Below the pieces are notes generated by a model that did no database searches, was not told where the DNA came from, and was given only the letters and a program-made list of their open reading frames with translations. A program made the translations under genes and the position numbers. This document shows, one piece after another, positions 1 to 64,000 of a DNA stretch of 64,000 nt. Every line of letters begins with the position of its first letter. The first letter of the stretch is position 1. Origin of the DNA: Rhynchopus sp. YZ270_cl-10. Lineage: Eukaryota; Euglenozoa; Diplonemea; Diplonemida; Diplonemidae. The stretch is taken from NCBI GenBank assembly GCA_964035575.1, contig OZ037834.1, positions 392,631-456,630 of the forward strand, read 5' to 3'.

Positions 1-783
1 ATGCGTACCAGACAGCACGTGCCGATCTGGACCAACTCAGAGCAGTTGTGTTCGGTGCTGTGATCAGACCGTACGACGCAAGTGGTGCTGTGGACCAGGA
101 GGCAACAGCTGACCTGGAGAAGATCACCCCTGCTGACCACATTGTGAACGTGCAGATCGACTCGCTCCGTGAGGTGCTGGACCACATCTGCGACCCGACT
201 GATGTGTGGGGTGCGTTTGTGGCGAAGGAATCTATTGACGAGCCGTGCACGCTGACGAAGAACAAGGATATGTGCAACAAGAACAGAGACTGTGTGTGGT
301 TTGACTCGTCGCTGTCCTGCGGCGACTCCCCTTGCCTCGCTAACTGTGACGCTACCGAGTGTGACAGTGATGTGGAGAACATGTGCGTCTTCAACGCCAC
401 AATCCAGTCCTGCGGGAAGACCGAGGTCTGCAAGTACCCCACAGCAGACCCGCAGTGCGAGCAGGACCCTCTGTGCGAGGTTGCGGAGGACCTGACGTGC
501 ATCTCGAAGCGCTGTCTGCACGACAACGAGCAGAGCTGTGTGTTCGACCCTGCTGTGTGTGAGTGGGACAACCTGGCGGAGACGTGCTCGCTGAAGCGGT
601 GCCAATACGACAATGTCGACGACTGCGAGCTTGCGACGAAGGGCGGTGCCGAGAACTGCACTTGGAACACCACTGTTGCCAAATGCGTTCTGAGCCACTG
701 CCTCCACACCGACTCGGAGTCATGCATTACTGACCCTTACTGCGAGTGGTCCACCACCACAGACAGCTGTGTGCAGCTTCCTT
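1..783 (+). repeat. Near-identical internal duplication, partner 3061-3843
   Basis: Bases 1-783 match 3061-3843 almost base for byte of sequence, including synonymous sites, two repeat units apart in the vWA gene. A diverged patch at about 340-400 interrupts the match (compare 3400-3460), where the encoded Cys-rich module differs. Sharp borders of identity and divergence suggest recent unequal exchange or gene conversion. Confidence 0.85.
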
Positions 784-3700
784 GCACAGACATCCAGGGC
801 GAGGCTGAGTGCGATGCTGACGCTGACTGCAAATGGGACACCTCCATTGCACCTGGCATCTGCTACGAAGAGTACTGCAGACGCTACAAGCAGGACCCTA
901 GCGCATGCAACAGCGACAGTGCGTGCATGTTCTCGGACGCTGCTGACAAATGCATTGACAAGAACTGCACCACCTTCGACGTCTGCGACTGCCACACGGA
1001 CGCCGACTGCTTCTGGACAGACGACGGCAAATGCGAAGCAGCTGAGTTCGGCGACTGCCCCTCCATGGACGTCGTCATCGCCTTCACCGGCGCGAAGAGC
1101 ATGGGCGCTGCCTTTGGCCGCCACCCCAACGGCTTCACCGGGCTGATGCAGGTCCTGGTCACCTTTGTCTCGAAGTTCCCTCTGAACAGCGCCATCGCTG
1201 GCGGTGCATTCTCTGGGTCGGGGTCGAGGGTGGGGATTGTGCAGTTCAGCGGGAGGGAGCAGTTTAAGCTGCAGAACGGTTTTGTTGATGGAGGACGCCG
1301 TACACCGTCTGGTGTCGGAAGCGGCGGTCGTGTCAGTGGCGACAGTGGTGAGCTTATTGAGGATCTGCTGTGGCATGAGCGCAATTTCATGAGAGGCGAC
1401 ACATACCTGGCAGCTGCGCTGAGCATGGCGGTGGATATGTTCAAACCGTCGCCTGCGGACCGCAAGAAGGTGCTGCTACTGCTTTCTGCAGACAGCATTG
1501 GCGACAGCGACAACCTCGTCGAGCCACGCACCGCACTGCTCTCCATGCACGTCGAGACCTTCACCATCGTTCTCCGCCGTTTCGCCTCCGCCACCCCTAC
1601 CGACCAGGCTGCGGAAACTTCCCTCAAATCTTTGGGAACAATCAACACCGCAGAACACTTCACAAACAACGTTCTTGACGAGCTGAACGGTGTGTTCAGT
1701 GGTCTATGCGACCCCACCACACGCTTTGGTAAGATCATCATGGCGAACAACAAGCCCATCGCAGGGGTGCACAAACCATGCAAAAACTACGACACCAAGG
1801 TGGCCTGCGGGAACGACCCAGGCTGTGTGTACAGCGACATGATCAGTGTCTGTGTGGACACCCCTTGCATGCATCACTGCGATGCAACCGAGTGTGCGGA
1901 CGACACCGAGAACAAATGTGTGTTCGATGTGGACAAGAAGTCCTGTTTCAAGGAGTTTGTCTGTGCGCATGACACACAGGATGTTTGCGAGAGTGATGAC
2001 GACTGCAAATACGAAGCGGGCGACTGCGTGGTGAAGCTGTGCAGGAGCTCGGATGAGAACAACTGTCTCGCAGACCCCTCGGGCTGTGAGTGGCTTGCGG
2101 ACGCACAGGAGTGCATTGAGGAGCGCTGTGTGCACACTGACGAGGCTGCCTGCAGTGCAGATGCCACCTGCGAATGGGACAGTGCGTGTGGTGCAGGAAC
2201 CTGTGTTGTGGAGTCATGTGTGGCCGACACAGAGGACCTCTGCAAGAAGGACCCTATATGCGGCTGGACGGCAGGTGTGTGTACCCGCCATAAGTGCACA
2301 GAGTTTGCAGATGAGCTGTGCTGTGCGAACAACTACGGCTGTACCTGGGATGTGTCGCAGTCGCCAGGGATGTGCCGCGAGACACACTGCAGCACCTTTA
2401 ACAACACAAACTGTGATTCGGAGAGCAAGTGTGCCTGGACCGGTGTCATCCCGCACGGCCAAAGGACCCCCATCTGCGAGCCCAAGCGCTGTGCCGCCCT
2501 GCAGCAGTGTCCCTGCCGTGCCGACCCCGACTGCTTCTGGAGCTTCGCCTCGGGTGGCCCGCACTGCACAGAGCAACGCTACGGACAGTGCCCGACAATG
2601 GACGTTGCTGTGCTCTTTGCGGGAGGGGAGGCAATGGCACGTCAGTTCCACCGCCACCCGAACGGCTTCTTCGCCCTCACAACTATCCTGAACGACTGGA
2701 TTGCAACTCTTCCTCTCTCGAAGGAAGGTGCTTCACGTGTGCCCACACCAAGGACGGACAAGGCGCGTGTGGCATTGGTGCAGTTTGCAGGCACATCGAC
2801 AATTGCGTCGTCGGACAGAACCCAGTACTACAGCGTGGTGCCTGGGGTGGGCTCGGGAGGCCGCCTCACAGGGTTGATGTCTGAGGTTGACGCAGATGTG
2901 CAGAACCACGAGGCGAACTTCATGGGTGCAACTCAGCTGGACCCGAAGGCGCGTTTCTTGCTTGCGGGACTGAACAAGGTTGTGGACGTGTTCCGCTCTG
3001 CACCTGTGGAGAGCAAGAAGGTGCTCATCATCATCACAGACGGACGTCTTGACGACAAGGATGCGTACCAGACAGCACGTGCCGATCTGGACCAACTCAG
3101 AGCAGTTGTGTTTGGTGCTGTGATCAGACCGTACGACGCAAGCGGTGCTGTGGACCAGGATGCGACAGCTGACCTGGAGAGGATCACCCCTGCTGACCAC
3201 ATTGTGAACGTGCAGATCGACTCGCTCCGTGAGGTGCTGGACCACATCTGCGACCCGACTGATGTGTGGGGTGCGTTCGTGGCGAAGGAATCTATTGACG
3301 AGCCGTGCACGCTGACGAAGAACAAGGATATGTGCAACAAGAACAGAGACTGTGTGTGGTTTGACTCGACGCTGTCCTGCGGCGACTCCCCTTGCCTCAC
3401 ACATTGCTACTCTGCTGAGTGCGAGGCTGACACAGAGAACAACTGTGCCTTCAACGCCACAATCCAGTCCTGCGGGAAGACCGAGGTCTGCAAGTACCCC
3501 ACAGCAGACCCGCAGTGCGAGCAGGACCCTCTGTGCGAGGTTGCGGAGGACCTGACGTGCATCTCGAAGCGCTGTCTGCACGACAACGAGCAGAGCTGTG
3601 TGTTCGACCCTGCTGTGTGTGAGTGGGACAACCTGGCGGAGACGTGCTCGCTGAAGCGGTGCCAATACGACAATGTCGACGACTGCGAGCTTGCGACGAA

Positions 3701-6700
3701 GGGCGGCGCCGAGAACTGCACTTGGAACACCACTGTTGCCAAATGCGTTCTGAGCCACTGCCTCCACACCGACTCGGAGTCATGCATTACGGACCCTTAC
3801 TGCGAGTGGTCCACCACCACAGACAGCTGCGTGCAGCTTCCTTGCACGGAGATTGAGGGAGAACTCGCCTGCGACAAGAACCCCAGCTGCAAATGGGACA
3901 CCTCCATTGCACCTGGCATCTGCTACGAAGAGTACTGCAGGAAGACGTACTGCCCCGGCGGCAACTGCGCGGAGCTGAGCTGTGCCGACGACTCGCTGTG
4001 CGCCTACAACACGACGGCAGGCAGCTGCCAGAAGAAGCACTGCGAGGACCTCACCGCCTGCGCCTGCAGGGACGACAAGGACTGCTTCTGGGTCACCACA
4101 GACACCTCCGCAAGCTGTGCGAACAGAAAGTACGGCGCCTGCCCGACCCTCGACATCGTGCTCCTCATCGACGGATCCCTCTCGATGTCGCAGCACTTCG
4201 GCAGACACTCCCACGGGTTCTACGCACTCACCTCCTACCTGCTTGACTGGATGGCCGACATGCCTCTCAGCGGCGAAACTGCCACCATCGGCAAGCTCGC
4301 TGCAAAGGCCACCCGCAAGACCCGCATCGCCTTGGTACAGTTCAGTGGCTCCAAGCAAGCAGCTCACACCGCAACCATGACCCCTGCTGGTGTAGGAACA
4401 TCTGGCCGACTGACCGGAGACATGAACGAGCTCAAAGCGGACATGGACTGGCACCAGGAGCACTACATGGGTGAAGGCACCTTTGCAAGCGAAGCACTGC
4501 AGATGGCGGTCGGCATCCTTCAGAGCTCGCCTATGGACGGCAGGAAGCGGGCTGTCATTCTGCTGACGGATGGCCGCATTGAGGACACTGCAAGCCTTGA
4601 TGCGTCACGCGCTGCGTTGGTGAGCATGCAGGCACATCTGTTTGGCGTTGTCCTTCGCAGAACATCGTCACGCACAGCATTGGACATCGACGCAGAACAG
4701 GCCCTCCGCAAGGTCGTGTCTACACCAACCGACAGCCACTTCGCAAACGTCGACATGGACGAGATGGTCTCCTCCAAGGGACCCCTCAACAAGATCTGCG
4801 ACCCTGCCAGCACCTGGGGGGCCGAGCTTGCCTTGACCAGCTCCGGGACGGAGAAGCCCTGCGGACAGTACCCCACCAAGGAGCACTGTGTGCAGGACGC
4901 AGGGTGTTCCTGGAGCAACCACATCTGCGTGGATTCACCTTGCTCACAGCACTGTGGCGAAACCGAATGCCTTGCGGACCTTGACAACGCATGCGTTCAG
5001 TGGAATGACGCAACAAGCACCTGCTATGGTGTCGTTCTGTGCAGTGGAGACAACGAAGCATCGTGCACAGCCAACCTCGACCAGGAATGCGTCTGGTCTG
5101 CCACGGCAGACCCACCATGCAAACAGCGCATCTGCAAACACGACGACGAAGACTCCTGCCACGCCGACCCTGAACACATCTGCGAATTCCAACCCCAAAG
5201 CGACACATGCATCCTCAAACCCTGCGTCATGCACACAACCTCCACAAACTGCACTTCCACCACAAACTGCACATGGTCCACTTCATCAACATGCGAACTC
5301 CAGAAGTGCCTCCACACAGACGAGGCCCCATGCAAGCAGGACGTCTACTGCGGATGGACCCCCGAAAGCGAGACCTGCACTGTCCTCCCCTGCGTCGAAC
5401 ACATGCAGGAGGCCGAATGCTTCAAGGACCTCTCCTGCAAATGGGACGTCGCCTCACTACCAGGAAGCTGCCAGCAACGCTACTGTGCAAAGTTTTCGGA
5501 AGGTCTCTGCCTTCCAGAACCTGGCTGCATTTACGACACGGAGACAAAGCTGTGCGTGGAAAAGACGTGCAACAAGCTGAAGAGCGCATGCGACTGCCAA
5601 CTCGACACCGAATGCCATTGGGACGGCAGCAGCTGCGAGGAGCAACGCTACGGACAGTGCCCCTCGATGGATATTATCTTCATTGTCGACGGGTCGGAGT
5701 CGATGGACGCCACCTTCGGCCGCCATCCTCACGGCTTCTCCGCCGTCATCGAGCTTCTCCGTTCTTGGGTATCCGAAATACCCCTCAGCGGCGAGCTCTC
5801 CAGCATCGGACCCAAAACAACCCAGAACAACAAACTGAGAGTCGGCATCGTACAATTCAGTGGTAGAACCGCGGACCTCTCCGCTTCTGGCCATGTCGCT
5901 GGGTCTGCACTCCGCGCTGCACCCACCGTCGGCACCGGAGGACGCATCTCTGGAGCGCCCAAGCAACTCACCGACGATCTGGACTGGCATGAAAACAACT
6001 ATATGGGTGGGCAAACCTACCTGGAGGAAGCCCTGTACACCGCCGTCGGGATGTTCAGCGACTCCCCACTGAGCCATACTAGGGTGCTCATTATTATGGG
6101 AGATGGTGCCATTTTGGATAAGGATCTGCTGAATGTACCGAGATCGCAGTTAGACCAGGCTGGGGTGTTGGTCTTTGGTGTGGTCCTCCGTCGTTTTGAC
6201 ACTCATACCGATGTTGATGAGAACGCAGAGAGAACACTGAAACCCATTGTCTCCGAACCGCAGGACGACTTCTTCGCAAACCTTCGTATCGATAGTGTCT
6301 ACGATCAGCTTCTTAGTACACTTTGCCATCCAAACGGTCTGTGGGGGAAACAAATTGCTCAGCGCAGTGCAGCACAGCCAGCTGGACAGCACATACCATG
6401 TGAACGGCATGACACCAAATTGTACTGCAACCTCGACAAAGGATGTCAGTGGTACGATACGCATTTGACCTGCGGAAATACACCGTGTTTCTCGCACTGT
6501 GCGCAGGCGGCGTGCGAAGGTGATGCGACGAATGCATGCCTTTGGGATGCATCTGCAGAGCTTTGCTTCAAAAAGGTCGACTGTGGACACCCTGGAGAAC
6601 CCGAATGTCTTTCAGACCCATCCTGCGTATGGGACTCCACGACTTACAATGACGCCTTCTGCCGACCCACACCATGCCAGCACAACACACGAGACGGATG

Positions 6701-9700
6701 TCTCAGCGACCCTGACCACTGCATCTTCAACTCCCTCCTCGAAACCTGCACCATTGATGAATGCGATGCTGAAGAAGCGACCTGCAAGACACAGGGCAAA
6801 TGCATTTGGGACCCCGAAAGCTTGCTGTGCAAGCGCAAGGTGTGCCCCTCATGCTTTGACGAAGAATGCTGCGAAGAACACTCCAGGCAATGTGAATGGG
6901 AGGCTGCATCTAAGGAATGTCTTGCAAAGCCGTGTACGGACCATGCAACCGAGGATGCGTGCGCAGGAGAATTGAACTGTGAGTGGGACGCTGCAACCTC
7001 TCCAGGTCTGTGCGTGCAGGAGTACTGCACGCAGTTCAACCAAACCGAATGTCGTGAAGAATCCGAATGTGGCTGGTCCTTCGGATGTGTGCAAAAACGT
7101 TGCTATCACCATGACCTGGCCGCTGCAGGATCCGAGCGATGCGACTGTCTTGCGGACCCAAAATGCTTCTTTTATGAAGGGTTCTGCGTTGAAATGAATT
7201 TCGGTGCTTGCCCGACACTTGACATTGTTGTCATCTTCTCCGGAGCGAAGACGATGAACCGTCAATTCGGCAACCACCCACACGGATTCTACGCCGTTAC
7301 CGAGATGCTCAAAGACTGGGTCCTCCTTCTCCCCCTCTCCGGGAAGAACGCTGCACAAAAACCGGTTTCCGGGGCCGACCGTGTTACTCGAGTTGGCTTT
7401 GTTCAGTTTGGAGGTGACCATCGGAAGATCGAATCTGGTGTTCTCTCTCAGGAGCTGTCCTCTTCGGTTCCACCGGTCACGATACAGTCAGTTGCGAATG
7501 GTAGATTGACAGGGTTCGTTCCCGAGCTGAATGGAGAGTTGAGGTGGCATGAACAGCACTTTGTGAGCAGCGACGCCTACTTAGCAGGATCGCTCCACCG
7601 CGCTGCAGGGATGCTTACGACAAACACCATCAACGACGGACGCAAGAAGATGGTCATCATCGTTGCAGACAGCCCTATCATGGACGAAGAATCGGACCTC
7701 CAAGAAAAATTCGAACTTCTCAACAACGCCGGCGTTTACATCATGGCAGTTACCATCCGCGCGCTGGACACAAAGACCGACAACGACATTGCCACCGAGC
7801 TGTCTCTTTCCTCCTTCTCTCATGAATTGGTCGACGTACGCTTGGAGGAGCTTTCTGACAAGGTTCTTCTCAAGCTCTGCGCCCCCGACGAGCCATGGGG
7901 CAAACACTTAGTCGGTCTCTCTGACAACGTTCCATGCGGATTCTACACCTACTACGGAGACTGCAACAAACAGAGCGCCTGTCTCTGGGAGGACGACGGA
8001 CAGATCTGCCTCCCATCACCATGTGCATCAGAATGCTCGAAAGACGGCTGCGATGCCATGCCAACAACAGACCTATGTGAATGGGATGCGATTGCACTCT
8101 CCTGTGGAAAGCAGAAGATCTGCGGTGAAGGTGGTAAGGCGGAATGCATCCGTGATTACCGTTGTGAATACAACGATATGAAGCAAATCTGCGATCCTAA
8201 GAAATGCTATCATGAAACAGAAAATGCGTGTACAGTGGACCCTTCTGGATGCCTTTGGGATGCTTCTTCTAACACCAAATGCACACCACAACCATGCAAC
8301 TACGCAGAGGCAAATGTCTGTACAAATGACGCTTCTTGCGAATGGTCTGCAGAGTCCGCAATGTGCACCCCCAAGCAATGTGTATACGACGATGCGTTTA
8401 TGTGCCGTTCTGATGGTCGCTGTGAGCACGACCCCATCACAGATAGCTGCAAGGAAAGAGGGTGTACGTTCCATGTGGAGCAGACCTCATGCCTGCACGA
8501 CCCTAGCTGTGAATGGGATGTGCTGTCTTCCCCTGCATTCTGCAAGCCGACGTACTGCAACAGATATGCGGGAGACATCGCTGCGTGCACTTTAGACGAA
8601 TCATGCAGTATCACCCAGGACACAACCGGAGAGGACGTCTGCGTCAAGAAAACCTGCACCGTACACGGCAACGACATCTGTGCCTGCGGAGCAGACCCAC
8701 ACTGCTTCTGGTCCACCGATGATACACAGTGTGTTGGGAAGGAGTTTGGCGCCTGCATCGGTGGTGACGTACTGCTTGGGTTTACCGGGGCGGAGAGTAT
8801 GGCTGCCTCCTTTGGAAGGCATCCTCATGGTTATGAGGCAGTGCTTTCACAGCTTCGTGATTGGATTGTGAATGCACCGTTTAGTGGCGATTCTTACACT
8901 GTGGAGAAGGGTGCTGCTTCGCCTCATGGGATGAGGGTGGCGCTTATTCAGTTTGGCGGTGCGTCGTTTTCGGCGGATATGACTAGCTCCACGGCGGCTG
9001 CAGCATTGAAAACTACTGCAGGCGGACAGCTGTCTGGATCGCTTGAAGAACTCCTTGGGGATATTGACTACTTCGTCGCAAGACAGCTTCTGACAGCGGC
9101 CCCGCAGTATGTGAAGCCGCTTCTTGCGCTTGCAGCGGACGTCTTCAAACGGTCGCCACCATCACGCAAGAAGGTGCTTATCATCATTGGAGACAACAGC
9201 TTTGAGGATGTAGCGTTGGCAAGCCCAGCGTTGTCCTTCTTAGAAGCAGCAGAGGTGACCGTCTTCGGAGTGGTCCTGAGAAGAGCGCAGAACAAAGTGG
9301 CGCAAGATGCGTTGACCGAAGAAAGCTTTGTGACCATGCTCACGGCGCCCGGTGCAGAGCATATGAAAGCGGTAACGATGGATGGGTTTGGCGATCTGCT
9401 TGAAGAAGTCTGCGATACGTCGTCCGATTGGGGGCGCACCCTGATGGGGCTGTCGAAGGTGAACCTCACCTCGGTGTCCTGCAGCTTCTACCTGGCGCCG
9501 TTGGATTGCAAAGGGCATGCAGATTGCTTCTGGAGTGAAACCTCGTTGTCATGCGTATCGACACCGTGTCTGCAGCATAAATGCGACCACGACAGCTGCA
9601 ACGCAGATCCTTTAGGTTGTGTATGGGACCAAGGTGCTGAGGCATGCTATAGACGTGATGTTTGTATTGATGATGTTGCGTTGTGCGACCTGGAACAATG

Positions 9701-12700
9701 CATTTGGGATGGAACGGAGTGCAATGAGCGGGTGTGCAACCATATGAGCGAGGCCAGCTGTGCATTCGACCCTGCAGTCTGCGACTGGCACGCAAACGGG
9801 ACCTGCCACAAACGTCCCTGCACCTTCTCCGACGAATCTGGCTGTGACGGGGCGGGTTGTCTCTGGGACAATGCCTTTGCTGAATGCGGGGAGCCGCACT
9901 GCACAGAGGACACAGCAGACGCATGCACCGCAGACCCACACTGCGACTGGAAGAACGACGCCTGCACACTGAAGGAATGCGCGAACCACGGCAGCGAGGT
10001 GGGATGCGAATCTGAAGCCAAATGCGCGTGGGACGTCACGGAATCCCCACCGATCTGCCTGCTGAAGTACTGCAGCCGTTTCAATGAGTCCGCCTGCAGC
10101 AATGAACCCGACGAACGCTGCAGCTGGGACGCAACCCTGAAGACCTGCGGCGACAAGGACTGCGCTGCAGTGGCCAACGGCGACTCCTGCGCATGCAACG
10201 CCGAACGCGGCTGCTTCTGGGACACCACCCCCACTGCAACAGGCGTCTTCGGCTGTGTGTCAGCACGCTTCGGAGGCTGCCCAGTCATGGACATCGTGGT
10301 CACCTTCGCAGCACCCAACTCCCTCGCCACACCCTACGGACGCTACCAAAACGGCTACAACGGCGTTCTCACCCTCCTCGCCGACTGGCTCCAGGAGCTC
10401 CCTCTGAGCACCACCACAGAACGCGGCGTTCGGGTTGCCTTGGTGCAGTTCTCCCTCACCGCAAACAAGGTTACCCCGGGAACTGGAACCGGAGGACGTC
10501 TGTCTGGCTCCAAGACAGACCTATCTGCCGATGTGGAGTGGTTCAAGACACACCGCCCTGAGACCGATGTAGTGAAGATGGGCAATGCGCTCTCTAGCGC
10601 AGAGGGTCTGCTGAACACGCAAAACTCTGAAGGGCGGAAGCGAGTGGTGCTGATGGTGCTGAACTCTGCTGTCGAGGCAGATGCGTCAACTCTTGCGAGT
10701 CTACGGGTTTTGAACGGTATTGATGCGGTTATATTTGGTGTTGTGATCAGACGTTTCGATGCCCACGCAAATGACGATCTGGCAGCTGAAACCAGCCTTC
10801 TGCCTCTCGTCACCGAGCCCGCATCGGAACACCTTGCGAACACCCCAATCGACCTCTTCAAGACCAACATCCTCGACTCTTTGTGCAACCCACACTCCGT
10901 CTTCGGTGCGTCTTTGGTGTCCAAACCTACGGAAAACACCGCAACACCTATCCAGCCTTGCAGCCTCTACTCGACCAAGCAATTCTGCAACAAAGACGGT
11001 GCATGCAACTGGAACGACCGTCTCGAAGTATGCGCAGATTCAAGCTGTCTCGCACACTGCAGCGAAGAGGTCTGCCTGGACGACATGGTCAGCCTCTGCA
11101 CCTGGAGCGCCTCCGACAAGATGTGCAGCAAACAGGAGTTCTGCACACACCCCACCTGGGGAGACTGTTCAAACGACCCTGGATGCGTCTGGTCCGACGA
11201 CGCCACCGGTGGATACGTCTGTCTCGAGAAGGAATGCCAATACTCCAGCATGGAGGGCTGCCTCCGTGGCCACGAAGGCTGCGTCTGGCAGGCCGACACC
11301 GAGACCTGCGTGCCTCGCGCCTGCAGATTCGGCCCTACCGAGCACGAATGCCTCCTCTCACCCACCTGCGAATGGGTGCCCTCTTTGGAAGGAGGCGAAC
11401 ACGACTGGAGTGCCTGCGTCGAAAAGCCATGCGCCCCTACCCTCTCTCTCGCCGACTGCACCGCAGACGAACGCTGCGTCGTGCACAACGATGTCTGCAA
11501 CCCACGCGAATGCGTTGTCTTTACGGACGAAGCATCGTGCAGCCACCACGACGAATGTGATTGGGATGGATCCTGCGTCCTAAAGTCCTGCAGGACTTAT
11601 AAGATGGAGGCCGACTGCACCGCTAACTCTTGTTTATGGAACGCAGACAGCTGTACCGAGGTGGTCTGCGAGACCCTGCAGCACTGCAAATGCTCGCAGC
11701 AGAGTGCCTGCTTCTGGGACACCAGGGCCGACGCGAAGTGCATTCCAAGCGAATACGCAGGCTGCCCCAACATGGACGTCGTCGTTCTCATCGATGGATC
11801 CCTCTCCACCTCTGCCGTATTCGGCAAGCACCCTCACGGCTACCTCGGCATCACCGAAGCGCTCCGTGAATGGACCACCACCCTCCCACTCACAGGAGAC
11901 CCAGCCACCCTGCAGGGATCGAACCTCCAAAGCACCTTAGGAGGGTTGCGATTAGGTTTCATCCAATTTGCGACAGAAGGCCAACCAAGGAAGGCACCGC
12001 TCGGTGTAGGAACCGCGGGGCGTTTGTCGGGATCTGCAGAGGAGCTGGGTGCGGACCTGGATTGGCAGCAGGCGAACTATATGCATGCGGACAACTACAT
12101 CACAGAGGCGATGTCGTGGGCAAGCACGATGTTCCAAAGCTCGCCGGTCGCAAGACAGAAGCTGCTTCTCATTCTGTCTGATGGGAAGATCACCGATACA
12201 GGCAATGCTGCGAAACCACGTAACCTCCTGGAAACACAGAACGTAAAGACATACGCCGTTACACTCCGTAGATTCTCCACAAAGACACAATACGACCAGG
12301 ATGCAATTGACAGCATGAAAGAGCTTGTTTCCGAGCCCCTCAACAACCACGTCGTGAGCGTCCAAATGGACAATCTCTACTCTGATGTGCTGGAGGGTAT
12401 CTGCTCGCCAGACTCTGTCTTTGGTGTGGAGGTGATGCGTGATGTGGACACTGAATTGTCCTGCAGTTTCTATGAGGATGGTACACTGTGCAACAGATTG
12501 AACTGTGATTGGGATGAAACGCTGTTGAAGTGTCGTGCATCAGCTTGCTTGGTGCTGTGTGATGAGAAGGAATGCACCGGGTCGTTCTCTGCCGACTGCG
12601 TATGGGATGCGTCTGCGAACATCTGCGAGAAAAAGCAGGTCTGCACGGCAACCACCGAGGATACCTGCAAGGGTCCCGACTGCTTCTGGTACCCTACGCT

Positions 12701-14200
12701 TGATGTCTGCGCGCCGGCACCGTGCACAGATTCTTCTGAAGATTCTTGCAGGGCTGATGCCTTTGGATGCAAATGGACGGACGACCGTTCTCACACCTCA
12801 GGAGCATGCATCATTGATGAATGCAACTTCAACACCCAACCCGACTGTGCAACCAACCCACACTGTGTCTGGGATGTGTCCTCCTCTGGATGCAACCTCA
12901 AGCCCTGCGAATATGAGGTGGAAGCTGAGTGTCTTGACCATTATGAATGCATCTGGGAGTCGGGGGCGTGCAATGTGATCAACAGCTGCGTGCCTCATGT
13001 GACGGAGGAGGAGTGCATGAACGACGCTGCCTGCGAATGGAACACCGAGCACTCCCCAGCAGTCTGCTGGGAACCAAAATGCAAGAAGTTCACAGAATCG
13101 GAGGAGATGTGTGAATCTGCAGAGGCAGTCGCATCAGGCTGCGTCTGGCTTGTTGACCACGCAACCGAAGTCTGCGTCGACGGCCACAAAGTCTGTGGCA
13201 TGCGCACCGAGCAATGCAGCTGCGCAGAACTCACCGGATGTACCTGGGACCCGACGACACAGAACTGCTTCTCCTCTATTTTCCAGAACTGCCCGGCCCT
13301 CGATTTGACAATCATCTTCGATGGGTCGGCGTTCATGAACAAAGAGTTTGGGAGGCACACTGTGGGGTACTACGGAGTGTTGGACACTATCAACGACTGG
13401 ATGAAGACGATGCCTTTGGCGCATGACGTAACACAGAAGGATGCTGCCTCAGGCATGCGGCTGAGCCTGGTGCAGTTCGCTGCACACAAGGAAGCAAGAT
13501 GGGGGCCGAACCCGGCACTCTCCGGCGACGCACACAACCTCCAGCAGGAGGTCTTCTATCACGAACAGCACCAGATCGGCTCAGGCGACCACTACTTGGC
13601 CATGGCTATGGGGCGCGCGGCAACGAACTTCAAGGCGTCCCCGCAGAACAGAAAGAAGGTGCTGCTGGTGGTGACCGCAGGGATCATCGACGATGCGACA
13701 GAGCTGACCCTGGCAAGGACGGAGCTCGATACCCTTCGTGTTCAGGTATGTTTTTCTTTTTTTTTTTTCTTTTTCAGCCAACTTGGCTGAATATAAAACG
13801 GGGCGGGGAAAAATGCGAAAAATACTCCTGTTTTGTTGTAATACAGTATTTCAAACACAACATCAATATCATACCAAACCACACAGGTCTTCGGTGTTGC
13901 CCTCCGCAGGCACACAGTCCCCCTCCGCTCGGACGAGCGTGTCGTGGCAAGCCTGACGCCGCTCCTCTCCGAGCCACAAGAAGGCCACCTGGTCGCAACA
14001 GACCTCGACGGCTTCAGGAGCGAGGTGCTTGATGGGATGTGCAGTGAGGACTCCCATGTGGGGTATGCCATTTCCTCACCCCCCTTTTTTTCTTCTTCAT
14101 TTTTTTTGAATATCTTTCAGCCAATAACCCTGAGGAAGCACTCCACTTTCCATCCACAAACTTCTTCCTATAATTGGTACCCCAGAAATAAAAAATACAG

Positions 14201-14255
<55 letters not shown>

Positions 14256-17200
14256 TTCTAATGAAAGACGCGCATGAATGGACCAATGAAACAACTACGC
14301 ACTAAGTACGCAATATGGGGTCGTCAGGAGCACCAATACCTCTACAAATCTCTCTCTCTCTCTCTCTCAATCTATTATCTCAACATTTCACTTTCCAACC
14401 ACCTCCCCTTTTCTACAGATACTACATTGTGAACCACGGCCTGTCCGTGCACAAACAGTGCAGTGCTTGGGGTGATGCGGAGGGTTGCGCGCTTGACTCC
14501 GACTGCGTCTGGACCAGCGACGCTGTGTGCACGCCTAGTGTGTGCACAGCGCACTGCACGGCAGACCTCTGCACGGCAGAAACGGCTGCGACATGCTCCT
14601 TCGACCACACCACACAACGCTGTAGTGGTGCCCTCTGTGAGCACACCACCACAGCTGAATGCGAAAGCGACCCAGCCTGCTGGTGGGACACCTTCGCTGA
14701 GGCTGAGCACGCTGCAGGGAACCTCTGCAAGCCTGCCGTGGGCTGCCACGGACACAAAGAAAAACACCTCTGCGTCGTACAGAGCATGTGTACCTGGGAT
14801 TCCGAGCAGTTGAAGTATGTAAAGAGGAGGGGTTTTTATGAAGCTTCTAAGGCTGTAAGAAACAGCGGAAACAAAATAAGCTGACTATGAATGAAGGGAG
14901 CGGGTTTTCTGTGAGTGTAATGTGTTTTTTTTTTTTTTTTTGTGTTTGCATTGCCACATCACATACCACACCACACCCCACAGATGCACGGACACCCGCC
15001 GCTGCACAGTGCACCTGGCATCAGACAAGTGTGCTGATGACCCAGTGTGCATCTGGAACACCGCTTCCTCGACATGCGCGGACAGGACAGGATGTATTGC
15101 GAAGGGTATGGCTACGTTCTCTTTGGGGGGAAACACACAGTTTGATTGCTTTTTACGTGATCTATTTTTTTTCTTCTTGAGAAGTTATGTTTTGAATGGA
15201 GGGTTTCTCTTCACAACAAAAAAGCTCTTCTTCTTTTTGGCCCCATATCTCAACACCCCACCACACACAGTCACCGAGTCTACCTGCAGTGAGTCGCCTG
15301 CTTGCATGTGGTCCACCGACATCGGGTCATGCCTTGAGCGCTCCTGCTCTGGCTTTGCCACCCCAGCTGCGTGCGATGAGGATGCCGTGTGCTACTGGAA
15401 CACAGCGTTGGACATATGCTCGACGCACAGCGGCTGCATCCAGCACACCTGGGACACCAATGTAGCGGCAGCCTGTGGAAGCGACCCTGCCTGCATGTGG
15501 GACGACGTGACCTGTGTGGACAAGACCGGCTGCGCGCTTCACGTCTCCACGGCGCAGTGCTACAACGACACCTCGTGTGAGTGGGTTTCTGGCGATGAAA
15601 TCTGTGCTGACGTGGGTTGCCCTGCGGTGTCCGGCAGTGCGAACTGCACTGCCAACTCATCGTGCGACTGGTTCATCTTCACCTCCCCTGCGCCGAGGTG
15701 CGACTTCAACTGCGATGCCTTCGGGCAGACCGACTGCGCTGCACGCAGCATCTGCCGCTGGAACGTCGACACCAACCTTTGCGAACAGTCGAACGGCTGC
15801 GACCTGCAGACCTCCTCCCCGAAGTGCAACTCCCTAGCACTGTGCGAATGGTCCAACACCACCAAATGCGGTGCAATGCACCCATGCGACGAAACCGACC
15901 AGACCTCTTGCGACCTGCGTGACAAATGCTCCTGGAAGGACGGCGCCTGCACGGAGACCAACCGCTGCCACTTCTACCCCTCGCTCGACGCCTGCGAGAC
16001 GAACCTCAACGGCGACGAATGCCATTGGGGCGACAACGGGTGCGAAGAGACGCTTCTGTGCCCAGCCTTCCTTTCCGAAGCAGAATGCCAAGAACAAAAC
16101 GACATCTGCGAATGGAGCGAGACCTGCCTGCCACGATGCGACAAAGACCTTTGCGTGCACGGTACCTGCGACGCTGGGTCCTGCGTCTGCGAAGACGGCT
16201 TCTCCGGCGCGAACTGCGATGTGTGTTCACTCACCGACGCAGACGGTGCATGCGAGGTCTGCAGTGAAGAGATGTGCCACCACCACGGAACCTGCGAAGC
16301 AGGCCGCTGTCTCTGCATGGCTGGCTGGTCCGGCCCCTTCTGCGCGCAACGTGCCTGTCTCAACACCGACCCCACCTTCGTCACAACGTACCCCCTCAGG
16401 CCCCTCAAGGATGAGCAGTTTACATACATCATCCACGGATGCTTCAACGCATCGCTCACACAACGTGTCACTGTCATCCCGGCTGAAGAAAGCTGTGGGG
16501 AAGTCGAGGTTCCGGCGGAGTGCAGTATGTTTCCCCCCCTCCCTTCCCTCCCTCCCTCCCCCCCCCCCCCCCAGGTTTTGTGAATACCCTTTTTAGTCTT
16601 TTTGGTAAAGACCTATTTCATAACATTTCTATTTTTTCCCCCAACTTTATTTTCACTTTCCTAAGATCCCCGGATGAATCAACAGATTTTTTTCAAAACC
16701 AACTCTTTCACTTTCCCAACAGACTTCACCGAATCCATCTCCCTTGCCGACTCTGCTTGCAAGAGAGCTGAGCGTTTCGACGCTGTGGTCGAACCCATCG
16801 CAGAAATGGAACTTCTTGTGAACGTGACTATTGGCTTCGACGGTGTCCAGGACCGTGCGTTCAAGGTCTGCTGGATGCGTGCTGGGAAGACGGAGTGGTC
16901 GTTGGTAGGCTCGCACGATGAGGATGGAGGTTACGAAGCGAGCATGATCGTGCAAGGTGCTGCGACTGCACAGTCTGGCGCTGCGACACGTGGCGCACCT
17001 GGTGCGGATGGCGCGCTGCATGAATACTGCTGCGAAGGCCTTCGTATCGGAGAGCTCTGTCTGCCTGCAGGGCTGATTGTGTTTTTGTGGGTGTTGCTGT
17101 TGTGCTCGCTGATTGGCGTCTGCGGGCAGCACTACAGACAACGGAGTGAGATCACTACACTGAACGAAAGCCGCCAGCCTGAAGGGAAATACTCCGGGTT

Positions 17201-17405
17201 TGATTTAGATGAAGACTCACAGATGCCTCTGAACACGACCTACATGGGCAGTCATATGGACGCCACGCAAGGAAGGGATTCATTCTCAAGGTATTCCGAC
17301 ACCTATAGGTCAGTCTCGAGAAACTCTGACGATGCCTCAAGAGACAGATCCAGATCGCAAATGGGGACACCCGACGGTCTAGAGTTGGATCAAATCGACA
17401 TTTGA
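1..17405 (+). CDS. Giant Cys-rich multi-vWA transmembrane protein (5' end outside window)
   Basis: Exons: before 1-13745, 13887-14062, 14419-14814, 14984-15105, 15271-16524 and 16723-17405. All introns are GT-AG and the phases agree, giving 877 codons after exon 1 and at least 5,457 residues in total. The frame is open from base 3, inside a vWA domain, so the true start lies upstream. Nine further vWA domains begin near 1068, 2601, 4151, 5669, 7221, 8761, 10290, 11774 and 13300, about 1.53 kb apart. Tandem Cys-rich modules of the type CxxDxxCxW separate them. The last exons hold two EGF-like segments (about 16,130-16,350), one membrane helix (LPAGLIVFLWVLLLCSLIG) and a Ser/Arg-rich tail of about 90 residues. 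This is the layout of a type I surface adhesion or matrix protein with the repeats outside the cell (inferred). The metal site DxSxS is intact only in the domains at 4151, 5669 and 11774. Species-level function is unknown. Confidence 0.9.
14201..14290 (+). pseudogene. LSU (28S) rRNA fragment inside an intron
   Basis: Within the intron 14063-14418 lies a stretch matching the highly conserved eukaryotic LSU rRNA helix region that contains the R2 retrotransposon and I-CeuI target. Recognisable words are GGCGGGAGTAACTATGAC, TCTTAAGGTAGCC, AAATGCCTCGTC and GACGCGCATGAATGG. Only about 90 bases are present, so it is a fragment and not a functional rRNA gene. It is followed at 14296-14330 by a dispersed repeat ending in GTCGTCAGGAGCACCA, also found at 27,606-27,654 and 41,763-41,814. 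Confidence 0.9.
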
Positions 17406-17442
17406 GGAGAAACGCAATAAAAAAGCGAGGTGAAGAAAAAAC

Positions 17443-17511
17443 GGACAGTGGATTGCACCAACTGTGGCAACACAAAACCGAGGCAGCTACACTACAACAA
17501 TTTATCAAAAA
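17443..17511 (+). repeat. Dispersed hairpin repeat family R1
   Basis: Carries the words AACTGTGGCAACACAA, CCGAGGCA and CAACAATTTATC followed by an A run. Other copies are at 31,537-31,603, 39,642-39,712, 47,705-47,778 and 50,802-50,877, with a 3'-truncated one at 51,553-51,590. The 5' half can fold as TTGCAC[AACT]GTGGCAA with one bulged G. It sits just after the stop codon of the giant gene. Confidence 0.75.
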
Positions 17512-18556
17512 AAAATAAAAGAGTGTCCAGCTACAACTCCAAATAGATTATCAATAAAAGCGTGTGTAACAACAGAATGCACAAAATAACCCGGCGGAGA
17601 GTGGCAGTGCCCTACGCCTCCCAGAGACGTTTTTTGCATTGTCGACTTCTCTTTTTTTATTTTCATTTTATTTTTTACAATTTTGCTGAGCTATCAGAGG
17701 AGGGGAGGAGCTGTAGAGCAAAAAATAAAAAATTAGGGACACCCAGATTATGTAATGTAAAGCTTGCGAACCTCGGAAAAATCCCACCCCATCCACCCCC
17801 TATCCACCCCAATCCCTGTTTTTTGTTTCCCTCCCTTCTTTTAATGGTGAAATATGCAGAGGGAAAGAGAGAGAGAGGCATATTTCACTCATATTTCCCC
17901 AACCCAAAACAGAGTTATGTTTGGTTGTCAGTTACGGTTTTTTTGTTTTTGTTTTTTTTGTTCGTTGTTGTTGTTGTTGTTGTTTTTTGGTCATTTTAGT
18001 ATGTTGATTGTAGTTGATATTTTTTTTGGAAAAGGAGAAAATGTATCGTTACTATTTTTCTTTTTGTTGAGTGTTTTCCAGCACAAAAAATCTCTTCGGT
18101 TTTATGAAACAGAAATTATCTTTTCATTATGTAAAGGATCAGATGATATGAATTTCATCTCTCTTTGCAACAATATTTTTATGTTTTTTTTTTTTTGTTT
18201 TGTTGTTGTTTTTCTTAGAAGAAGGTTGGTAAGAAGAAGAAAAACGCACAGATGAGGCATAGCAGATTTTGTCAAACCTTGCGTTTTTCTTTTTAAATTG
18301 AACCACATCTTTTGTATTGGGTCCTTTATATTTTAGATTTGTTTTTACATTTTTTTACATTTTTTTTACATGTTTCTATTTCTAGTGTCCAATGCAAGGG
18401 GATAGACCGAAACGAAGAAGGGTTGACGTCTTTCACCTTTAGCATGCTTTTCCCCTTCCCAAAAAAAAATAAAAAAAAATAAAAACAAAACACCCTGCTC
18501 CCCGTTTCCCAGCCTCACTCAGCTCACTGCAAGTAAAAAAAAGGTGTTCAGAAGAG

Positions 18557-18606
18557 TATAGTGGTGCACACTCTAGGGTGGCTACACTAATACAACCAAG
18601 TTTTCA
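18557..18606 (+). repeat. Two-tier hairpin repeat family R2
   Basis: Outer stem TAGTG/CACTA encloses an inner four-pair hairpin CACT[CTAG]GGTG and is followed by AAGTTTTC and an A run. Other copies are at 18,714-18,766, 27,537-27,588, 39,738-39,792, 48,191-48,241 and 59,757-59,803, with a partial one near 49,402-49,430. Confidence 0.75.
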
Positions 18607-18713
18607 AAAAAACAAAACAAAACAAAAAGACGCACACAATTTGAGGCAAAACACCACGCAACCTTTTGCCCCATCTTTTCCCCCTTCTCCATCCCCTCTC
18701 TGTTACCCCAGTT

Positions 18714-18766
18714 ATAGTGGTGCGCATCTTCGGGTGTAAACACTAATACAAAAACCAAGTTTTCAA
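18714..18766 (+). repeat. R2 hairpin copy with UUCG loop
   Basis: Same family as 18,557-18,606, but the inner hairpin reads CATC[TTCG]GGTG, a classic stable UUCG tetraloop closed by C-G. The outer TAGTG and CACTA arms are retained. Confidence 0.7.
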
Positions 18767-18955
18767 AAAAAAAAAAAGTGTATCTTGCGTGGCAACTGCA
18801 CATATTTTCAACGATTTTATCAAAACCGGATAACACAGGGAAAAAAAAATGCAGTAAAAAAGACTGGCATCCACACAATAGTTCCAACAATTTTATCAAA
18901 AAAAAAACCAAAAAAAAAAATAATAAAAATACAAAAGTGATGAGCGGTGTTGTAC

Positions 18956-18992
<37 letters not shown>

Positions 18993-19325
18993 CATAATAT
19001 TGTAATGCACAAAAAATGGACTCACTGATAAACTTCAAATTTTTCTTCAAAATCTTTCGTTTCTTTTTTGTTTACTTTGTTTTGCCCCCTTTTTTAGATT
19101 TTTTTTTGGGGATACATCATGCAATTTGCGTTCTATAGCCTTTAAAATGGTTTTTATTTCTCTCTCTTTTTTTTGATTTCTTTTTTTGTCGATGCTAAAG
19201 AAAGAAGCTTTTCCCAATAAGGATTGTCTTTTTGGGATAGGATAGAAAAAAAAAACTTGGTAAAGGTCCTTCTCAGATCCTTTCTCGGGTATACCCCAAG
19301 CCACAATACAAGGCACCACCAGATA

Positions 19326-19362
19326 GGATGGGTGTGCACGAGAAGGCACATTTCATCTGAAC
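19326..19362 (+). repeat. GAGA-loop hairpin, family R4
   Basis: Stem TGTGC / GCACA, with an A bulge on the 5' side and the loop region CGAGAAG, followed by TTTCATC. Related copies are at 19,919-19,962, 24,082-24,142, 24,561-24,603, 27,339-27,366, 32,098-32,133, 39,122-39,148, 48,672-48,708 and 58,796-58,832. Confidence 0.7.
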
Positions 19363-19462
19363 AAAGGTTTTTTTTTCTCTTCTTTCTTTGTTTGGGTACA
19401 TTTTAGTGCACCCTATTGTACCATCTATTCAGTAGAATAGATAGTATATGAAACAACTTCTT

Positions 19463-19554
19463 TGGTGTTCCGGAGGGGGCCTATATTGACATATCCTTGA
19501 CAATGTCCTTGACATGTCAAGGACATATCCTTGACAGGGGTTTCATGAACACCA
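19463..19554. mobile_element. Short inverted-repeat element, GGTGTTC / GAACACC ends
   Basis: Ends TGGTGTTC...GAACACCA enclose several TCCTTGACA words in both orientations, with a central TGTCAAGGA palindrome. Related ends (GGTGCTTTCGG / CCGGAGCACC) occur at 56,262-56,319 and 59,863-59,918, and a one-ended copy starts near 55,635. No coding capacity, so it is MITE-like. Confidence 0.65.
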
Positions 19555-19918
19555 TTATTTCTTTCATTTGAACAGAATGTGTGTTAAAAAAATGGAGGGA
19601 AAAATCGTGTCGTACGACGAAATACCAACCCCCCCCTCTCTGCGGGTTCACATTATCGACTTTTCTTTTTTACTTGCGAACAACCTTTATGTGTGAGGTG
19701 GCATATGCTTTACCCCATATGGTGACTGCATATCCGTCCTTTCTATTGCCCCCCCCCCCCCCCCCCCCCCACTATTGTCAATATACCCCCCTTTTTTTTT
19801 TTCCCGTTTGTTTTCTTCCTCCCGTTTTTTCACTTTATTGTGGGGCATACGGAAGGAGGTAACAAGACATCTATTTTCTTTCTTTTGTTTGCGAAAATAC
19901 CCGATACACATTTGCTTG

Positions 19919-19962
19919 TGAGATGTGTATGTGTGTGTGTATGAGAAACACATTCATCTTTC
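19919..19962 (+). repeat. GAGA-loop hairpin R4 with T-A closing pair
   Basis: Reads TGTGT-A-T[GAGA]A-ACACA, enclosed by GATG and CATC. Relative to the 39,122 copy, the closing pair C-G is replaced by T-A and the stem pair C-G by T-A. These are compensatory changes that keep the fold. Confidence 0.75.
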
Positions 19963-21117
19963 AAGTTTTCTTTTGTATGTTCCAGTCAGAGGTTTACGTC
20001 TGCATTTCTTTTTTTGTGCGTTTCCATACGAAAATTTATTTTTTTTTTTTTGTATGAATCCATACGGTTTCCATTCTGTCGATTATTTTTTGTATTTTTT
20101 TTTTTGTTTTTGCCAGGTGTTGTTTATTTATTGATGCGATCTTTTTTGTGTGACAAAAAAAAGCCATTCTTTTTTCTTGTCTTCTGAGTCATTGTCTGTA
20201 GCCTGTCCTTTTGAAAATAGGTGAATGGCGTTCTCAAGAAAAAAAAAAAAATCAGCCTTCTCGGGCAACTTTGTGGTACTGTGCATGCACCTGCCTGCTG
20301 GTGAGGTTGGTTGCAAATCTTTCAACTTTTTTCTATTTCTTTTCATTCAGTACAAAGAGGTGAATTATTTATTTGATTTACAAAAAAACAAAAAAAAAAC
20401 AAAACTCCATTGCTCTTCTTCGAGGAATTCTGTCTTCGGTTTCAAAAGAACCGACCAAGTTTCTTCCCCCTTTTTTTGACTTTTCCCTCATATACTATCA
20501 ATTTATTGATTGCATATGATGAAAAATACGTTTTTTTTAAACCCGATCCAGTAACAACCCCTGTTCCCAGTCTTATTATTTTTCCCAATTGTAAATTTAG
20601 GTTTTGCAATAAAGGAAAGAAAATAGTCCCCATTCCCCCGTTGTTGTATATCGTGTCTTTCGTCCGTTGAGGCGTTTGTGTTCACATATCAACCTTACTT
20701 TCTTTGTTTAGGTGTTGTGTAGACGAGAGACGATTCATCAAAACAAGGCTTCCTCTTTTTTTTGCTTTTTTTTTTTGTTTTGTTTTTCTCCAAAAGGGGT
20801 GGGTTCGTAGCGTCCTTCTCCGTTGAGAATATCGGTATTGAGAACCCTCATAACCCTCTTTGGATAATGTGCAAGAGAGAGAGGGAGATGCACATTTGTC
20901 TGTCATTTTTTTTTTTTTTTTCCATTTTTCCCTAGTAGTGTGTACAAAGGAGTAGGGTACACGTACGATTCCCATCCCCTTTTTTATAACTCCACAATAG
21001 TTTTTGCGAATAGCAAACAAACAAAAAATCAAATCAAAAAAAAAAAAAAAAAAAAAAAAAAAATTCTTCTCTTTGTACAAATCTGTTTGTCAAGAATAGA
21101 AAAAAAAAAAAAATCTG

Positions 21118-21210
21118 CGTCTATACCTTCTGTAATACATAGGCTTCGGCCGACATTGAGTATACAGATCGTTATACCAGTAGGTATAACGCGATTGTCG
21201 ATACAACCAA
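21118..21210 (+). repeat. Structured repeat family R6
   Basis: About 95 bases: TACCTTCTGTAATACA, a GGC[TTCG]GCC hairpin, ATTGAGTA, the hairpin GTTATACC[AGTA]GGTATAAC, then GATTGTCGATACAA. Copies are at 42,841-42,920 and 63,748-63,845, with diverged ones at 22,043-22,122, 31,905-31,973 and 47,820-47,886. The central stem keeps its place while its bases change. Confidence 0.75.
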
Positions 21211-21462
21211 AAAAAAAAAAAATCAAAAAAAAATCCTCCAAACGATATCTCTTTTCATTGACAGCTCGTTCCCCCCCTCCCAATCCCATTTTTCAAACAA
21301 ACAAAAAAAATGCGTAAAAAATATACAGCACAAAAAATATTTTCATTATCCCCACTCTCGCTCCCCATAATCTCTCGTATCTGCTTTTTTTTCTTTCTAC
21401 ATCGGGTCTCAACCAAGCCTTCCGGTTACCTTTTAGCGACCCAGAACATGGATTACAAAAGA

Positions 21463-21795
21463 TCTTAATTAAGATATGAGCGAAAAACACCGTTTTTTTA
21501 AGATCTTAGTGTTTTCTTAAAATTAAGTAAGATCTTAGTGTTTTGTGTTGAATATCTTAGTTTTTTTTTGTTAAGATCTTAGTTTCCACCAAAAAAAAAC
21601 TAAGATCTTAAAAACAAAACTAAGATCTTAAAAATAAAGTGGCTACGATCTTAGAAAAAAAAACTAAGATCTTAGAAAAAAAACTAAGATCTTAGTTTTT
21701 TGGTGTTTTTTTCCACTAAGATCTTAGTGGAAAAAAAAAACTAAGAAGATATCAAAACCCCGCTCAAAAAAAATTTCCCCTTACTAAGATCTTTT
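21463..21795. repeat. Array of AAGATCTTAG palindromes
   Basis: More than a dozen copies of AAGATCTT(AG), a self-complementary word, spaced by 5-35 bases of T- or A-rich sequence in alternating orientation. The spacing is irregular and spacers are homopolymeric, so it is not a CRISPR. Imperfect inverted ends containing GAGCG-type words lie near 21,478 and 21,760. Confidence 0.8.
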
Positions 21796-22042
21796 GTTTT
21801 CCATGCCAGAAGAAAGAGAAAGGCGAGGGGGGGAGGGGGGTTTTTTTTTGACAGTGTTTTTTTGCCTAAAAAAAAAACAACACCGTTCTTTCACCGCTTT
21901 TTGTCGGCCGAATAGCTTTAATATTTCTTCGCAAGTCTTTCTCTAAAAAGAATAATAAAAAAAAAACAAATCTCGTTTGTGGGTAAACATGCCCTACAAA
22001 TTTAACAAAAGAAATAACAAAAAAAAAAACAAATCAAAAAAA

Positions 22043-22122
22043 GGCTTCGGCCAGTATTTGAGTCAACTGATCCTCCTCCCACCCAAAAAAAGGTGGGAAA
22101 AAATTGGGTGATGTGTCGACAC
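22043..22122 (+). repeat. Diverged R6 structured repeat
   Basis: GGCTTCGGCC is followed by TTGAGTC, a CCCACC / GGTGGG hairpin at the position of the R6 central stem, and the 3' word GTGTCGACACAAC. The different but still paired central stem supports conservation of structure. Confidence 0.6.
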
Positions 22123-22468
22123 AACAAAAAAAAAACGCATCGATTTTCATCTCCAGAATATTTAAAAAACAAAAATCATCTCAACTCAACTTATTCACGA
22201 AGATATCTGCGCTCGTAAGGCCCATTTCTTCTTCTTCCCCATTTATCCCCTCCCTCTTTTGGGACAAGCTGTCAATTGAAACCCTCTTTTCCCCTTTCCC
22301 CATTCCCCATTCCCCAATAGTCATTGTGGTTGTTACTTAACAAAACAAAAATGCCACTTTTTTTTCTTTCCAGCTAACTTTTTTTGTCTTCGAAATATTT
22401 TCCGTTCAAAATATTGAGTATTGATACTCTTCAGCAAATCACGGGATTTGTGTCATTTTTTTTAAAAA

Positions 22469-22829
22469 GGGAAGGCTCGTTTTTCCATTTAATGTTACAA
22501 AGTAACAATAAAGGGGGGGGAGGGGGTCCGACCGAAATCCGGGGAAAAAACTTTTTTTTTTTTGTAACAATGGCGGGAAAAAGTGGCTTTTTCCAACAAC
22601 AAGAACTTGTCCATTTCGGCAGATTGACCCCACCACAGTGCGGACGGATTCCGGAAATGCAAATGCGGGTGTTTTCGGATGTGCACGTCCACTGCGCCTT
22701 GTTGTTACAATAAATGAAAATTCGGAAAAACGGTTTTTCCGTGTAACATAGGGGGTGGGGAGGGGGGGGTCACCGGGAAAAATGGTTTATTGTTACTTTG
22801 TAACATTAAAAGGAAAAACGAGCCTTCCC
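22469..22829. mobile_element. MITE-like element with ~43-bp terminal inverted repeats
   Basis: Left end starts GGGAAGGCTCGTTTTTCC and runs through TTAATGTTACAAAGTAAC. The right end is its inverse, finishing GAGCCTTCCC, with about one mismatch in 43. Extra TTGTTAC/GTAACA words repeat inside. The interior carries the GACCCCACCAC core at about 22,625. No transposase is present, so the element would be non-autonomous. Confidence 0.85.
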
Positions 22830-23525
22830 AAAGCATTTTTTTTTTGTCTCTGTATCTTGTCAGAGATTTTGTGCGTCACAGACCATCAGTCTTCTTTTTC
22901 GGCTATGTGTACTGTCCTTGGGGAAAAGGAAAAAAGGAAAAAAAAAAAAAAAAGCTTCATTTTCATTATAAATAAAACACGTCACACAGCGTCGTATGTC
23001 CCAAAATTCAACAGACATAGTTATATCTTCAATTCTTTAAAAACAAATTGCACCCTTTTTTATTGTTTCAGTGCTCTTGCGGCCCGCTAATATCTCCCAG
23101 TGGCGGTTTGTATCTTACAACTTCTCTTTTCATGCCAATCATTGTTATTTTCTTTTCAAGCCTGTGTTTTTTTTTTAAATCTTTTTAGTTTAGCCAAATG
23201 GTTCATCTTCTTGCCCCAACTTCTTTTTGTGGGGATTGATCAAAATATTTCAAAAAAAAAAATTGAAAAAAAAAAAAATGAGTGATTTCGGGTCAGTTGA
23301 GGTGTCTTTTATATTCAATAACTATTCCTTTTGGTTTTGCTTCCTCTAGATGACAATCTAGAAAAAGAGAAGGGAAAAAAAAAAAAAAAAAAAAAAAACG
23401 GTATAGTGTGCTGTAATGACTTCGCAAAACCCGAGAGGCTGCGGGTCATCCCATAAGCTTTGTATACCTTCTGTTGGCAGAGTACCCCTTTGTCTCTTTT
23501 TCTAACAGATCCCCTACTCCCCATG

Positions 23526-23637
23526 TTCCCTTGTCTTAACGACCCTTGGTCATGCTGCAAAAGTAAACAAACAAATAAGCAAAAAAGTACAAAATAAAGT
23601 AGCAAAAGCAAAAACAAAACAAAACAAAACAAACTTT
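23526..23637 (+). repeat. A-rich repeat identical to 46,558-46,670
   Basis: About 110 bases beginning CCTTGTCTTAACGACCC and running into an AAAC/AAAG-rich tail are identical at both places. A 3' A-rich end shared exactly between distant loci looks like the tail of a retroposed sequence. The second copy follows the USP-like gene and its structured RNA. Confidence 0.85.
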
Positions 23638-23696
23638 CAAATCCCCATGTTCCCTGTTATCAATTTTTTTTTTTGGTCAAAAAAACGCGCCAAAAA

Positions 23697-23733
23697 AAGG
23701 TACACTGTCACGAGAGGACTTTGTATTGCAAAA
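23697..23733 (+). repeat. GAGA-loop hairpin, family R5
   Basis: Outer TACA / TGTA pairs and inner GTC-A-C[GAGA]G-GAC. Other copies are at 27,428-27,463, 28,005-28,043, 29,776-29,813, 33,248-33,283 and 34,569-34,603, with a weak one at 41,965-41,998. Some copies extend upstream into GTAGGACTGCATGG and a C-rich hairpin. Confidence 0.7.
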
Positions 23734-24560
23734 AAAAAGCCATATTTTTCTGTTGTTGTTAAAAGACAGCTAAGCACAGAGCGACTTAGGTTTTTCGTCG
23801 TTTTATCAACCTTCCCCCACTCCTCCCTGGTTTTTTTTTTTATCACAAAGGTCAAAGTGTCTTTTACTTACGTGATACAATAAAAACCCCCCAGTTCACA
23901 GCAAACCCCATAAAACCCTGTTCCCCCATTCTCTTCCCATGTATATCGAGGTTCTTTGAATGGCCTGTGTACGTCTCTATTGGTGAGGTGCCCTACCATC
24001 CGATTGACCTCATTTTTTTTTTTTTTTTAGTGCCTGCGTCCTCCTGAGGGGTGTGCACTGTCAAACTTCGCTTGCTTTAAGGATGAGTGTGTGTATGTGT
24101 GTGCATGAGAGGATGGAAAGCACATTCATCTTTCAAGTATTCTTTCTTTTCTTTTACCCTGTGAAGACGTCGCTACGATTCTTTTTTGTTGGAAATAGAA
24201 AATACAAAAAAAAAAAAAAAAAATCTGTCTCGTACGTCATCACAAAAAAAAACACGATTTGTCTTTCCCGATTTTATTTTATTTTTTTGATGTGCAGCAA
24301 CAACAAAAAAAGTACAAATACACTCCTTGATACCTCCAATAAAGGTGGGATATGTTCGAGGTTGGTGTTTTTGCTTCTTTTTTTTTGATAATTTGTTTGG
24401 TTAGTGGAGTAGTCTTATAGTTTGTTTTACTGTCTATCTGGGCAGCTAAGAGAATAGATTAATGATAACTGTTTTTTTTTCTTCTTCTTCTTTTTCTATT
24501 GTTGTTGCTTCGTCAGTATCACTACACGGTTTCCATACCAGGATAGGGGTTTTTTTATAG

Positions 24561-24603
24561 ATTGTGTGTGTGTGTGTGCACGAGAGAAGACACACTTCAT
24601 CTA
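24561..24603 (+). repeat. R4 hairpin copy with GT expansion
   Basis: The 5' arm has expanded into (GT)n. CACGAGAG and ACACACTTCATC keep the loop and 3' arm of family R4. A similar expanded copy lies at 24,082-24,142. Confidence 0.6.
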
Positions 24604-25403
24604 AACACTTTTTTTTACATTTTGTTTTGTTTATTTAGTTCATCATTGCATTTACCAATATGGGCGTTTTACACAAAACTCTCCCTTCTCAAAAATTTCC
24701 CCCCTTTTTCCACCCCCCCCTCCCCTCCCGTTATTCCCAAAAAACCCGCGAAAAAAGTGTTTTCCGTAATTTTTTGTTCTTTGCGGCGCTTTTATTTTAT
24801 TTTATTTTTCAATTTTCCTTTTTTTTTCGTAATGTAGTCCCTTCCTAATCTTTCCTTTTTTTTGGTAATTTTGTTTTTTTTTGTTTTCTGAACCTGAAGC
24901 AAAAAAAAAAAGAGGAAATAAAGGAAGATTAAAGGAAGGGAGGACAGAGAAAGAAAATTCATCTACAATAAAAAAAAAAAGCTCGAGAGACTACTCTTTA
25001 GCTTGTTGCTCGGGAAGCATACTAATTTTTTAAAAAAAACAGAAAAAAATTTAAATTGAGAAAAAGTAAAAAACAACAACAACGATTTTTATTTTTATAC
25101 ACCTGCGATTGGCCTCGACCAAGGTCTATCCTAACGACTTAAGAAACGAAAAGAATAAACTAAAAAAAAAAAATTGACAACTCCCCCTTTTTTCCCCCTC
25201 CTTTCCAAAACCTCTTCATAATAACCTATTACCCATTCAAACCATCACCAGAGGGGGCACCAACACCCTTTTACAACCCCCCCCTCTCTGTCTACACATT
25301 TTTACACATTCAGTACACATTTATCGGGGAATTTTTTTTCCTGTTTTTTTTCTCCCTCTTTCTCTCTATTCCCCTACCCTCTGTTCTCCATTAAACCAGC
25401 ATC

Positions 25404-27091
25404 ATGGCCCAGGCAGGTGGGTACAGTGCCCAGCCAGGGGCAGGAGGGATGAACACCTCCCCGGCACCAGGGGGAGGGGGTGCGAAGGGGGCGTACACGT
25501 TCCAGCAGAAGCCGCAGGGGATAGGGCGTGGGCTGTACAGGGACCCTGCAGCGCAGTCGTCGCCACGGCCGATGAACATTCATCATGATAAACGTGTTGT
25601 GAAAGGTATGTAGTGCCCCCTGTGTTGCTGTCAAAAAAGAAAGAAAACAACGAAAAAGTAAAATAATGGTGTGGCTGAAAGGGGGGTGCGATAAAGTGCT
25701 ATTTTGGGCGTCTGGATTTTGGTGTTGGTCATTGTGCTTAAAAAAAACAGCCGAGAATTCCTCCCTCGAATTTCCCGTATTTTTCCCGTCTAATTACACA
25801 ATATTTTTTTCTCTCTCTTTTTCAAGATGACTAAGCGTAATCTTATAAACTTTTTTCCCTATGATTTTCCCTTCAAAATTTACCCCCCCTTTTCAGGAAA
25901 CACTTATGCGGCTCAGGTTCTTCCCTTATCTGCGCAGATGGAGCTGCAGATGGCGGAGAAGGAGGGCGAGCGGCAGAAGAAGCGGATAGCGGCAGACCAC
26001 AAGCGCCGCAAGCAGGAGGAGCAGAAACGGTCGCTCACGCCGGAGCCTATTGAGGGGCGCCGCCACATGGACGTGCAGACGGAGCTGTACCTTGAGGAGC
26101 TGACGGACGCTGTCGAGGAGGCCACGGCAGAGACACAGACGGACCCGATGCTGGACAGGCCGCCGACACCGAAGTTCATCCCCTCCAAGAGCGGGCGTGA
26201 TGCGGAATGCCAAATTGAAGAAGGCGACCTCTTTGACTTTGACTACGAGGTGCAACCCATCCTGGAAGTTATGGTGGGCAAGACAATGGAGCAGGCGATG
26301 CTGGAGGTATTGAAAAATAGGGGGCTTAGGTTCATCTTAAAAACTATTATTTTCTTTTTACCACACCACCCTATCCCCTATACAGGTCTTACAAGAGGAG
26401 GAGATTGACAACCTGCGCCAGCAGCAGCTTGAGTTTGAGCAGCGTCGGAAGGAGGAGGCTGTCGAGACCCAGCGTCTGGAGGCTGCAGAGAAGCGTAAGT
26501 ACGAGGAGAAGGAGCGCAGGAAGAGACAGGAGCAGGCACGTCTCCGTCGCGAGCGTGTCACGAAGGAGAAGCTGGCGGCCCGCGTGTTCGCGAAGCAGTT
26601 CCTGAGCAACCTCGAGCACCGTGTCTTCGGGAAGCTGGAGGACGAGGGCTGGTTCTACGACGCGGCAGAGCGTGAGATCGAGACATCGTTCCTTCCATGG
26701 CTGACGCAGTCGGTTGCATCCAACATCGACAAAATGCAGAGGACGCGCAATACTGTAGATGAGTTGGTATGTCGAAGTGAAGTGTTAAAAGGGGGGGTGG
26801 GCCCATTATCCTGAATATTTCAGATTTTGGTTTCCCGACTAAATTTAAATTCCATTAAAAAGTGCTTATTATCCCGCTTCTATCCGGGTCAATAGCCATG
26901 CCGTAGATGAGTTGTTATGGGAAGTGGGGTTTTTATTGGACAGAATATTTATTACACCACCATGAATCTAAAAAACACTTTACGCACAAACAAAATCTCC
27001 GCTTCTGCGACAGGTGCGCATCGCAATCGAAAAGGCGAAAGTAAAGCCAAAAGTAGAGGAAAAGCCCGAAGCTGAGGAAGTTGAGGCATAA
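25404..27091 (+). CDS. RSPH3: Radial spoke head protein 3 homologue
   Basis: Exons 25404-25605, 25897-26306, 26386-26766 and 27014-27091, 356 residues, all phases consistent. Diagnostic RSPH3 features are visible: the DKRVVKGNTYAAQ segment across the first junction, the MDVQTELYLEEL and AETQTDP stretches, the acidic FDFDYEVQPILE segment, then a long charged coiled coil (EEEIDNLRQQQ onward) and the AKQFLSNLEHRVF block. The family's known role is to form the radial spoke stalk dimer that anchors to axonemal doublets and binds kinase regulatory subunits. The length is close to core RSPH3 proteins without animal-type extensions. The last exon is short, Lys/Glu-rich and ends at TAA. The start ATG follows a C/T-rich leader with CCAG four bases upstream. 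It implies a motile cilium. Confidence 0.96.
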
Positions 27092-28118
27092 AAAAAACAA
27101 AAAAACAAAACAAAAGAAATAATCCAAAACAATAACAGAGGAAACAAACAAAGGGAGAAGAAGAAAAAACTAATTTGACCAAAGAAAATCTCAACTGAAA
27201 TACGCTGAGTTCTTTTTTCCTCCTTTTTTTTTTAGTCAGCAAAACAAAACCCCTCAAGTTTCTGCTTGAGGATTGTTGTGCCGCAAAAAAGTGGGTATTT
27301 TTTAAACACCCATACCTTCCTTGCAACCCTCTTATAGTCTTGATGTGCACGAGAGGTATTTGCATCTATTCATTTTCTTTTTCTCTTTCTTTCCCCCCTC
27401 CACCCGGTGTTCTGGTCACACACCAAAAAGGTACACTGTCACAAAGAGGGCTTTGTATTTCAAGTCATTTTTTTTGATCTTCATCTACACAAAGAAAAAA
27501 ACTGGTATTTGGTAACTCAGAAATCCAAAAAAACGGGTGGTGCACACTCTAGAGTAGCTACACTAATACAGCCAAGTTTTCAAAAAAGCAAAGTACGCGA
27601 CAACTAAGCACTAAGTACGCAAGAAGTACGCAATATGGGGTCGTCAGGAGCACCAGTACTACAAAAAAACCCCTTTTCTCACAAAATGGAAGATCTCTTT
27701 AGGGAGTCCTGTTGTTTTCTCGCGGTGGAGAGAGAGAGAAAACGAGAGAAAAAGAGAGAGAGAAAAAATGGGGAACAACCAGTTCTTTTCCCACCAAAGC
27801 TCCTCCCTACATCCCCTCCCTCCCTCATCACCTATTCTTTCCTTCACACACCCCGTTTATTGAAAAGCAAAGGGAAAAAAAAAGGATGCTGGTTATATTT
27901 TTTCCCCAGTGTTCATTTCATGGAAGCGGGAAGTAGCATATTATCTTGAGGTAGGACTGCATGGTTTGGGTGTCCACCTCCCCCCCCCCTCCGGTACAGC
28001 CGGTCATACCAAAGACTGTTTCACGAGAGGGGCTTTGTATTTCATAGTAAATTTTAATGACTATGTCTGTTGACACATAATCAAACAACTCAGAATACAC
28101 ACAAAAACCCACAGAACA
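27092..28118. other. Intergenic repeats between RSPH3 and the lyase
   Basis: Contains an R4 hairpin (27,339-27,366), an R5 hairpin (27,428-27,463), an R2 hairpin (27,537-27,588), the GTCGTCAGGAGCACC repeat (27,606-27,654) and another R5 copy (28,005-28,043). The stretch 27,725-27,770 is GAGA-rich. No gene is seen. Confidence 0.7.
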
Positions 28119-31100
28119 ATGCGTGCCTCCAGAACCTGCCTTGCCCTTGGAAAGATGAAGGGTCTTGTTATCCCCCCTTTCACCGTCTACTCCAAGAACG
28201 GCGACGTGGACATCAGCAAGATCGCAGAACACATTCAGATCATTGAAAAGATGAACGGCACTGCCGTCTTCCTGGGTGGGACCGGAAGCGAAGGTGCGAG
28301 CCAAACCATCGAAGAAAGGGTTGCCATCGCTACGGAATACCGCCGTGTGTTTGATGCGACGGACTCGAAGTTGAAGCTGATGCTCCACGTAGGTGCCACC
28401 TCGCTGAAGGAAAGCCAGCAGCTTGCAGAGGCTGCAGAGACCCTTAAGGTTGATGCCATCGCAAGCGTTACCCCCACCTTCTTCAAACCCGCCAACGTCA
28501 ATGTTATGTCGGAGTGGATGTCCGAGCTTGCCTCTGCAGCCCCGAACACCCCGTTCTATTACTACCACATACCGGTCATCACGAATCTTCCTGCGACCAT
28601 CAGCGTCAAAAAATTCCTGGAGGTGTGTGGCCCTAAGACGCCGACCCTGCACGGTATTAAGTACACAGCGATGAACCTGGCGGAGTTTTCTGATTTGACG
28701 CAGGTCGCTGGGGGGAAGTACGACATCATGGCGGGGCTGTCGGAGCAGATGCTTGCAGCGCTTGCCATGGGAGCCAAGGCGTCGGTGTCGGTGCCATACA
28801 ACAACCCGTTCGCGATGAAATACTACCACAAAATCCTGGAACAGTACAACGCAGGAGACCTGAATGGGGCGCTGAAGACACAGCAGGAGATCAACAAGCT
28901 GACGTACCTTTTGCAAGTATGTAGTCCGGCTTTAACCCCCCTTTTTTTTTCATTCCCACTTTATCATAACCACAAACACAAATACAGCAAAGGGTACATC
29001 TTTGTATCACCCTCTATTTCCTTCTTTTCGTAAAAGAATGTATCTGAACTAATTCATTTCCTTGTTTTTAGTTTATTCATCGGCGGCCCTCCGTCTTCAA
29101 AACCGATCCCTGATTCTGTGCGCGAAATGAGTATTATTTTTTGCCTCGCTCCCCAAATGCAAATCATCGTCAAGATGAGCTGTGTTCTTGTAGCGCACGG
29201 GGGGAGATTCGCCTTTAAGGTTAGTCACCCACAACAACCGTTGCGAGTGGTCCTCCTTTTGGCCACGTACTGCAGGAGAGGGATATGGAGCTTGAGCTGT
29301 GCTCTTGAACGTTGCCGTTGCTAACTCTGAACCGCTTGCCCGCCCTCCGATATGTATCGCATCTTTCTTTTAAAAAAAAACCTCGTATATTTGCTTTATC
29401 CTGGGGCCACGCCTCACGTGGTTGATTGTCAGTTGCTGCTGTGGGATCGATTGTCGTCCGAGTCGGCTCAGCCAGCTCAATTTATTCGCTTCTACGCAAA
29501 GTGTTCAATGTGTTTCTCCAGGGTATTCAGGAGAAATTGCATTTTGTCCACGTTGTCATTGGCAACCATAGCATATTTCCCTCTCTTTTCGGGAGGGCTT
29601 TGTGTGTTGCCAGGGCAATGTGGACAAGGTCTACTACGGCTCTATTCCGTTGTCCCTTGTCCAGCTGGTGGTCATGCGCCACATCCCGCAAGATGCTGTT
29701 GTAAGACGGGCGTTTTTCTTTTTGTGCTTAACCCTATTCATTTGTCCACCCCATTGTACAGCCGGGTCATGTGCCAAGGTACACTGTTCATGAGAGAGGG
29801 CTTTGTATTTCATTTATTTGCCCAGCAATGCTCTTTTATTTTTGTATTTCAACCAGGGGTGGGCGGGCACCCTGGGGTTTTTTCCATTTTTTTGGATCGG
29901 GCACCCAGGTTTTTTCTAAGGATTTTTACAGGCAATTTTTGGATTTTTCTGAGAACACGCTGCCCCCTGCCGAAATATGTTCTCGGTTTTCCCTTTTCGG
30001 TGGGTTTTTTTTGGCCTTTTTCGGGTTTTCCGAGCTTTTACCCTCACTGTCACGGGGTCATTTTGAAAAAAATGGGCAAGTTCTTGGCTGATACACGTTT
30101 TGGTCATTACCACCAGCGAGTTGCTTAGCGGGGTTAAATTGAACTATGATTCTGGACCCACTGTAACGTGAACCGCCCCCTCGAAATTCAAGAAGGGGTC
30201 CTAAACCCGGGCGCGCTACGCGCTACGTGCACCCCGAATGTTCGGGATGAATATAAAACGGCGCCGCAGGCGAAAAAAAATTAGGGTACAGTATAAAAAA
30301 TGCCGCTTTTATACCACAAAGCCACTCAGCGAATCCTTTTTTGCAGAGCAAAAAAGGGAAAATGGCGCCGCAGGCAAATTTTTTTTAAAGGTGCAGACCT
30401 GGGAGGCGCTGAATTATTTTTCTTTTTCGTTCCTCAGTGCCGTCAGGGCCTGCCCAAGTGCGCCAACGCAATGCACTTTGCTACCACCGTGGTGGCGAGC
30501 ACTTGTAGCACTGCAAGAAGCAAGGTTCCCTCGACGTTTGCAGTCACACGCACCATACTGTATTATTATTTATTCTGTTGTGCGGGAGGTGAAAGGGACG
30601 AGACCGAAGGAAGCGGGGTGGAGACTTTTTTTGTTCATTATGGCTTGGTACCGCACTCCCGGGCAGAGTGCGAGTTATTCTCAGCCACACGGGGCCCGGC
30701 CCGACCCCCCAGACTTTTTCCCCTAAGAAAAACCCTTAGAAAAATAAATTTTCCCCGTATAAAATCCTTAGAAAAAATAATTTTTCCCCCGTGTAAAATC
30801 CTTAGAAAAAATAAAATAAAATCAAAATCGGGCCCCGGGCACCCACTTTAGGCCCAGGCCTGATTTCAACTCTACTTTTGTTTTTTTTCCTTCAGAGAGG
30901 ATAGATGGTTAGTTCTTGGGGAAAAAATCTGCTATTTTTTTTCTTCTTCTTTTTCTTCTTCAATTCTGTGAACTGAAAGTATATGAATCTAATTCTTCAA
31001 AACACACATTTTTTAGGGACGTTATTCTACGCGAGAAATACCCTATTTTTATCAAAACCCCACATATGGGTGACATTTTGGTTTTGCCTTGGAGGAGCTA

Positions 31101-31310
31101 TTTCGCATTTTTCAAAAAAAAATTACGCACACATGCACACACACCTCCCAGCATGGTGGCTACGGCTCACCCGCATCAGTACTTCGCGCAGCCGTCAAGA
31201 TGGACACCGGATTTGACCTGGGGCCCACGCGTCTACCCCTGGCGGACCTCTCCACTGCTTCGTACAACAGTGTAGAGAAAATCCTGCGGGAGTACCTTAA
31301 GCTTCTGTAG
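28119..31310 (+). CDS. N-acetylneuraminate lyase / DapA-family aldolase
   Basis: Exons 28119-28916 and 31152-31310, joined in phase 0 (LLQ then HGGYGSP), 318 residues, the family's normal length. Family features: the substrate loop GGTGSEG (53-59), the catalytic tyrosine in YYYHIP (Y149) and the Schiff-base lysine in HGIKYT (K181). The C-terminal GFDLGPTRLPLADLS matches the usual end of class I lyases of this fold. YYYHIP resembles N-acetylneuraminate lyases more than dihydrodipicolinate synthases, so sialic acid cleavage to ManNAc plus pyruvate is the likeliest reaction (inferred). I chose the first ATG because CCCACAG lies just before it; M13 (28,155) is the alternative. The intron is 2,235 bases, far longer than others in the window, and full of repeats. 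Confidence 0.92.
29614..29700 (+). other. Possible in-phase cassette exon inside the lyase intron
   Basis: 87 bases, exactly 29 sense codons, preceded by a pyrimidine-rich GTGTGTTGCCAG and followed by GTAAGAC. It would insert GNVDKVYYGSIPLSLVQ... between the lyase exons without shifting frame. The lyase already aligns full length without it, so it may be an alternative exon, a gene relic or chance. Nearby 29,420-29,580 also looks non-repetitive. Confidence 0.3.
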
Positions 31311-32550
31311 AAAAGGAGAAGGGCGAGAAGAGGGGGTGGGGGGGAGGGACAGCTGAGAATAAGACTCGGGGAGTAGGGACCGGGGACCGGGAACCCGGAT
31401 ATTCTCAGCTGGACTGGGACCTGGACCGGGACCCAGCTTATTCTCAGCTGTGGGAGGGGAGGAGGGGGGAGGGAGGTGGGAAAAAGGGGGGGTTTTTTTT
31501 TCGTTTCCTCTGACGTTGCCGGAAAAAGTGGAAAAGTGGAGATTTGCACAACTGTGGCGACACAGTCGAGGTAATTACACTACTCCAACAAATTATCAAA
31601 AAGCGAATGTGTTTAACGGGTATACCTTCTATGCTGCATTGTAATTTAAAAAAAAAACGTTTTGAAGGGAGGAAGGTCTGACTGACTTGGTTAGATTTTT
31701 TTTCCCCCTTCAATTTTTATGGATCCCGTGAAGAGAAAAAAAAAAAATATTGGTCGTCAAAACAAATCAGACAATTTTTTTTTCTCGTTCAAAAATGTCT
31801 TTTTTGGCAAGATTTGTGATGTGCTTCCGTGTAGCCTATATAAAATGATGGGGGGTGATTGGAGGTGGGGGTGTGGAAAGAAATAACCCCCCCACCGCCA
31901 TAAAATAACATTGATGTACAGACCCTATTAGCCCCAAGCTGGCTCTTAGGCGGTTGTCGATACAATACTAACATCCAAAACGTTTGCACCAGGGCATTTT
32001 ACTATTTTTTTAAAAAAGCCCTGTGTTTTTATATAGTATGGTGACTAAGCACAACGAGGCTTAGGATCATCTGAATAAAAAGCATTTTTCTTTTATAGAT
32101 GTGTGCGCACGAGAGGTACGTTCATCTTTCATTTTTTTTTTTCTCTTCTTTTATTCACCCCTTTGTTTCACCGAGGGCGCTTTGCACTTTCCCTGTTCTC
32201 TTTTTTTTTTCGTTTCTCAAAAAGGTGGCCAAAACACAGAGAGGCTTATGATTCCCCTAGAGTGTGCTCCACTATGGGTGTGGCTGAAAGGGGGTACTAT
32301 TTTTGTGCTATTTTGTGCTACTTTCTGCTATTTCCTCTATTTTGGGGTCGGCCACATCAACTATACTATTTTTTTCTATTTTTTTTTCAACTCCACATCC
32401 CCCTTTCCCCCCTTCGTCAGTGGGGAGGGCAGGTGTTGATCCACGGTCCCCTGATCCACGCATACGCTTGTTTTTGCCCGGATTGCAAAAAGCTACACTA
32501 AACGAAAAACACACGGCATTCCTTTCTCCCTTCCGAGAGTCCTCCCTCCC

Positions 32551-33041
32551 AGACTGCAGACTAAGAAATCATTTAATTAATTACAATACCCACCCGGTTT
32601 TTTTTGAAAATGGGCCCCACGTATAAGCAACCGGGCTCATATTTCTCAAAATTTAAGTGGTCAAAAAATTGTCCAATTCTCGAGATTGACCCCACCACTG
32701 CACGGGCGGATCCCAAAAATGCAAATAAGGACCCTTTTCCACAACCTTCCTTCACCCCCCCGGTAGGGTAACCGAAGGTGAAGTCAATATTACAAACCCG
32801 GGTTTTGAGGAAATTTTTGGCCGAAAATGGGCCCCAGCTATTAGTGACCGGGCTCATATTGTCCAAAATATAAGTCATTAAAATTGTGTCCATTTCTTCA
32901 GATTGACCCCACCACTGACTGGGATCGGCCCAAAAATGCAAATAACGGCGTTTTCGCCTGCATTGTTCGTTACGAAACCCCGTGCAGACTAGCATTTAAT
33001 TAATTAATTACCAGACCCCCAATCCTTAGTCTGCAGACTGC
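32551..33041. mobile_element. Inverted-repeat element with internal tandem duplication
   Basis: Ends CTGCAGACTAAG near 32,554 and its inverse near 33,027-33,038, each next to a TTAATTAATTA stretch. Inside, a unit of about 200 bases occurs twice (about 32,605-32,790 and 32,825-32,965). Each unit contains GGGCTCATATT, a GACCCCACCACTG core and CCCAAAAATGCAAATA. A related inverted copy lies at 58,200-58,460. Noncoding. Confidence 0.75.
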
Positions 33042-33199
33042 TCCCTCCCCCCCTTTTTTTTAGCTCTATAATAGCCTCTCCCACACATGCGAACTAGATC
33101 AGGATGGATGTCCCTGTGTTCGCAATGATCCTGACATTCATCTGATGAGGTGGAAGCGGGAGTAGCACATTATCAGATGGAAATTCACGAAATGGATTG

Positions 33200-33283
33200 T
33201 AGGACTGCATGGTTAAGGTGTTCACCCCCCCTGTACAGCTGGTCATACTAAGGTACACTGTTAACAAGAGGGTTTTGTATTTC
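33200..33283 (+). repeat. Extended R5 repeat
   Basis: GTAGGACTGCATGG, a C-rich gap, CAGCTGGTCATAC and then TACACTGTTAACAAGAGG. The extended form also occurs at 27,951-28,043 and 34,522-34,603, so the R5 hairpin is the 3' part of a longer unit. Confidence 0.65.
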
Positions 33284-33401
33284 AAGGCAACTTTTTATTT
33301 GTGCTGTTTTCGGACAAAAAATCTAACCCACACCCCAACTCAGGTCTTGTTTTTTTTCTTTTTTCCCTCCTTCCTCTTCTGCTTCAGGGAGATACAACAC
33401 A

Positions 33402-33626
33402 ATGTCAGAGCTGCGCCTGCCTGAATACTTCCCCTTGACTGTAAAGCCTTGCCACGAGGTTGCAGTTCCCTTCTTTCAGTGCTTCGAGACGAATGCGGTC
33501 ATGCAGAATGAGGACGACAAGGACGCAGGACGGCGTGGACTCGCCGCGTGTGAAGAGGAGCTGCGCAAATACAAGACCTGCATGGACAAACACTCGCACC
33601 TCAGTAAGCACTACATGAAGGAGTAG
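33402..33626 (+). CDS. Twin CX9C (CHCH) mitochondrial protein
   Basis: 74 residues in one exon. Two CX9C pairs are visible: C17-C27 (CHEVAVPFFQC) and C50-C60 (CEEELRKYKTC). Proteins with this spacing form a disulphide-locked helical hairpin in the mitochondrial intermembrane space after Mia40-type import, and serve in respiratory-complex assembly or structure. Which member this is cannot be decided by eye; a small cytochrome-oxidase or complex I assembly factor is plausible. The ATG lies 15 bases after CTGCTTCAG, a good splice-acceptor site, so a 5' leader may be spliced on. A diverged LSU rRNA segment begins about 150 bases downstream. Confidence 0.85.
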   Translation: MSELRLPEYFPLTVKPCHEVAVPFFQCFETNAVMQNEDDKDAGRRGLAACEEELRKYKTCMDKHSHLSKHYMKE

Positions 33627-33779
33627 TGTGCAAAAAGGAATGTGTGATTTTTTTTTGCAACAAAAAATACATCCAGCTAGACACAAAAATAACCCGGCTC
33701 GCTCAACGGAAGGGAAGGGTTTTGCGCCAATTGGGGTGTAAAGGGGTACGTCTCTGCCAATCGAGACGCGGGAGGGGGT

Positions 33780-34318
33780 TTTCGGGAGGTTTGGGGGGGA
33801 GTTTGGCGTGGAGGGGAGCAGCGGTACGATCTTTCCCACAGTAGGCGCAAGGTGTGTCCTAAGGCAAGCTCAGTGAGAACAGAAATCTCACGTAGTGCAT
33901 AAAGGGTAAAAGCTTGCTCGATGCAGTGCTCTTCATTGTACCAAATACCCTCGGTGTGAAAGCATGGCCTAACGATACCTTTGGTCTCACTTCTGAGGGA
34001 TGAAGCCGGAGTGACAGAAAAAAAATTAGGATAACTGGCTGGAAGATTGCTCGAAAATCATGATATTGGCTTTGTTTTCTATTGTCGTATTCCACATTTT
34101 TAGAGTCTACATTGTCGTTTCCCCTCGAAAAAATGACGGGCATGAACGCAAGGAGAACAGAAGAGGTGGGGGGAGCTTTTTCCATATGCCTTAGAACCAT
34201 CCTACTAGAGGGTGTGGCTCGATGGGATGACGGTTGCAAAGACAATAGAGCTGATTTGATGGGTTCTGCAGCATTTGAGAGGATGGTGATTTTCAGTGTT
34301 GTGAATATGTCTACGGTT
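33780..34318 (+). pseudogene. Diverged LSU rRNA domain V-VI segment with poly-A end
   Basis: Follows the order of eukaryotic LSU rRNA: GGGGGAGTTTGG (33,795), GTGTCCTAAGG (33,854), GAGAACAGAAATCTCA (33,875), AAGGGTAAAAGCT (33,903), GTGAAAGCATGGCCTA (33,956), GTGACAGAAA (34,011) and GGATAACTGGC (34,030). A degraded sarcin-ricin word GAGAGGA follows near 34,275. The 5' part is well conserved, while the 3' part is heavily changed, even at the peptidyl-transferase and sarcin-ricin positions. It stops at an A run (34,321-34,330). It is most likely a retroposed, decaying rRNA copy. A divergent natural rRNA piece in a lineage with fragmented LSU is the alternative. Confidence 0.85.
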
Positions 34319-35287
34319 TAAAAAAAAAAACAATGCCTTCTCTTGGTGACTACATCATTAAAATAACGCTGCTTTGATGGGCCGTTGTTGTTGTTGTTGT
34401 TGTTCTAGGAAGACATTTTCCCCTTTTCTGTTTGAATTGAAACACAAAGGTGAGTGACGAAGCACAGAGAGTCTTAGGGTCATCTTATAAACTTTTCTTT
34501 TGATACAAACCAAGAAATGGATTGTAGGACTGCATGGTTTGGGTGTCCACCCGGTACAGTCATACCAAAGGTACACTGTTCACGAGAGGGGCTTTGTATT
34601 GCAACTCTACTTTCTTTCCCCCCATGTACACCCATCACACGATGCTCATGCTCGAACAACCACGTTGAACGTGCCAAAAAAAAAATAGGATAAACTCTGG
34701 CTGGGGGTTTTACATTATCCCCGACCACACCCTTTTTTTTGTGCAAGATGACACAGCTGATGCTGTGCGATAAAACGATTTGTGTTCAAAAGGTAGCTAA
34801 CCACAGCAAGGCTTTAGGGCCTTCTTCATGAACCCTTTTTTTTTTCTTTTTCTTTTTGGTGAAAATACACAAAAAAAAGGCACCCTGAACCCGTTCTTCC
34901 TGCACCCCCTCCCTCTTTTGTTTTGATGGTGAGGAAGCAAGAGCCCTGTAGGGGTGTGTCTCTTAGCGTCCCTCTTCCCTCCTCTGGATTGCTTCGTTGT
35001 TGTTGTTGTTGTTGTTATCGTCGTCTTCCTCTTGCAGGAGTCTTCCTCCTTCTCTCTCTTCCGCTTCACTCCTCTGGGCACGACGCGCTTCTTTTCGCCC
35101 CACTTCGTCGTGGGTTTTGAGAAAATAACCCATGTGAAAATTCACTTCAAAAAAAACCACACCATACAGCACTCTCTACACAAGAGAAAAAAACTCCCCT
35201 CTCCTTCTCTCCACCCCCGGGTTTTTGCCTCTTCTTTTTTTCTTACTCTCTTTTTGCTTTTTGTTTTTGTTTTTTTGTAACACCACA
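34319..35287. other. Repeats upstream of CHMP5
   Basis: Holds (GTT)n at 34,384-34,405, an R3-type hairpin (34,448-34,483), an extended R5 (34,522-34,603), a diverged R3 (34,791-34,829) and another (GTT)n near 34,995-35,020. The last 150 bases are C/T-rich leader sequence before the CHMP5 start. No gene is seen. Confidence 0.65.
34522..34603 (+). repeat. Extended R5 repeat
   Basis: GTAGGACTGCATGG, GGGTGTCCACCC (a hairpin by itself), GTCATACC, then TACACTGTTC-A-C[GAGA]G-GGGC and TTTGTA. The inner GTTC/GGGC stem is paired through G-T pairs. Confidence 0.7.
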
Positions 35288-36296
35288 ATGCAGCGTCTAT
35301 TCGGTAAATCCTCTGCAAAAACCAATGTCCCTGCACCGACCATCGAGGACACTCAGGACCGTATGGACAAGCGTGTCGGGTCTGTCGACACAAAAATCCA
35401 AAAGATGGATCAGGATTTGGCAAAGCTAAGTGACCAGATTAAGAGGGCCCGCCCTGGACCTGCACAGAACCGTCTAAAGCAGAGGGCGATGCAGATCCTG
35501 AAGCAGAAGAAGATGTACGAAGGGCAGAGGGACCAGATTGAGACCCAGAAGTTTAACATGGACGAAATGGCGTTTGCGATGGAAACGGTGCGCGACACAC
35601 ATGAGCACGTGTCATGTCTCAAGAGCACGGCGCAGCAGCTCAAAACAGAGCACAAAAAGCTTGATGTAGGCGACGTAGAACGTCTGCAAGACGAACTGCA
35701 AGACCTTTACGACGACAACCAGGAGATTCAGGAAATCCTTGGGCGGAACTACGCGGTGCAGGATGACATTGACGACGACGAGCTGGAGGCGGAGCTGGCA
35801 GGCTTGGAAGACGACCTGTTGTGCAAGTATGTAACCTCCACGTCTTATTACAGCAATGTTGTTCCTTATACCTATGCTTTCAATTTATTGAATTGGGGTG
35901 TTGGATGAATGGGGGCGCAAAAAAAGTTCGCAGAAAAGTGCGAATCACCCTCGAATTTTTTTTGATGTGGGGTGGAAAAAGCAAGAAGTGCGCATCACTC
36001 CGCTTCAGCCACACCATGGATTGCATATGTTGGAATACATAGGACAACTGACTACACGGTAATTTTTTAGTAGCCGCATGCCATTGGTTCAAGTCAACTT
36101 TCTTTTTTTTTTGACTTTTGTTTTCCCCTCTACTGCCCAGTCATGTCAAGCTCACACCACCCCACCACCACCCCCCCACAGCAACGATGCTTCCTACCTT
36201 GACGACGCACTCGCAATGCCCTCTGGTGACCTGCCTGCAACAACCACTGCAGAAGAAACTGACCCAACTAGACTCGAACAACAACTAGGCCTGTAG
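35288..36296 (+). CDS. VPS60: CHMP5 / VPS60, ESCRT-III subunit
   Basis: Exons 35288-35826 and 36182-36296 join at phase 2, giving 217 residues against about 220 in the family. It begins MQRLFGKS, then has the TIEDTQDRMDKRV and VDTKIQKMDQDLAKL helices. The basic first half (RLKQRAMQILKQKKMYEGQ) and acidic second half (DDIDDDELEAELAGLEDD) are typical of Snf7-family ESCRT-III proteins. CHMP5 is known to bind LIP5/Vta1 and promote Vps4 disassembly of ESCRT-III at endosomes and other membranes. Other AG sites sit just upstream of the chosen acceptor, for example near 36,140, but only 36,182 keeps phase and a plausible acidic tail. Upstream is a long pyrimidine tract without an AG immediately before the ATG. 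Confidence 0.95.
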
Positions 36297-36567
36297 AGGG
36301 AGGGTTAGCTTCTCTTTGTCTTGTGTGTGTTTCTTTTTTTTTTATACTTTTTCGAGGTTGAGCAGTGAGAGAGAGAGAGAGGGAACGACAAATGACACTT
36401 TGTATTTTGGACAAGATATTTTGAGAAGGGTTTTTTTTTCTTCTCTGAGGTGACCCCAAGAGGCTTAGGGTCATCCAGTGGTCGCGCTAATTATGGGAAA
36501 AAATGGGGGAAAAATGGATTTCGGGTACGGAAAAACGTTCCTTGAAAAGGTTAGCTGGGGAGGCCCG

Positions 36568-37200
36568 GAAACCCCGTTTTGTGGCATTTCCGGGCCAATC
36601 CCGGCTTGTGGTGGGGTATATACGGAAAAATGGACAAAATTTTAGTGACTTAAATTTTCGCAAAATATGAACCCATACTCGTAAACAAGGGTCATTTTCA
36701 GGAAAATTCGGAAAATTCCGAGATTTGGAAGCAATTTTTCTCCTGAAAATCAGTGGGTTTTCAGCCTCAAAACATACCGCGATTGGAATTTCCGGAATCC
36801 GTCCGCGCTGTGGTGGGGTCACTTTGCCGAAATGGCCAATTTTTTGGTTTTGGTCAAAATCCATGTAGGGTAAAGAGGGCCAATGTAAATCCCACAACCA
36901 GATTTTCTCTCCCTGATCCTGACGTCTTGCAACATGAAAATGCGCGAAAACACCGGCATTTGCATTTCCGGAATTCGTCCGTTCTGTGGTGGGGTCAATT
37001 TGCCGAAATGGACAAGTTCTTGGTTTTGGTCAAAACCCGTAAGTGTAAGGTAAAGGGGGCAAGTGTTTGCCTGTAGAAACTGGAAGGGAACAGGCAGCGC
37101 CGCAGGCGCACGGTAACCAACTTTTTTTTTTTTCCTTTTCTTTTTTCTCCTCTTTCTTTTGACTTTCCGAGCCAATTGCGTTCCACGGCGGGGTCACATG
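36568..37200 (+). repeat. Dispersed element, inverted copy at 53,757-54,355
   Basis: About 630 bases, highly similar to the reverse complement of 53,757-54,355. Shared blocks include a GGTGGGGTATA-type start, two CCGTCCG...GTGGTGGGGTCA cores (about 36,805 and 36,980) and the CAGCGCCGCAGGCGCACGG block near 37,095. Noncoding, with no clear terminal repeats. Confidence 0.8.
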
Positions 37201-37408
37201 CATATGCAAGTCCACTATGTGGTGGTCTTACTCAACAATATTAGAACTTCTGGTTTCTTAATGAAATCCCCGTACTGCAAAAAAAAAACGTTCCTACCAA
37301 AACCCCCAAAAATCCCGGGATGAGGGATGGACTTTAGCGCGAGCTCTGGGGTCATCTTATAAACTTTTTTTTTGTCGCACAACTACCCCCCATTGCATCC
37401 CCCCCCCC

Positions 37409-38594
37409 TAGGAGATACGACTCCAGCCATTTTGGCTGGGACCAAACGCACGGAAAATTCATTTGGCATTATCTGGCCATCTCCAAGGCAACTGCGGGTG
37501 AAAAACACCCTCAGAGTGGGTCACAGGGGGCCTGTGGGTCGAAAAACGACCCAGAAGCCACCCCAGAATACAAAAAAATGGAAAAAAATAGTGAAAAAAC
37601 GGCTTTTTTCACGTTTTGGCCACTTTGGGCAAAATAGCGATTTTTCGAGAAAAAAATCAAAAACCGGGATATTTTTTGACATCACAAAGCCTCCTTTGGC
37701 ACAAATATACCCCAAAAGTGGCCTGTGAGTCCATTCCAACCTGTTTTGGACATATTTGACACTTTTGGAAGTGTTTTTTTGGTGTTTTTAGGTCAAAAAA
37801 ATGCCCAAGACGTCCCCAAGACATCCCCAAGACACTTTGCACACCCCCTGTTACGGTCATATTTTTTTCGTTTTTTTGCCTGAAACCCCCAAAATACCCC
37901 TCCCGGACCCCACATAGTCCCGAATATCCATCACACACCCACTCAGAGTGAGTAGAAGCACCCCAAAAAAAATATTTTTTAAAGCCCTTCAACTTCAACA
38001 TGGATGCTGCCGAAACTGAAGCACAATTTTAGGGCTTTAAAAAATATTTTTTTTGGGGTGCTTCTACTCACTCTGAGTGGGTGTGTGATGGATATTCGGG
38101 ACTATGTGGGGTCCGGGAGGGGTATTTTGGGGGTTTCAGGCAAAAAAAACGAAAAAAATATGACCGTAACAGGGGGTGTGTCTTGGGGATGTCTTGGGGA
38201 CGTCTTGGGCATTTTTTTGACCTAAAAACACCAAAAAAACACTTCCAAAAGTGTCAAATATGTCCAAAACAGGTTGGAATGGACTCACAGGCCACTTTTG
38301 GGGTATATTTGTGCCAAAGGAGGCTTTGTGATGTCAAAAAATATCCCGGTTTTTGATTTTTTTCTCGAAAAATCGCTATTTTGCCCAAAGTGGCCAAAAC
38401 GTGAAAAAAGCCGTTTTTTCACTATTTTTTTCCATTTTTTTGTATTCTGGGGTGGCTTCTGGGTCGTTTTTCGACCCACAGGCCCCCTGTGACCCACTCT
38501 GAGGGTGTTTTTCACCCGCAGTTGCCTTGGAGATGACCAGATAATGCCAAATGAATTTTCCGTGCGCAAAAAATGGCTGGAGTCGTACCCCCTA
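37409..38594. mobile_element. Large, near-perfect foldback (inverted repeat) element
   Basis: Arms 37,409-37,988 and 38,031-38,594 are near-identical inverses around a loop of 42 bases (37,989-38,030). Terminal words are TACGACTCCAGCCA and its inverse, next to C-runs. Near-identity along about 570 bases shows that the arms are young or kept alike. Transcription would give a long double-stranded RNA. No transposase is present. Confidence 0.92.
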
Positions 38595-39222
38595 CCCCCC
38601 CCCCCCCCCCCCACCCTGAATGCTCCCCCGTGGGTTTCAATCACCAAGTATCTTTGTTTCGCTCATATTTTTTTTCCCCCTCTGCCCACTGGTAGCGTCA
38701 CCCCCCGCCTTACATTCTGGTAAAAGGAAATTGAATTGGCGGTGTGGCTTTATTTGTGATTTTCACATTGGCTTTGCAGTGAAATCACAAAGGAAAATCC
38801 ACAAATTAAGTCAATTTACTTCACTTCATTATGTAGTCCGGGACCTTAGCCCCCCCCATCCTTCTTTTATCCCCTCCAAAAGCACTGCGAAGGCCCCAGT
38901 TTATCTTACCAAAAAACACCCTTTTCTTTGTTATGAGTTTACCCCCCCTGCTTCCCCCACCCACCCTTTCTGAAAATGTTGAACAGCCAACCCCCTACTT
39001 TGCTTGATGCAAAACAAAAAACAAAAATTGTGTCCAGAGAGAACTAGCCTGGTTGGTTTGAAGGATTGGGTGCGAGAGAATTTTTTTTTTTTTTTGTTGC
39101 TGTTTTTTATTTATTTTGAGTTATGTGCACGAGAGGCACATTCGTCTCACAAAAAAAGGGGTTTTTTTTTTTTAAAGTCTGGCTATGCATTGAGAGTCTG
39201 ATTGATTGATTGATTGATTGGC

Positions 39223-39303
39223 CTACACGATGGCCCAGCGGACCCTTTTGGGGGTACCCCCCGCGGACCCTACCCTGAGGGTGGTAATGGGCCACCGTGT
39301 ATA
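39223..39303. repeat. GC-rich long hairpin
   Basis: TACACGATGGCCCA near 39,225 pairs with TGGGCCACCGTGTA near 39,288. Inside are GGGGGTACCCCC and CCCTGAGGG hairpins. It directly follows an (ATTG)n run at 39,199-39,220. It is far more GC-rich than its surroundings. Confidence 0.7.
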
Positions 39304-39737
39304 ACTGACTTTTTCGTTTTTCTTCTTCTTCAATTTTCCCTCTATCTCTCTCCCAATCCCCGTTCACCCACACCCCCCCTCCTGAATTATAGATGCAAAG
39401 AAGTATTGCATCTCGAATGGCATTCCCAAGGGTGTTTGCGCCTTACCTCACCCCCCCCTGCCTTTTTTTATAATAGGTCCAAGCTATCCGCCTATGAAAA
39501 GAAGAGTTTTTTTTTTTGTGACAACACAATTATTGTAGTGTTTTTTGGGTTGCATTTAGCTAGTGAACCCCTTCGTTTTGAAGACGCCAGTCAAGGTGGA
39601 GAGTTTTTGGCTGAGCCCTGGGGCGGTTTTCAAAAAATCTGACAGTGGAGATTTGCACAAACTGTGGCAACACTACCGAGGCAAACTACACTACTCCAAC
39701 AATTTATGAAAAAATAATAGGAGGAGGTGAAGTGTTT

Positions 39738-39792
39738 AGTATAGTGGAGCACACTCTAGGGTGGCTACACTAATACAACAAAGTTTTCAAAA
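39738..39792 (+). repeat. R2 hairpin copy
   Basis: TAGTG and CACTA arms enclose CACT[CTAG]GGTG, followed by AAGTTTTC and an A run. An R1 copy lies 26 bases upstream, at 39,642-39,712. Confidence 0.7.
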
Positions 39793-40090
39793 AAAAAAAA
39801 ACAAAAAATAAAGACTAAAAAAGGAGGGCTAGAAATGGTGAGGGGGGGAAGAAGTTCAACCGTACCAGAAAATTAAAGTTTTTTTTTTAAAAAAAACCCT
39901 CGCCCCGGGCCCAATCCCGCTCCCCTTATCTGACTTTTTTTTATATACTGTGCGCAAAAATACTACCCAAAAATAAAGCCAACGAAAGGGTTTTTTTTGT
40001 ATTTCAAGTCAAAACTTTTATCCTCCCCCTCCCTCCACACTTCTCCTCATCAGGTCTCTGATAATTCAAAAATCAGATTTCAAAAAAAAA

Positions 40091-41014
40091 ATGGCGACTG
40101 TAATTGTGCCTACACATACCCCATTTCGTCGGAGTGATGCTTTTACGCCTGTTGCGAGGAGAATACCGTCGAAGGAGCGTTGTGTTAAAGAAATGGCAAA
40201 TGATGTGCCACGTGCACGGAGTAATAGTGGGAGTCGAAGGAGGACGGCTTCTGCTTCGCATCGGAGCATGAGCAGTAATAGAGGGAAGAGCCCGGTACGT
40301 CCTCCTCCGCAGTTTAGTTTCAGCTCTGCCCCTGCCCGCGCTCCAGGCTGGAGCAAACAACACCACAAAGGCAAATACACCCCATTTCCAGAACGCACCC
40401 AATCTACCACCTACGCACACCCAAGACAACGTAGCGAATCGCCTCCCCCATCATACCGGCACCGCCCCACTGTCAGCGCCTCACCATCTCGCCCGCCCGC
40501 CACCCCTTCCCGACGCACCGTATCCCCTCTGCGAACCCCTTCCCCAAGAAGAGGGTCTCCAACCAGAACGGCAAGCAGTTCTCGCGCGAAGCATGTGGTC
40601 CCGCTGCCGGGGAGTGTGAGGGTTTGTGGGAGGAGGAGTGTGTCTCCGGTGGGGGTGACGGTCACGCTTCCGGTAAAATTGGGGAAGGTGCAGAAGGCGC
40701 CGATGCCAGCTTCAATGGAGGAAATGAAGAAGGCGAAGTTCCCTAGACGGCAGGAAAAGCGAGAGGGTAAAGGGGAGGGGGAGGAAAACGGGGGGGTGTC
40801 GCCAACAACCGCAGGGAAGGCGCATCTGCGGCTGTTGGTAGAGAGTGGCGGGGGTGGGGTGGAGGTGAGCAGCGGGCAGTCCTACACCGCACTGCTGTGG
40901 GCGGTGGCGACGGAGCAGTACCGCCAGCGGACAAAGCACCTCCACGTCCAGACGCTCTCCTCCCTGGTCCGCACAACGACACCGTTTGCAACGGTCCTCG
41001 CGAGGTGTCTCTAA
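40091..41014 (+). CDS. Unknown Ser/Pro/Arg-rich basic protein
   Basis: 307 residues in one exon, ending TAA. I do not recognise the family. Residues 1-200 are rich in Ser, Pro and Arg, with SPR, SPP and SRR motifs (PSRRTVSPLRTPSPRRGSP) typical of disordered, phosphorylated, RNA- or cytoskeleton-binding regions. Residues about 215-245 are Lys/Glu-rich. The last 60 residues (HLRLLVES, QSYTALLWAVATEQYRQR, LSSLVRTTTPFATVLARCL) look folded and helical. The frame is open and codon use is GC-rich like the recognised genes, which supports a real gene. CTCATCAG lies about 40 bases before the ATG. The downstream flank is a GT-rich tandem array. Confidence 0.75.
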   Translation: MATVIVPTHTPFRRSDAFTPVARRIPSKERCVKEMANDVPRARSNSGSRRRTASASHRSMSSNRGKSPVRPPPQFSFSSAPARAPGWSKQHHKGKYTPFPERTQSTTYAHPRQRSESPPPSYRHRPTVSASPSRPPATPSRRTVSPLRTPSPRRGSPTRTASSSRAKHVVPLPGSVRVCGRRSVSPVGVTVTLPVKLGKVQKAPMPASMEEMKKAKFPRRQEKREGKGEGEENGGVSPTTAGKAHLRLLVESGGGGVEVSSGQSYTALLWAVATEQYRQRTKHLHVQTLSSLVRTTTPFATVLARCL

Positions 41015-41069
41015 TGAGAGCGGAGGGGAGGAGATAAAAAAATGGTAGTGTTTGTGTGTATTGTGGCGA

Positions 41070-41165
41070 ATAGGGGGTAAATTCTTGTGTAGAATATGAC
41101 CTAAAAAAGGTGTGTTTGAGAAGAGGTGGAGGTTATCCCTAGGCAGTCGGAATATAACCCATGGA

Positions 41166-41208
<43 letters not shown>

Positions 41209-41340
41209 ATAACGGGGTAATTCTTGCTCAGAATATGGCCCCAATGTGTGTGTGTGTGTGTGTGTGTGTGTTCGACAACTAATAGGGGGTAATTCTTGTG
41301 TAGAGTATGGCCCCAAGAAGGTGTGTGTGTGTGTGTGTGA
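41070..41340. repeat. Tandem repeat with three (GT)n tracts
   Basis: Three degenerate units, each with GGTAATTCTTG (GGTAAATTCTTG in the first), GTAGAATATGGCC-type words and a GT tract. The GT runs are 41,168-41,205, 41,244-41,271 and 41,321-41,339. The first unit has no expanded GT run. Confidence 0.85.
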
Positions 41341-42558
41341 CTCTTCCCAAATAAATCGTCTTTTCGTTCTCGCGTAGGTTTTTTTTGGTGAGAATCGCTG
41401 TTTTTTTTTGAGGGGATGTTATAATGGGGTATTGTAGGTGTTGACCTGGTGTTGTCAACACACAACATTGCTTTAGAGCGTCTCGGTTCGATAAAAGGCA
41501 AATGTGATGCTTCTATTAGGTTCGTCTAACCCACATTTTTTTTTTTTTTTTGCATTTTTTTGTGGTGCGTCTATGTGCGAGAAAGGCATATCATATTGCC
41601 AACTTTTTTTTTACGTTCATGAAGGTTCATACAACCGTGCCTGGGATAGGAGGTGCTTAGGGGCATACCCCCTCGGGGAAAAATTCGAAAAACGTTGGTG
41701 ATGGCATAGTTGCATGGGGGAAGGGGAGGGAGAGAGGGAGGGAGGGTTTTTTTTTAAAGGTACTACACACTAAATACGCAAGAAGTACGCAATGTGGGGT
41801 CGTCAGGAGCACCAAACAACTTTATTTTTTGTTCTCTCTCTCTTTCTTGCCCTTTTATTGCGGATGTGGTATTGCCAGAATAAGGCACATCTCCATCTTA
41901 CAGGGTTCCTTTTTGGAGGAATGCTATCAATTCATTGAAATGTATATCGTCGAAATATTTGCAAGCACACTGTGTAGACGGGCCTTTGTATTTCAAAGCC
42001 AACCTTTGTTTGTATCCATGCTCCCCTCCATCTCTCCCGTGCCTGAAATTATAGAATTTAACTTCTATTTGATCAAAAAAAAAAAAAAAATAACCCCATC
42101 TCTCCCTCTCCCTCCTCCCCGCCCACCCCGCTGTCATATGCTGCTGTTCAAGACCACCCTCCCTCCCCCCATATGTGATTTTTTTTTTTTGATAAAACAA
42201 CTTGTTGTCAAATTCTAAGATTGGAGGGCAGCGCTGCGGGGCAAACAAAAAACGGATTGAAAAATAATATTTTTTATCGTGTAATTTTTGACTCGTGTAC
42301 AAATCCTTCAGGAAGAACCAAAAATTATAATCTGGGAGCGTGTAATTATTACCAAGCGTGTAATTATGAATCGTTAGCGATTTGCGACCAAAAATGTCAG
42401 CCGTGTAATTATGGGTAATAATTACACGCTCAAACCCACTTTTGTTTCTCCCTCCACACACTCTTCAAATCATCACCATCAGGTTTTTACAAACTTCTAT
42501 TTTCTCTCTCTCCCCTCTTTTCTCAGTTTTTTTTAAAAAAGCAAACCAAATACACACA
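41341..42558. other. Intergenic interval with repeats
   Basis: Holds the GTCGTCAGGAGCACC repeat (41,763-41,814), a weak R5 (41,965-41,998) and the palindromic element at 42,336-42,431. The last 90 bases are a C/T-rich leader ending TTTTCTCAG shortly before the next ATG. No gene is seen. Confidence 0.65.
42336..42431. mobile_element. Short element with GTGTAATTAT words
   Basis: Starts GAGCGTGTAATTATTACC and ends with its inverse GGTAATAATTACACGCTC. Two more GTGTAATTAT copies lie inside and a related word lies outside near 42,280. Ninety-six bases, noncoding. Confidence 0.75.
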
Positions 42559-42963
42559 ATGGGCGGCCACAGTTCTAAGAACTCGAAGAAGTGCTCGGAT
42601 GTCAACTCCAATGAGTCCGTAGAGTACAAGGGTGCAGCGCTTGCGAAAGGGTCCTCTAACAGCCCCAGGTCAAAGTACGTGAGCCCTGTCATGAGCGGTC
42701 CGGGGAAAGAGGTTGACAACCAGGCCTCAAACGACTTCCCTCCAATGATGATGTACCAATCACCGAGCGATAAGAAGAACAGATACCGCGTTGTGATGGT
42801 AGGTGGGCAAGACAACTGATGCCAAGAGAAAAAAAAAATTCTGTAGTACATAGGCTTCGGCCGACATTGAGTACAGATCGTTATACCAGTAGGTATAACG
42901 TGATTGTCGATGCAACAAAAATCCCCCCCTTCCCCAGATGAGGACGATGTCGATACCTTCTAA
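42559..42963 (+). CDS. Small, probably N-myristoylated unknown protein
   Basis: Proposed exons 42559-42802 and 42938-42963, phase 1, 89 residues. MGGHSSKN fits an N-myristoylation signal (Gly2, Ser at 5-6, Lys7), so the product may be tethered to membrane. The rest is polar and Ser/Asn-rich with no known domain. Unspliced, the frame ends at VVMVGGQDN (stop 42,817-42,819). Splicing at GTGGGC gives VVMVDEDDVDTF, a hydrophobic strand with an acidic end, which looks more natural. The proposed intron is mostly an R6 repeat, which suggests that the repeat inserted into or carries the intron. The leader has TTTTCTCAG 33 bases before the ATG. The second exon is inferred, not certain. Confidence 0.6.
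42841..42920 (+). repeat. R6 structured repeat inside a proposed intron
   Basis: CTGTAGTACATAGG, GGC[TTCG]GCC, ATTGAGTACAG, GTTATACC[AGTA]GGTATAAC and GATTGTCGATGCAAC. It is nearly identical to the copy at 21,118-21,210. Confidence 0.8.
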
Positions 42964-44047
42964 AAGGCTTTTGATATATGGTGTGAAAGTGATGGTCGGC
43001 AGAACAATGACAGTGAAGACTGTCTGAAATGCTTGGCTAAACCAAACAGATTATTTTTCAAAAAAAAAAAGAATAATGGTTTTGGTTCTTATACAAATGT
43101 TAATTACCTAAACGAAATAATCAAAAAAAAAAAAAAAAAAAAGAAATAAAAAGTGTCTGGATGACGTTATCCGGGTCACACTGAAACAGATTTATCAAAA
43201 AAAAAGAGAAAAAAAAACGAAAAAATAGTACCAATACCTTGGCTATCTAACAAAAAATAATGTCAGATCCCTCATATTTTATTTTGGTGACTGAGGTTCA
43301 GTGAAGATTGTAGACTCATCACCCCAAACCACCCCCTTTTCCCTCTTTTTCTTTTTTCTCTCGCCCCTTATCTGCTGGTTTCAATATGGACCCCGCGGCT
43401 CTCAAATAATTTTTTTTTTCTTTTGTTGTGTTTTTCTTTTTTTGTTTCTTTTTATTGAAGACAGGCTGTGGAAGCAATGCTTATACCACTGTTACCCTTT
43501 CTTCATGTAAGATATGTGTCCACGTCAAGTGTTGTACACTCATCTTTCAGTTTTTTTTTTCTCTCTTTTTCCCAAGCAACTCCATGCACCCCTCCCATCC
43601 CAAAAAAAAAACAAATCTTCATTTTTTTTCAACGAGTGCAAAAAAAAAAAAAAATTACAGTTGTTCCTAAATTGCCTATTCTTTCATGGATTTTTCAAAA
43701 AAAAGTATGTGTCATGTAACCTGTTTATTTTGCATGCTTGAAAAATTCTCGAAAAAATTTCCAATATTTAGGAGTAAGCCTGACAGTGAAGACTGTCTAT
43801 ATGCTACACTAATCCAACGATCAAAAAAAAAAAAGGGGGAAAATCTTACAAACCACCTGATTTTGTCTGAAAATTTGATGGACTTTAGTGGTATTAAAAA
43901 CCATTTTTAGCACCCACCAAAACTCCACCAAAATTTCAGGCAAAGTCAGGTGGGCAAAAACGTATCGATTTTTTCTATAATAAAACATCACTCTATCTCT
44001 CATTCCCTTTTCCCCACCCCCTTGAGACCGAAATAGAAAATACAAAG
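42964..44047. other. A/T-rich interval with one MITE-like element
   Basis: Homopolymer A and T runs, a degraded repeat around 43,000-43,200, and the CCACCTGA element at 43,853-43,953. No gene is seen. The next ATG is 22 bases after CCCCCTTGAG. Confidence 0.6.
43853..43953. mobile_element. MITE-like element, CCACCTGATTTTG ends
   Basis: Inverted ends CCACCTGATTTTG and CAAAGTCAGGTGG, 101 bases. It shares its terminal CCACCTGATTTT word with the element at 55,021-55,134, but the interiors differ. Confidence 0.75.
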
Positions 44048-46189
44048 ATGTTCCAAAGAGACTGCGTGAACCCTTATTGTGACCGGAGAAGATGCCGAGA
44101 AAAGGTCGTCACGCGGATCCCTCTCAATATCATTGTGGCCCTTAAAAAATACTCCTACACCCAAGATAATAAGGCCATTAAGAAAACGCTTAAATGTCAT
44201 ATCCCTCGCAGCGTAATCTTAAACGGTCACACATATTTCCTCGAAACTGCGGGAATCCACCAAGGTCCGTCGGCAACAACTGGTCATTATAGGTGTATAC
44301 GCTTCCGCGGTCCTACAGGATTCAACACGCTGTTGGATGACCAATACCAGTATGCAATCAATGAGCGTTGCACGACAGAGCTTCTACAAAAAGAAGGGTA
44401 CTTACTGGTGTTTAGGAGAGAGAAACCCAAGATCAATGGAACGCACCCTCCGACGCCAAACAGTGTACCCAATACCCCATACGGTAGCGAAAAGGAACCA
44501 CGAGGTCCAACAGACCCCATTCCAAGCGCACAAGAGACCAAAACGTTCATAGCGAAGCCACCATCCACAGTAACCCATAAACAACAGGCAGCACCTAAAG
44601 TGGTAACTTACTGTGCGTCTCCGGTCAAACAGGCACCTCCCCCTTCTGTTACACCGGTTGCGAAACAGAGGGGTGCCCCCCCGTCAGTTGCCTTTGGATG
44701 CGGACAACAAAACGCCACTCCTTCCACAAAAGGAAAAAGCATGGACTTGGATGAAAATGTGTGGACAAAAAGTACTCTCAGGGAGAAACAAACCCCTATG
44801 AGACAAACAAGACCACCCGCAACGCCAATGACCGAAAGACATGTTGCTACCCCGGATATCAACATGAACCTCTTTACGTCGCCATACAATGAACAGAGAC
44901 CAGGGGCACCTACCCCAATGAGAACAGGGAACCCTGAACTGCCCCAATATGGCACATCAACGTCTTTCACGCCTACAAAGCAACCGGTGCAACAGGAAGC
45001 ATGGAGTACAACAGAGACAATGCCTCCACCACCCATGCCTCCCCCAACAAAGGCACAAACGCCCAGGGTGCAGCCAAACGGCACAATGGAAGACGAAGCC
45101 CCTCCAACAAAGGGTTATGCAACACGTCCTCCTCCGCCAACAACGGCACATACACCTAGGATGCAACAAAGCGGCACAATGGAAGACGAAGCACCTCCAA
45201 CGAGGGTCTATGCACCGCGTCCTCCTCCACCACCGCCACCTCCAACGGTGCCTCCTGAGGAGAGACAAGCAAGGACCACCGACGTTTTTTTCACATGTAA
45301 AAATGAAACTATTAAGAAAAAAGCATATCGATGGGACGAAATAGCATCCCCCGAAGGTGGAAGAAAGCGCAAAACTAGAGAGAACAAATGGACGCATGTC
45401 CCACCGAAGGGCACAAAGGCAAAAACACCCCAGCGGAAACATACGGCTTTAGTCGAACAGAACCAAAAGGGTACTAACAAGGCAGACCAAAAAGGAACGA
45501 AAAGGAAAACCAGGGCAACGGAAACTCCGAGCAAAAGCTCTGACCTCTTCAAATCACGTAGAGTGGACGCTGAGAAGCCCTCTGACCTCTCTAAAAGCCC
45601 TCAAACGACACAGGAGTCTCCAACGAAGGGTACAGCCTTACAGGAACCCGAAGAAGCTTATGAGTCGCAGAATCCATACACAAAACTTGCACGCAAAAAA
45701 AATAAAAGGAAGGAACACGACTCCGTACGGGCTTCACCTGGACATCTCCTCAAAAAGGCTAAAAAACAAGAGGCCACTGAGGAGCAAAGGACCAAGCAAA
45801 AAATCCAGGCCGAAACAAGGCCTACACCAAACAAGATACCGGAGAAAACTGGTCCAATAATGTGTCAGGGATGTGAAAGATACTCCACAATTGGGGATGA
45901 CACAATATTCACGGAGGAACTCTTAAAGAAGCATCAACGACGGTGTAAGGGATGGCGGGAGATGATGAAGTCTCCTGAAGTTTCGGAAGCATCCGGAGAC
46001 GAAGCCATTTTCGAGGACTCCGAATCACAATCTGATTCCGAGCCTTCACTGGACTCCTGTGAAACTGACTTGACACGATTAACGTGCTCACTCTGTGGCA
46101 AAGGAACAACTAAAAAAGGACAGGCCTTTACCCCTTCTTCCTTAAAAAACCACAAAAGGCACTGCAAACTTTGGTCTGATGCAATATAA
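44048..46189 (+). CDS. USP half-domain protein with C-terminal C2HC fingers
   Basis: 713 residues, one exon. Residues 1-125 match the C-terminal half of a ubiquitin-specific protease (C19). There is a CxxxxC-type Cys cluster, then the PLNIIVALKKYSY strand, a GHTYFLETAGIHQG strand, the His-box TGHYRCIRFRG, LLDDQYQYAI, and the final GYLLVFRRE. The Cys-box half with the nucleophile is absent, and a stop lies close upstream, so by itself it should not be an active deubiquitinase. A long Pro/Lys-rich disordered middle follows, with PPPP runs near 1,180-1,220 bases into the frame. Two fingers end the protein: CxxC-x19-HxxxC and CxxC-x18-HxxxC. Codon use is less GC-biased than in neighbouring genes. 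A missing upstream exon, a degenerate host gene and a mobile-element protein are all possible. Confidence 0.75.
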   Translation: MFQRDCVNPYCDRRRCREKVVTRIPLNIIVALKKYSYTQDNKAIKKTLKCHIPRSVILNGHTYFLETAGIHQGPSATTGHYRCIRFRGPTGFNTLLDDQYQYAINERCTTELLQKEGYLLVFRREKPKINGTHPPTPNSVPNTPYGSEKEPRGPTDPIPSAQETKTFIAKPPSTVTHKQQAAPKVVTYCASPVKQAPPPSVTPVAKQRGAPPSVAFGCGQQNATPSTKGKSMDLDENVWTKSTLREKQTPMRQTRPPATPMTERHVATPDINMNLFTSPYNEQRPGAPTPMRTGNPELPQYGTSTSFTPTKQPVQQEAWSTTETMPPPPMPPPTKAQTPRVQPNGTMEDEAPPTKGYATRPPPPTTAHTPRMQQSGTMEDEAPPTRVYAPRPPPPPPPPTVPPEERQARTTDVFFTCKNETIKKKAYRWDEIASPEGGRKRKTRENKWTHVPPKGTKAKTPQRKHTALVEQNQKGTNKADQKGTKRKTRATETPSKSSDLFKSRRVDAEKPSDLSKSPQTTQESPTKGTALQEPEEAYESQNPYTKLARKKNKRKEHDSVRASPGHLLKKAKKQEATEEQRTKQKIQAETRPTPNKIPEKTGPIMCQGCERYSTIGDDTIFTEELLKKHQRRCKGWREMMKSPEVSEASGDEAIFEDSESQSDSEPSLDSCETDLTRLTCSLCGKGTTKKGQAFTPSSLKNHKRHCKLWSDAI

Positions 46190-46392
46190 CCTTTCATTCG
46201 TCTCAACAGAGTACGAACAAAGGGCCCTAGGTGAGGCGGGCGACGATCACCTGACAATCAAATATCTCCTCTTCTCTTTTTCTTTTATTGTGTGTACCCT
46301 ACAAAACTTTATGGATAATGGCTGTTGCTCCATTTTTCCTTTTTTCTTTTTTTCTCCTTTTTTTTTTTTGAAAGCATGAAAAGAACTAATAT

Positions 46393-46491
46393 GAACCTCT
46401 TCCTCTCTGATGACTGAGGAGGGTCTTCGGACCCTGGCCGCGTGAGGTTCTTAGTTTTTCGCAGGTCAGAGGATTAGCGGCCGAAACCTGC
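46393..46491 (+). ncRNA. Candidate pseudoknotted RNA downstream of the USP-like gene
   Basis: Stem GAACCTC (46,393) / GAGGTTC (46,444) encloses GGGTC[TTCG]GACCC (46,421-46,434). GGCCGC (46,436) pairs with GCGGCC (46,477), and GCAGGT (46,461) pairs with ACCTGC (46,486). The last two helices interleave, forming an H-type pseudoknot. It lacks the hammerhead core and the helix order of HDV ribozymes, so no known class is assigned. It may be a ribozyme-like 3' end or a UTR structure of the neighbouring gene. Confidence 0.45.
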
Positions 46492-46557
46492 AAAACACAC
46501 AAACATTTACAGACAGCACAAGGCATGGATTAAATCGTCATCTCAAAAAGTAACGTA

Positions 46558-46670
46558 CCTTGTCTTAACGACCCTTGGTCATGCTGCAAAAGTAAACAAA
46601 CAAATAAGCAAAAAAGTACAAAATAAAGTAGCAAAAGCAAAAACAAAACAAAACAAAACAAACTTTCAAA
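46558..46670 (+). repeat. A-rich repeat identical to 23,526-23,637
   Basis: Begins CCTTGTCTTAACGACCC and ends in an AAAC/AAAG-rich tail. Exact identity with a locus 23 kb away implies a recent copying event. Confidence 0.85.
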
Positions 46671-47704
46671 CCCCCTTGAGACACCCCAACTCTGGTTGTA
46701 GGTTTTTCAAAAAAAAAAATGCAATTTTTATTTTTAGATTTTGTGTGTTGATACAGCTGGACACACTGTTTATCTCGACACTTCCCCTCCGGCAAGGGCT
46801 TGATCTTTCCCAGCAAGCTAACCATCTGCCCGAGTTTTTTTCTTTTTTTTTTCTTTTATTTTTTTTGTACCTACAAAAAAGCGTAGGCTTAAAAGGAGAA
46901 ATAGGTCCTCAGATACGGTCGCCAAATCACCCCCCTCCAAGCAATCAGCGAAAAAAATCATTTCCCCCCCCCCCCCCCCTTTTTGCTTACCTATCAGAGT
47001 TACTATTTTTTTTTAAAGTAGTGAGAGGGCAAACCACACTTCGGTGGGTTGTTGCACTCAAGTATACGAAAAAACCACCCAAATGCCAATGTGTGTGCGC
47101 TGCTGGTACTGCACCAATGTTAGCGATGACTGCCCTAAACCAATCGGACCAGATCCCCTACCACCCGTGACGAGAACCAACAGCTAATGCGCTCACAGGC
47201 ATTTTTTTTTCTTCCTTTTCAACAGAAGATTAATTTTATACCACCCTGCGCGACTTTCTTTTATTTTGAAAAACACGAAAAAAGATTCCTGAAGACCAAT
47301 TGGTCATGGATCCAAAACACAAAAGCAACAACAAAACAAAAAAGCAAATAGTACATTTTTAAAGACCACCAAAACAAAAAGAGCACAAAGCAAAAACAAC
47401 AACTTTCTGACAAACACCCTGCGCGACTTCCCTCTTTTTTTTTTCTCTCTCTCCTTCGGTGACTAAGCATGAGAAGCTTAGACATCATTTTCAACTTTTT
47501 TTTTTATTACTCCTCCCCTAGTCAACACCCTCGGGCGAGACGCATATTGTTGTACAGACGAAAGCCTTTCTCAGAGTGGGTGATTGTCTGTACACAATGA
47601 CCGAATCAAGTTTTTTCCCAAAAAAAAAAAAAAAAAAAAAAAAAAAGTGGAGAAATGACACAGATGGTCGAAGCGAGGATTTATTGAAATACACAACTTT
47701 TTTT

Positions 47705-47778
47705 TGGAGAGATTTTTGCACAAAAACTGTGGCAACACAAAACCGAGGCAACTACGCTACTCCAATAATTTATCAAAA
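47705..47778 (+). repeat. R1 repeat copy
   Basis: AACTGTGGCAACACAA, CCGAGGCAACTACGC and CAATAATTTATC followed by A and G runs. Confidence 0.7.
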
Positions 47779-47819
47779 AAGGGGGGGGGGGGGGGGGGAA
47801 AGAACAAATCAAAATGCTT

Positions 47820-47886
47820 CGTCAAACGTTGAGTACAGCCCGAGATAGTCACTAAAGTGGATATTGTGGGCGATTGTCGATATAAT
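47820..47886 (+). repeat. Diverged R6 structured repeat
   Basis: CGTTGAGTACAG at the 5' side and GGCGATTGTCGATATAAT at the 3' side flank a changed centre. A second, more diverged unit with TTGAGTACAGTGC and CTGTGTCGATCC lies at 47,910-47,998. Confidence 0.6.
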
Positions 47887-48104
47887 AGCAAAAAAAAACA
47901 AACACATACACTGGGCTCTGAAACCAGATTGAGTACAGTGCATTAACCCACTTCCAAAAAAAAAAACAGGTTTCTTCTGGTGGACTGTGTCGATCCAAAG
48001 GAAAAAGAATGAGGAAAAGGGAAGCTGTCCCCCCTGCCCCGTCGCAGTGTGGAACCCCGCTAAGTAGCACAACAACAAAACTAAGCAAGAGGCAGTACCA
48101 GTGG

Positions 48105-48162
48105 CGCGGCTACCAATAACTACCGCGTAGTCAGCGTCACGCCTACCATGGTAGGTTACAGT
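48105..48162 (+). repeat. R8 double-hairpin repeat
   Basis: GTGGCGCGGCTAC and GTAGTCAGCGTCACGCC form a two-tier stem (CTAC/GTAG, with outer GGCG/CGCC-type pairs). They are followed by CCTACCATGGTAGG and TTACAGTGA. Other copies are at 60,030-60,096 and, 5'-altered, at 58,553-58,599. Confidence 0.65.
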
Positions 48163-49180
48163 GAAAAAAAAAAAAAAAAAAAAAAAAAAGAATAGTGGAG
48201 TGCATCCTCGGGTGTTTATCTACTACAACCAAGTTTTCAAAAAAAAAAAAAAAAAAAGGGAACAAAAACAGAAACCTCAAATTACCAGATACCCCGTTCT
48301 TGGCGTGTCATCATTTATTTCAAGTTTTATCTTTTTCTTCGATTCTTTATTATTTTTATTTTTGTTGTGGGTTTTTTTTAAGTCTACTCCCTAAGTGCAA
48401 GAGACTTACTTAGGCCCATATTCCCAAACACTTCTCCTCCATCACCCCTTTTTGTCATTGTCATTTTTTTTTCTTTTCTTTTCAAGGTGCCCAAGCACAC
48501 GAGAGGCTTAGGTTCATCTCATAAAATTTTCTTTACTTTTTAAAAGATGGTTTTTTTTTTTACTCTCCCCTTCCCTGCAAAAATAGCAACTCTCATTGAA
48601 AAACTGGTAACACTTTTGTTGTCTATACCATTAAAAAGTTTTAAAGATGGTAGGTTACAGTGGGGGGGGACAAGATGTGTGTGCACACAGAGAGGCTCTT
48701 CCATCTTTCATAAGTTTTCATGTTTTTGATTTTTTTTTCTTATTTTTTTTTTTTGATTTTGTGCCTGCATCCGCCGATGAACGGCGAGGTGTTTGCACTT
48801 TCAACACCCCCCCTTTTTTTCTTTGTTGCACTCCGGGGTTCGATAACCCGCGGAGTGTCAGTGCCTGCGTCCTAGAGGCGTTTTGCACTATCAACTTTCG
48901 CTTTTTTGTTGTACCGTCGTAATCTACGGAAGTTTCAACTTGTGCACGAAGCATTTTACTTTTCTTTTTTTTTACGTTTTGCAAAACATAAAAAAGAAAG
49001 TTGGGGAACATTTTTTATTGATCCCCTCCTCCTATGCTATCAATTTATTGATTTGCATATGATGAAAATACTTGTTGTATCGTTCCTTTTTTTTTTCTGA
49101 CTTCCGTACCTTCCCCAAATCTCCCTCTTTTCTCTCTCTCTCTCTCCCTCTTCTTTTTTCCTTTTTCCTTTTCGCGATAG

Positions 49181-49223
<43 letters not shown>

Positions 49224-49437
49224 AAAAACAAAACGAATTCAAGTGTCGGGGGAAGTACACTTACCTTATCAAGAAAGAGAGTCCACCCAGTCCGCTCTTC
49301 CCACAGCCGTCTCTTCTTCTCAATAGAAAGAAGGCCTGGGTTCATTCTTTTATGTGTCTGTTCTACTTCCCCCCCCACTTTGACATTTGTCAATAAAATA
49401 GTGGGAGCACATTCTTGGGTGTCAACACTAAACTGCA

Positions 49438-49925
49438 ATATCCATAGATATAGAATGCGCATCATGCGCAAATTGTGTAAAAAAACATGCGCGTATATTT
49501 TGTGTTTTTTTTGATGCGCATGATTTTTGTGTTTTTTTATTCATGCGCATACAAAAAAACAAAACAACATGCGCATATTTTTTTGTGTTTTTCTTGATGC
49601 GCATGTTTTGTGTTTTTTTTATGTCATGCGCATACAAAAAAACAAAAGTGGATGCGCATATTTTTTTGTGTTTTTCTTCATGCGCATGTCTTTTTGTGTT
49701 TTTTTGTGTTTTTTTGGTATGCGCATCACACATATGTGTGATGCGCATACCAAAAAAACACAAAAAGACATGCGCATGAAGAAAAACACAAAAAAATATG
49801 CGCATCCACTTTTGTTTTTTTGTATGCGCATGACATAAAAAAACACACAAAAAACATGCGCATAACACAATTATGCGCATTACGCGCATCATGCGCATGA
49901 TGCGCATTCTCTAGCTATGAATATC
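49438..49925. mobile_element. Foldback element packed with ATGCGCAT
   Basis: Inverted ends of about 30 bases (CATAGATATAGAATGCGCAT against CATAGCTAGAGAATGCGCAT) enclose roughly 17 copies of the palindrome ATGCGCAT, separated by T/G- or A/C-rich spacers such as TTTTTTGTGTTTTT. The arms mirror around CACATATGTG at about 49,733, so the whole element can fold back. Noncoding. Confidence 0.88.
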
Positions 49926-49965
49926 GAGATTTCATTTTTTTATTTTATTGTGATGAAAGATGACT

Positions 49966-50503
49966 ACTGGGGGGGGGGGCTAATAAAGTATACGGTGCTA
50001 ATAAAGTATACGGGGGTAATAAAGTATACGGTGCGGAAACCCATTTTGAGCGTGTAAATCTGTGAAATAAAGTATACGGTTTTTGTGTACATTTTTCTTA
50101 CTAAAAAAAATTTACAGCAATTTTTGCACAAAAAATCGGATTTTTTTTTTTTTGATTTCGGTGGTCCGGATTCTGTGCGTGCTGTGATGGGGTCACTTTG
50201 AGCTGAGAAACGAGTATTTTTGACCTAAAACGCGTGTATCAGTTTTTACACGATTGGTGCTGATGGGGTTCAGATTTGTGAAAATTTAAGTCACCAAAAA
50301 ATTGTTCATTTTTCCACATTGACCCCACCACTGGCTGGGATTGGCCCAAAAATGTCAATGGTGGTGTTTTCGCGAGGTTTCGGCCACTAGAAACCCCAAA
50401 ATAACAGTGATTTTTTTTTTTTTTCCTTTTTCGTTTTTTGGCCATTTAAGCAGTAATTCCCGCCGAATAAAGTATACGTATACTTTAATAGCTCCCCCCC
50501 AGT
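49966..50503. mobile_element. Inverted-repeat element with AATAAAGTATACG words, nested in a hairpin repeat
   Basis: Ends ACTGGGGGGG...CTAATAAAGTATACG and the inverse CGTATACTTTAATAG...CCCCCCCAGT. AATAAAGTATACG occurs four more times inside. Two GACCCCACCAC-type cores lie near 50,190 and 50,320. Flanks GATGACT and AAGCACAGAGAGG rejoin into a normal R3 hairpin, so the element sits inside one. Confidence 0.85.
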
Positions 50504-50801
50504 AAGCACAGAGAGGCTTAGGGTCATCTTTGTAAACTTTTCTTGTTCTTTTTAAAGAAAGGGTACATTTTTTGCACCCTCTTTGCATTCTTTTTGTTTC
50601 GCTAAGAAAAGAATGTATATGAATTAATTGTTCTTTTCATTCTTTTTCTGCCACCTCATGAAGGAGGAAATAGAAAACATTTTTAAAAATAGGATGGGGC
50701 ACCCCGTTCCGAAGAGGAATGCAGCCACCCCCTACCCCCTGGCTTCAGGCTTGCGAACCCAGTATTGATGTAACACAGGGTTTCACGGGGCTAAAAAAAA
50801 T

Positions 50802-50877
50802 ACAGTGGTGAAATGCACCAACTGTGGTAACACAAACCGAGGCAACTACAACTACCTCCAACAATTTATCAAAAAAA
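50802..50877 (+). repeat. R1 repeat copy
   Basis: CACCAACTGTGGTAACACAA, CCGAGGCAACTACAAC and CAACAATTTATC followed by an A run. A truncated copy is at 51,553-51,590. Confidence 0.7.
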
Positions 50878-51776
50878 AAAAACCCCCCCAGAAAGGGTGT
50901 GTTGTACTGTACCTCTCTTCTGACAACGTTTTCTTTAGGTGATTCAAAGGACAAAACCCACTCTCGAGGGGGCGACTGTCGAAACAATAACAAAAATTAT
51001 ACAATTTTTTTTGGCCTAAAGAAATTTTTCTTTTTTTTTTAACCAATGTGGTGTGATTTTACCCCCCCAAAAAAGGTAACCCGAAGGTGCTAAATAGCGG
51101 GAAGGTCAAGAACACCAAAACCAAGGTAATAAAAAGGAAAGTCAAAAAGTTAAGAACCCCAACCCCATAAAGACAGCCCTCACCCCATCCCATGTCTGTG
51201 CTCTGCACCGGTCCACTCGATCCCGCCATTTCCCATTTTATTTATGTTTTCTTTTTGGGGGCAGTGCACTGCGCCCATCGGTGCCTGATGAGGCGTTTTG
51301 CACCTTCCTCTCAACTTTTCTTTTCTTAAAAGTATCCTTTGTTTTAAAAATAGTGTGTACTGTGAATCATAGGCTTTCCTCATATTCTTTGTTTTCCTTT
51401 GGGACAACAAAGCCAGGGGGAGGGCAATTTGCTTCGAACTAACCCCCAAGCCACTACAGAAATTAATCAATTATTGTAGTATCGTTGGGGTAATTTTAGT
51501 AGGTACATGCCATGTTCCCTAAAAAGGAATGGTTTAAAAAAAAAAAAAAAACAGTGGAGATTGCACAACTGTGGCAACACAACCGTATGCACAGTCTCTG
51601 CGCATATTCATCGTGCACTATTTTTCCTCTTTTCCCCCACCTCCCCTTCAGCTGACTAAGTTTCAGTCCCACTTAGACATTTATCCCCTCAATCATTTTT
51701 TTCCTCCACTGTACCATACCGAAGCAGGTGCAGTTTTTTTTTTTTTTTTTGATACACACAATACTTTGTGAGCGGT

Positions 51777-51916
51777 AAGTGTCACGTCGGTTCACTCACC
51801 CCAACCGTGCTACGCAATACCACCACGACAGATGAGATATAGTGTGTGTGGAAAAGCGTCAACGCATCAAATAACTACAAGAAGGGGGGAGGTGAGGAAA
51901 AGACACGTGATACTTT
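51777..51916. mobile_element. MITE-like element, AAGTGTCACG ends
   Basis: Inverted ends AAGTGTCACG and CACGTGATACTT enclose TTCACTCACC, CAACCGTGCT, GTGTGTGTGG and GCGTCAACGCATCAAA. It is the diverged partner of 57,431-57,563. The 3' half also recurs near 36,368-36,405. Confidence 0.75.
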
Positions 51917-52403
51917 TCTGTCCTCTTTTTTTATCTTGTGTTGGGTAGTTCCTATTGCAAGATAGTGTTCTTTGTTTGTCCGATTTTTTTTTTAGTTTTT
52001 TTTTCTTCGAATACAAGTTCTTGGCAATAGAAAATAGAAATGACTGACGGTGCCCGCTAGCTTTGTTTGCCTTTTAAATGAGGACCAAGGACCACTGCTT
52101 TGTGGGGAAATGAAAATGATGCGAACATCTACCTTTTTGTTTATCCCCATTTTATTGTGCAACTCACCCGATTTCTGTGCATTTCGGGCAAAATATTTTC
52201 TTCTTTTTTTGCCATCCATTCCTGGGCAGTTCGGGGGAGCACAATAACTTGCGGAGCAAACAAACGGGAAAAAGAAAACGGGAAAGAAAAGAAGAAAAAA
52301 AAAAACGATTTTGCCTAAATCCGGGGGGCGGTATTTAGGAAAAGCCCCATGCTTAGGTCCTAAATAGATATCAGGATCCATTCATTCACTCTGATAACTA
52401 TTT

Positions 52404-52513
52404 CCGTCTTTGTAAATACGTTCGACCGCGATAAAGTTCGTCCTTTTCCGGATTTTTCCGGATTTTTCTGGAAGTTTGTCCTTTTTTACGGTCGAACATT
52501 TTTACGAAGACGG
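52404..52513. mobile_element. MITE-like element, GTTCGACCG ends
   Basis: Inverted ends CCGTCTTTGTAAATACG-TTC and the inverse of CCGTCTTCGTAAAAATG-TTC, both with GTTCGACCG. The interior repeats TTCGTCC/TTTGTCC and CCGGATTTTT. The sister copy is 56,422-56,534. Confidence 0.78.
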
Positions 52514-53756
52514 TACTAGGATCAACATAAACTGTTTTTTCTCTCCCTTCGTCTTATATCCTTTTCATCATATCCTGAGGTCAAATTTTCTATTTTGTCA
52601 TGTTGTTCTTTTGCCATGCTGTGTTCTTCACAGCATCCTTCCTTACCTTGCCTTCGCAGTGCTTCAGCAACAAGGGGGCATCCTGATACAATGAGCCTGC
52701 ACACTACATGGAGGAGGGGCAAATACCACCATAGAAAGGGACTCTACAGTCTCGCTCTCTCCCTTTTTTTCTTCTCTGTTTAGGACCCCTTCCCCACCCC
52801 CTGTGAGGCTATACACAGCAGAGAGTCAGGAGGGGCTACTAGTAAATGACTGTAATGTTTTTTTAGTTTAACACTGCAATGGGGCGCAATATTATGGGTG
52901 GACCTTAAAATTTATGGGGTAAATTTCAATATTTCCCGAAAATTAAGTTGCCCGTAATCATTGCTCCCCTGTACTGTAGTCGTTGATCGTATCTGTTAGT
53001 TTTACTAGTAGTTCCCCTCTAATTAGTCCGCTGTGTGGTGGAGCGCTCCGTCCTGTCTGCCAGGACACATGATACAATGTCATGCTTGAAGGGCTTCTCC
53101 CTATAGGTGATCAGGAGTGGGGGGGGGAGAGAACAGTGAAAAAAAAAATGCCGAAAATAAGTATTTTGGCGATGCTCTCCTCTTTATTCTTTTTTTTTTT
53201 TAAAGTTTGCACGAGACAAAAGGTACATTAGAGGGCAGGACGGCTAATAAAATGGGTGACAGCACACCCCTCTACCCTCTCGTGTTTGTTATTACAAAAG
53301 TGATTACGCAACGAGAGAGGTTTAGTTCCTGTCATTAAGGGTAGCACAATTAAAAATATTGTTTAGTGTCCTGCGCGCGAACAGATGATTTTGGAAATCC
53401 AAAAAAAAAAAATAATTGGGACACAACTACAAAAAAAATAATTTTTATGGTTGGTAGGTTGAAGTCAGGACGGACGAAGTCTCGGAGGGCCCTAAGGGGG
53501 AAGGTAGGTAGGCACTTCTGTCTGGGAAAAAGTGACCAGAAAAAAAAAATGTTGGGGTCCCGTGCTCCCAAATGTGCGAAATAAGCAAGAAATAAGCATT
53601 TTTGCGCACACGTGTATAAAAAAAAATCCGCCTCCGGCGGGGTTCGTTTTCGAGGATTTTCAGAGATCTCACGTTATGAAGATTTCCTTAAGAAACCATT
53701 GAATCTCATATTTCAGAATAATAGTACCTTAGAGTGTTTTTGGACACACATGTAAC

Positions 53757-54355
53757 CCCACCGTGGAGAGCAATCGGCTCGTGCAATCAAAAGAAAGTGG
53801 AGAAAAGGTGCAAGAATAAAAAAAGTTGGGTACCGTGCGCCTGCGGCGCTGCCTGTTCCCTACCAGTTTCTACAGGCAAACACTTGCCCCCTTTACCTTA
53901 CACTGACGGGGTTTGACCAAAACCAAGAACTTGTCCATTTCGGCAAATTGACCCCACCACAGAACGGACGGATTCCGAAAATGCAAATGCCGGTGTTTTC
54001 ACGCATTTTCATGTTTCAAGACGTCAGGATCAGGGAGAGAAAATCTGGTTGTGGGATTTACCTTGGCCCTCTTTACCCTACATGGATTTTGACCAAAACC
54101 AAGAATTTGGCCATTTCGGCAAAGTGACCCCACCACAGTGCGGACGGATTCCGGAAATCCCAATCGCGGTATGTTTTCGGGCTGAAAACCCACTGTTTTT
54201 TCAGGGGAAAAAATTGCTTCCAAATGTCGGAATTTTCCGAATTTTCCTGAAAATGACCCTTGTTTACGAGTATGGGTTCATATTTTGCGAAAATTTAAGT
54301 CACTAAAATTTTGTCCATTTTTCCGTATTCACCCCACCACAAGCCGGGATTGGCT
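53757..54355 (-). repeat. Inverted copy of the 36,568-37,200 element
   Basis: Reads as the reverse complement of the first copy across nearly its whole length, with scattered substitutions. It contains GACCCCACCAC cores at about 53,950 and 54,126 plus a diverged one near 54,331. Confidence 0.8.
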
Positions 54356-54789
54356 CAGAACTGCAACAAAACGCCCCAGAGTTAGGAAATAGCCTGAAAA
54401 GAGGGCAAAATAGGTGAGGGAAAAATTATTTTTTTTTGACTAGTTTTTTTTTTTTGCGTGCGTGCGAACAGATTTTTGGGGAGCGGTGGGACACTAAACA
54501 AGGTTTTTAATTGTGCTACCCTAAACAAAGTTTGTGTGTGTGTTTGATAACGAATTTAGAGTGGGCAACACCTGAACGGAGTATAGCCTATTTATTGTGT
54601 GTGTTTTTGAAACGATATTTTTTTTTTTCTTGTGATTTTCCCCTTCACATCTCTTCTTTGTTACAATCACATTTTGCGCGTGGAAAACGAGCATTTTTAT
54701 TTTGTCTTTTCTTAAACCCAAGTTTAAGAAAGGGATGTGTGGTTGCGTTGTACGAGACTCACACACATCTTAGTTTTGTTTGTTTGAAT

Positions 54790-54969
54790 GGAGAAAATAA
54801 GAGACATGTGAACTGCGTTCGACATAGTAAGCAGGCAATGCCCCAGTACAGCACAAGGCCAAAAGACATGATGCAGATGCTGAGATGTCCAGACTGTTCC
54901 AAGGAAGCAAACAGTTTGCACACCCGGACTGCTCAAGAAACTATGAGGTCGCATTTGCTGCAGGAGTAA
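54790..54969 (+). pseudogene. Zinc-finger gene remnant or terminal exon
   Basis: The last about 55 codons of an open frame have coding-like composition and end in a CxxC-x18-H finger (LRCPDCSKE...MRSH) just before TAA at 54,967-54,969. The spacing equals that of the second finger of the 44,048-46,189 protein, but the final cysteine is missing. Upstream the frame is low-complexity, so the start cannot be set. It is likely a relic of the same family or a terminal exon. Confidence 0.4.
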
Positions 54970-55020
54970 CCGTTCAATGTATTTCTCTTCTTTCTCTCTT
55001 TTTTCTTTTTCGACTGAAAT

Positions 55021-55134
55021 CCACCTGATTTTTACCCCGCATATAGGCGCGTAAAGGCGCGTATAGGACCGTATAGGTCCGTACACGCCTTTACGTGCTT
55101 TTACGCGCCTATCCGCGAGGTAAAAATCAGGTGG
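55021..55134. mobile_element. MITE-like element, CCACCTGATTTTTACC ends
   Basis: Perfect 16-base inverted ends CCACCTGATTTTTACC / GGTAAAAATCAGGTGG. Inside, GCGCGTA and GTATAGG words repeat in both directions and fold on themselves. It shares its termini with 43,853-43,953. Confidence 0.82.
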
Positions 55135-55964
55135 GAGATGCGTTTGTAGCATTTCAAATACTCTTTTTTTTTCTTTCTCCAAAATGTTTCTCCAAAATCC
55201 CCCCAGTTTTTGCACTTTTTTTTCCTCAACTTTTTTGCAACTTTTTTTGAGACGAGGCATAAATGAGCTCAAGAAAGGCTTGGGAGCCCAGGATATGGCA
55301 ACTTGCGACAACGCGGGAGGAGTCTGGACGCTGGTGCCTATTCCCTGATGTGCTCCCATGCACTGCACACATCGTTTGCCCCCTCCTTTGGGCATCCAGA
55401 GTGTGCCTTACCAAAACGTTTTTTTTGTTTTTTGTTTGAATTTTAGAGAATCATCATATAAAAATAAAACTCTGTTTTTTTTTTAGATACTGCTTTGCCG
55501 AATTACTCCCCATTACTCATTCACTCAGGGGACACTAATTCGAGCGATCGACGAAAAAAACTTTCTCTCTCTTTTTTTTTTCTTCCTTTTTTTTGTTTTC
55601 ATTTCTTTTGAATATGTAAAAAAGGAAGAGTAATTGGTGCTTTCGGAAGTCGGTCAACGACCTGTCAGCGACGTGTCACGGCCTGTCGGTGACTTGTCAG
55701 CGACCTGTCAATATCGACCCCTCCCTAATATGTATTTTTTTCCAATTAGTCAGTGCCTATAATGCCTTCTATTCAGTAGAAATAGAAAGTATATGAAATA
55801 ATTCAATCGTGCACGCCCTTGAGGTTTGCACACGAAATTTTTTTGTTCAAAACAAAAATATTTGTTGACGACACTCCGAGGTGGAAGACGCTGACTACCG
55901 GTACTTTTAAAAGGTGACTAAGCACAAATTGACTGATGAATAAACCAAAGAATAATCTAATCAG

Positions 55965-55994
55965 ACTAAGCACAGAGAGGCTTAGGGTCATCTT
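55965..55994 (+). repeat. GAGA-loop hairpin, family R3
   Basis: Stem TAAGC-[ACAGAGAG]-GCTTA, with outer GAC pairing GTC across a GG bulge, then ATCTT and a T-rich tail. Other copies are at 32,038-32,072, 34,448-34,483, 36,449-36,477, 47,457-47,490 (loop ATGAGAA), 48,483-48,517, 50,501-50,531 and 56,660-56,690, with decayed ones at 32,224, 34,791 and 55,913. Confidence 0.75.
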
Positions 55995-56261
55995 CTAAAC
56001 TTTTATTTTCTTTTCTTTTCTTTTCGGCAGCCGTGCCACACTCCTGATACCCATCCACAATCCCTTTGATGTCTCTTTGCTTTGTTGTGTCATTTTGCAC
56101 ACATCAGATTTTTTTCTCTTTTTGTGGCGTTCTTTTTACATTTCTTGGCCGCAGCATACAGCGGATCGGGGGTGTGCGCCTGCATCAATAACTTCCCTTT
56201 TTCTTCTTCTTTTCCGAGGCATTTTTTATTTTTCTACTGAAGTTTCAATTTTGTGCATGAA

Positions 56262-56319
56262 TGGTGCTTTCGGAAGTCGGTCAACGACCTGTCAATTATC
56301 GGCCCCTCCCGGAGCACCA
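56262..56319. mobile_element. Minimal inverted-repeat element, GGTGCT / AGCACC ends
   Basis: TGGTGCTTTCGG to CCGGAGCACCA, 58 bases, enclosing GTCAACGACCTGTCAA. Relatives are at 59,863-59,918, the one-ended copy from 55,635, and 19,463-19,554. Confidence 0.7.
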
Positions 56320-56421
56320 ATGAAACATTTTTCTTTACGTTTTGTCGAAACATACCACATAAAAAGAAAGTTGAGAATATCTTTTGATACCCTATGCCCT
56401 ATGCAACCTATTTATTGAAAT

Positions 56422-56534
56422 GCTGTATTCGTACAAAAAAAAATATCGACCGTAATAATATTCGACCTTTTCAGGATTTTTTCTGGAAGTTCGACCTTTT
56501 TTTTTACGGTCGAACATTTTTTCTTTTACGCTGT
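56422..56534. mobile_element. Second GTTCGACCG-end element
   Basis: Left end GCTGTATTCGTACAAAA then TCGACCGTAA; right end ACGGTCGAACA then TTTTACGCTGT. The interior TTCGACC and GGATTTTTTC words match 52,404-52,513. Confidence 0.75.
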
Positions 56535-56659
56535 TACTCTAATCTTGTTTGTTATGTGCTCTTTTCGTGCCTATCTCTGACTACTATTCAGTACGAAACA
56601 GATAGGCACTACCCCCTTCCCCCCCATTCTTTATTTTTTCCTCTCTCTCTCTCCGTAAA

Positions 56660-56690
56660 AGTGACTAAGCACAGAGATGCTTAGGGTCAT
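56660..56690 (+). repeat. R3 hairpin copy
   Basis: GTGAC-TAAGC-[ACAGAGAT]-GCTTA-GG-GTCAT. The outer pairs GTGAC/GTCAT are complete apart from one G-T pair. Confidence 0.75.
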
Positions 56691-56704
56691 CTTACCAGGG
56701 GGGG

Positions 56705-56842
56705 ACCTGAGGTAATGGTGTCAGTATTGTGATGGGAGCCCATTGGAATACGCAAAATACATCACAATACACGTGTATTGTGATGTATTTTGATGTATTC
56801 CAATGGGCTCCCATCACAATACTGCCACCAATAACCTGAGGG
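56705..56842. mobile_element. Palindromic element centred on ACACGTGT
   Basis: Arms of about 65 bases are almost fully complementary: GTCAGTATTGTGATGGGAGC on the left, its inverse with few changes on the right, terminal CCTGAGG. Extruded, it would form a near-uninterrupted hairpin. Confidence 0.85.
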
Positions 56843-57201
56843 GGGAGTTCGATAACCCATTTGTGCCTGTTTTGTCCCAGAGGCGTTTTGCACTATCAAC
56901 TTCACCCCCTCTTCACTTTTTTTTTTTATACGCGTGCTACTTTGGGTGGGGTAATGACTGCGCTTACAGTTTCCCTGTAAACCACTCCCAAGCGCAACAC
57001 TCCGGGGGCTTCGATAACCCGCGGAGTATCAGTGCCTGCGTCCCAGAGGCGTTTGCACTATCAACTTCATTTTTTTTTTCTTTTTACGCATGCTACTTTG
57101 TGGAAAGTACAGCCTTTTTTTCCCTTTTTCTCCTTTTGCTTTTGTTCATGGATACTGAAATCTGGGGGAGAAAAAAAAATAGTATGAAAACCCAAGATTC
57201 A

Positions 57202-57302
57202 CACAATTTCCCAGATTTTCCAGATCTGGTCTCACCAGATTTCATCATCTGGAAAAAGTCAGATCCTGGGATTTGATTTACCAAAAATCTGGCCAGATCT
57301 GA
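57202..57302. repeat. Cluster of CCAGATCTGG-type words
   Basis: CCCAGATTTTCC, CCAGATCTGG, CACCAGATTT, ATCATCTGG and GGCCAGATCTGACAG lie within 100 bases in both orientations. It resembles the other word-array elements but has no clear ends. Confidence 0.5.
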
Positions 57303-57430
57303 CAGTTACTTCCGTGATATGACCAAAAGGGATGGGGAATATTTTGATCCTTATACCCGGTACTTTCACTTTCATTTGAACGTTTTGGGTATAATGCTCC
57401 CTTTTTTTACGCACACTACTTTGTGAGCGG

Positions 57431-57563
57431 AAAGTGTCACGTCGTTCACTCACCCAACCGTGCTCCGCAACACCACCACCCAACAGGTGATTTTTAGTGT
57501 GTGTGGAAGCGTCAACGCATCAAACTACAAGAAGGAGGGTGAGGGAACGACAAGTGACACTTT
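57431..57563. mobile_element. MITE-like element, AAAGTGTCACGTCGTTC ends
   Basis: AAAGTGTCACGTCGTTC at the left and GAACGACAAGTGACACTTT at the right, 133 bases. Better preserved than its relative at 51,777-51,916. Confidence 0.82.
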
Positions 57564-57739
57564 GCTTTTGTCTTTTTGGCAAAATGCATCTATTTTGACC
57601 AGCAAACTACTATACACGAATACCCCCCATCATCTTCCCCCTCTCTCTCCCTCCCTTAGGGAAAGCTAAAAAAAAACAAGTAATTGCTATCGGAAAAAAA
57701 ACGGGGTGTGATGTGGAACTCCATCCTGTAGAAATAATC

Positions 57740-58080
57740 TACAACATGCCCAGCATTCTGCTCTTCTGCAGGTATGCTAACGCTCTTCGTAAGCTGCCAG
57801 ACCCACTGGGACGCCAGCATCTGAAACGTTCAAGAAGGGGGGCTGTCCTCTTCGTCCAGCACCATCTGCTCGATAGCGTTGTTTGACGTCGGCTCGGCAG
57901 GCTCGGCGTGTTCCAGCTCGTTTTTGTCCACAGGCTCCCCACATTGTCGTCGTCGTTGGAGCAGTGCGGAGGGAACACAGAATGCACAGACTACAACACA
58001 TCGATCACACCAGGCACATCAACACCTCCAGCAAATCGCCAGGATACTACGGTGGTTTCGAAAATCGCGCGGAGTTTTCC
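57740..58080 (-). pseudogene. Coding-like island, possible gene remnant
   Basis: GC-rich and codon-like in an A/T-rich setting. On the minus strand one frame reads an acidic stretch (NELEHAEPAEPTSNN, then IEQMVLDEEDSPPS and a stop near 57,835). A neighbouring frame continues with LNVSDAGVPVGL. No start, family or clean exon borders are found. A broken gene or short terminal exon is the likeliest reading. Confidence 0.3.
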
Positions 58081-58199
58081 ACATCACACCCGTTTTTCCT
58101 TAGCAATTACTTGTCCTTGTTGCTATTGTTGTTTTCAACCACCTTCCTTCAACCCTTGTAGGGATCAGTTGTAATTTTTTTTCGCGAAAACATGAAATT

Positions 58200-58460
58200 A
58201 TACATTTCAAGAGAACAAATTAAAAAGGGTCCTTATTTGCATTTTTGGGCTCCGCCCGTGCAGTGGTGGGGTCAATCTCGAAAATTGGACAATTTTTTGA
58301 CCACTTAAATTTTGAGAAATATGAGCCCGGTTGCTTATACGTGGGGCCCATTTTCAGCTAAAATTTTCCTCAAAATCCGGGTTTGTAAAATTGACCCTTT
58401 CCCCCCCCCCACATCGATTTCAATACTATACCTTACTTCACCTACGGTTACCCTTACAGG
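58200..58460 (-). repeat. Inverted copy of the 32.6-kb element interior
   Basis: The reverse complement matches 32,600-32,790 closely, including CCCAAAAATGCAAATAAGG, the GACCCCACCACTG core, GGGCTCATATTTCTC and a GTAAGGGTAACCGTAGGTG-type word. The terminal CTGCAGACTAAG is not seen, so the copy is partial. Confidence 0.75.
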
Positions 58461-58795
58461 GGGGGGTGAAGGAAGGTAAGTTGAAAACACAAACACAAAA
58501 AAAGCAAAAAACAATAAATTACGGTGCTTTGAAAGAAAGAACCATAGGTCTACCGGGTGTAGTCAGCGTCACGCCTCCCTCAGTAGGTTACAGTGAGGTA
58601 TAGAAATTCAGGGGCCAGAATAAATTAGCACAACCAAGAGAATGCAGCAGCTTCGGGACCCCCTCTTTTTTTCAAATCTAAAATAAAATAATATATTTTC
58701 ACGCACACCAAAGAAGAAGAAGAAGGAAAAAACAGGGCATTTGTCTGGACAACTGTAGGTCAGTAGCTATCATAGACCTGTTTATGTTGGGTATC

Positions 58796-58832
58796 TATGT
58801 GTGCACAAGAGAGGTACATTCATCTTATAAAT
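58796..58832 (+). repeat. R4 hairpin copy
   Basis: TGTGTGC, ACAAGAGAGG and TACATTCATCTT keep the arm, loop and tail of the family. The sequence after it is T-rich. Confidence 0.65.
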
Positions 58833-60029
58833 TTTCTTTTCTTTTGTTTTTCTTGTTCACTAATAAAACCCCAGCTTTTTTCTCTTTCTTTTGAAGAAGG
58901 CGGCTAATCAGCAGACGAAGTTAAGGATTTCTCAAAAGAAAAAAAAATTTTTTTTCACCTTTTTTTTTTTGTTGTGCGTTTGAAACCAATGACTGGGCGT
59001 TCCCTGATCGAGGAACCATTGTCCCGTTTTATGGCCATGTCCAGTCTTCTGGGCATTTTTTTTTTTTTTCTCTTTCAATTTCAATTTTTGTTATAAAAAA
59101 AATATCCATTTTTTTCTTTCCTTCCTATGCATCAAACGCATCTTTAAAAAAAAACCTCCCCACATTCCAACAATAAAAACACAACTGCAATAGCGAATAC
59201 ACAGCGAAGGCTGTGATTTGCACTATTTCAGCACCCCCCCCTCTTTCTTATCGCGATACCGAATGTGATCAACAAAAATAAAAAAAGACGGGATGTCTCG
59301 TTTTTTTTTAAACATCCTTTTGTGTGCTTTCTCTTCTGTGAATGGAAAGTGCATGATATTAGCCCCTTTTTTCTTCATTTAGACATCGCGGTTACTCTCT
59401 TGTGATAGTAGTCAAAAACCAAATATTTTTTTTCCAATGATAAACCACTAGCACTCATATTGTACCGTAGCCTACTTTTTTCTATCAATTGGGCTTTGTT
59501 ATAGTTTTGTTCTTTCCCTCCCCTTCCCCCCTTTTTGTCAAACACGTTATTTCCTTGATGTGTGTGTTTTGATTATCAAAAAACAGTGGGTTATCCCGCA
59601 AAAAAAAAAATTATTATAGCCTGAAAGGGGAGGCAAGCCCACGCTGCTGACGTGGCACAGTGTCTTCACATCACAATGCGAAAAAGTCTTCCACTTCTCG
59701 TCCTTCGCATTCCTCAACAGTTCTGATGCGCTATTTGAGCCGTGTTTCAATAAAAAGTATAGTGGAGCACACTCTAGGGCGGACTAATACAGCCAAGTTT
59801 CCAAAAAAATAAATACCAAGTAAACAAAGTGACTACACATCGTCAATTCGTATAAAAAAAATAGTGCTTTCGAAAATGGGTCAAATACCTGTCAATATCG
59901 ACCCCCTCCGGAGCACCAAAAAAACGTAAAGAAAAAAAGACGGCCTATTTATTGGTCAGCATTGAGCATAAACATCCATCTCTCGTGGGCCATTGTTCGA
60001 TGCAAAATGAAATAAAAGAAGGGAGAAAA

Positions 60030-60096
60030 AATGGCGTGGCTACGAAAAAACTACCGGTGTAGTCAGCGTCACGCCTACCTCGATAGGTTACGGTGA
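60030..60096 (+). repeat. R8 double-hairpin repeat
   Basis: GGCGTGGCTAC pairs with GTAGTCAGCGTCACGCC (GGCGTG/CACGCC and CTAC/GTAG). It is followed by CCTACCTCGATAGG and TTACGGTGA, then an A run. Confidence 0.7.
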
Positions 60097-60418
60097 AAAA
60101 AAGAAGAAAATGCCGAATGAGCGATCGCTGATCCTCCAACCAAAAAAAAACCAAAAACAAAAAAAAAATAAAGTGAAGAAGCTGTGTTTGCATGACACAT
60201 CTACTACCAAACCAACAGATTATCAAAGTGAAAGATGACACTGTGCGCTGAGAGGCGTTTGCTTCCCCATTTTTTTTTATGAATATATTTTTAGTTTTTT
60301 TTTATTTATATTTCTTTTCAAAGAATCCCACACCCACGGAGGGAGATTTCCGCAAAAAGTCTGCCAGACCTTCTGCCAGGCTTCCCTCTATGGAACAATT
60401 ATCCTAAATCATCGCTCA

Positions 60419-60905
60419 TGGTGCTTCCCGGGGGGTATGCATTTCACAAATTTTCAATTCAATTCACAACTTTTCACAACTATTCACAACTTTTCACTAC
60501 CCTTTTTTCTCTCGTTGGTGAAGCTTTTAAACGCCGGCATTTGCATTTCCGGAATCCGTCCGGCCAGTGGTGGGGTCAATTTGCCGAAATGGACAAGTTC
60601 TCGTCATTTCCGCACATCACACAGTACACAGGTACACAGGTACACCACATCACGTTCTATCTTGTGAATCCCAGCGTGCCCCTCAATGGGTGGGTCACCA
60701 CCCGCCCAAAAAAAAAGCACTCACAAAAAAAAAATCAATTCACAACTTTTCACAACTATTCACAACTTTTCACATTTTTTCACAACTTTTCACCACTTTT
60801 CGCCAGCCTTCACAATTTTGTAGCAGTTTTCGTGTGGTGAAAATTTGTGAAAACTTGTCACATTTTGTGAAAATTTGTGAAATGCACACCCCCCGGGAAG
60901 CACCA
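60419..60905. mobile_element. MITE-like element, GGTGCTTCCCGGGGGGT ends (copy 1)
   Basis: Long inverted ends TGGTGCTTCCCGGGGGGTAT then GCATTTCACAAATTTTC, with the inverse at the right. The interior repeats TTCACAACT/TTGTGAAAA and contains the core CCGTCCGGCCAGTGGTGG near 60,557. Noncoding. Confidence 0.9.
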
Positions 60906-60929
60906 GTATTGTTCAATATAACTCATATT

Positions 60930-61384
60930 TGGTGCTTCCCGGGGGGTATGCATTTCACAAATTTTCAATTCAATTCACAACTTTTCACAACTATTCACAA
61001 CTTTTCACCACCCTTTTTTCCTTCGTTGGTGAAGCTTTTAAATGCCGGCATTTGCATTTCCGGAATCCGTCCGGCCAGTGGTGGGGTCAATTTGCCGAAA
61101 TGGACAAGTTCTCGTCATTTCCGCACAGTGCACAGTACACAGGTACACAGGTACAACACACCACGTTCTATCTTGTGAATCCCAGCATACCCCTCAATGG
61201 GTGGGTCACCACCCAACCCAAAAAAAACTCAAATCAATTCACAACTTTTCACAACTTTTCACAATTTTTCACCATTTTTCACCAGCCTTCACAATTTTAT
61301 AGCGGTTTTCGTGTTGTGAAAACTTGTGAAAACTTGTCACATTTTGTGAAAATTTGTGAAATGCATACCCCCCGGGAAGCACCA
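60930..61384. mobile_element. MITE-like element, GGTGCTTCCCGGGGGGT ends (copy 2)
   Basis: Same termini and order as copy 1, only 24 bases away, with a shorter interior. Differences are substitutions and loss of a few TTCACAA units. The adjacency suggests local transposition or tandem duplication. Confidence 0.9.
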
Positions 61385-62016
61385 GCTCATTTATTTCTTT
61401 TATTTATTTTTTCCATCTTCTGTTGTTGGCTGCAGGGTACTTGCGCTTTCATTCGGGGCTGATATCGTACGTGGGTCAGTCGGAGGTGCCTGCATCAACA
61501 GCTTCAATTTGGGTTTTTTTTTCCTTCGTTTTTCGCAAATTTCCGTGATCGGTGGATTTCATTCTTTTTTCTTTTTTCTTCTTTTTTTTGTACAGGTGCC
61601 CTCCGTTCTTGCAGAAGACAATGAACACCTTTTGTTCCATCCTCCTTTCCACGGTGGCAAGCACAGTGAAGAGACGACCTCAAAAAAAAAAAAAAACGCC
61701 TCTTTTCTTTCATATCCCTCCCCTTTTGAGGGGGGGCATTCATCTTCGAAATGGTTTCTTCCCAATTTTATTTTTAAAATCTCACGAAAAAGAGAATAAA
61801 AAAAAATCCCATATCCCTCTAGTTTTTTTTGTCTCCTCCCTCAACACTAAACACACCTCCCCTCCCACCTTCCGTCTACAAAACGATCAAGCAAAATTAG
61901 ACAGAGCACAAAGCACTTTCAAAACATACAAAAAAAAAACATTTTCAAACTCCCCTCCCACCTTCAACCCTTTTTCAGACCACTCTCCTACTCCCCCACA
62001 CATCTCCACTTCCCTA

Positions 62017-63564
62017 ATGGACCGTCCAGCCAAACGCCGTCGTGTTGACGAAGGTAGCATCCTCCTTGCGCAGATGCTGCAATGCTCTGCAGGAGATATG
62101 GCAGTGTGCACTCCAGTACACCGTGCACGGATCCTCAGTGAACAGCTCGGGTGTGACGTGCATCTTAAGCGTGAAGACACACAGATCGGCTTTTCACATC
62201 ATATACGTACTGCTTATACGTTGGTCTCCGCTTTGTCGGATGATGCACTGCACGGAAGGATTGTAGTAACTGGACATGGAAATTTTGCGCACGCTGTCGC
62301 TCTTGCGCTAGACAGAGTGGTTGGGGAAAGCACAGCGCACGCCACCTCTTTAACCCTCACTGCGGTGCTGCCGGAGACAACCCCGTCGTTGTTGTTGAGA
62401 CAGCTCAGGTCGTTTGTGTTTCGGTGTAACGCGGTTTTAGAGGTGGTCCTTGAAGGAAACACACAAAGCGCGACCCGAAAGCATGCCGATATTTTAGTCA
62501 AACAACACAACGCAGTTCTTTTGCAAAACACCGAAGGGTCTGAGGCAGTGGCAGCTGCAGGGTCTCTCGCGGTGGAGCTTTTCGCGCAACTCCCTTCTGT
62601 CGCGGGTACTGTGTATATTGGTGTAACGTCAGGAGCACTGTTAGCAGCGATCTCAGAATATGCGGCACAAATTCACCCAGAAACTACAGTGGTAGCCGTT
62701 GAAGCGGAAGGTGAACACTCCTTATCAAAGAGATTAGCAAACGAAGAGCGATCCAACCGGACCGTACCAAATGAGTATGCCGTCACCATCATTGCGAAGC
62801 ACCTCAAATCGGGTCGAGTCCGGTTTCTGAGTGCCTCCCATGATGAGCAGTGCGCCGCAATAAAATCAGTATTCCTCGACACCCGATCCATTCTTGAACC
62901 TGCCGGCGCATTGTCCGTCGCTGGGTTGAAGAAGGACGGTGTAAAAGAAAATGCAGGGATTGCTGTTGCGGTGCTTGGATCTGCAAATCTCGAGTTTACT
63001 ACTCTCAGAAGTATTGCAGAACGCAGTGAAGAAAATGAAGTATTGGTTACCGTGGAGCTTCCAGAAGAGAACGGCGCATTTAAAAGGATGTACAGCCATA
63101 TTTACCCCCAACCGGTGACGGAGTTCTCTTATAGGTATGGAGGCGGGAAGAAGGCGGATGTGTTCATGTCGTTTGCAGTGAAGAGTGCGCAGGAAGGTGC
63201 TGCTGTGGTGTCGGCGTTAAATGGGAATGGGTTTCCGTGTACGCCACTGAAGGAGAATGAGCTGGCGAAGGCGCACGCTAGGTATCTAGTAGGGGGGAGA
63301 GGCGGGCCGGCAGATGAAAGGCTGCTGAGGTTTCAGTTTCCAGAGAATGGTGATGCCCTGCAGCAGTTTCTCGGGGCGTTGCCGGCGTTTGCAGGGGTGA
63401 GTCTCTTCCATTACCGCAACCATGGGGCAGATTTTGGCAAAGTGCTGGTAGGCATGAACGTGCCTGCGGAGCATGAAATCCGCTTTCAAACCTTCCTCTC
63501 CACAGTGGAATATGAATACACAGATGAAACATCGAACCCGTTTTATCGAATGTTTTTGAGGTGA
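62017..63564 (+). CDS. Threonine deaminase homologue lacking the PLP lysine
   Basis: 515 residues, one exon. Aligned by eye to biosynthetic threonine dehydratase (IlvA), it runs full length: KRED (51-54), EPAGALS (294-300), GSANLEF (321-327), then both ACT-like regulatory repeats. Their motifs are VTVELPEENGAFKR, ARYLVGGRGG, RFQFPENGDAL and SLFHYRNHGADFGKVL, ending at NPFYRMFLR. The catalytic SFK lysine is replaced: residues 60-62 are SHH (H62, codon 62,200-62,202). SAGNHAQG has become GHGNFAHA (87-94) and the phosphate-binding glycine loop reads TSGALL (204-209). It should therefore not bind PLP as a Schiff base or deaminate threonine. The regulatory half is the better kept part, so a regulatory or sensing pseudoenzyme is inferred. 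The start M follows a C/T leader and matches the expected length. Confidence 0.9.
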   Translation: MDRPAKRRRVDEGSILLAQMLQCSAGDMAVCTPVHRARILSEQLGCDVHLKREDTQIGFSHHIRTAYTLVSALSDDALHGRIVVTGHGNFAHAVALALDRVVGESTAHATSLTLTAVLPETTPSLLLRQLRSFVFRCNAVLEVVLEGNTQSATRKHADILVKQHNAVLLQNTEGSEAVAAAGSLAVELFAQLPSVAGTVYIGVTSGALLAAISEYAAQIHPETTVVAVEAEGEHSLSKRLANEERSNRTVPNEYAVTIIAKHLKSGRVRFLSASHDEQCAAIKSVFLDTRSILEPAGALSVAGLKKDGVKENAGIAVAVLGSANLEFTTLRSIAERSEENEVLVTVELPEENGAFKRMYSHIYPQPVTEFSYRYGGGKKADVFMSFAVKSAQEGAAVVSALNGNGFPCTPLKENELAKAHARYLVGGRGGPADERLLRFQFPENGDALQQFLGALPAFAGVSLFHYRNHGADFGKVLVGMNVPAEHEIRFQTFLSTVEYEYTDETSNPFYRMFLR

Positions 63565-64000
63565 AAAACAAAAAGAAAACGATTTTACAGAATAGCGTGT
63601 CTCAGAGACCCTCAGAATTGTAACAAACAAAGCAACCTTTCGAGGGTTAAGTAATACCAGGGGGTGTCCCAGCATGGAAGAACCCCCTGAGGGGAAGAAT
63701 TTTTTTTTTCCATAAAAAGCTGCTCTAAAGGGTTCAGGATGATGTCCATACCTTCTGTAGTACAAAGGCTTTCGGCCAATATTGATGCACAGACCCTAGG
63801 TTCCCCGAGTGGGGTTCTTAAGCGGATTTTGTCGACACAGCACACAAAAAGAACAACTGTTCCGAATACAGCGAGCATTACTCCACTATATTTCGCTCTG
63901 TGAGTATAGCCTACGCTTCTTCGGTTCTGTCAAATAACAACGGCGTTTTTTTTTTTTCACCCCTCTTTCAACCTTTTTCAGCCCCCCCAAGGGTGAGGCC
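63565..64000. other. 3' flank of the deaminase-like gene with an R6 repeat
   Basis: No gene is seen before the window ends. 63,748-63,845 is an R6 structured repeat with TACCTTCTGTAGTACA, GGCTTTCGGCC, a CCCC[GAGT]GGGG stem in the central position and TTTGTCGACACAGC. The last 60 bases are C/T-rich and may lead into a further gene. Confidence 0.7.

What the first reader, a model, noticed from the sequence alone, without database searches (positions are those of the whole stretch)
19326..58832. Dispersed hairpins with a GAGA loop, a bulged A and covarying stems
Three families (R3, R4, R5; about 25-30 copies) share one plan: a 5' stem arm, an unpaired A, a closing pair, GAGA (or AGAGA), a 3' arm, outer pairs, then a T-rich tail. 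Stems differ but stay paired: TGTGC/GCACA at 39,122, TGTGT/ACACA with T-A closing at 19,919, TAAGC/GCTTA at 55,965 and, with closing T-A, at 47,457, and GTC/GAC at 23,697. The compensatory changes and fixed loop argue for selection on an RNA or single-stranded DNA fold rather than plain repeat descent. All clear copies are on the + strand, as are the genes.
Basis: partly seen in the sequence, partly recalled or inferred. Interest (0 to 1): 0.82.

Follow-up and report, generated by a model that had tools for sequence, protein, structure and literature searches.

The report
Retrotransposon tail hairpins, one strand only
The scattered hairpins are best read as the 3' ends of LINE-type jumping genes in a diplonemid-like protist, mostly cut down to little more than the hairpin, and they sit almost without exception on the strand that reads like the neighbouring genes, which hints that transcription guides how they insert.

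Summary
In detail: hairpins with a GAGA loop and bulged A lie at the stated places, on the strand of the genes, and belong to families of hundreds to thousands of copies in a 152-Mb euglenozoan genome. Covariation exists between families but is not seen within them: arms and loops of single copies drift. The R4 hairpin is the 3' end of a LINE: it follows the stop codon of a 1462-aa reverse-transcriptase ORF by 12 bases, and dispersed R4 copies are graded 5' truncations of it, piling up at the hairpin base. R3 is a related tail with compensated stem changes. R5 has the same plan, but no LINE was found for it. Best reading: 3' tails of the stringent type, where the element's protein reads loop and bulge and the stem only has to pair (inferred from studied LINEs). 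The unexpected part is strand: of 377 listed hairpin places, 170 could be judged by agreeing neighbours within 200 kb and all 170 are sense (225 of 226 at 400 kb); reverse transcriptases of other families are 16 sense, 7 antisense. T- or pyrimidine tracts do not explain this; no target-site duplication was detected. How the strand is chosen is inferred, not shown.

The parts
19326..19359 (+). R3-type hairpin, TGTGC/GCACA, loop GAGAA
19921..19974 (+). R3 hairpin, GTGTGT/ACACAT with T-A closing, and T-rich tail
23427..23461 (+). weak R4-like match
   Evidence: E 5e-3
23697..23731 (+). R5 hairpin, GTC/GAC
24095..24145 (+). R3 copy, diverged
24571..24616 (+). R3 copy, diverged
26323..26353 (+). 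weak R4-like match
27344..27381 (+). R3 copy, diverged
27428..27475 (+). R5 copy without an intact GAGA core
27992..28055 (+). R5 copy, 64 bases before the ATG of a DHDPS-family ORF
29756..29812 (+). R5 copy
32037..32094 (+). R4 copy, diverged
32097..32142 (+). R3 copy next to the R4 copy before it
33100..33317 (+). long R5 repeat (about 220 bp), hairpin part 33233-33296
34451..34501 (+). R4 copy with AGAGA loop
34545..34616 (+). R5 copy
37336..37373 (+). weak R4 tail
39117..39152 (+). R3 hairpin, TGTGC/GCACA, outer TGAG/CTCA
47456..47504 (+). R4 hairpin with T-A closing pair
48484..48534 (+). R4 copy
50496..50544 (+). R4 hairpin with AGAGA loop
55959..56009 (+). R4 hairpin with AGAGA loop
56658..56694 (+). 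R4 copy, partial
58796..58840 (+). R3/R4-type copy (both probes match)

Best explanation
The hairpins are the 3'-terminal stem-loops of LINE-type (non-LTR) retrotransposons of a diplonemid-like euglenozoan. Shown: the R4 hairpin with its T-rich tail ends a LINE with a 1462-aa reverse-transcriptase ORF, and dispersed R4 copies are 5' truncations of it, most of them starting at or near the 5' base of the hairpin. Supported by homology: R3 is the tail of a related lineage whose stem changed on both sides. Inferred from the shared plan: R5 is the tail of another such element. Inferred from studied stringent-type LINEs: the element's protein binds loop and bulge in the RNA and starts reverse transcription from the tail, so that stem sequence may change if pairing is kept, while inserted copies drift. 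Shown: copies lie in the sense of the surrounding genes. Inferred: the strand is chosen at insertion, cDNA being primed from the transcribed strand in connection with polycistronic transcription.
For: LINE end: stop codon, 12 bases, R4 hairpin and tail in L075; the same sequence at a second copy on C39, where only the last 400 bases were read on that side; LINE end joined to hairpin at 129+98 exact places, control 0. Truncations: 41 of 46 R4 loci align with the LINE into the hairpin, upstream extension 185, 122, 33, 24, 18, 12, 12, 12 ... bases, 23 of 41 at 0-4 bases (20 of 38 if three loci without left flank are left out); the two longest are 97% identical to the LINE. R3: left extension GATAACGATAGTGGTAAAGATGTG-like at 38+30 places, alignable with the end of the R4 LINE. 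Fold: R4 consensus z -3.5 and -2.9. Strand: 26:0 R4, 21:0 R3, 24:1 R5 in 264 kb; 170:0 genome-wide for the places that could be judged, LINE-joined copies 30:0, other RT families 16:7; 42 of 42 kinase domains on the strand of the nearest hairpin within 100 kb. Drift: no pair-keeping in R4. Tail recognition by loop, with exchangeable stem, is known for ZfL2-1 (PMC4176376, passages), and a bulge is needed in the eel LINE (PMC5135761, passages).
Against: No target-site duplication stood out (mean match 3.12 against 2.67 shuffled, 145 of 2000 shuffles reach it; matches of 6 or more 11 against 9.4). No LINE was found for R5 or D among the 14 RT places followed downstream, one of whose ORF ends (L085) was not reached. 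Upstream of three long R3 copies there was no match to the R4 LINE protein. Five of 46 R4 loci did not align with the LINE. Some folds are weak: R3 from 32.1 kb z -0.3, R5 forms z -0.2 to -1.1, one R5 form not folding into the hairpin at all. The bulged A lies 1 pair from the loop, not 4-6 as in the reviewed tails. The 1462-aa RT family alone is 2:0 (7:0 at 400 kb), too few to differ from other RTs by itself (p 0.16).
Confidence: 0.8

Rival explanations
1. Host RNA elements: hairpins between genes or in long 3'UTRs that bind a protein and steer mRNA stability, poly(A) addition or trans-splicing; the LINE carries one of them.
For: Sense-only; 1 of 71 R3-R5 places inside called ORFs against 37% of random points; 7 of 23 R5 copies lie within 170 bases before a called ATG against 6% of random points, though some R5 copies are identical tandem copies; long 3'UTRs are usual in Diplonema (PMC10161547, section read).
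Against: Single copies do not keep pairs or loop; R4 copies grade into LINE ORF sequence; distances to genes otherwise look like random intergenic points.
Confidence: 0.1
2. Insertion takes either strand and selection or RNA interference removes antisense copies.
For: Diplonema has RNAi genes (PMC10161547, section 9); antisense copies would pair with many sense transcripts (inference).
Against: Antisense insertions of other repeats persist in the same units: repeat E 15:10 (E was picked as control after one search had shown it on both strands), other RTs 16:7. Near-exact and LINE-joined copies, presumably young, are already all sense where judged.
Confidence: 0.3
3. Strand follows the target: the endonuclease or the tail prefers T-rich or pyrimidine-rich tracts of the coding strand.
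For: Flanks of R3 and R4 are T-rich; long pyrimidine tracts favour the coding strand (20 or longer: 105 against 40).
Against: Tracts on the other strand are common (A-tracts of 8 or more away from elements 217, T-tracts 253), so a quarter or more of copies should be antisense. A more specific target motif is not excluded.
Confidence: 0.2
4. DNA hairpins moved by a single-strand transposase (REP or IS200/IS605 type, or Helitron ends).
For: Imperfect hairpins with a bulge; strand blocks could also follow replication from one switch per contig.
Against: R4 sits behind a reverse-transcriptase ORF and its copies are graded 5' truncations.
Confidence: 0.03

Closest known systems
Stringent-type LINE 3' tails (UnaL2, ZfL2-1, ZfL2-2, SART1)
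   Same: A stem-loop at the very 3' end of the element followed by a short simple tail; loop constant and stem exchangeable (shown for ZfL2-1, PMC4176376 passages); a bulge is characteristic (PMC5135761 passages).
   Different: Loop GAGA or AGAGA and a bulged A one pair from the loop, instead of a bulge 4-6 pairs away; T-rich tail; most copies cut at the hairpin base; strictly sense in polycistronic units.
Leishmania SIDER retroposons
   Same: Dispersed remains of retroposons in polycistronic units with a sense excess: about 4-fold sense over antisense, antisense enriched in spacers (PMC2689281 passages).
   Different: Here the judged copies are 170:0, copies are about 50 bases rather than several hundred (SIDER length recalled), and a hairpin defines them.
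Human L1 insertions in genes
   Same: A strand bias that arises at insertion and depends on transcription (PMC5717806, abstract and passages).
   Different: Opposite sign and partial: L1 avoids sense (39 antisense, 17 sense de novo inserts in one set), explained by transcription-coupled repair.
Dispersed repeats of the Diplonema papillatum genome
   Same: Directional gene clusters, many LINE-type ORFs, dispersed repeats, scattered 28S pieces (PMC10161547, sections 7-9).
   Different: 'Hairpin' and 'stem-loop' do not occur in that main text (supplements not seen); the sections read do not discuss repeat strand.

Membership tests
Stringent-type LINE 3' tail | Hairpin at the 3' end of an element with a reverse-transcriptase ORF | tested here: met
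   R4: L075 and the C39 copy. R3: related extension only. R5: not found.
Stringent-type LINE 3' tail | Graded 5' truncation of genomic copies | tested here: met
   R4: extension 185 bases down to inside the hairpin; 20 of the 46 loci had been selected for an intact GGTGA start.
Stringent-type LINE 3' tail | Bulge 4-6 pairs from the loop (reviewed tails) | tested here: not met
   Bulged A is 1 pair from the loop; a second 1-2 base bulge on the 3' side lies 7 pairs away.
Stringent-type LINE 3' tail | Target-site duplications flanking copies (common for LINEs, recalled) | tested here: inconclusive
   65 copies; 145 of 2000 shuffles reach the observed mean; an earlier run on 40 copies with one duplicate gave 4.15 against 3.43, highest of 300 shuffles 4.38.
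Stringent-type LINE 3' tail | Endonuclease in the same ORF | not testable with these tools
   That stretch of the R4 LINE could not be fetched. Another LINE of this genome, L012, has Exo_endo_phos and RVT_1.
Stringent-type LINE 3' tail | Element protein binds and needs the hairpin | not testable with these tools
   Bench work.
Conserved host RNA element | Pair-keeping change within a family | tested here: not met
   R4 no signal, R3 weak on all rows (111 of 5000) and none on distinct rows (1114 of 5000).
Known RNA family (Rfam 15) | Match at the hairpins | tested here: not met
   whole window, two LSU rRNA pieces only; 18-60 kb, E up to 5, 56 matches; none coincides with a listed hairpin except possibly by chance at low score (37362-37418, minus strand, beside a weak R4 tail).
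Leishmania SIDER | 79-nt 5' signature of ingi/L1Tc elements | not tested
   Short copies lack a 5' part.

The most novel reading that the evidence does not exclude
A group of LINEs that inserts only in the sense of transcription: cDNA synthesis is primed solely from the transcribed strand of polycistronic units, for example at nicks or R-loops left by RNA polymerase or by co-transcriptional processing, so that each chromosome arm carries retrotransposon ends in one orientation. Copies reduced to the 3' hairpin alone would be among the smallest retroposons known.
Probability: 0.4. Interest if true: 0.8.

Novelty: new variant of a known kind. Interest (0 to 1): 0.55.

Why it matters
It turns a puzzling class of dispersed hairpins in a diplonemid-like protist into LINE tails, extends (by inference) stem-loop tail recognition to a euglenozoan, and offers a natural system in which retrotransposon strand follows transcription almost perfectly and with the opposite sign to human L1. 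That would make the question of how transcription steers target-primed reverse transcription directly testable.

Tried and rejected
5'UTR element after the spliced leader: the SL 3' end followed within 30 bases by ACGAGAG occurs once in the genome, while SL 3' ends with up to 1 mismatch occur 740 times (98 of the first 100 listed are one 18-mer, many in clusters, so these are not 740 independent mRNAs). Trans-splice acceptor module (branch point, pyrimidine tract, AG behind the hairpin): suggested by tails such as TATAAACTTTTC, dropped when the tail proved to be LINE sequence; not tested further. Rfam: see membership test. Empty-site search in 264 kb: the gaps found were other insertions, one with inverted repeats, none at an R3 or R4 element; one lay inside an R5 repeat. 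Hammerhead or snoRNA reading of the R5 body and a sarcin-ricin-like core: considered by eye only.

Limits of the counts. Place lists stop at the first 100 per search; the strand test uses 377 distinct places from four such lists, 207 undecided at 200 kb and 151 at 400 kb, where one place disagrees (C1:1310442; a second copy on the same strand lies beside it). RT places were copied for contigs C1-C44 only, 92 of 150, and sorted into families by ORF length and score by eye; kinase places likewise, 64 of 131 rows (second pieces of two genes left out). Gene calls are ORFs without introns. Model R1 was built from 17 rows, nearly all from DNA it was then run on and one a consensus; of its 42 matches 41 are on the coding strand, and all 28 with E below 0.1 are.
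Full report
Where the window lies. It is contig C2, 392,631-456,630, of a 152-Mb genome in 126 contigs. Intergenic DNA is AT-rich and called ORFs run mostly in one direction. L031 carries ACCAACGATTTCTAAAGCTACAGTTTCTGTACTTCATTG, which looks like a diplonemid spliced leader (the likeness is recalled, not looked up). Two LSU rRNA pieces in the window fit the scattered 28S pieces reported for Diplonema papillatum (PMC10161547, section 8 read).

The hairpins are real. The R4 fold is TAAGGTGA-CTAAGC-A-C-GAGA-G-GCTTAG-GN-TCATCTTA; two R4 forms fold with z -3.5 and -2.9, two R3 forms with -2.9 and -0.3, three R5 forms with -0.3, -1.1 and -0.2, and a variant with stem CTCAAC/GTTGA with -0.4. So the fold is well supported for R4 and one R3 form only. 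Genome counts with reversed controls of 0: 500 exact R3 19-mers, 1789 R4, 214 strict R3, 366 strict R5.

Covariation. I used the first 100 listed places of R4 and of R3. R4: one-sided changes 27 (9 keep a pair) and 13 (3 keep), double 4 (3 keep); 571 paired cells against 569.2 with arms dealt anew (609 of 5000 reach it; 3713 of 5000 on distinct rows). R3: one-sided 49 (6 keep) and 58 (36 keep), double 11 (9 keep); 533 against 527.1 (111 of 5000, a weak signal; 1114 of 5000 on distinct rows). The difference between the R3 arms is what transitions in a G/T-rich and an A/C-rich arm give. In the bulge-and-loop stretch I count 31 changed bases in 100 listed copies with perfect inner arms, 4.4% per site, close to the R4 arms, 48 of 1200. 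Single copies drift. Between R3 and R4, whose upstream ends are alignable, several stem pairs differ on both sides (CTAAGC/GCTTAG against GTGTGC/GCACAT); one R4 copy on C13 has CTCAAC/GTTGA.

What they are. A reverse-transcriptase search gave 150 scored places; I fetched DNA downstream of 14 and reached the stop codon in 13. In the 1462-aa family (L075) the stop codon is followed by CGAATATGATAA and the R4 hairpin with tail; the C39 copy shows the same end. The 1747-aa family (L076) ends in another dispersed repeat, family A. None of the other fetched ends carried such a hairpin directly behind the ORF. LINE end joined to hairpin occurs at 227 exact places. Of 46 R4 loci, 41 align with the LINE into the hairpin; 23 of these begin 0-4 bases before GGTGA, 7 inside the hairpin, 11 further out, up to 185 bases (three of the 23 had no left flank, and 20 of the 46 had been chosen for an intact GGTGA). 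R3 copies have a left extension at 68 places, alignable with the end of the R4 LINE; upstream of three of them there was no long RT frame and no match to the R4 or A LINE protein. R5 ends a repeat of about 220 bp of unknown origin.

Strand. In 264 kb turned to the coding strand, sense:antisense is R4 26:0, R3 21:0, R5 24:1, D 12:1, A 14:2, B 12:1 and repeat E 15:10 (some R3 and R4 places overlap). Hairpins run in strand blocks, at most two per contig in 39 of 41 contigs, three on C2 and four on C1. Judged by agreeing neighbours within 200 kb, 170 agree, 0 disagree, 207 are undecided; LINE-joined R4 copies 30:0; RT domains outside the 1462-aa family 16:7. At 400 kb: 225:1, 49:0 and 20:10; the 1462-aa family 7:0; the family A LINE 2:1, so not every LINE with a dispersed tail is strictly sense. 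Of 64 kinase domains on C1-C44, 42 lie within 100 kb of a hairpin and all 42 are on its strand. T-tracts and pyrimidine tracts are not one-sided enough to explain this.

Mechanism. For zebrafish ZfL2-1, replacing the stem by that of ZfL2-2 left about half the activity, while replacing the loop lowered it dramatically (PMC4176376, passages). In reviewed tails a bulge near the loop is characteristic and its deletion in the eel element blocks transposition (PMC5135761, passages). This fits constant loop and bulge, stems that differ between lineages, and decay of inserted copies, although the bulge here sits closer to the loop. Why most copies begin at the hairpin base is unknown; the reverse transcriptase leaving the template there, or a short hairpin RNA as template, would both do. 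In target-primed reverse transcription a sense insertion means that the template strand was nicked first (PMC5717806, passages). Human L1 shows the opposite bias through transcription-coupled repair; Leishmania SIDERs show a milder sense excess (PMC2689281, passages). Priming tied to the transcribed strand is my preferred but unproved explanation; removal of antisense copies and an unknown one-sided target remain possible.

Novelty. LINE tail hairpins are known. I saw no paper on diplonemid LINE tails or on sense-only LINEs in the searches made (open-licence PMC texts, listings read, and six papers opened in part: PMC10161547, PMC2689281, PMC4176376, PMC5135761, PMC4035085, PMC5717806). Supplements and preprints were not seen.

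Noticed in passing
window 14162-14282 and 33750-34019 (+): Two pieces of LSU rRNA in the window, the kind of scattered 28S fragment reported for Diplonema papillatum.
   Followed up: partly
window 18555-18611, 39738-39794 (family A); 39640-39714 (B); 48835-48907 (D): Three more short dispersed repeats, mostly sense (14:2, 12:1, 12:1 in 264 kb), with hairpin-like parts and tails ending in CAAGTTTTC, CAACAATTTATC or ATCAACTTT. Family A is the 3' end of a LINE with a 1747-aa ORF.
   Followed up: partly
genome G000, contigs C1-C44: By hairpin strand, 39 of 41 contigs with listed places form at most two blocks, usually minus on the left and plus on the right, as if most chromosomes had one divergent switch.
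   Followed up: partly
L029, L030, L031: Spliced-leader-like ends fused to other sequence, and 740 SL-like 3' ends in the genome, many in clusters at recurring spacings of 419 to 742 bases.
   Followed up: no
C13 about 642 kb (coding-strand coordinates 57928-58166 of the joined piece): A 237-bp insertion with terminal inverted repeats (CTGGGGGGGG...) absent from 98%-identical paralogous copies; looks like a small DNA transposon at a TA.
   Followed up: no
L012:5131-9999 (+); L089, L090: LINE ORF with endonuclease and RT domains, antisense to its gene cluster, with a 2A-like GDVEEHPGP near its start; similar HPHPGP or HPGP words near the R4 LINE's second ORF (by eye).
   Followed up: no
window 27992-28055; several C13 copies: R5 copies often lie shortly before a called ATG: 7 of 23 within 170 bases against 6% of random intergenic points.
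   Followed up: partly
C74:226317-226363 (-): The single place where an SL-like end followed by GT (perhaps an SL RNA gene) is followed within 30 bases by an R4 hairpin.
   Followed up: no
window 270-13790 (+): One open frame of about 4,500 aa; repeated cysteine-rich units by eye, not searched.
   Followed up: no
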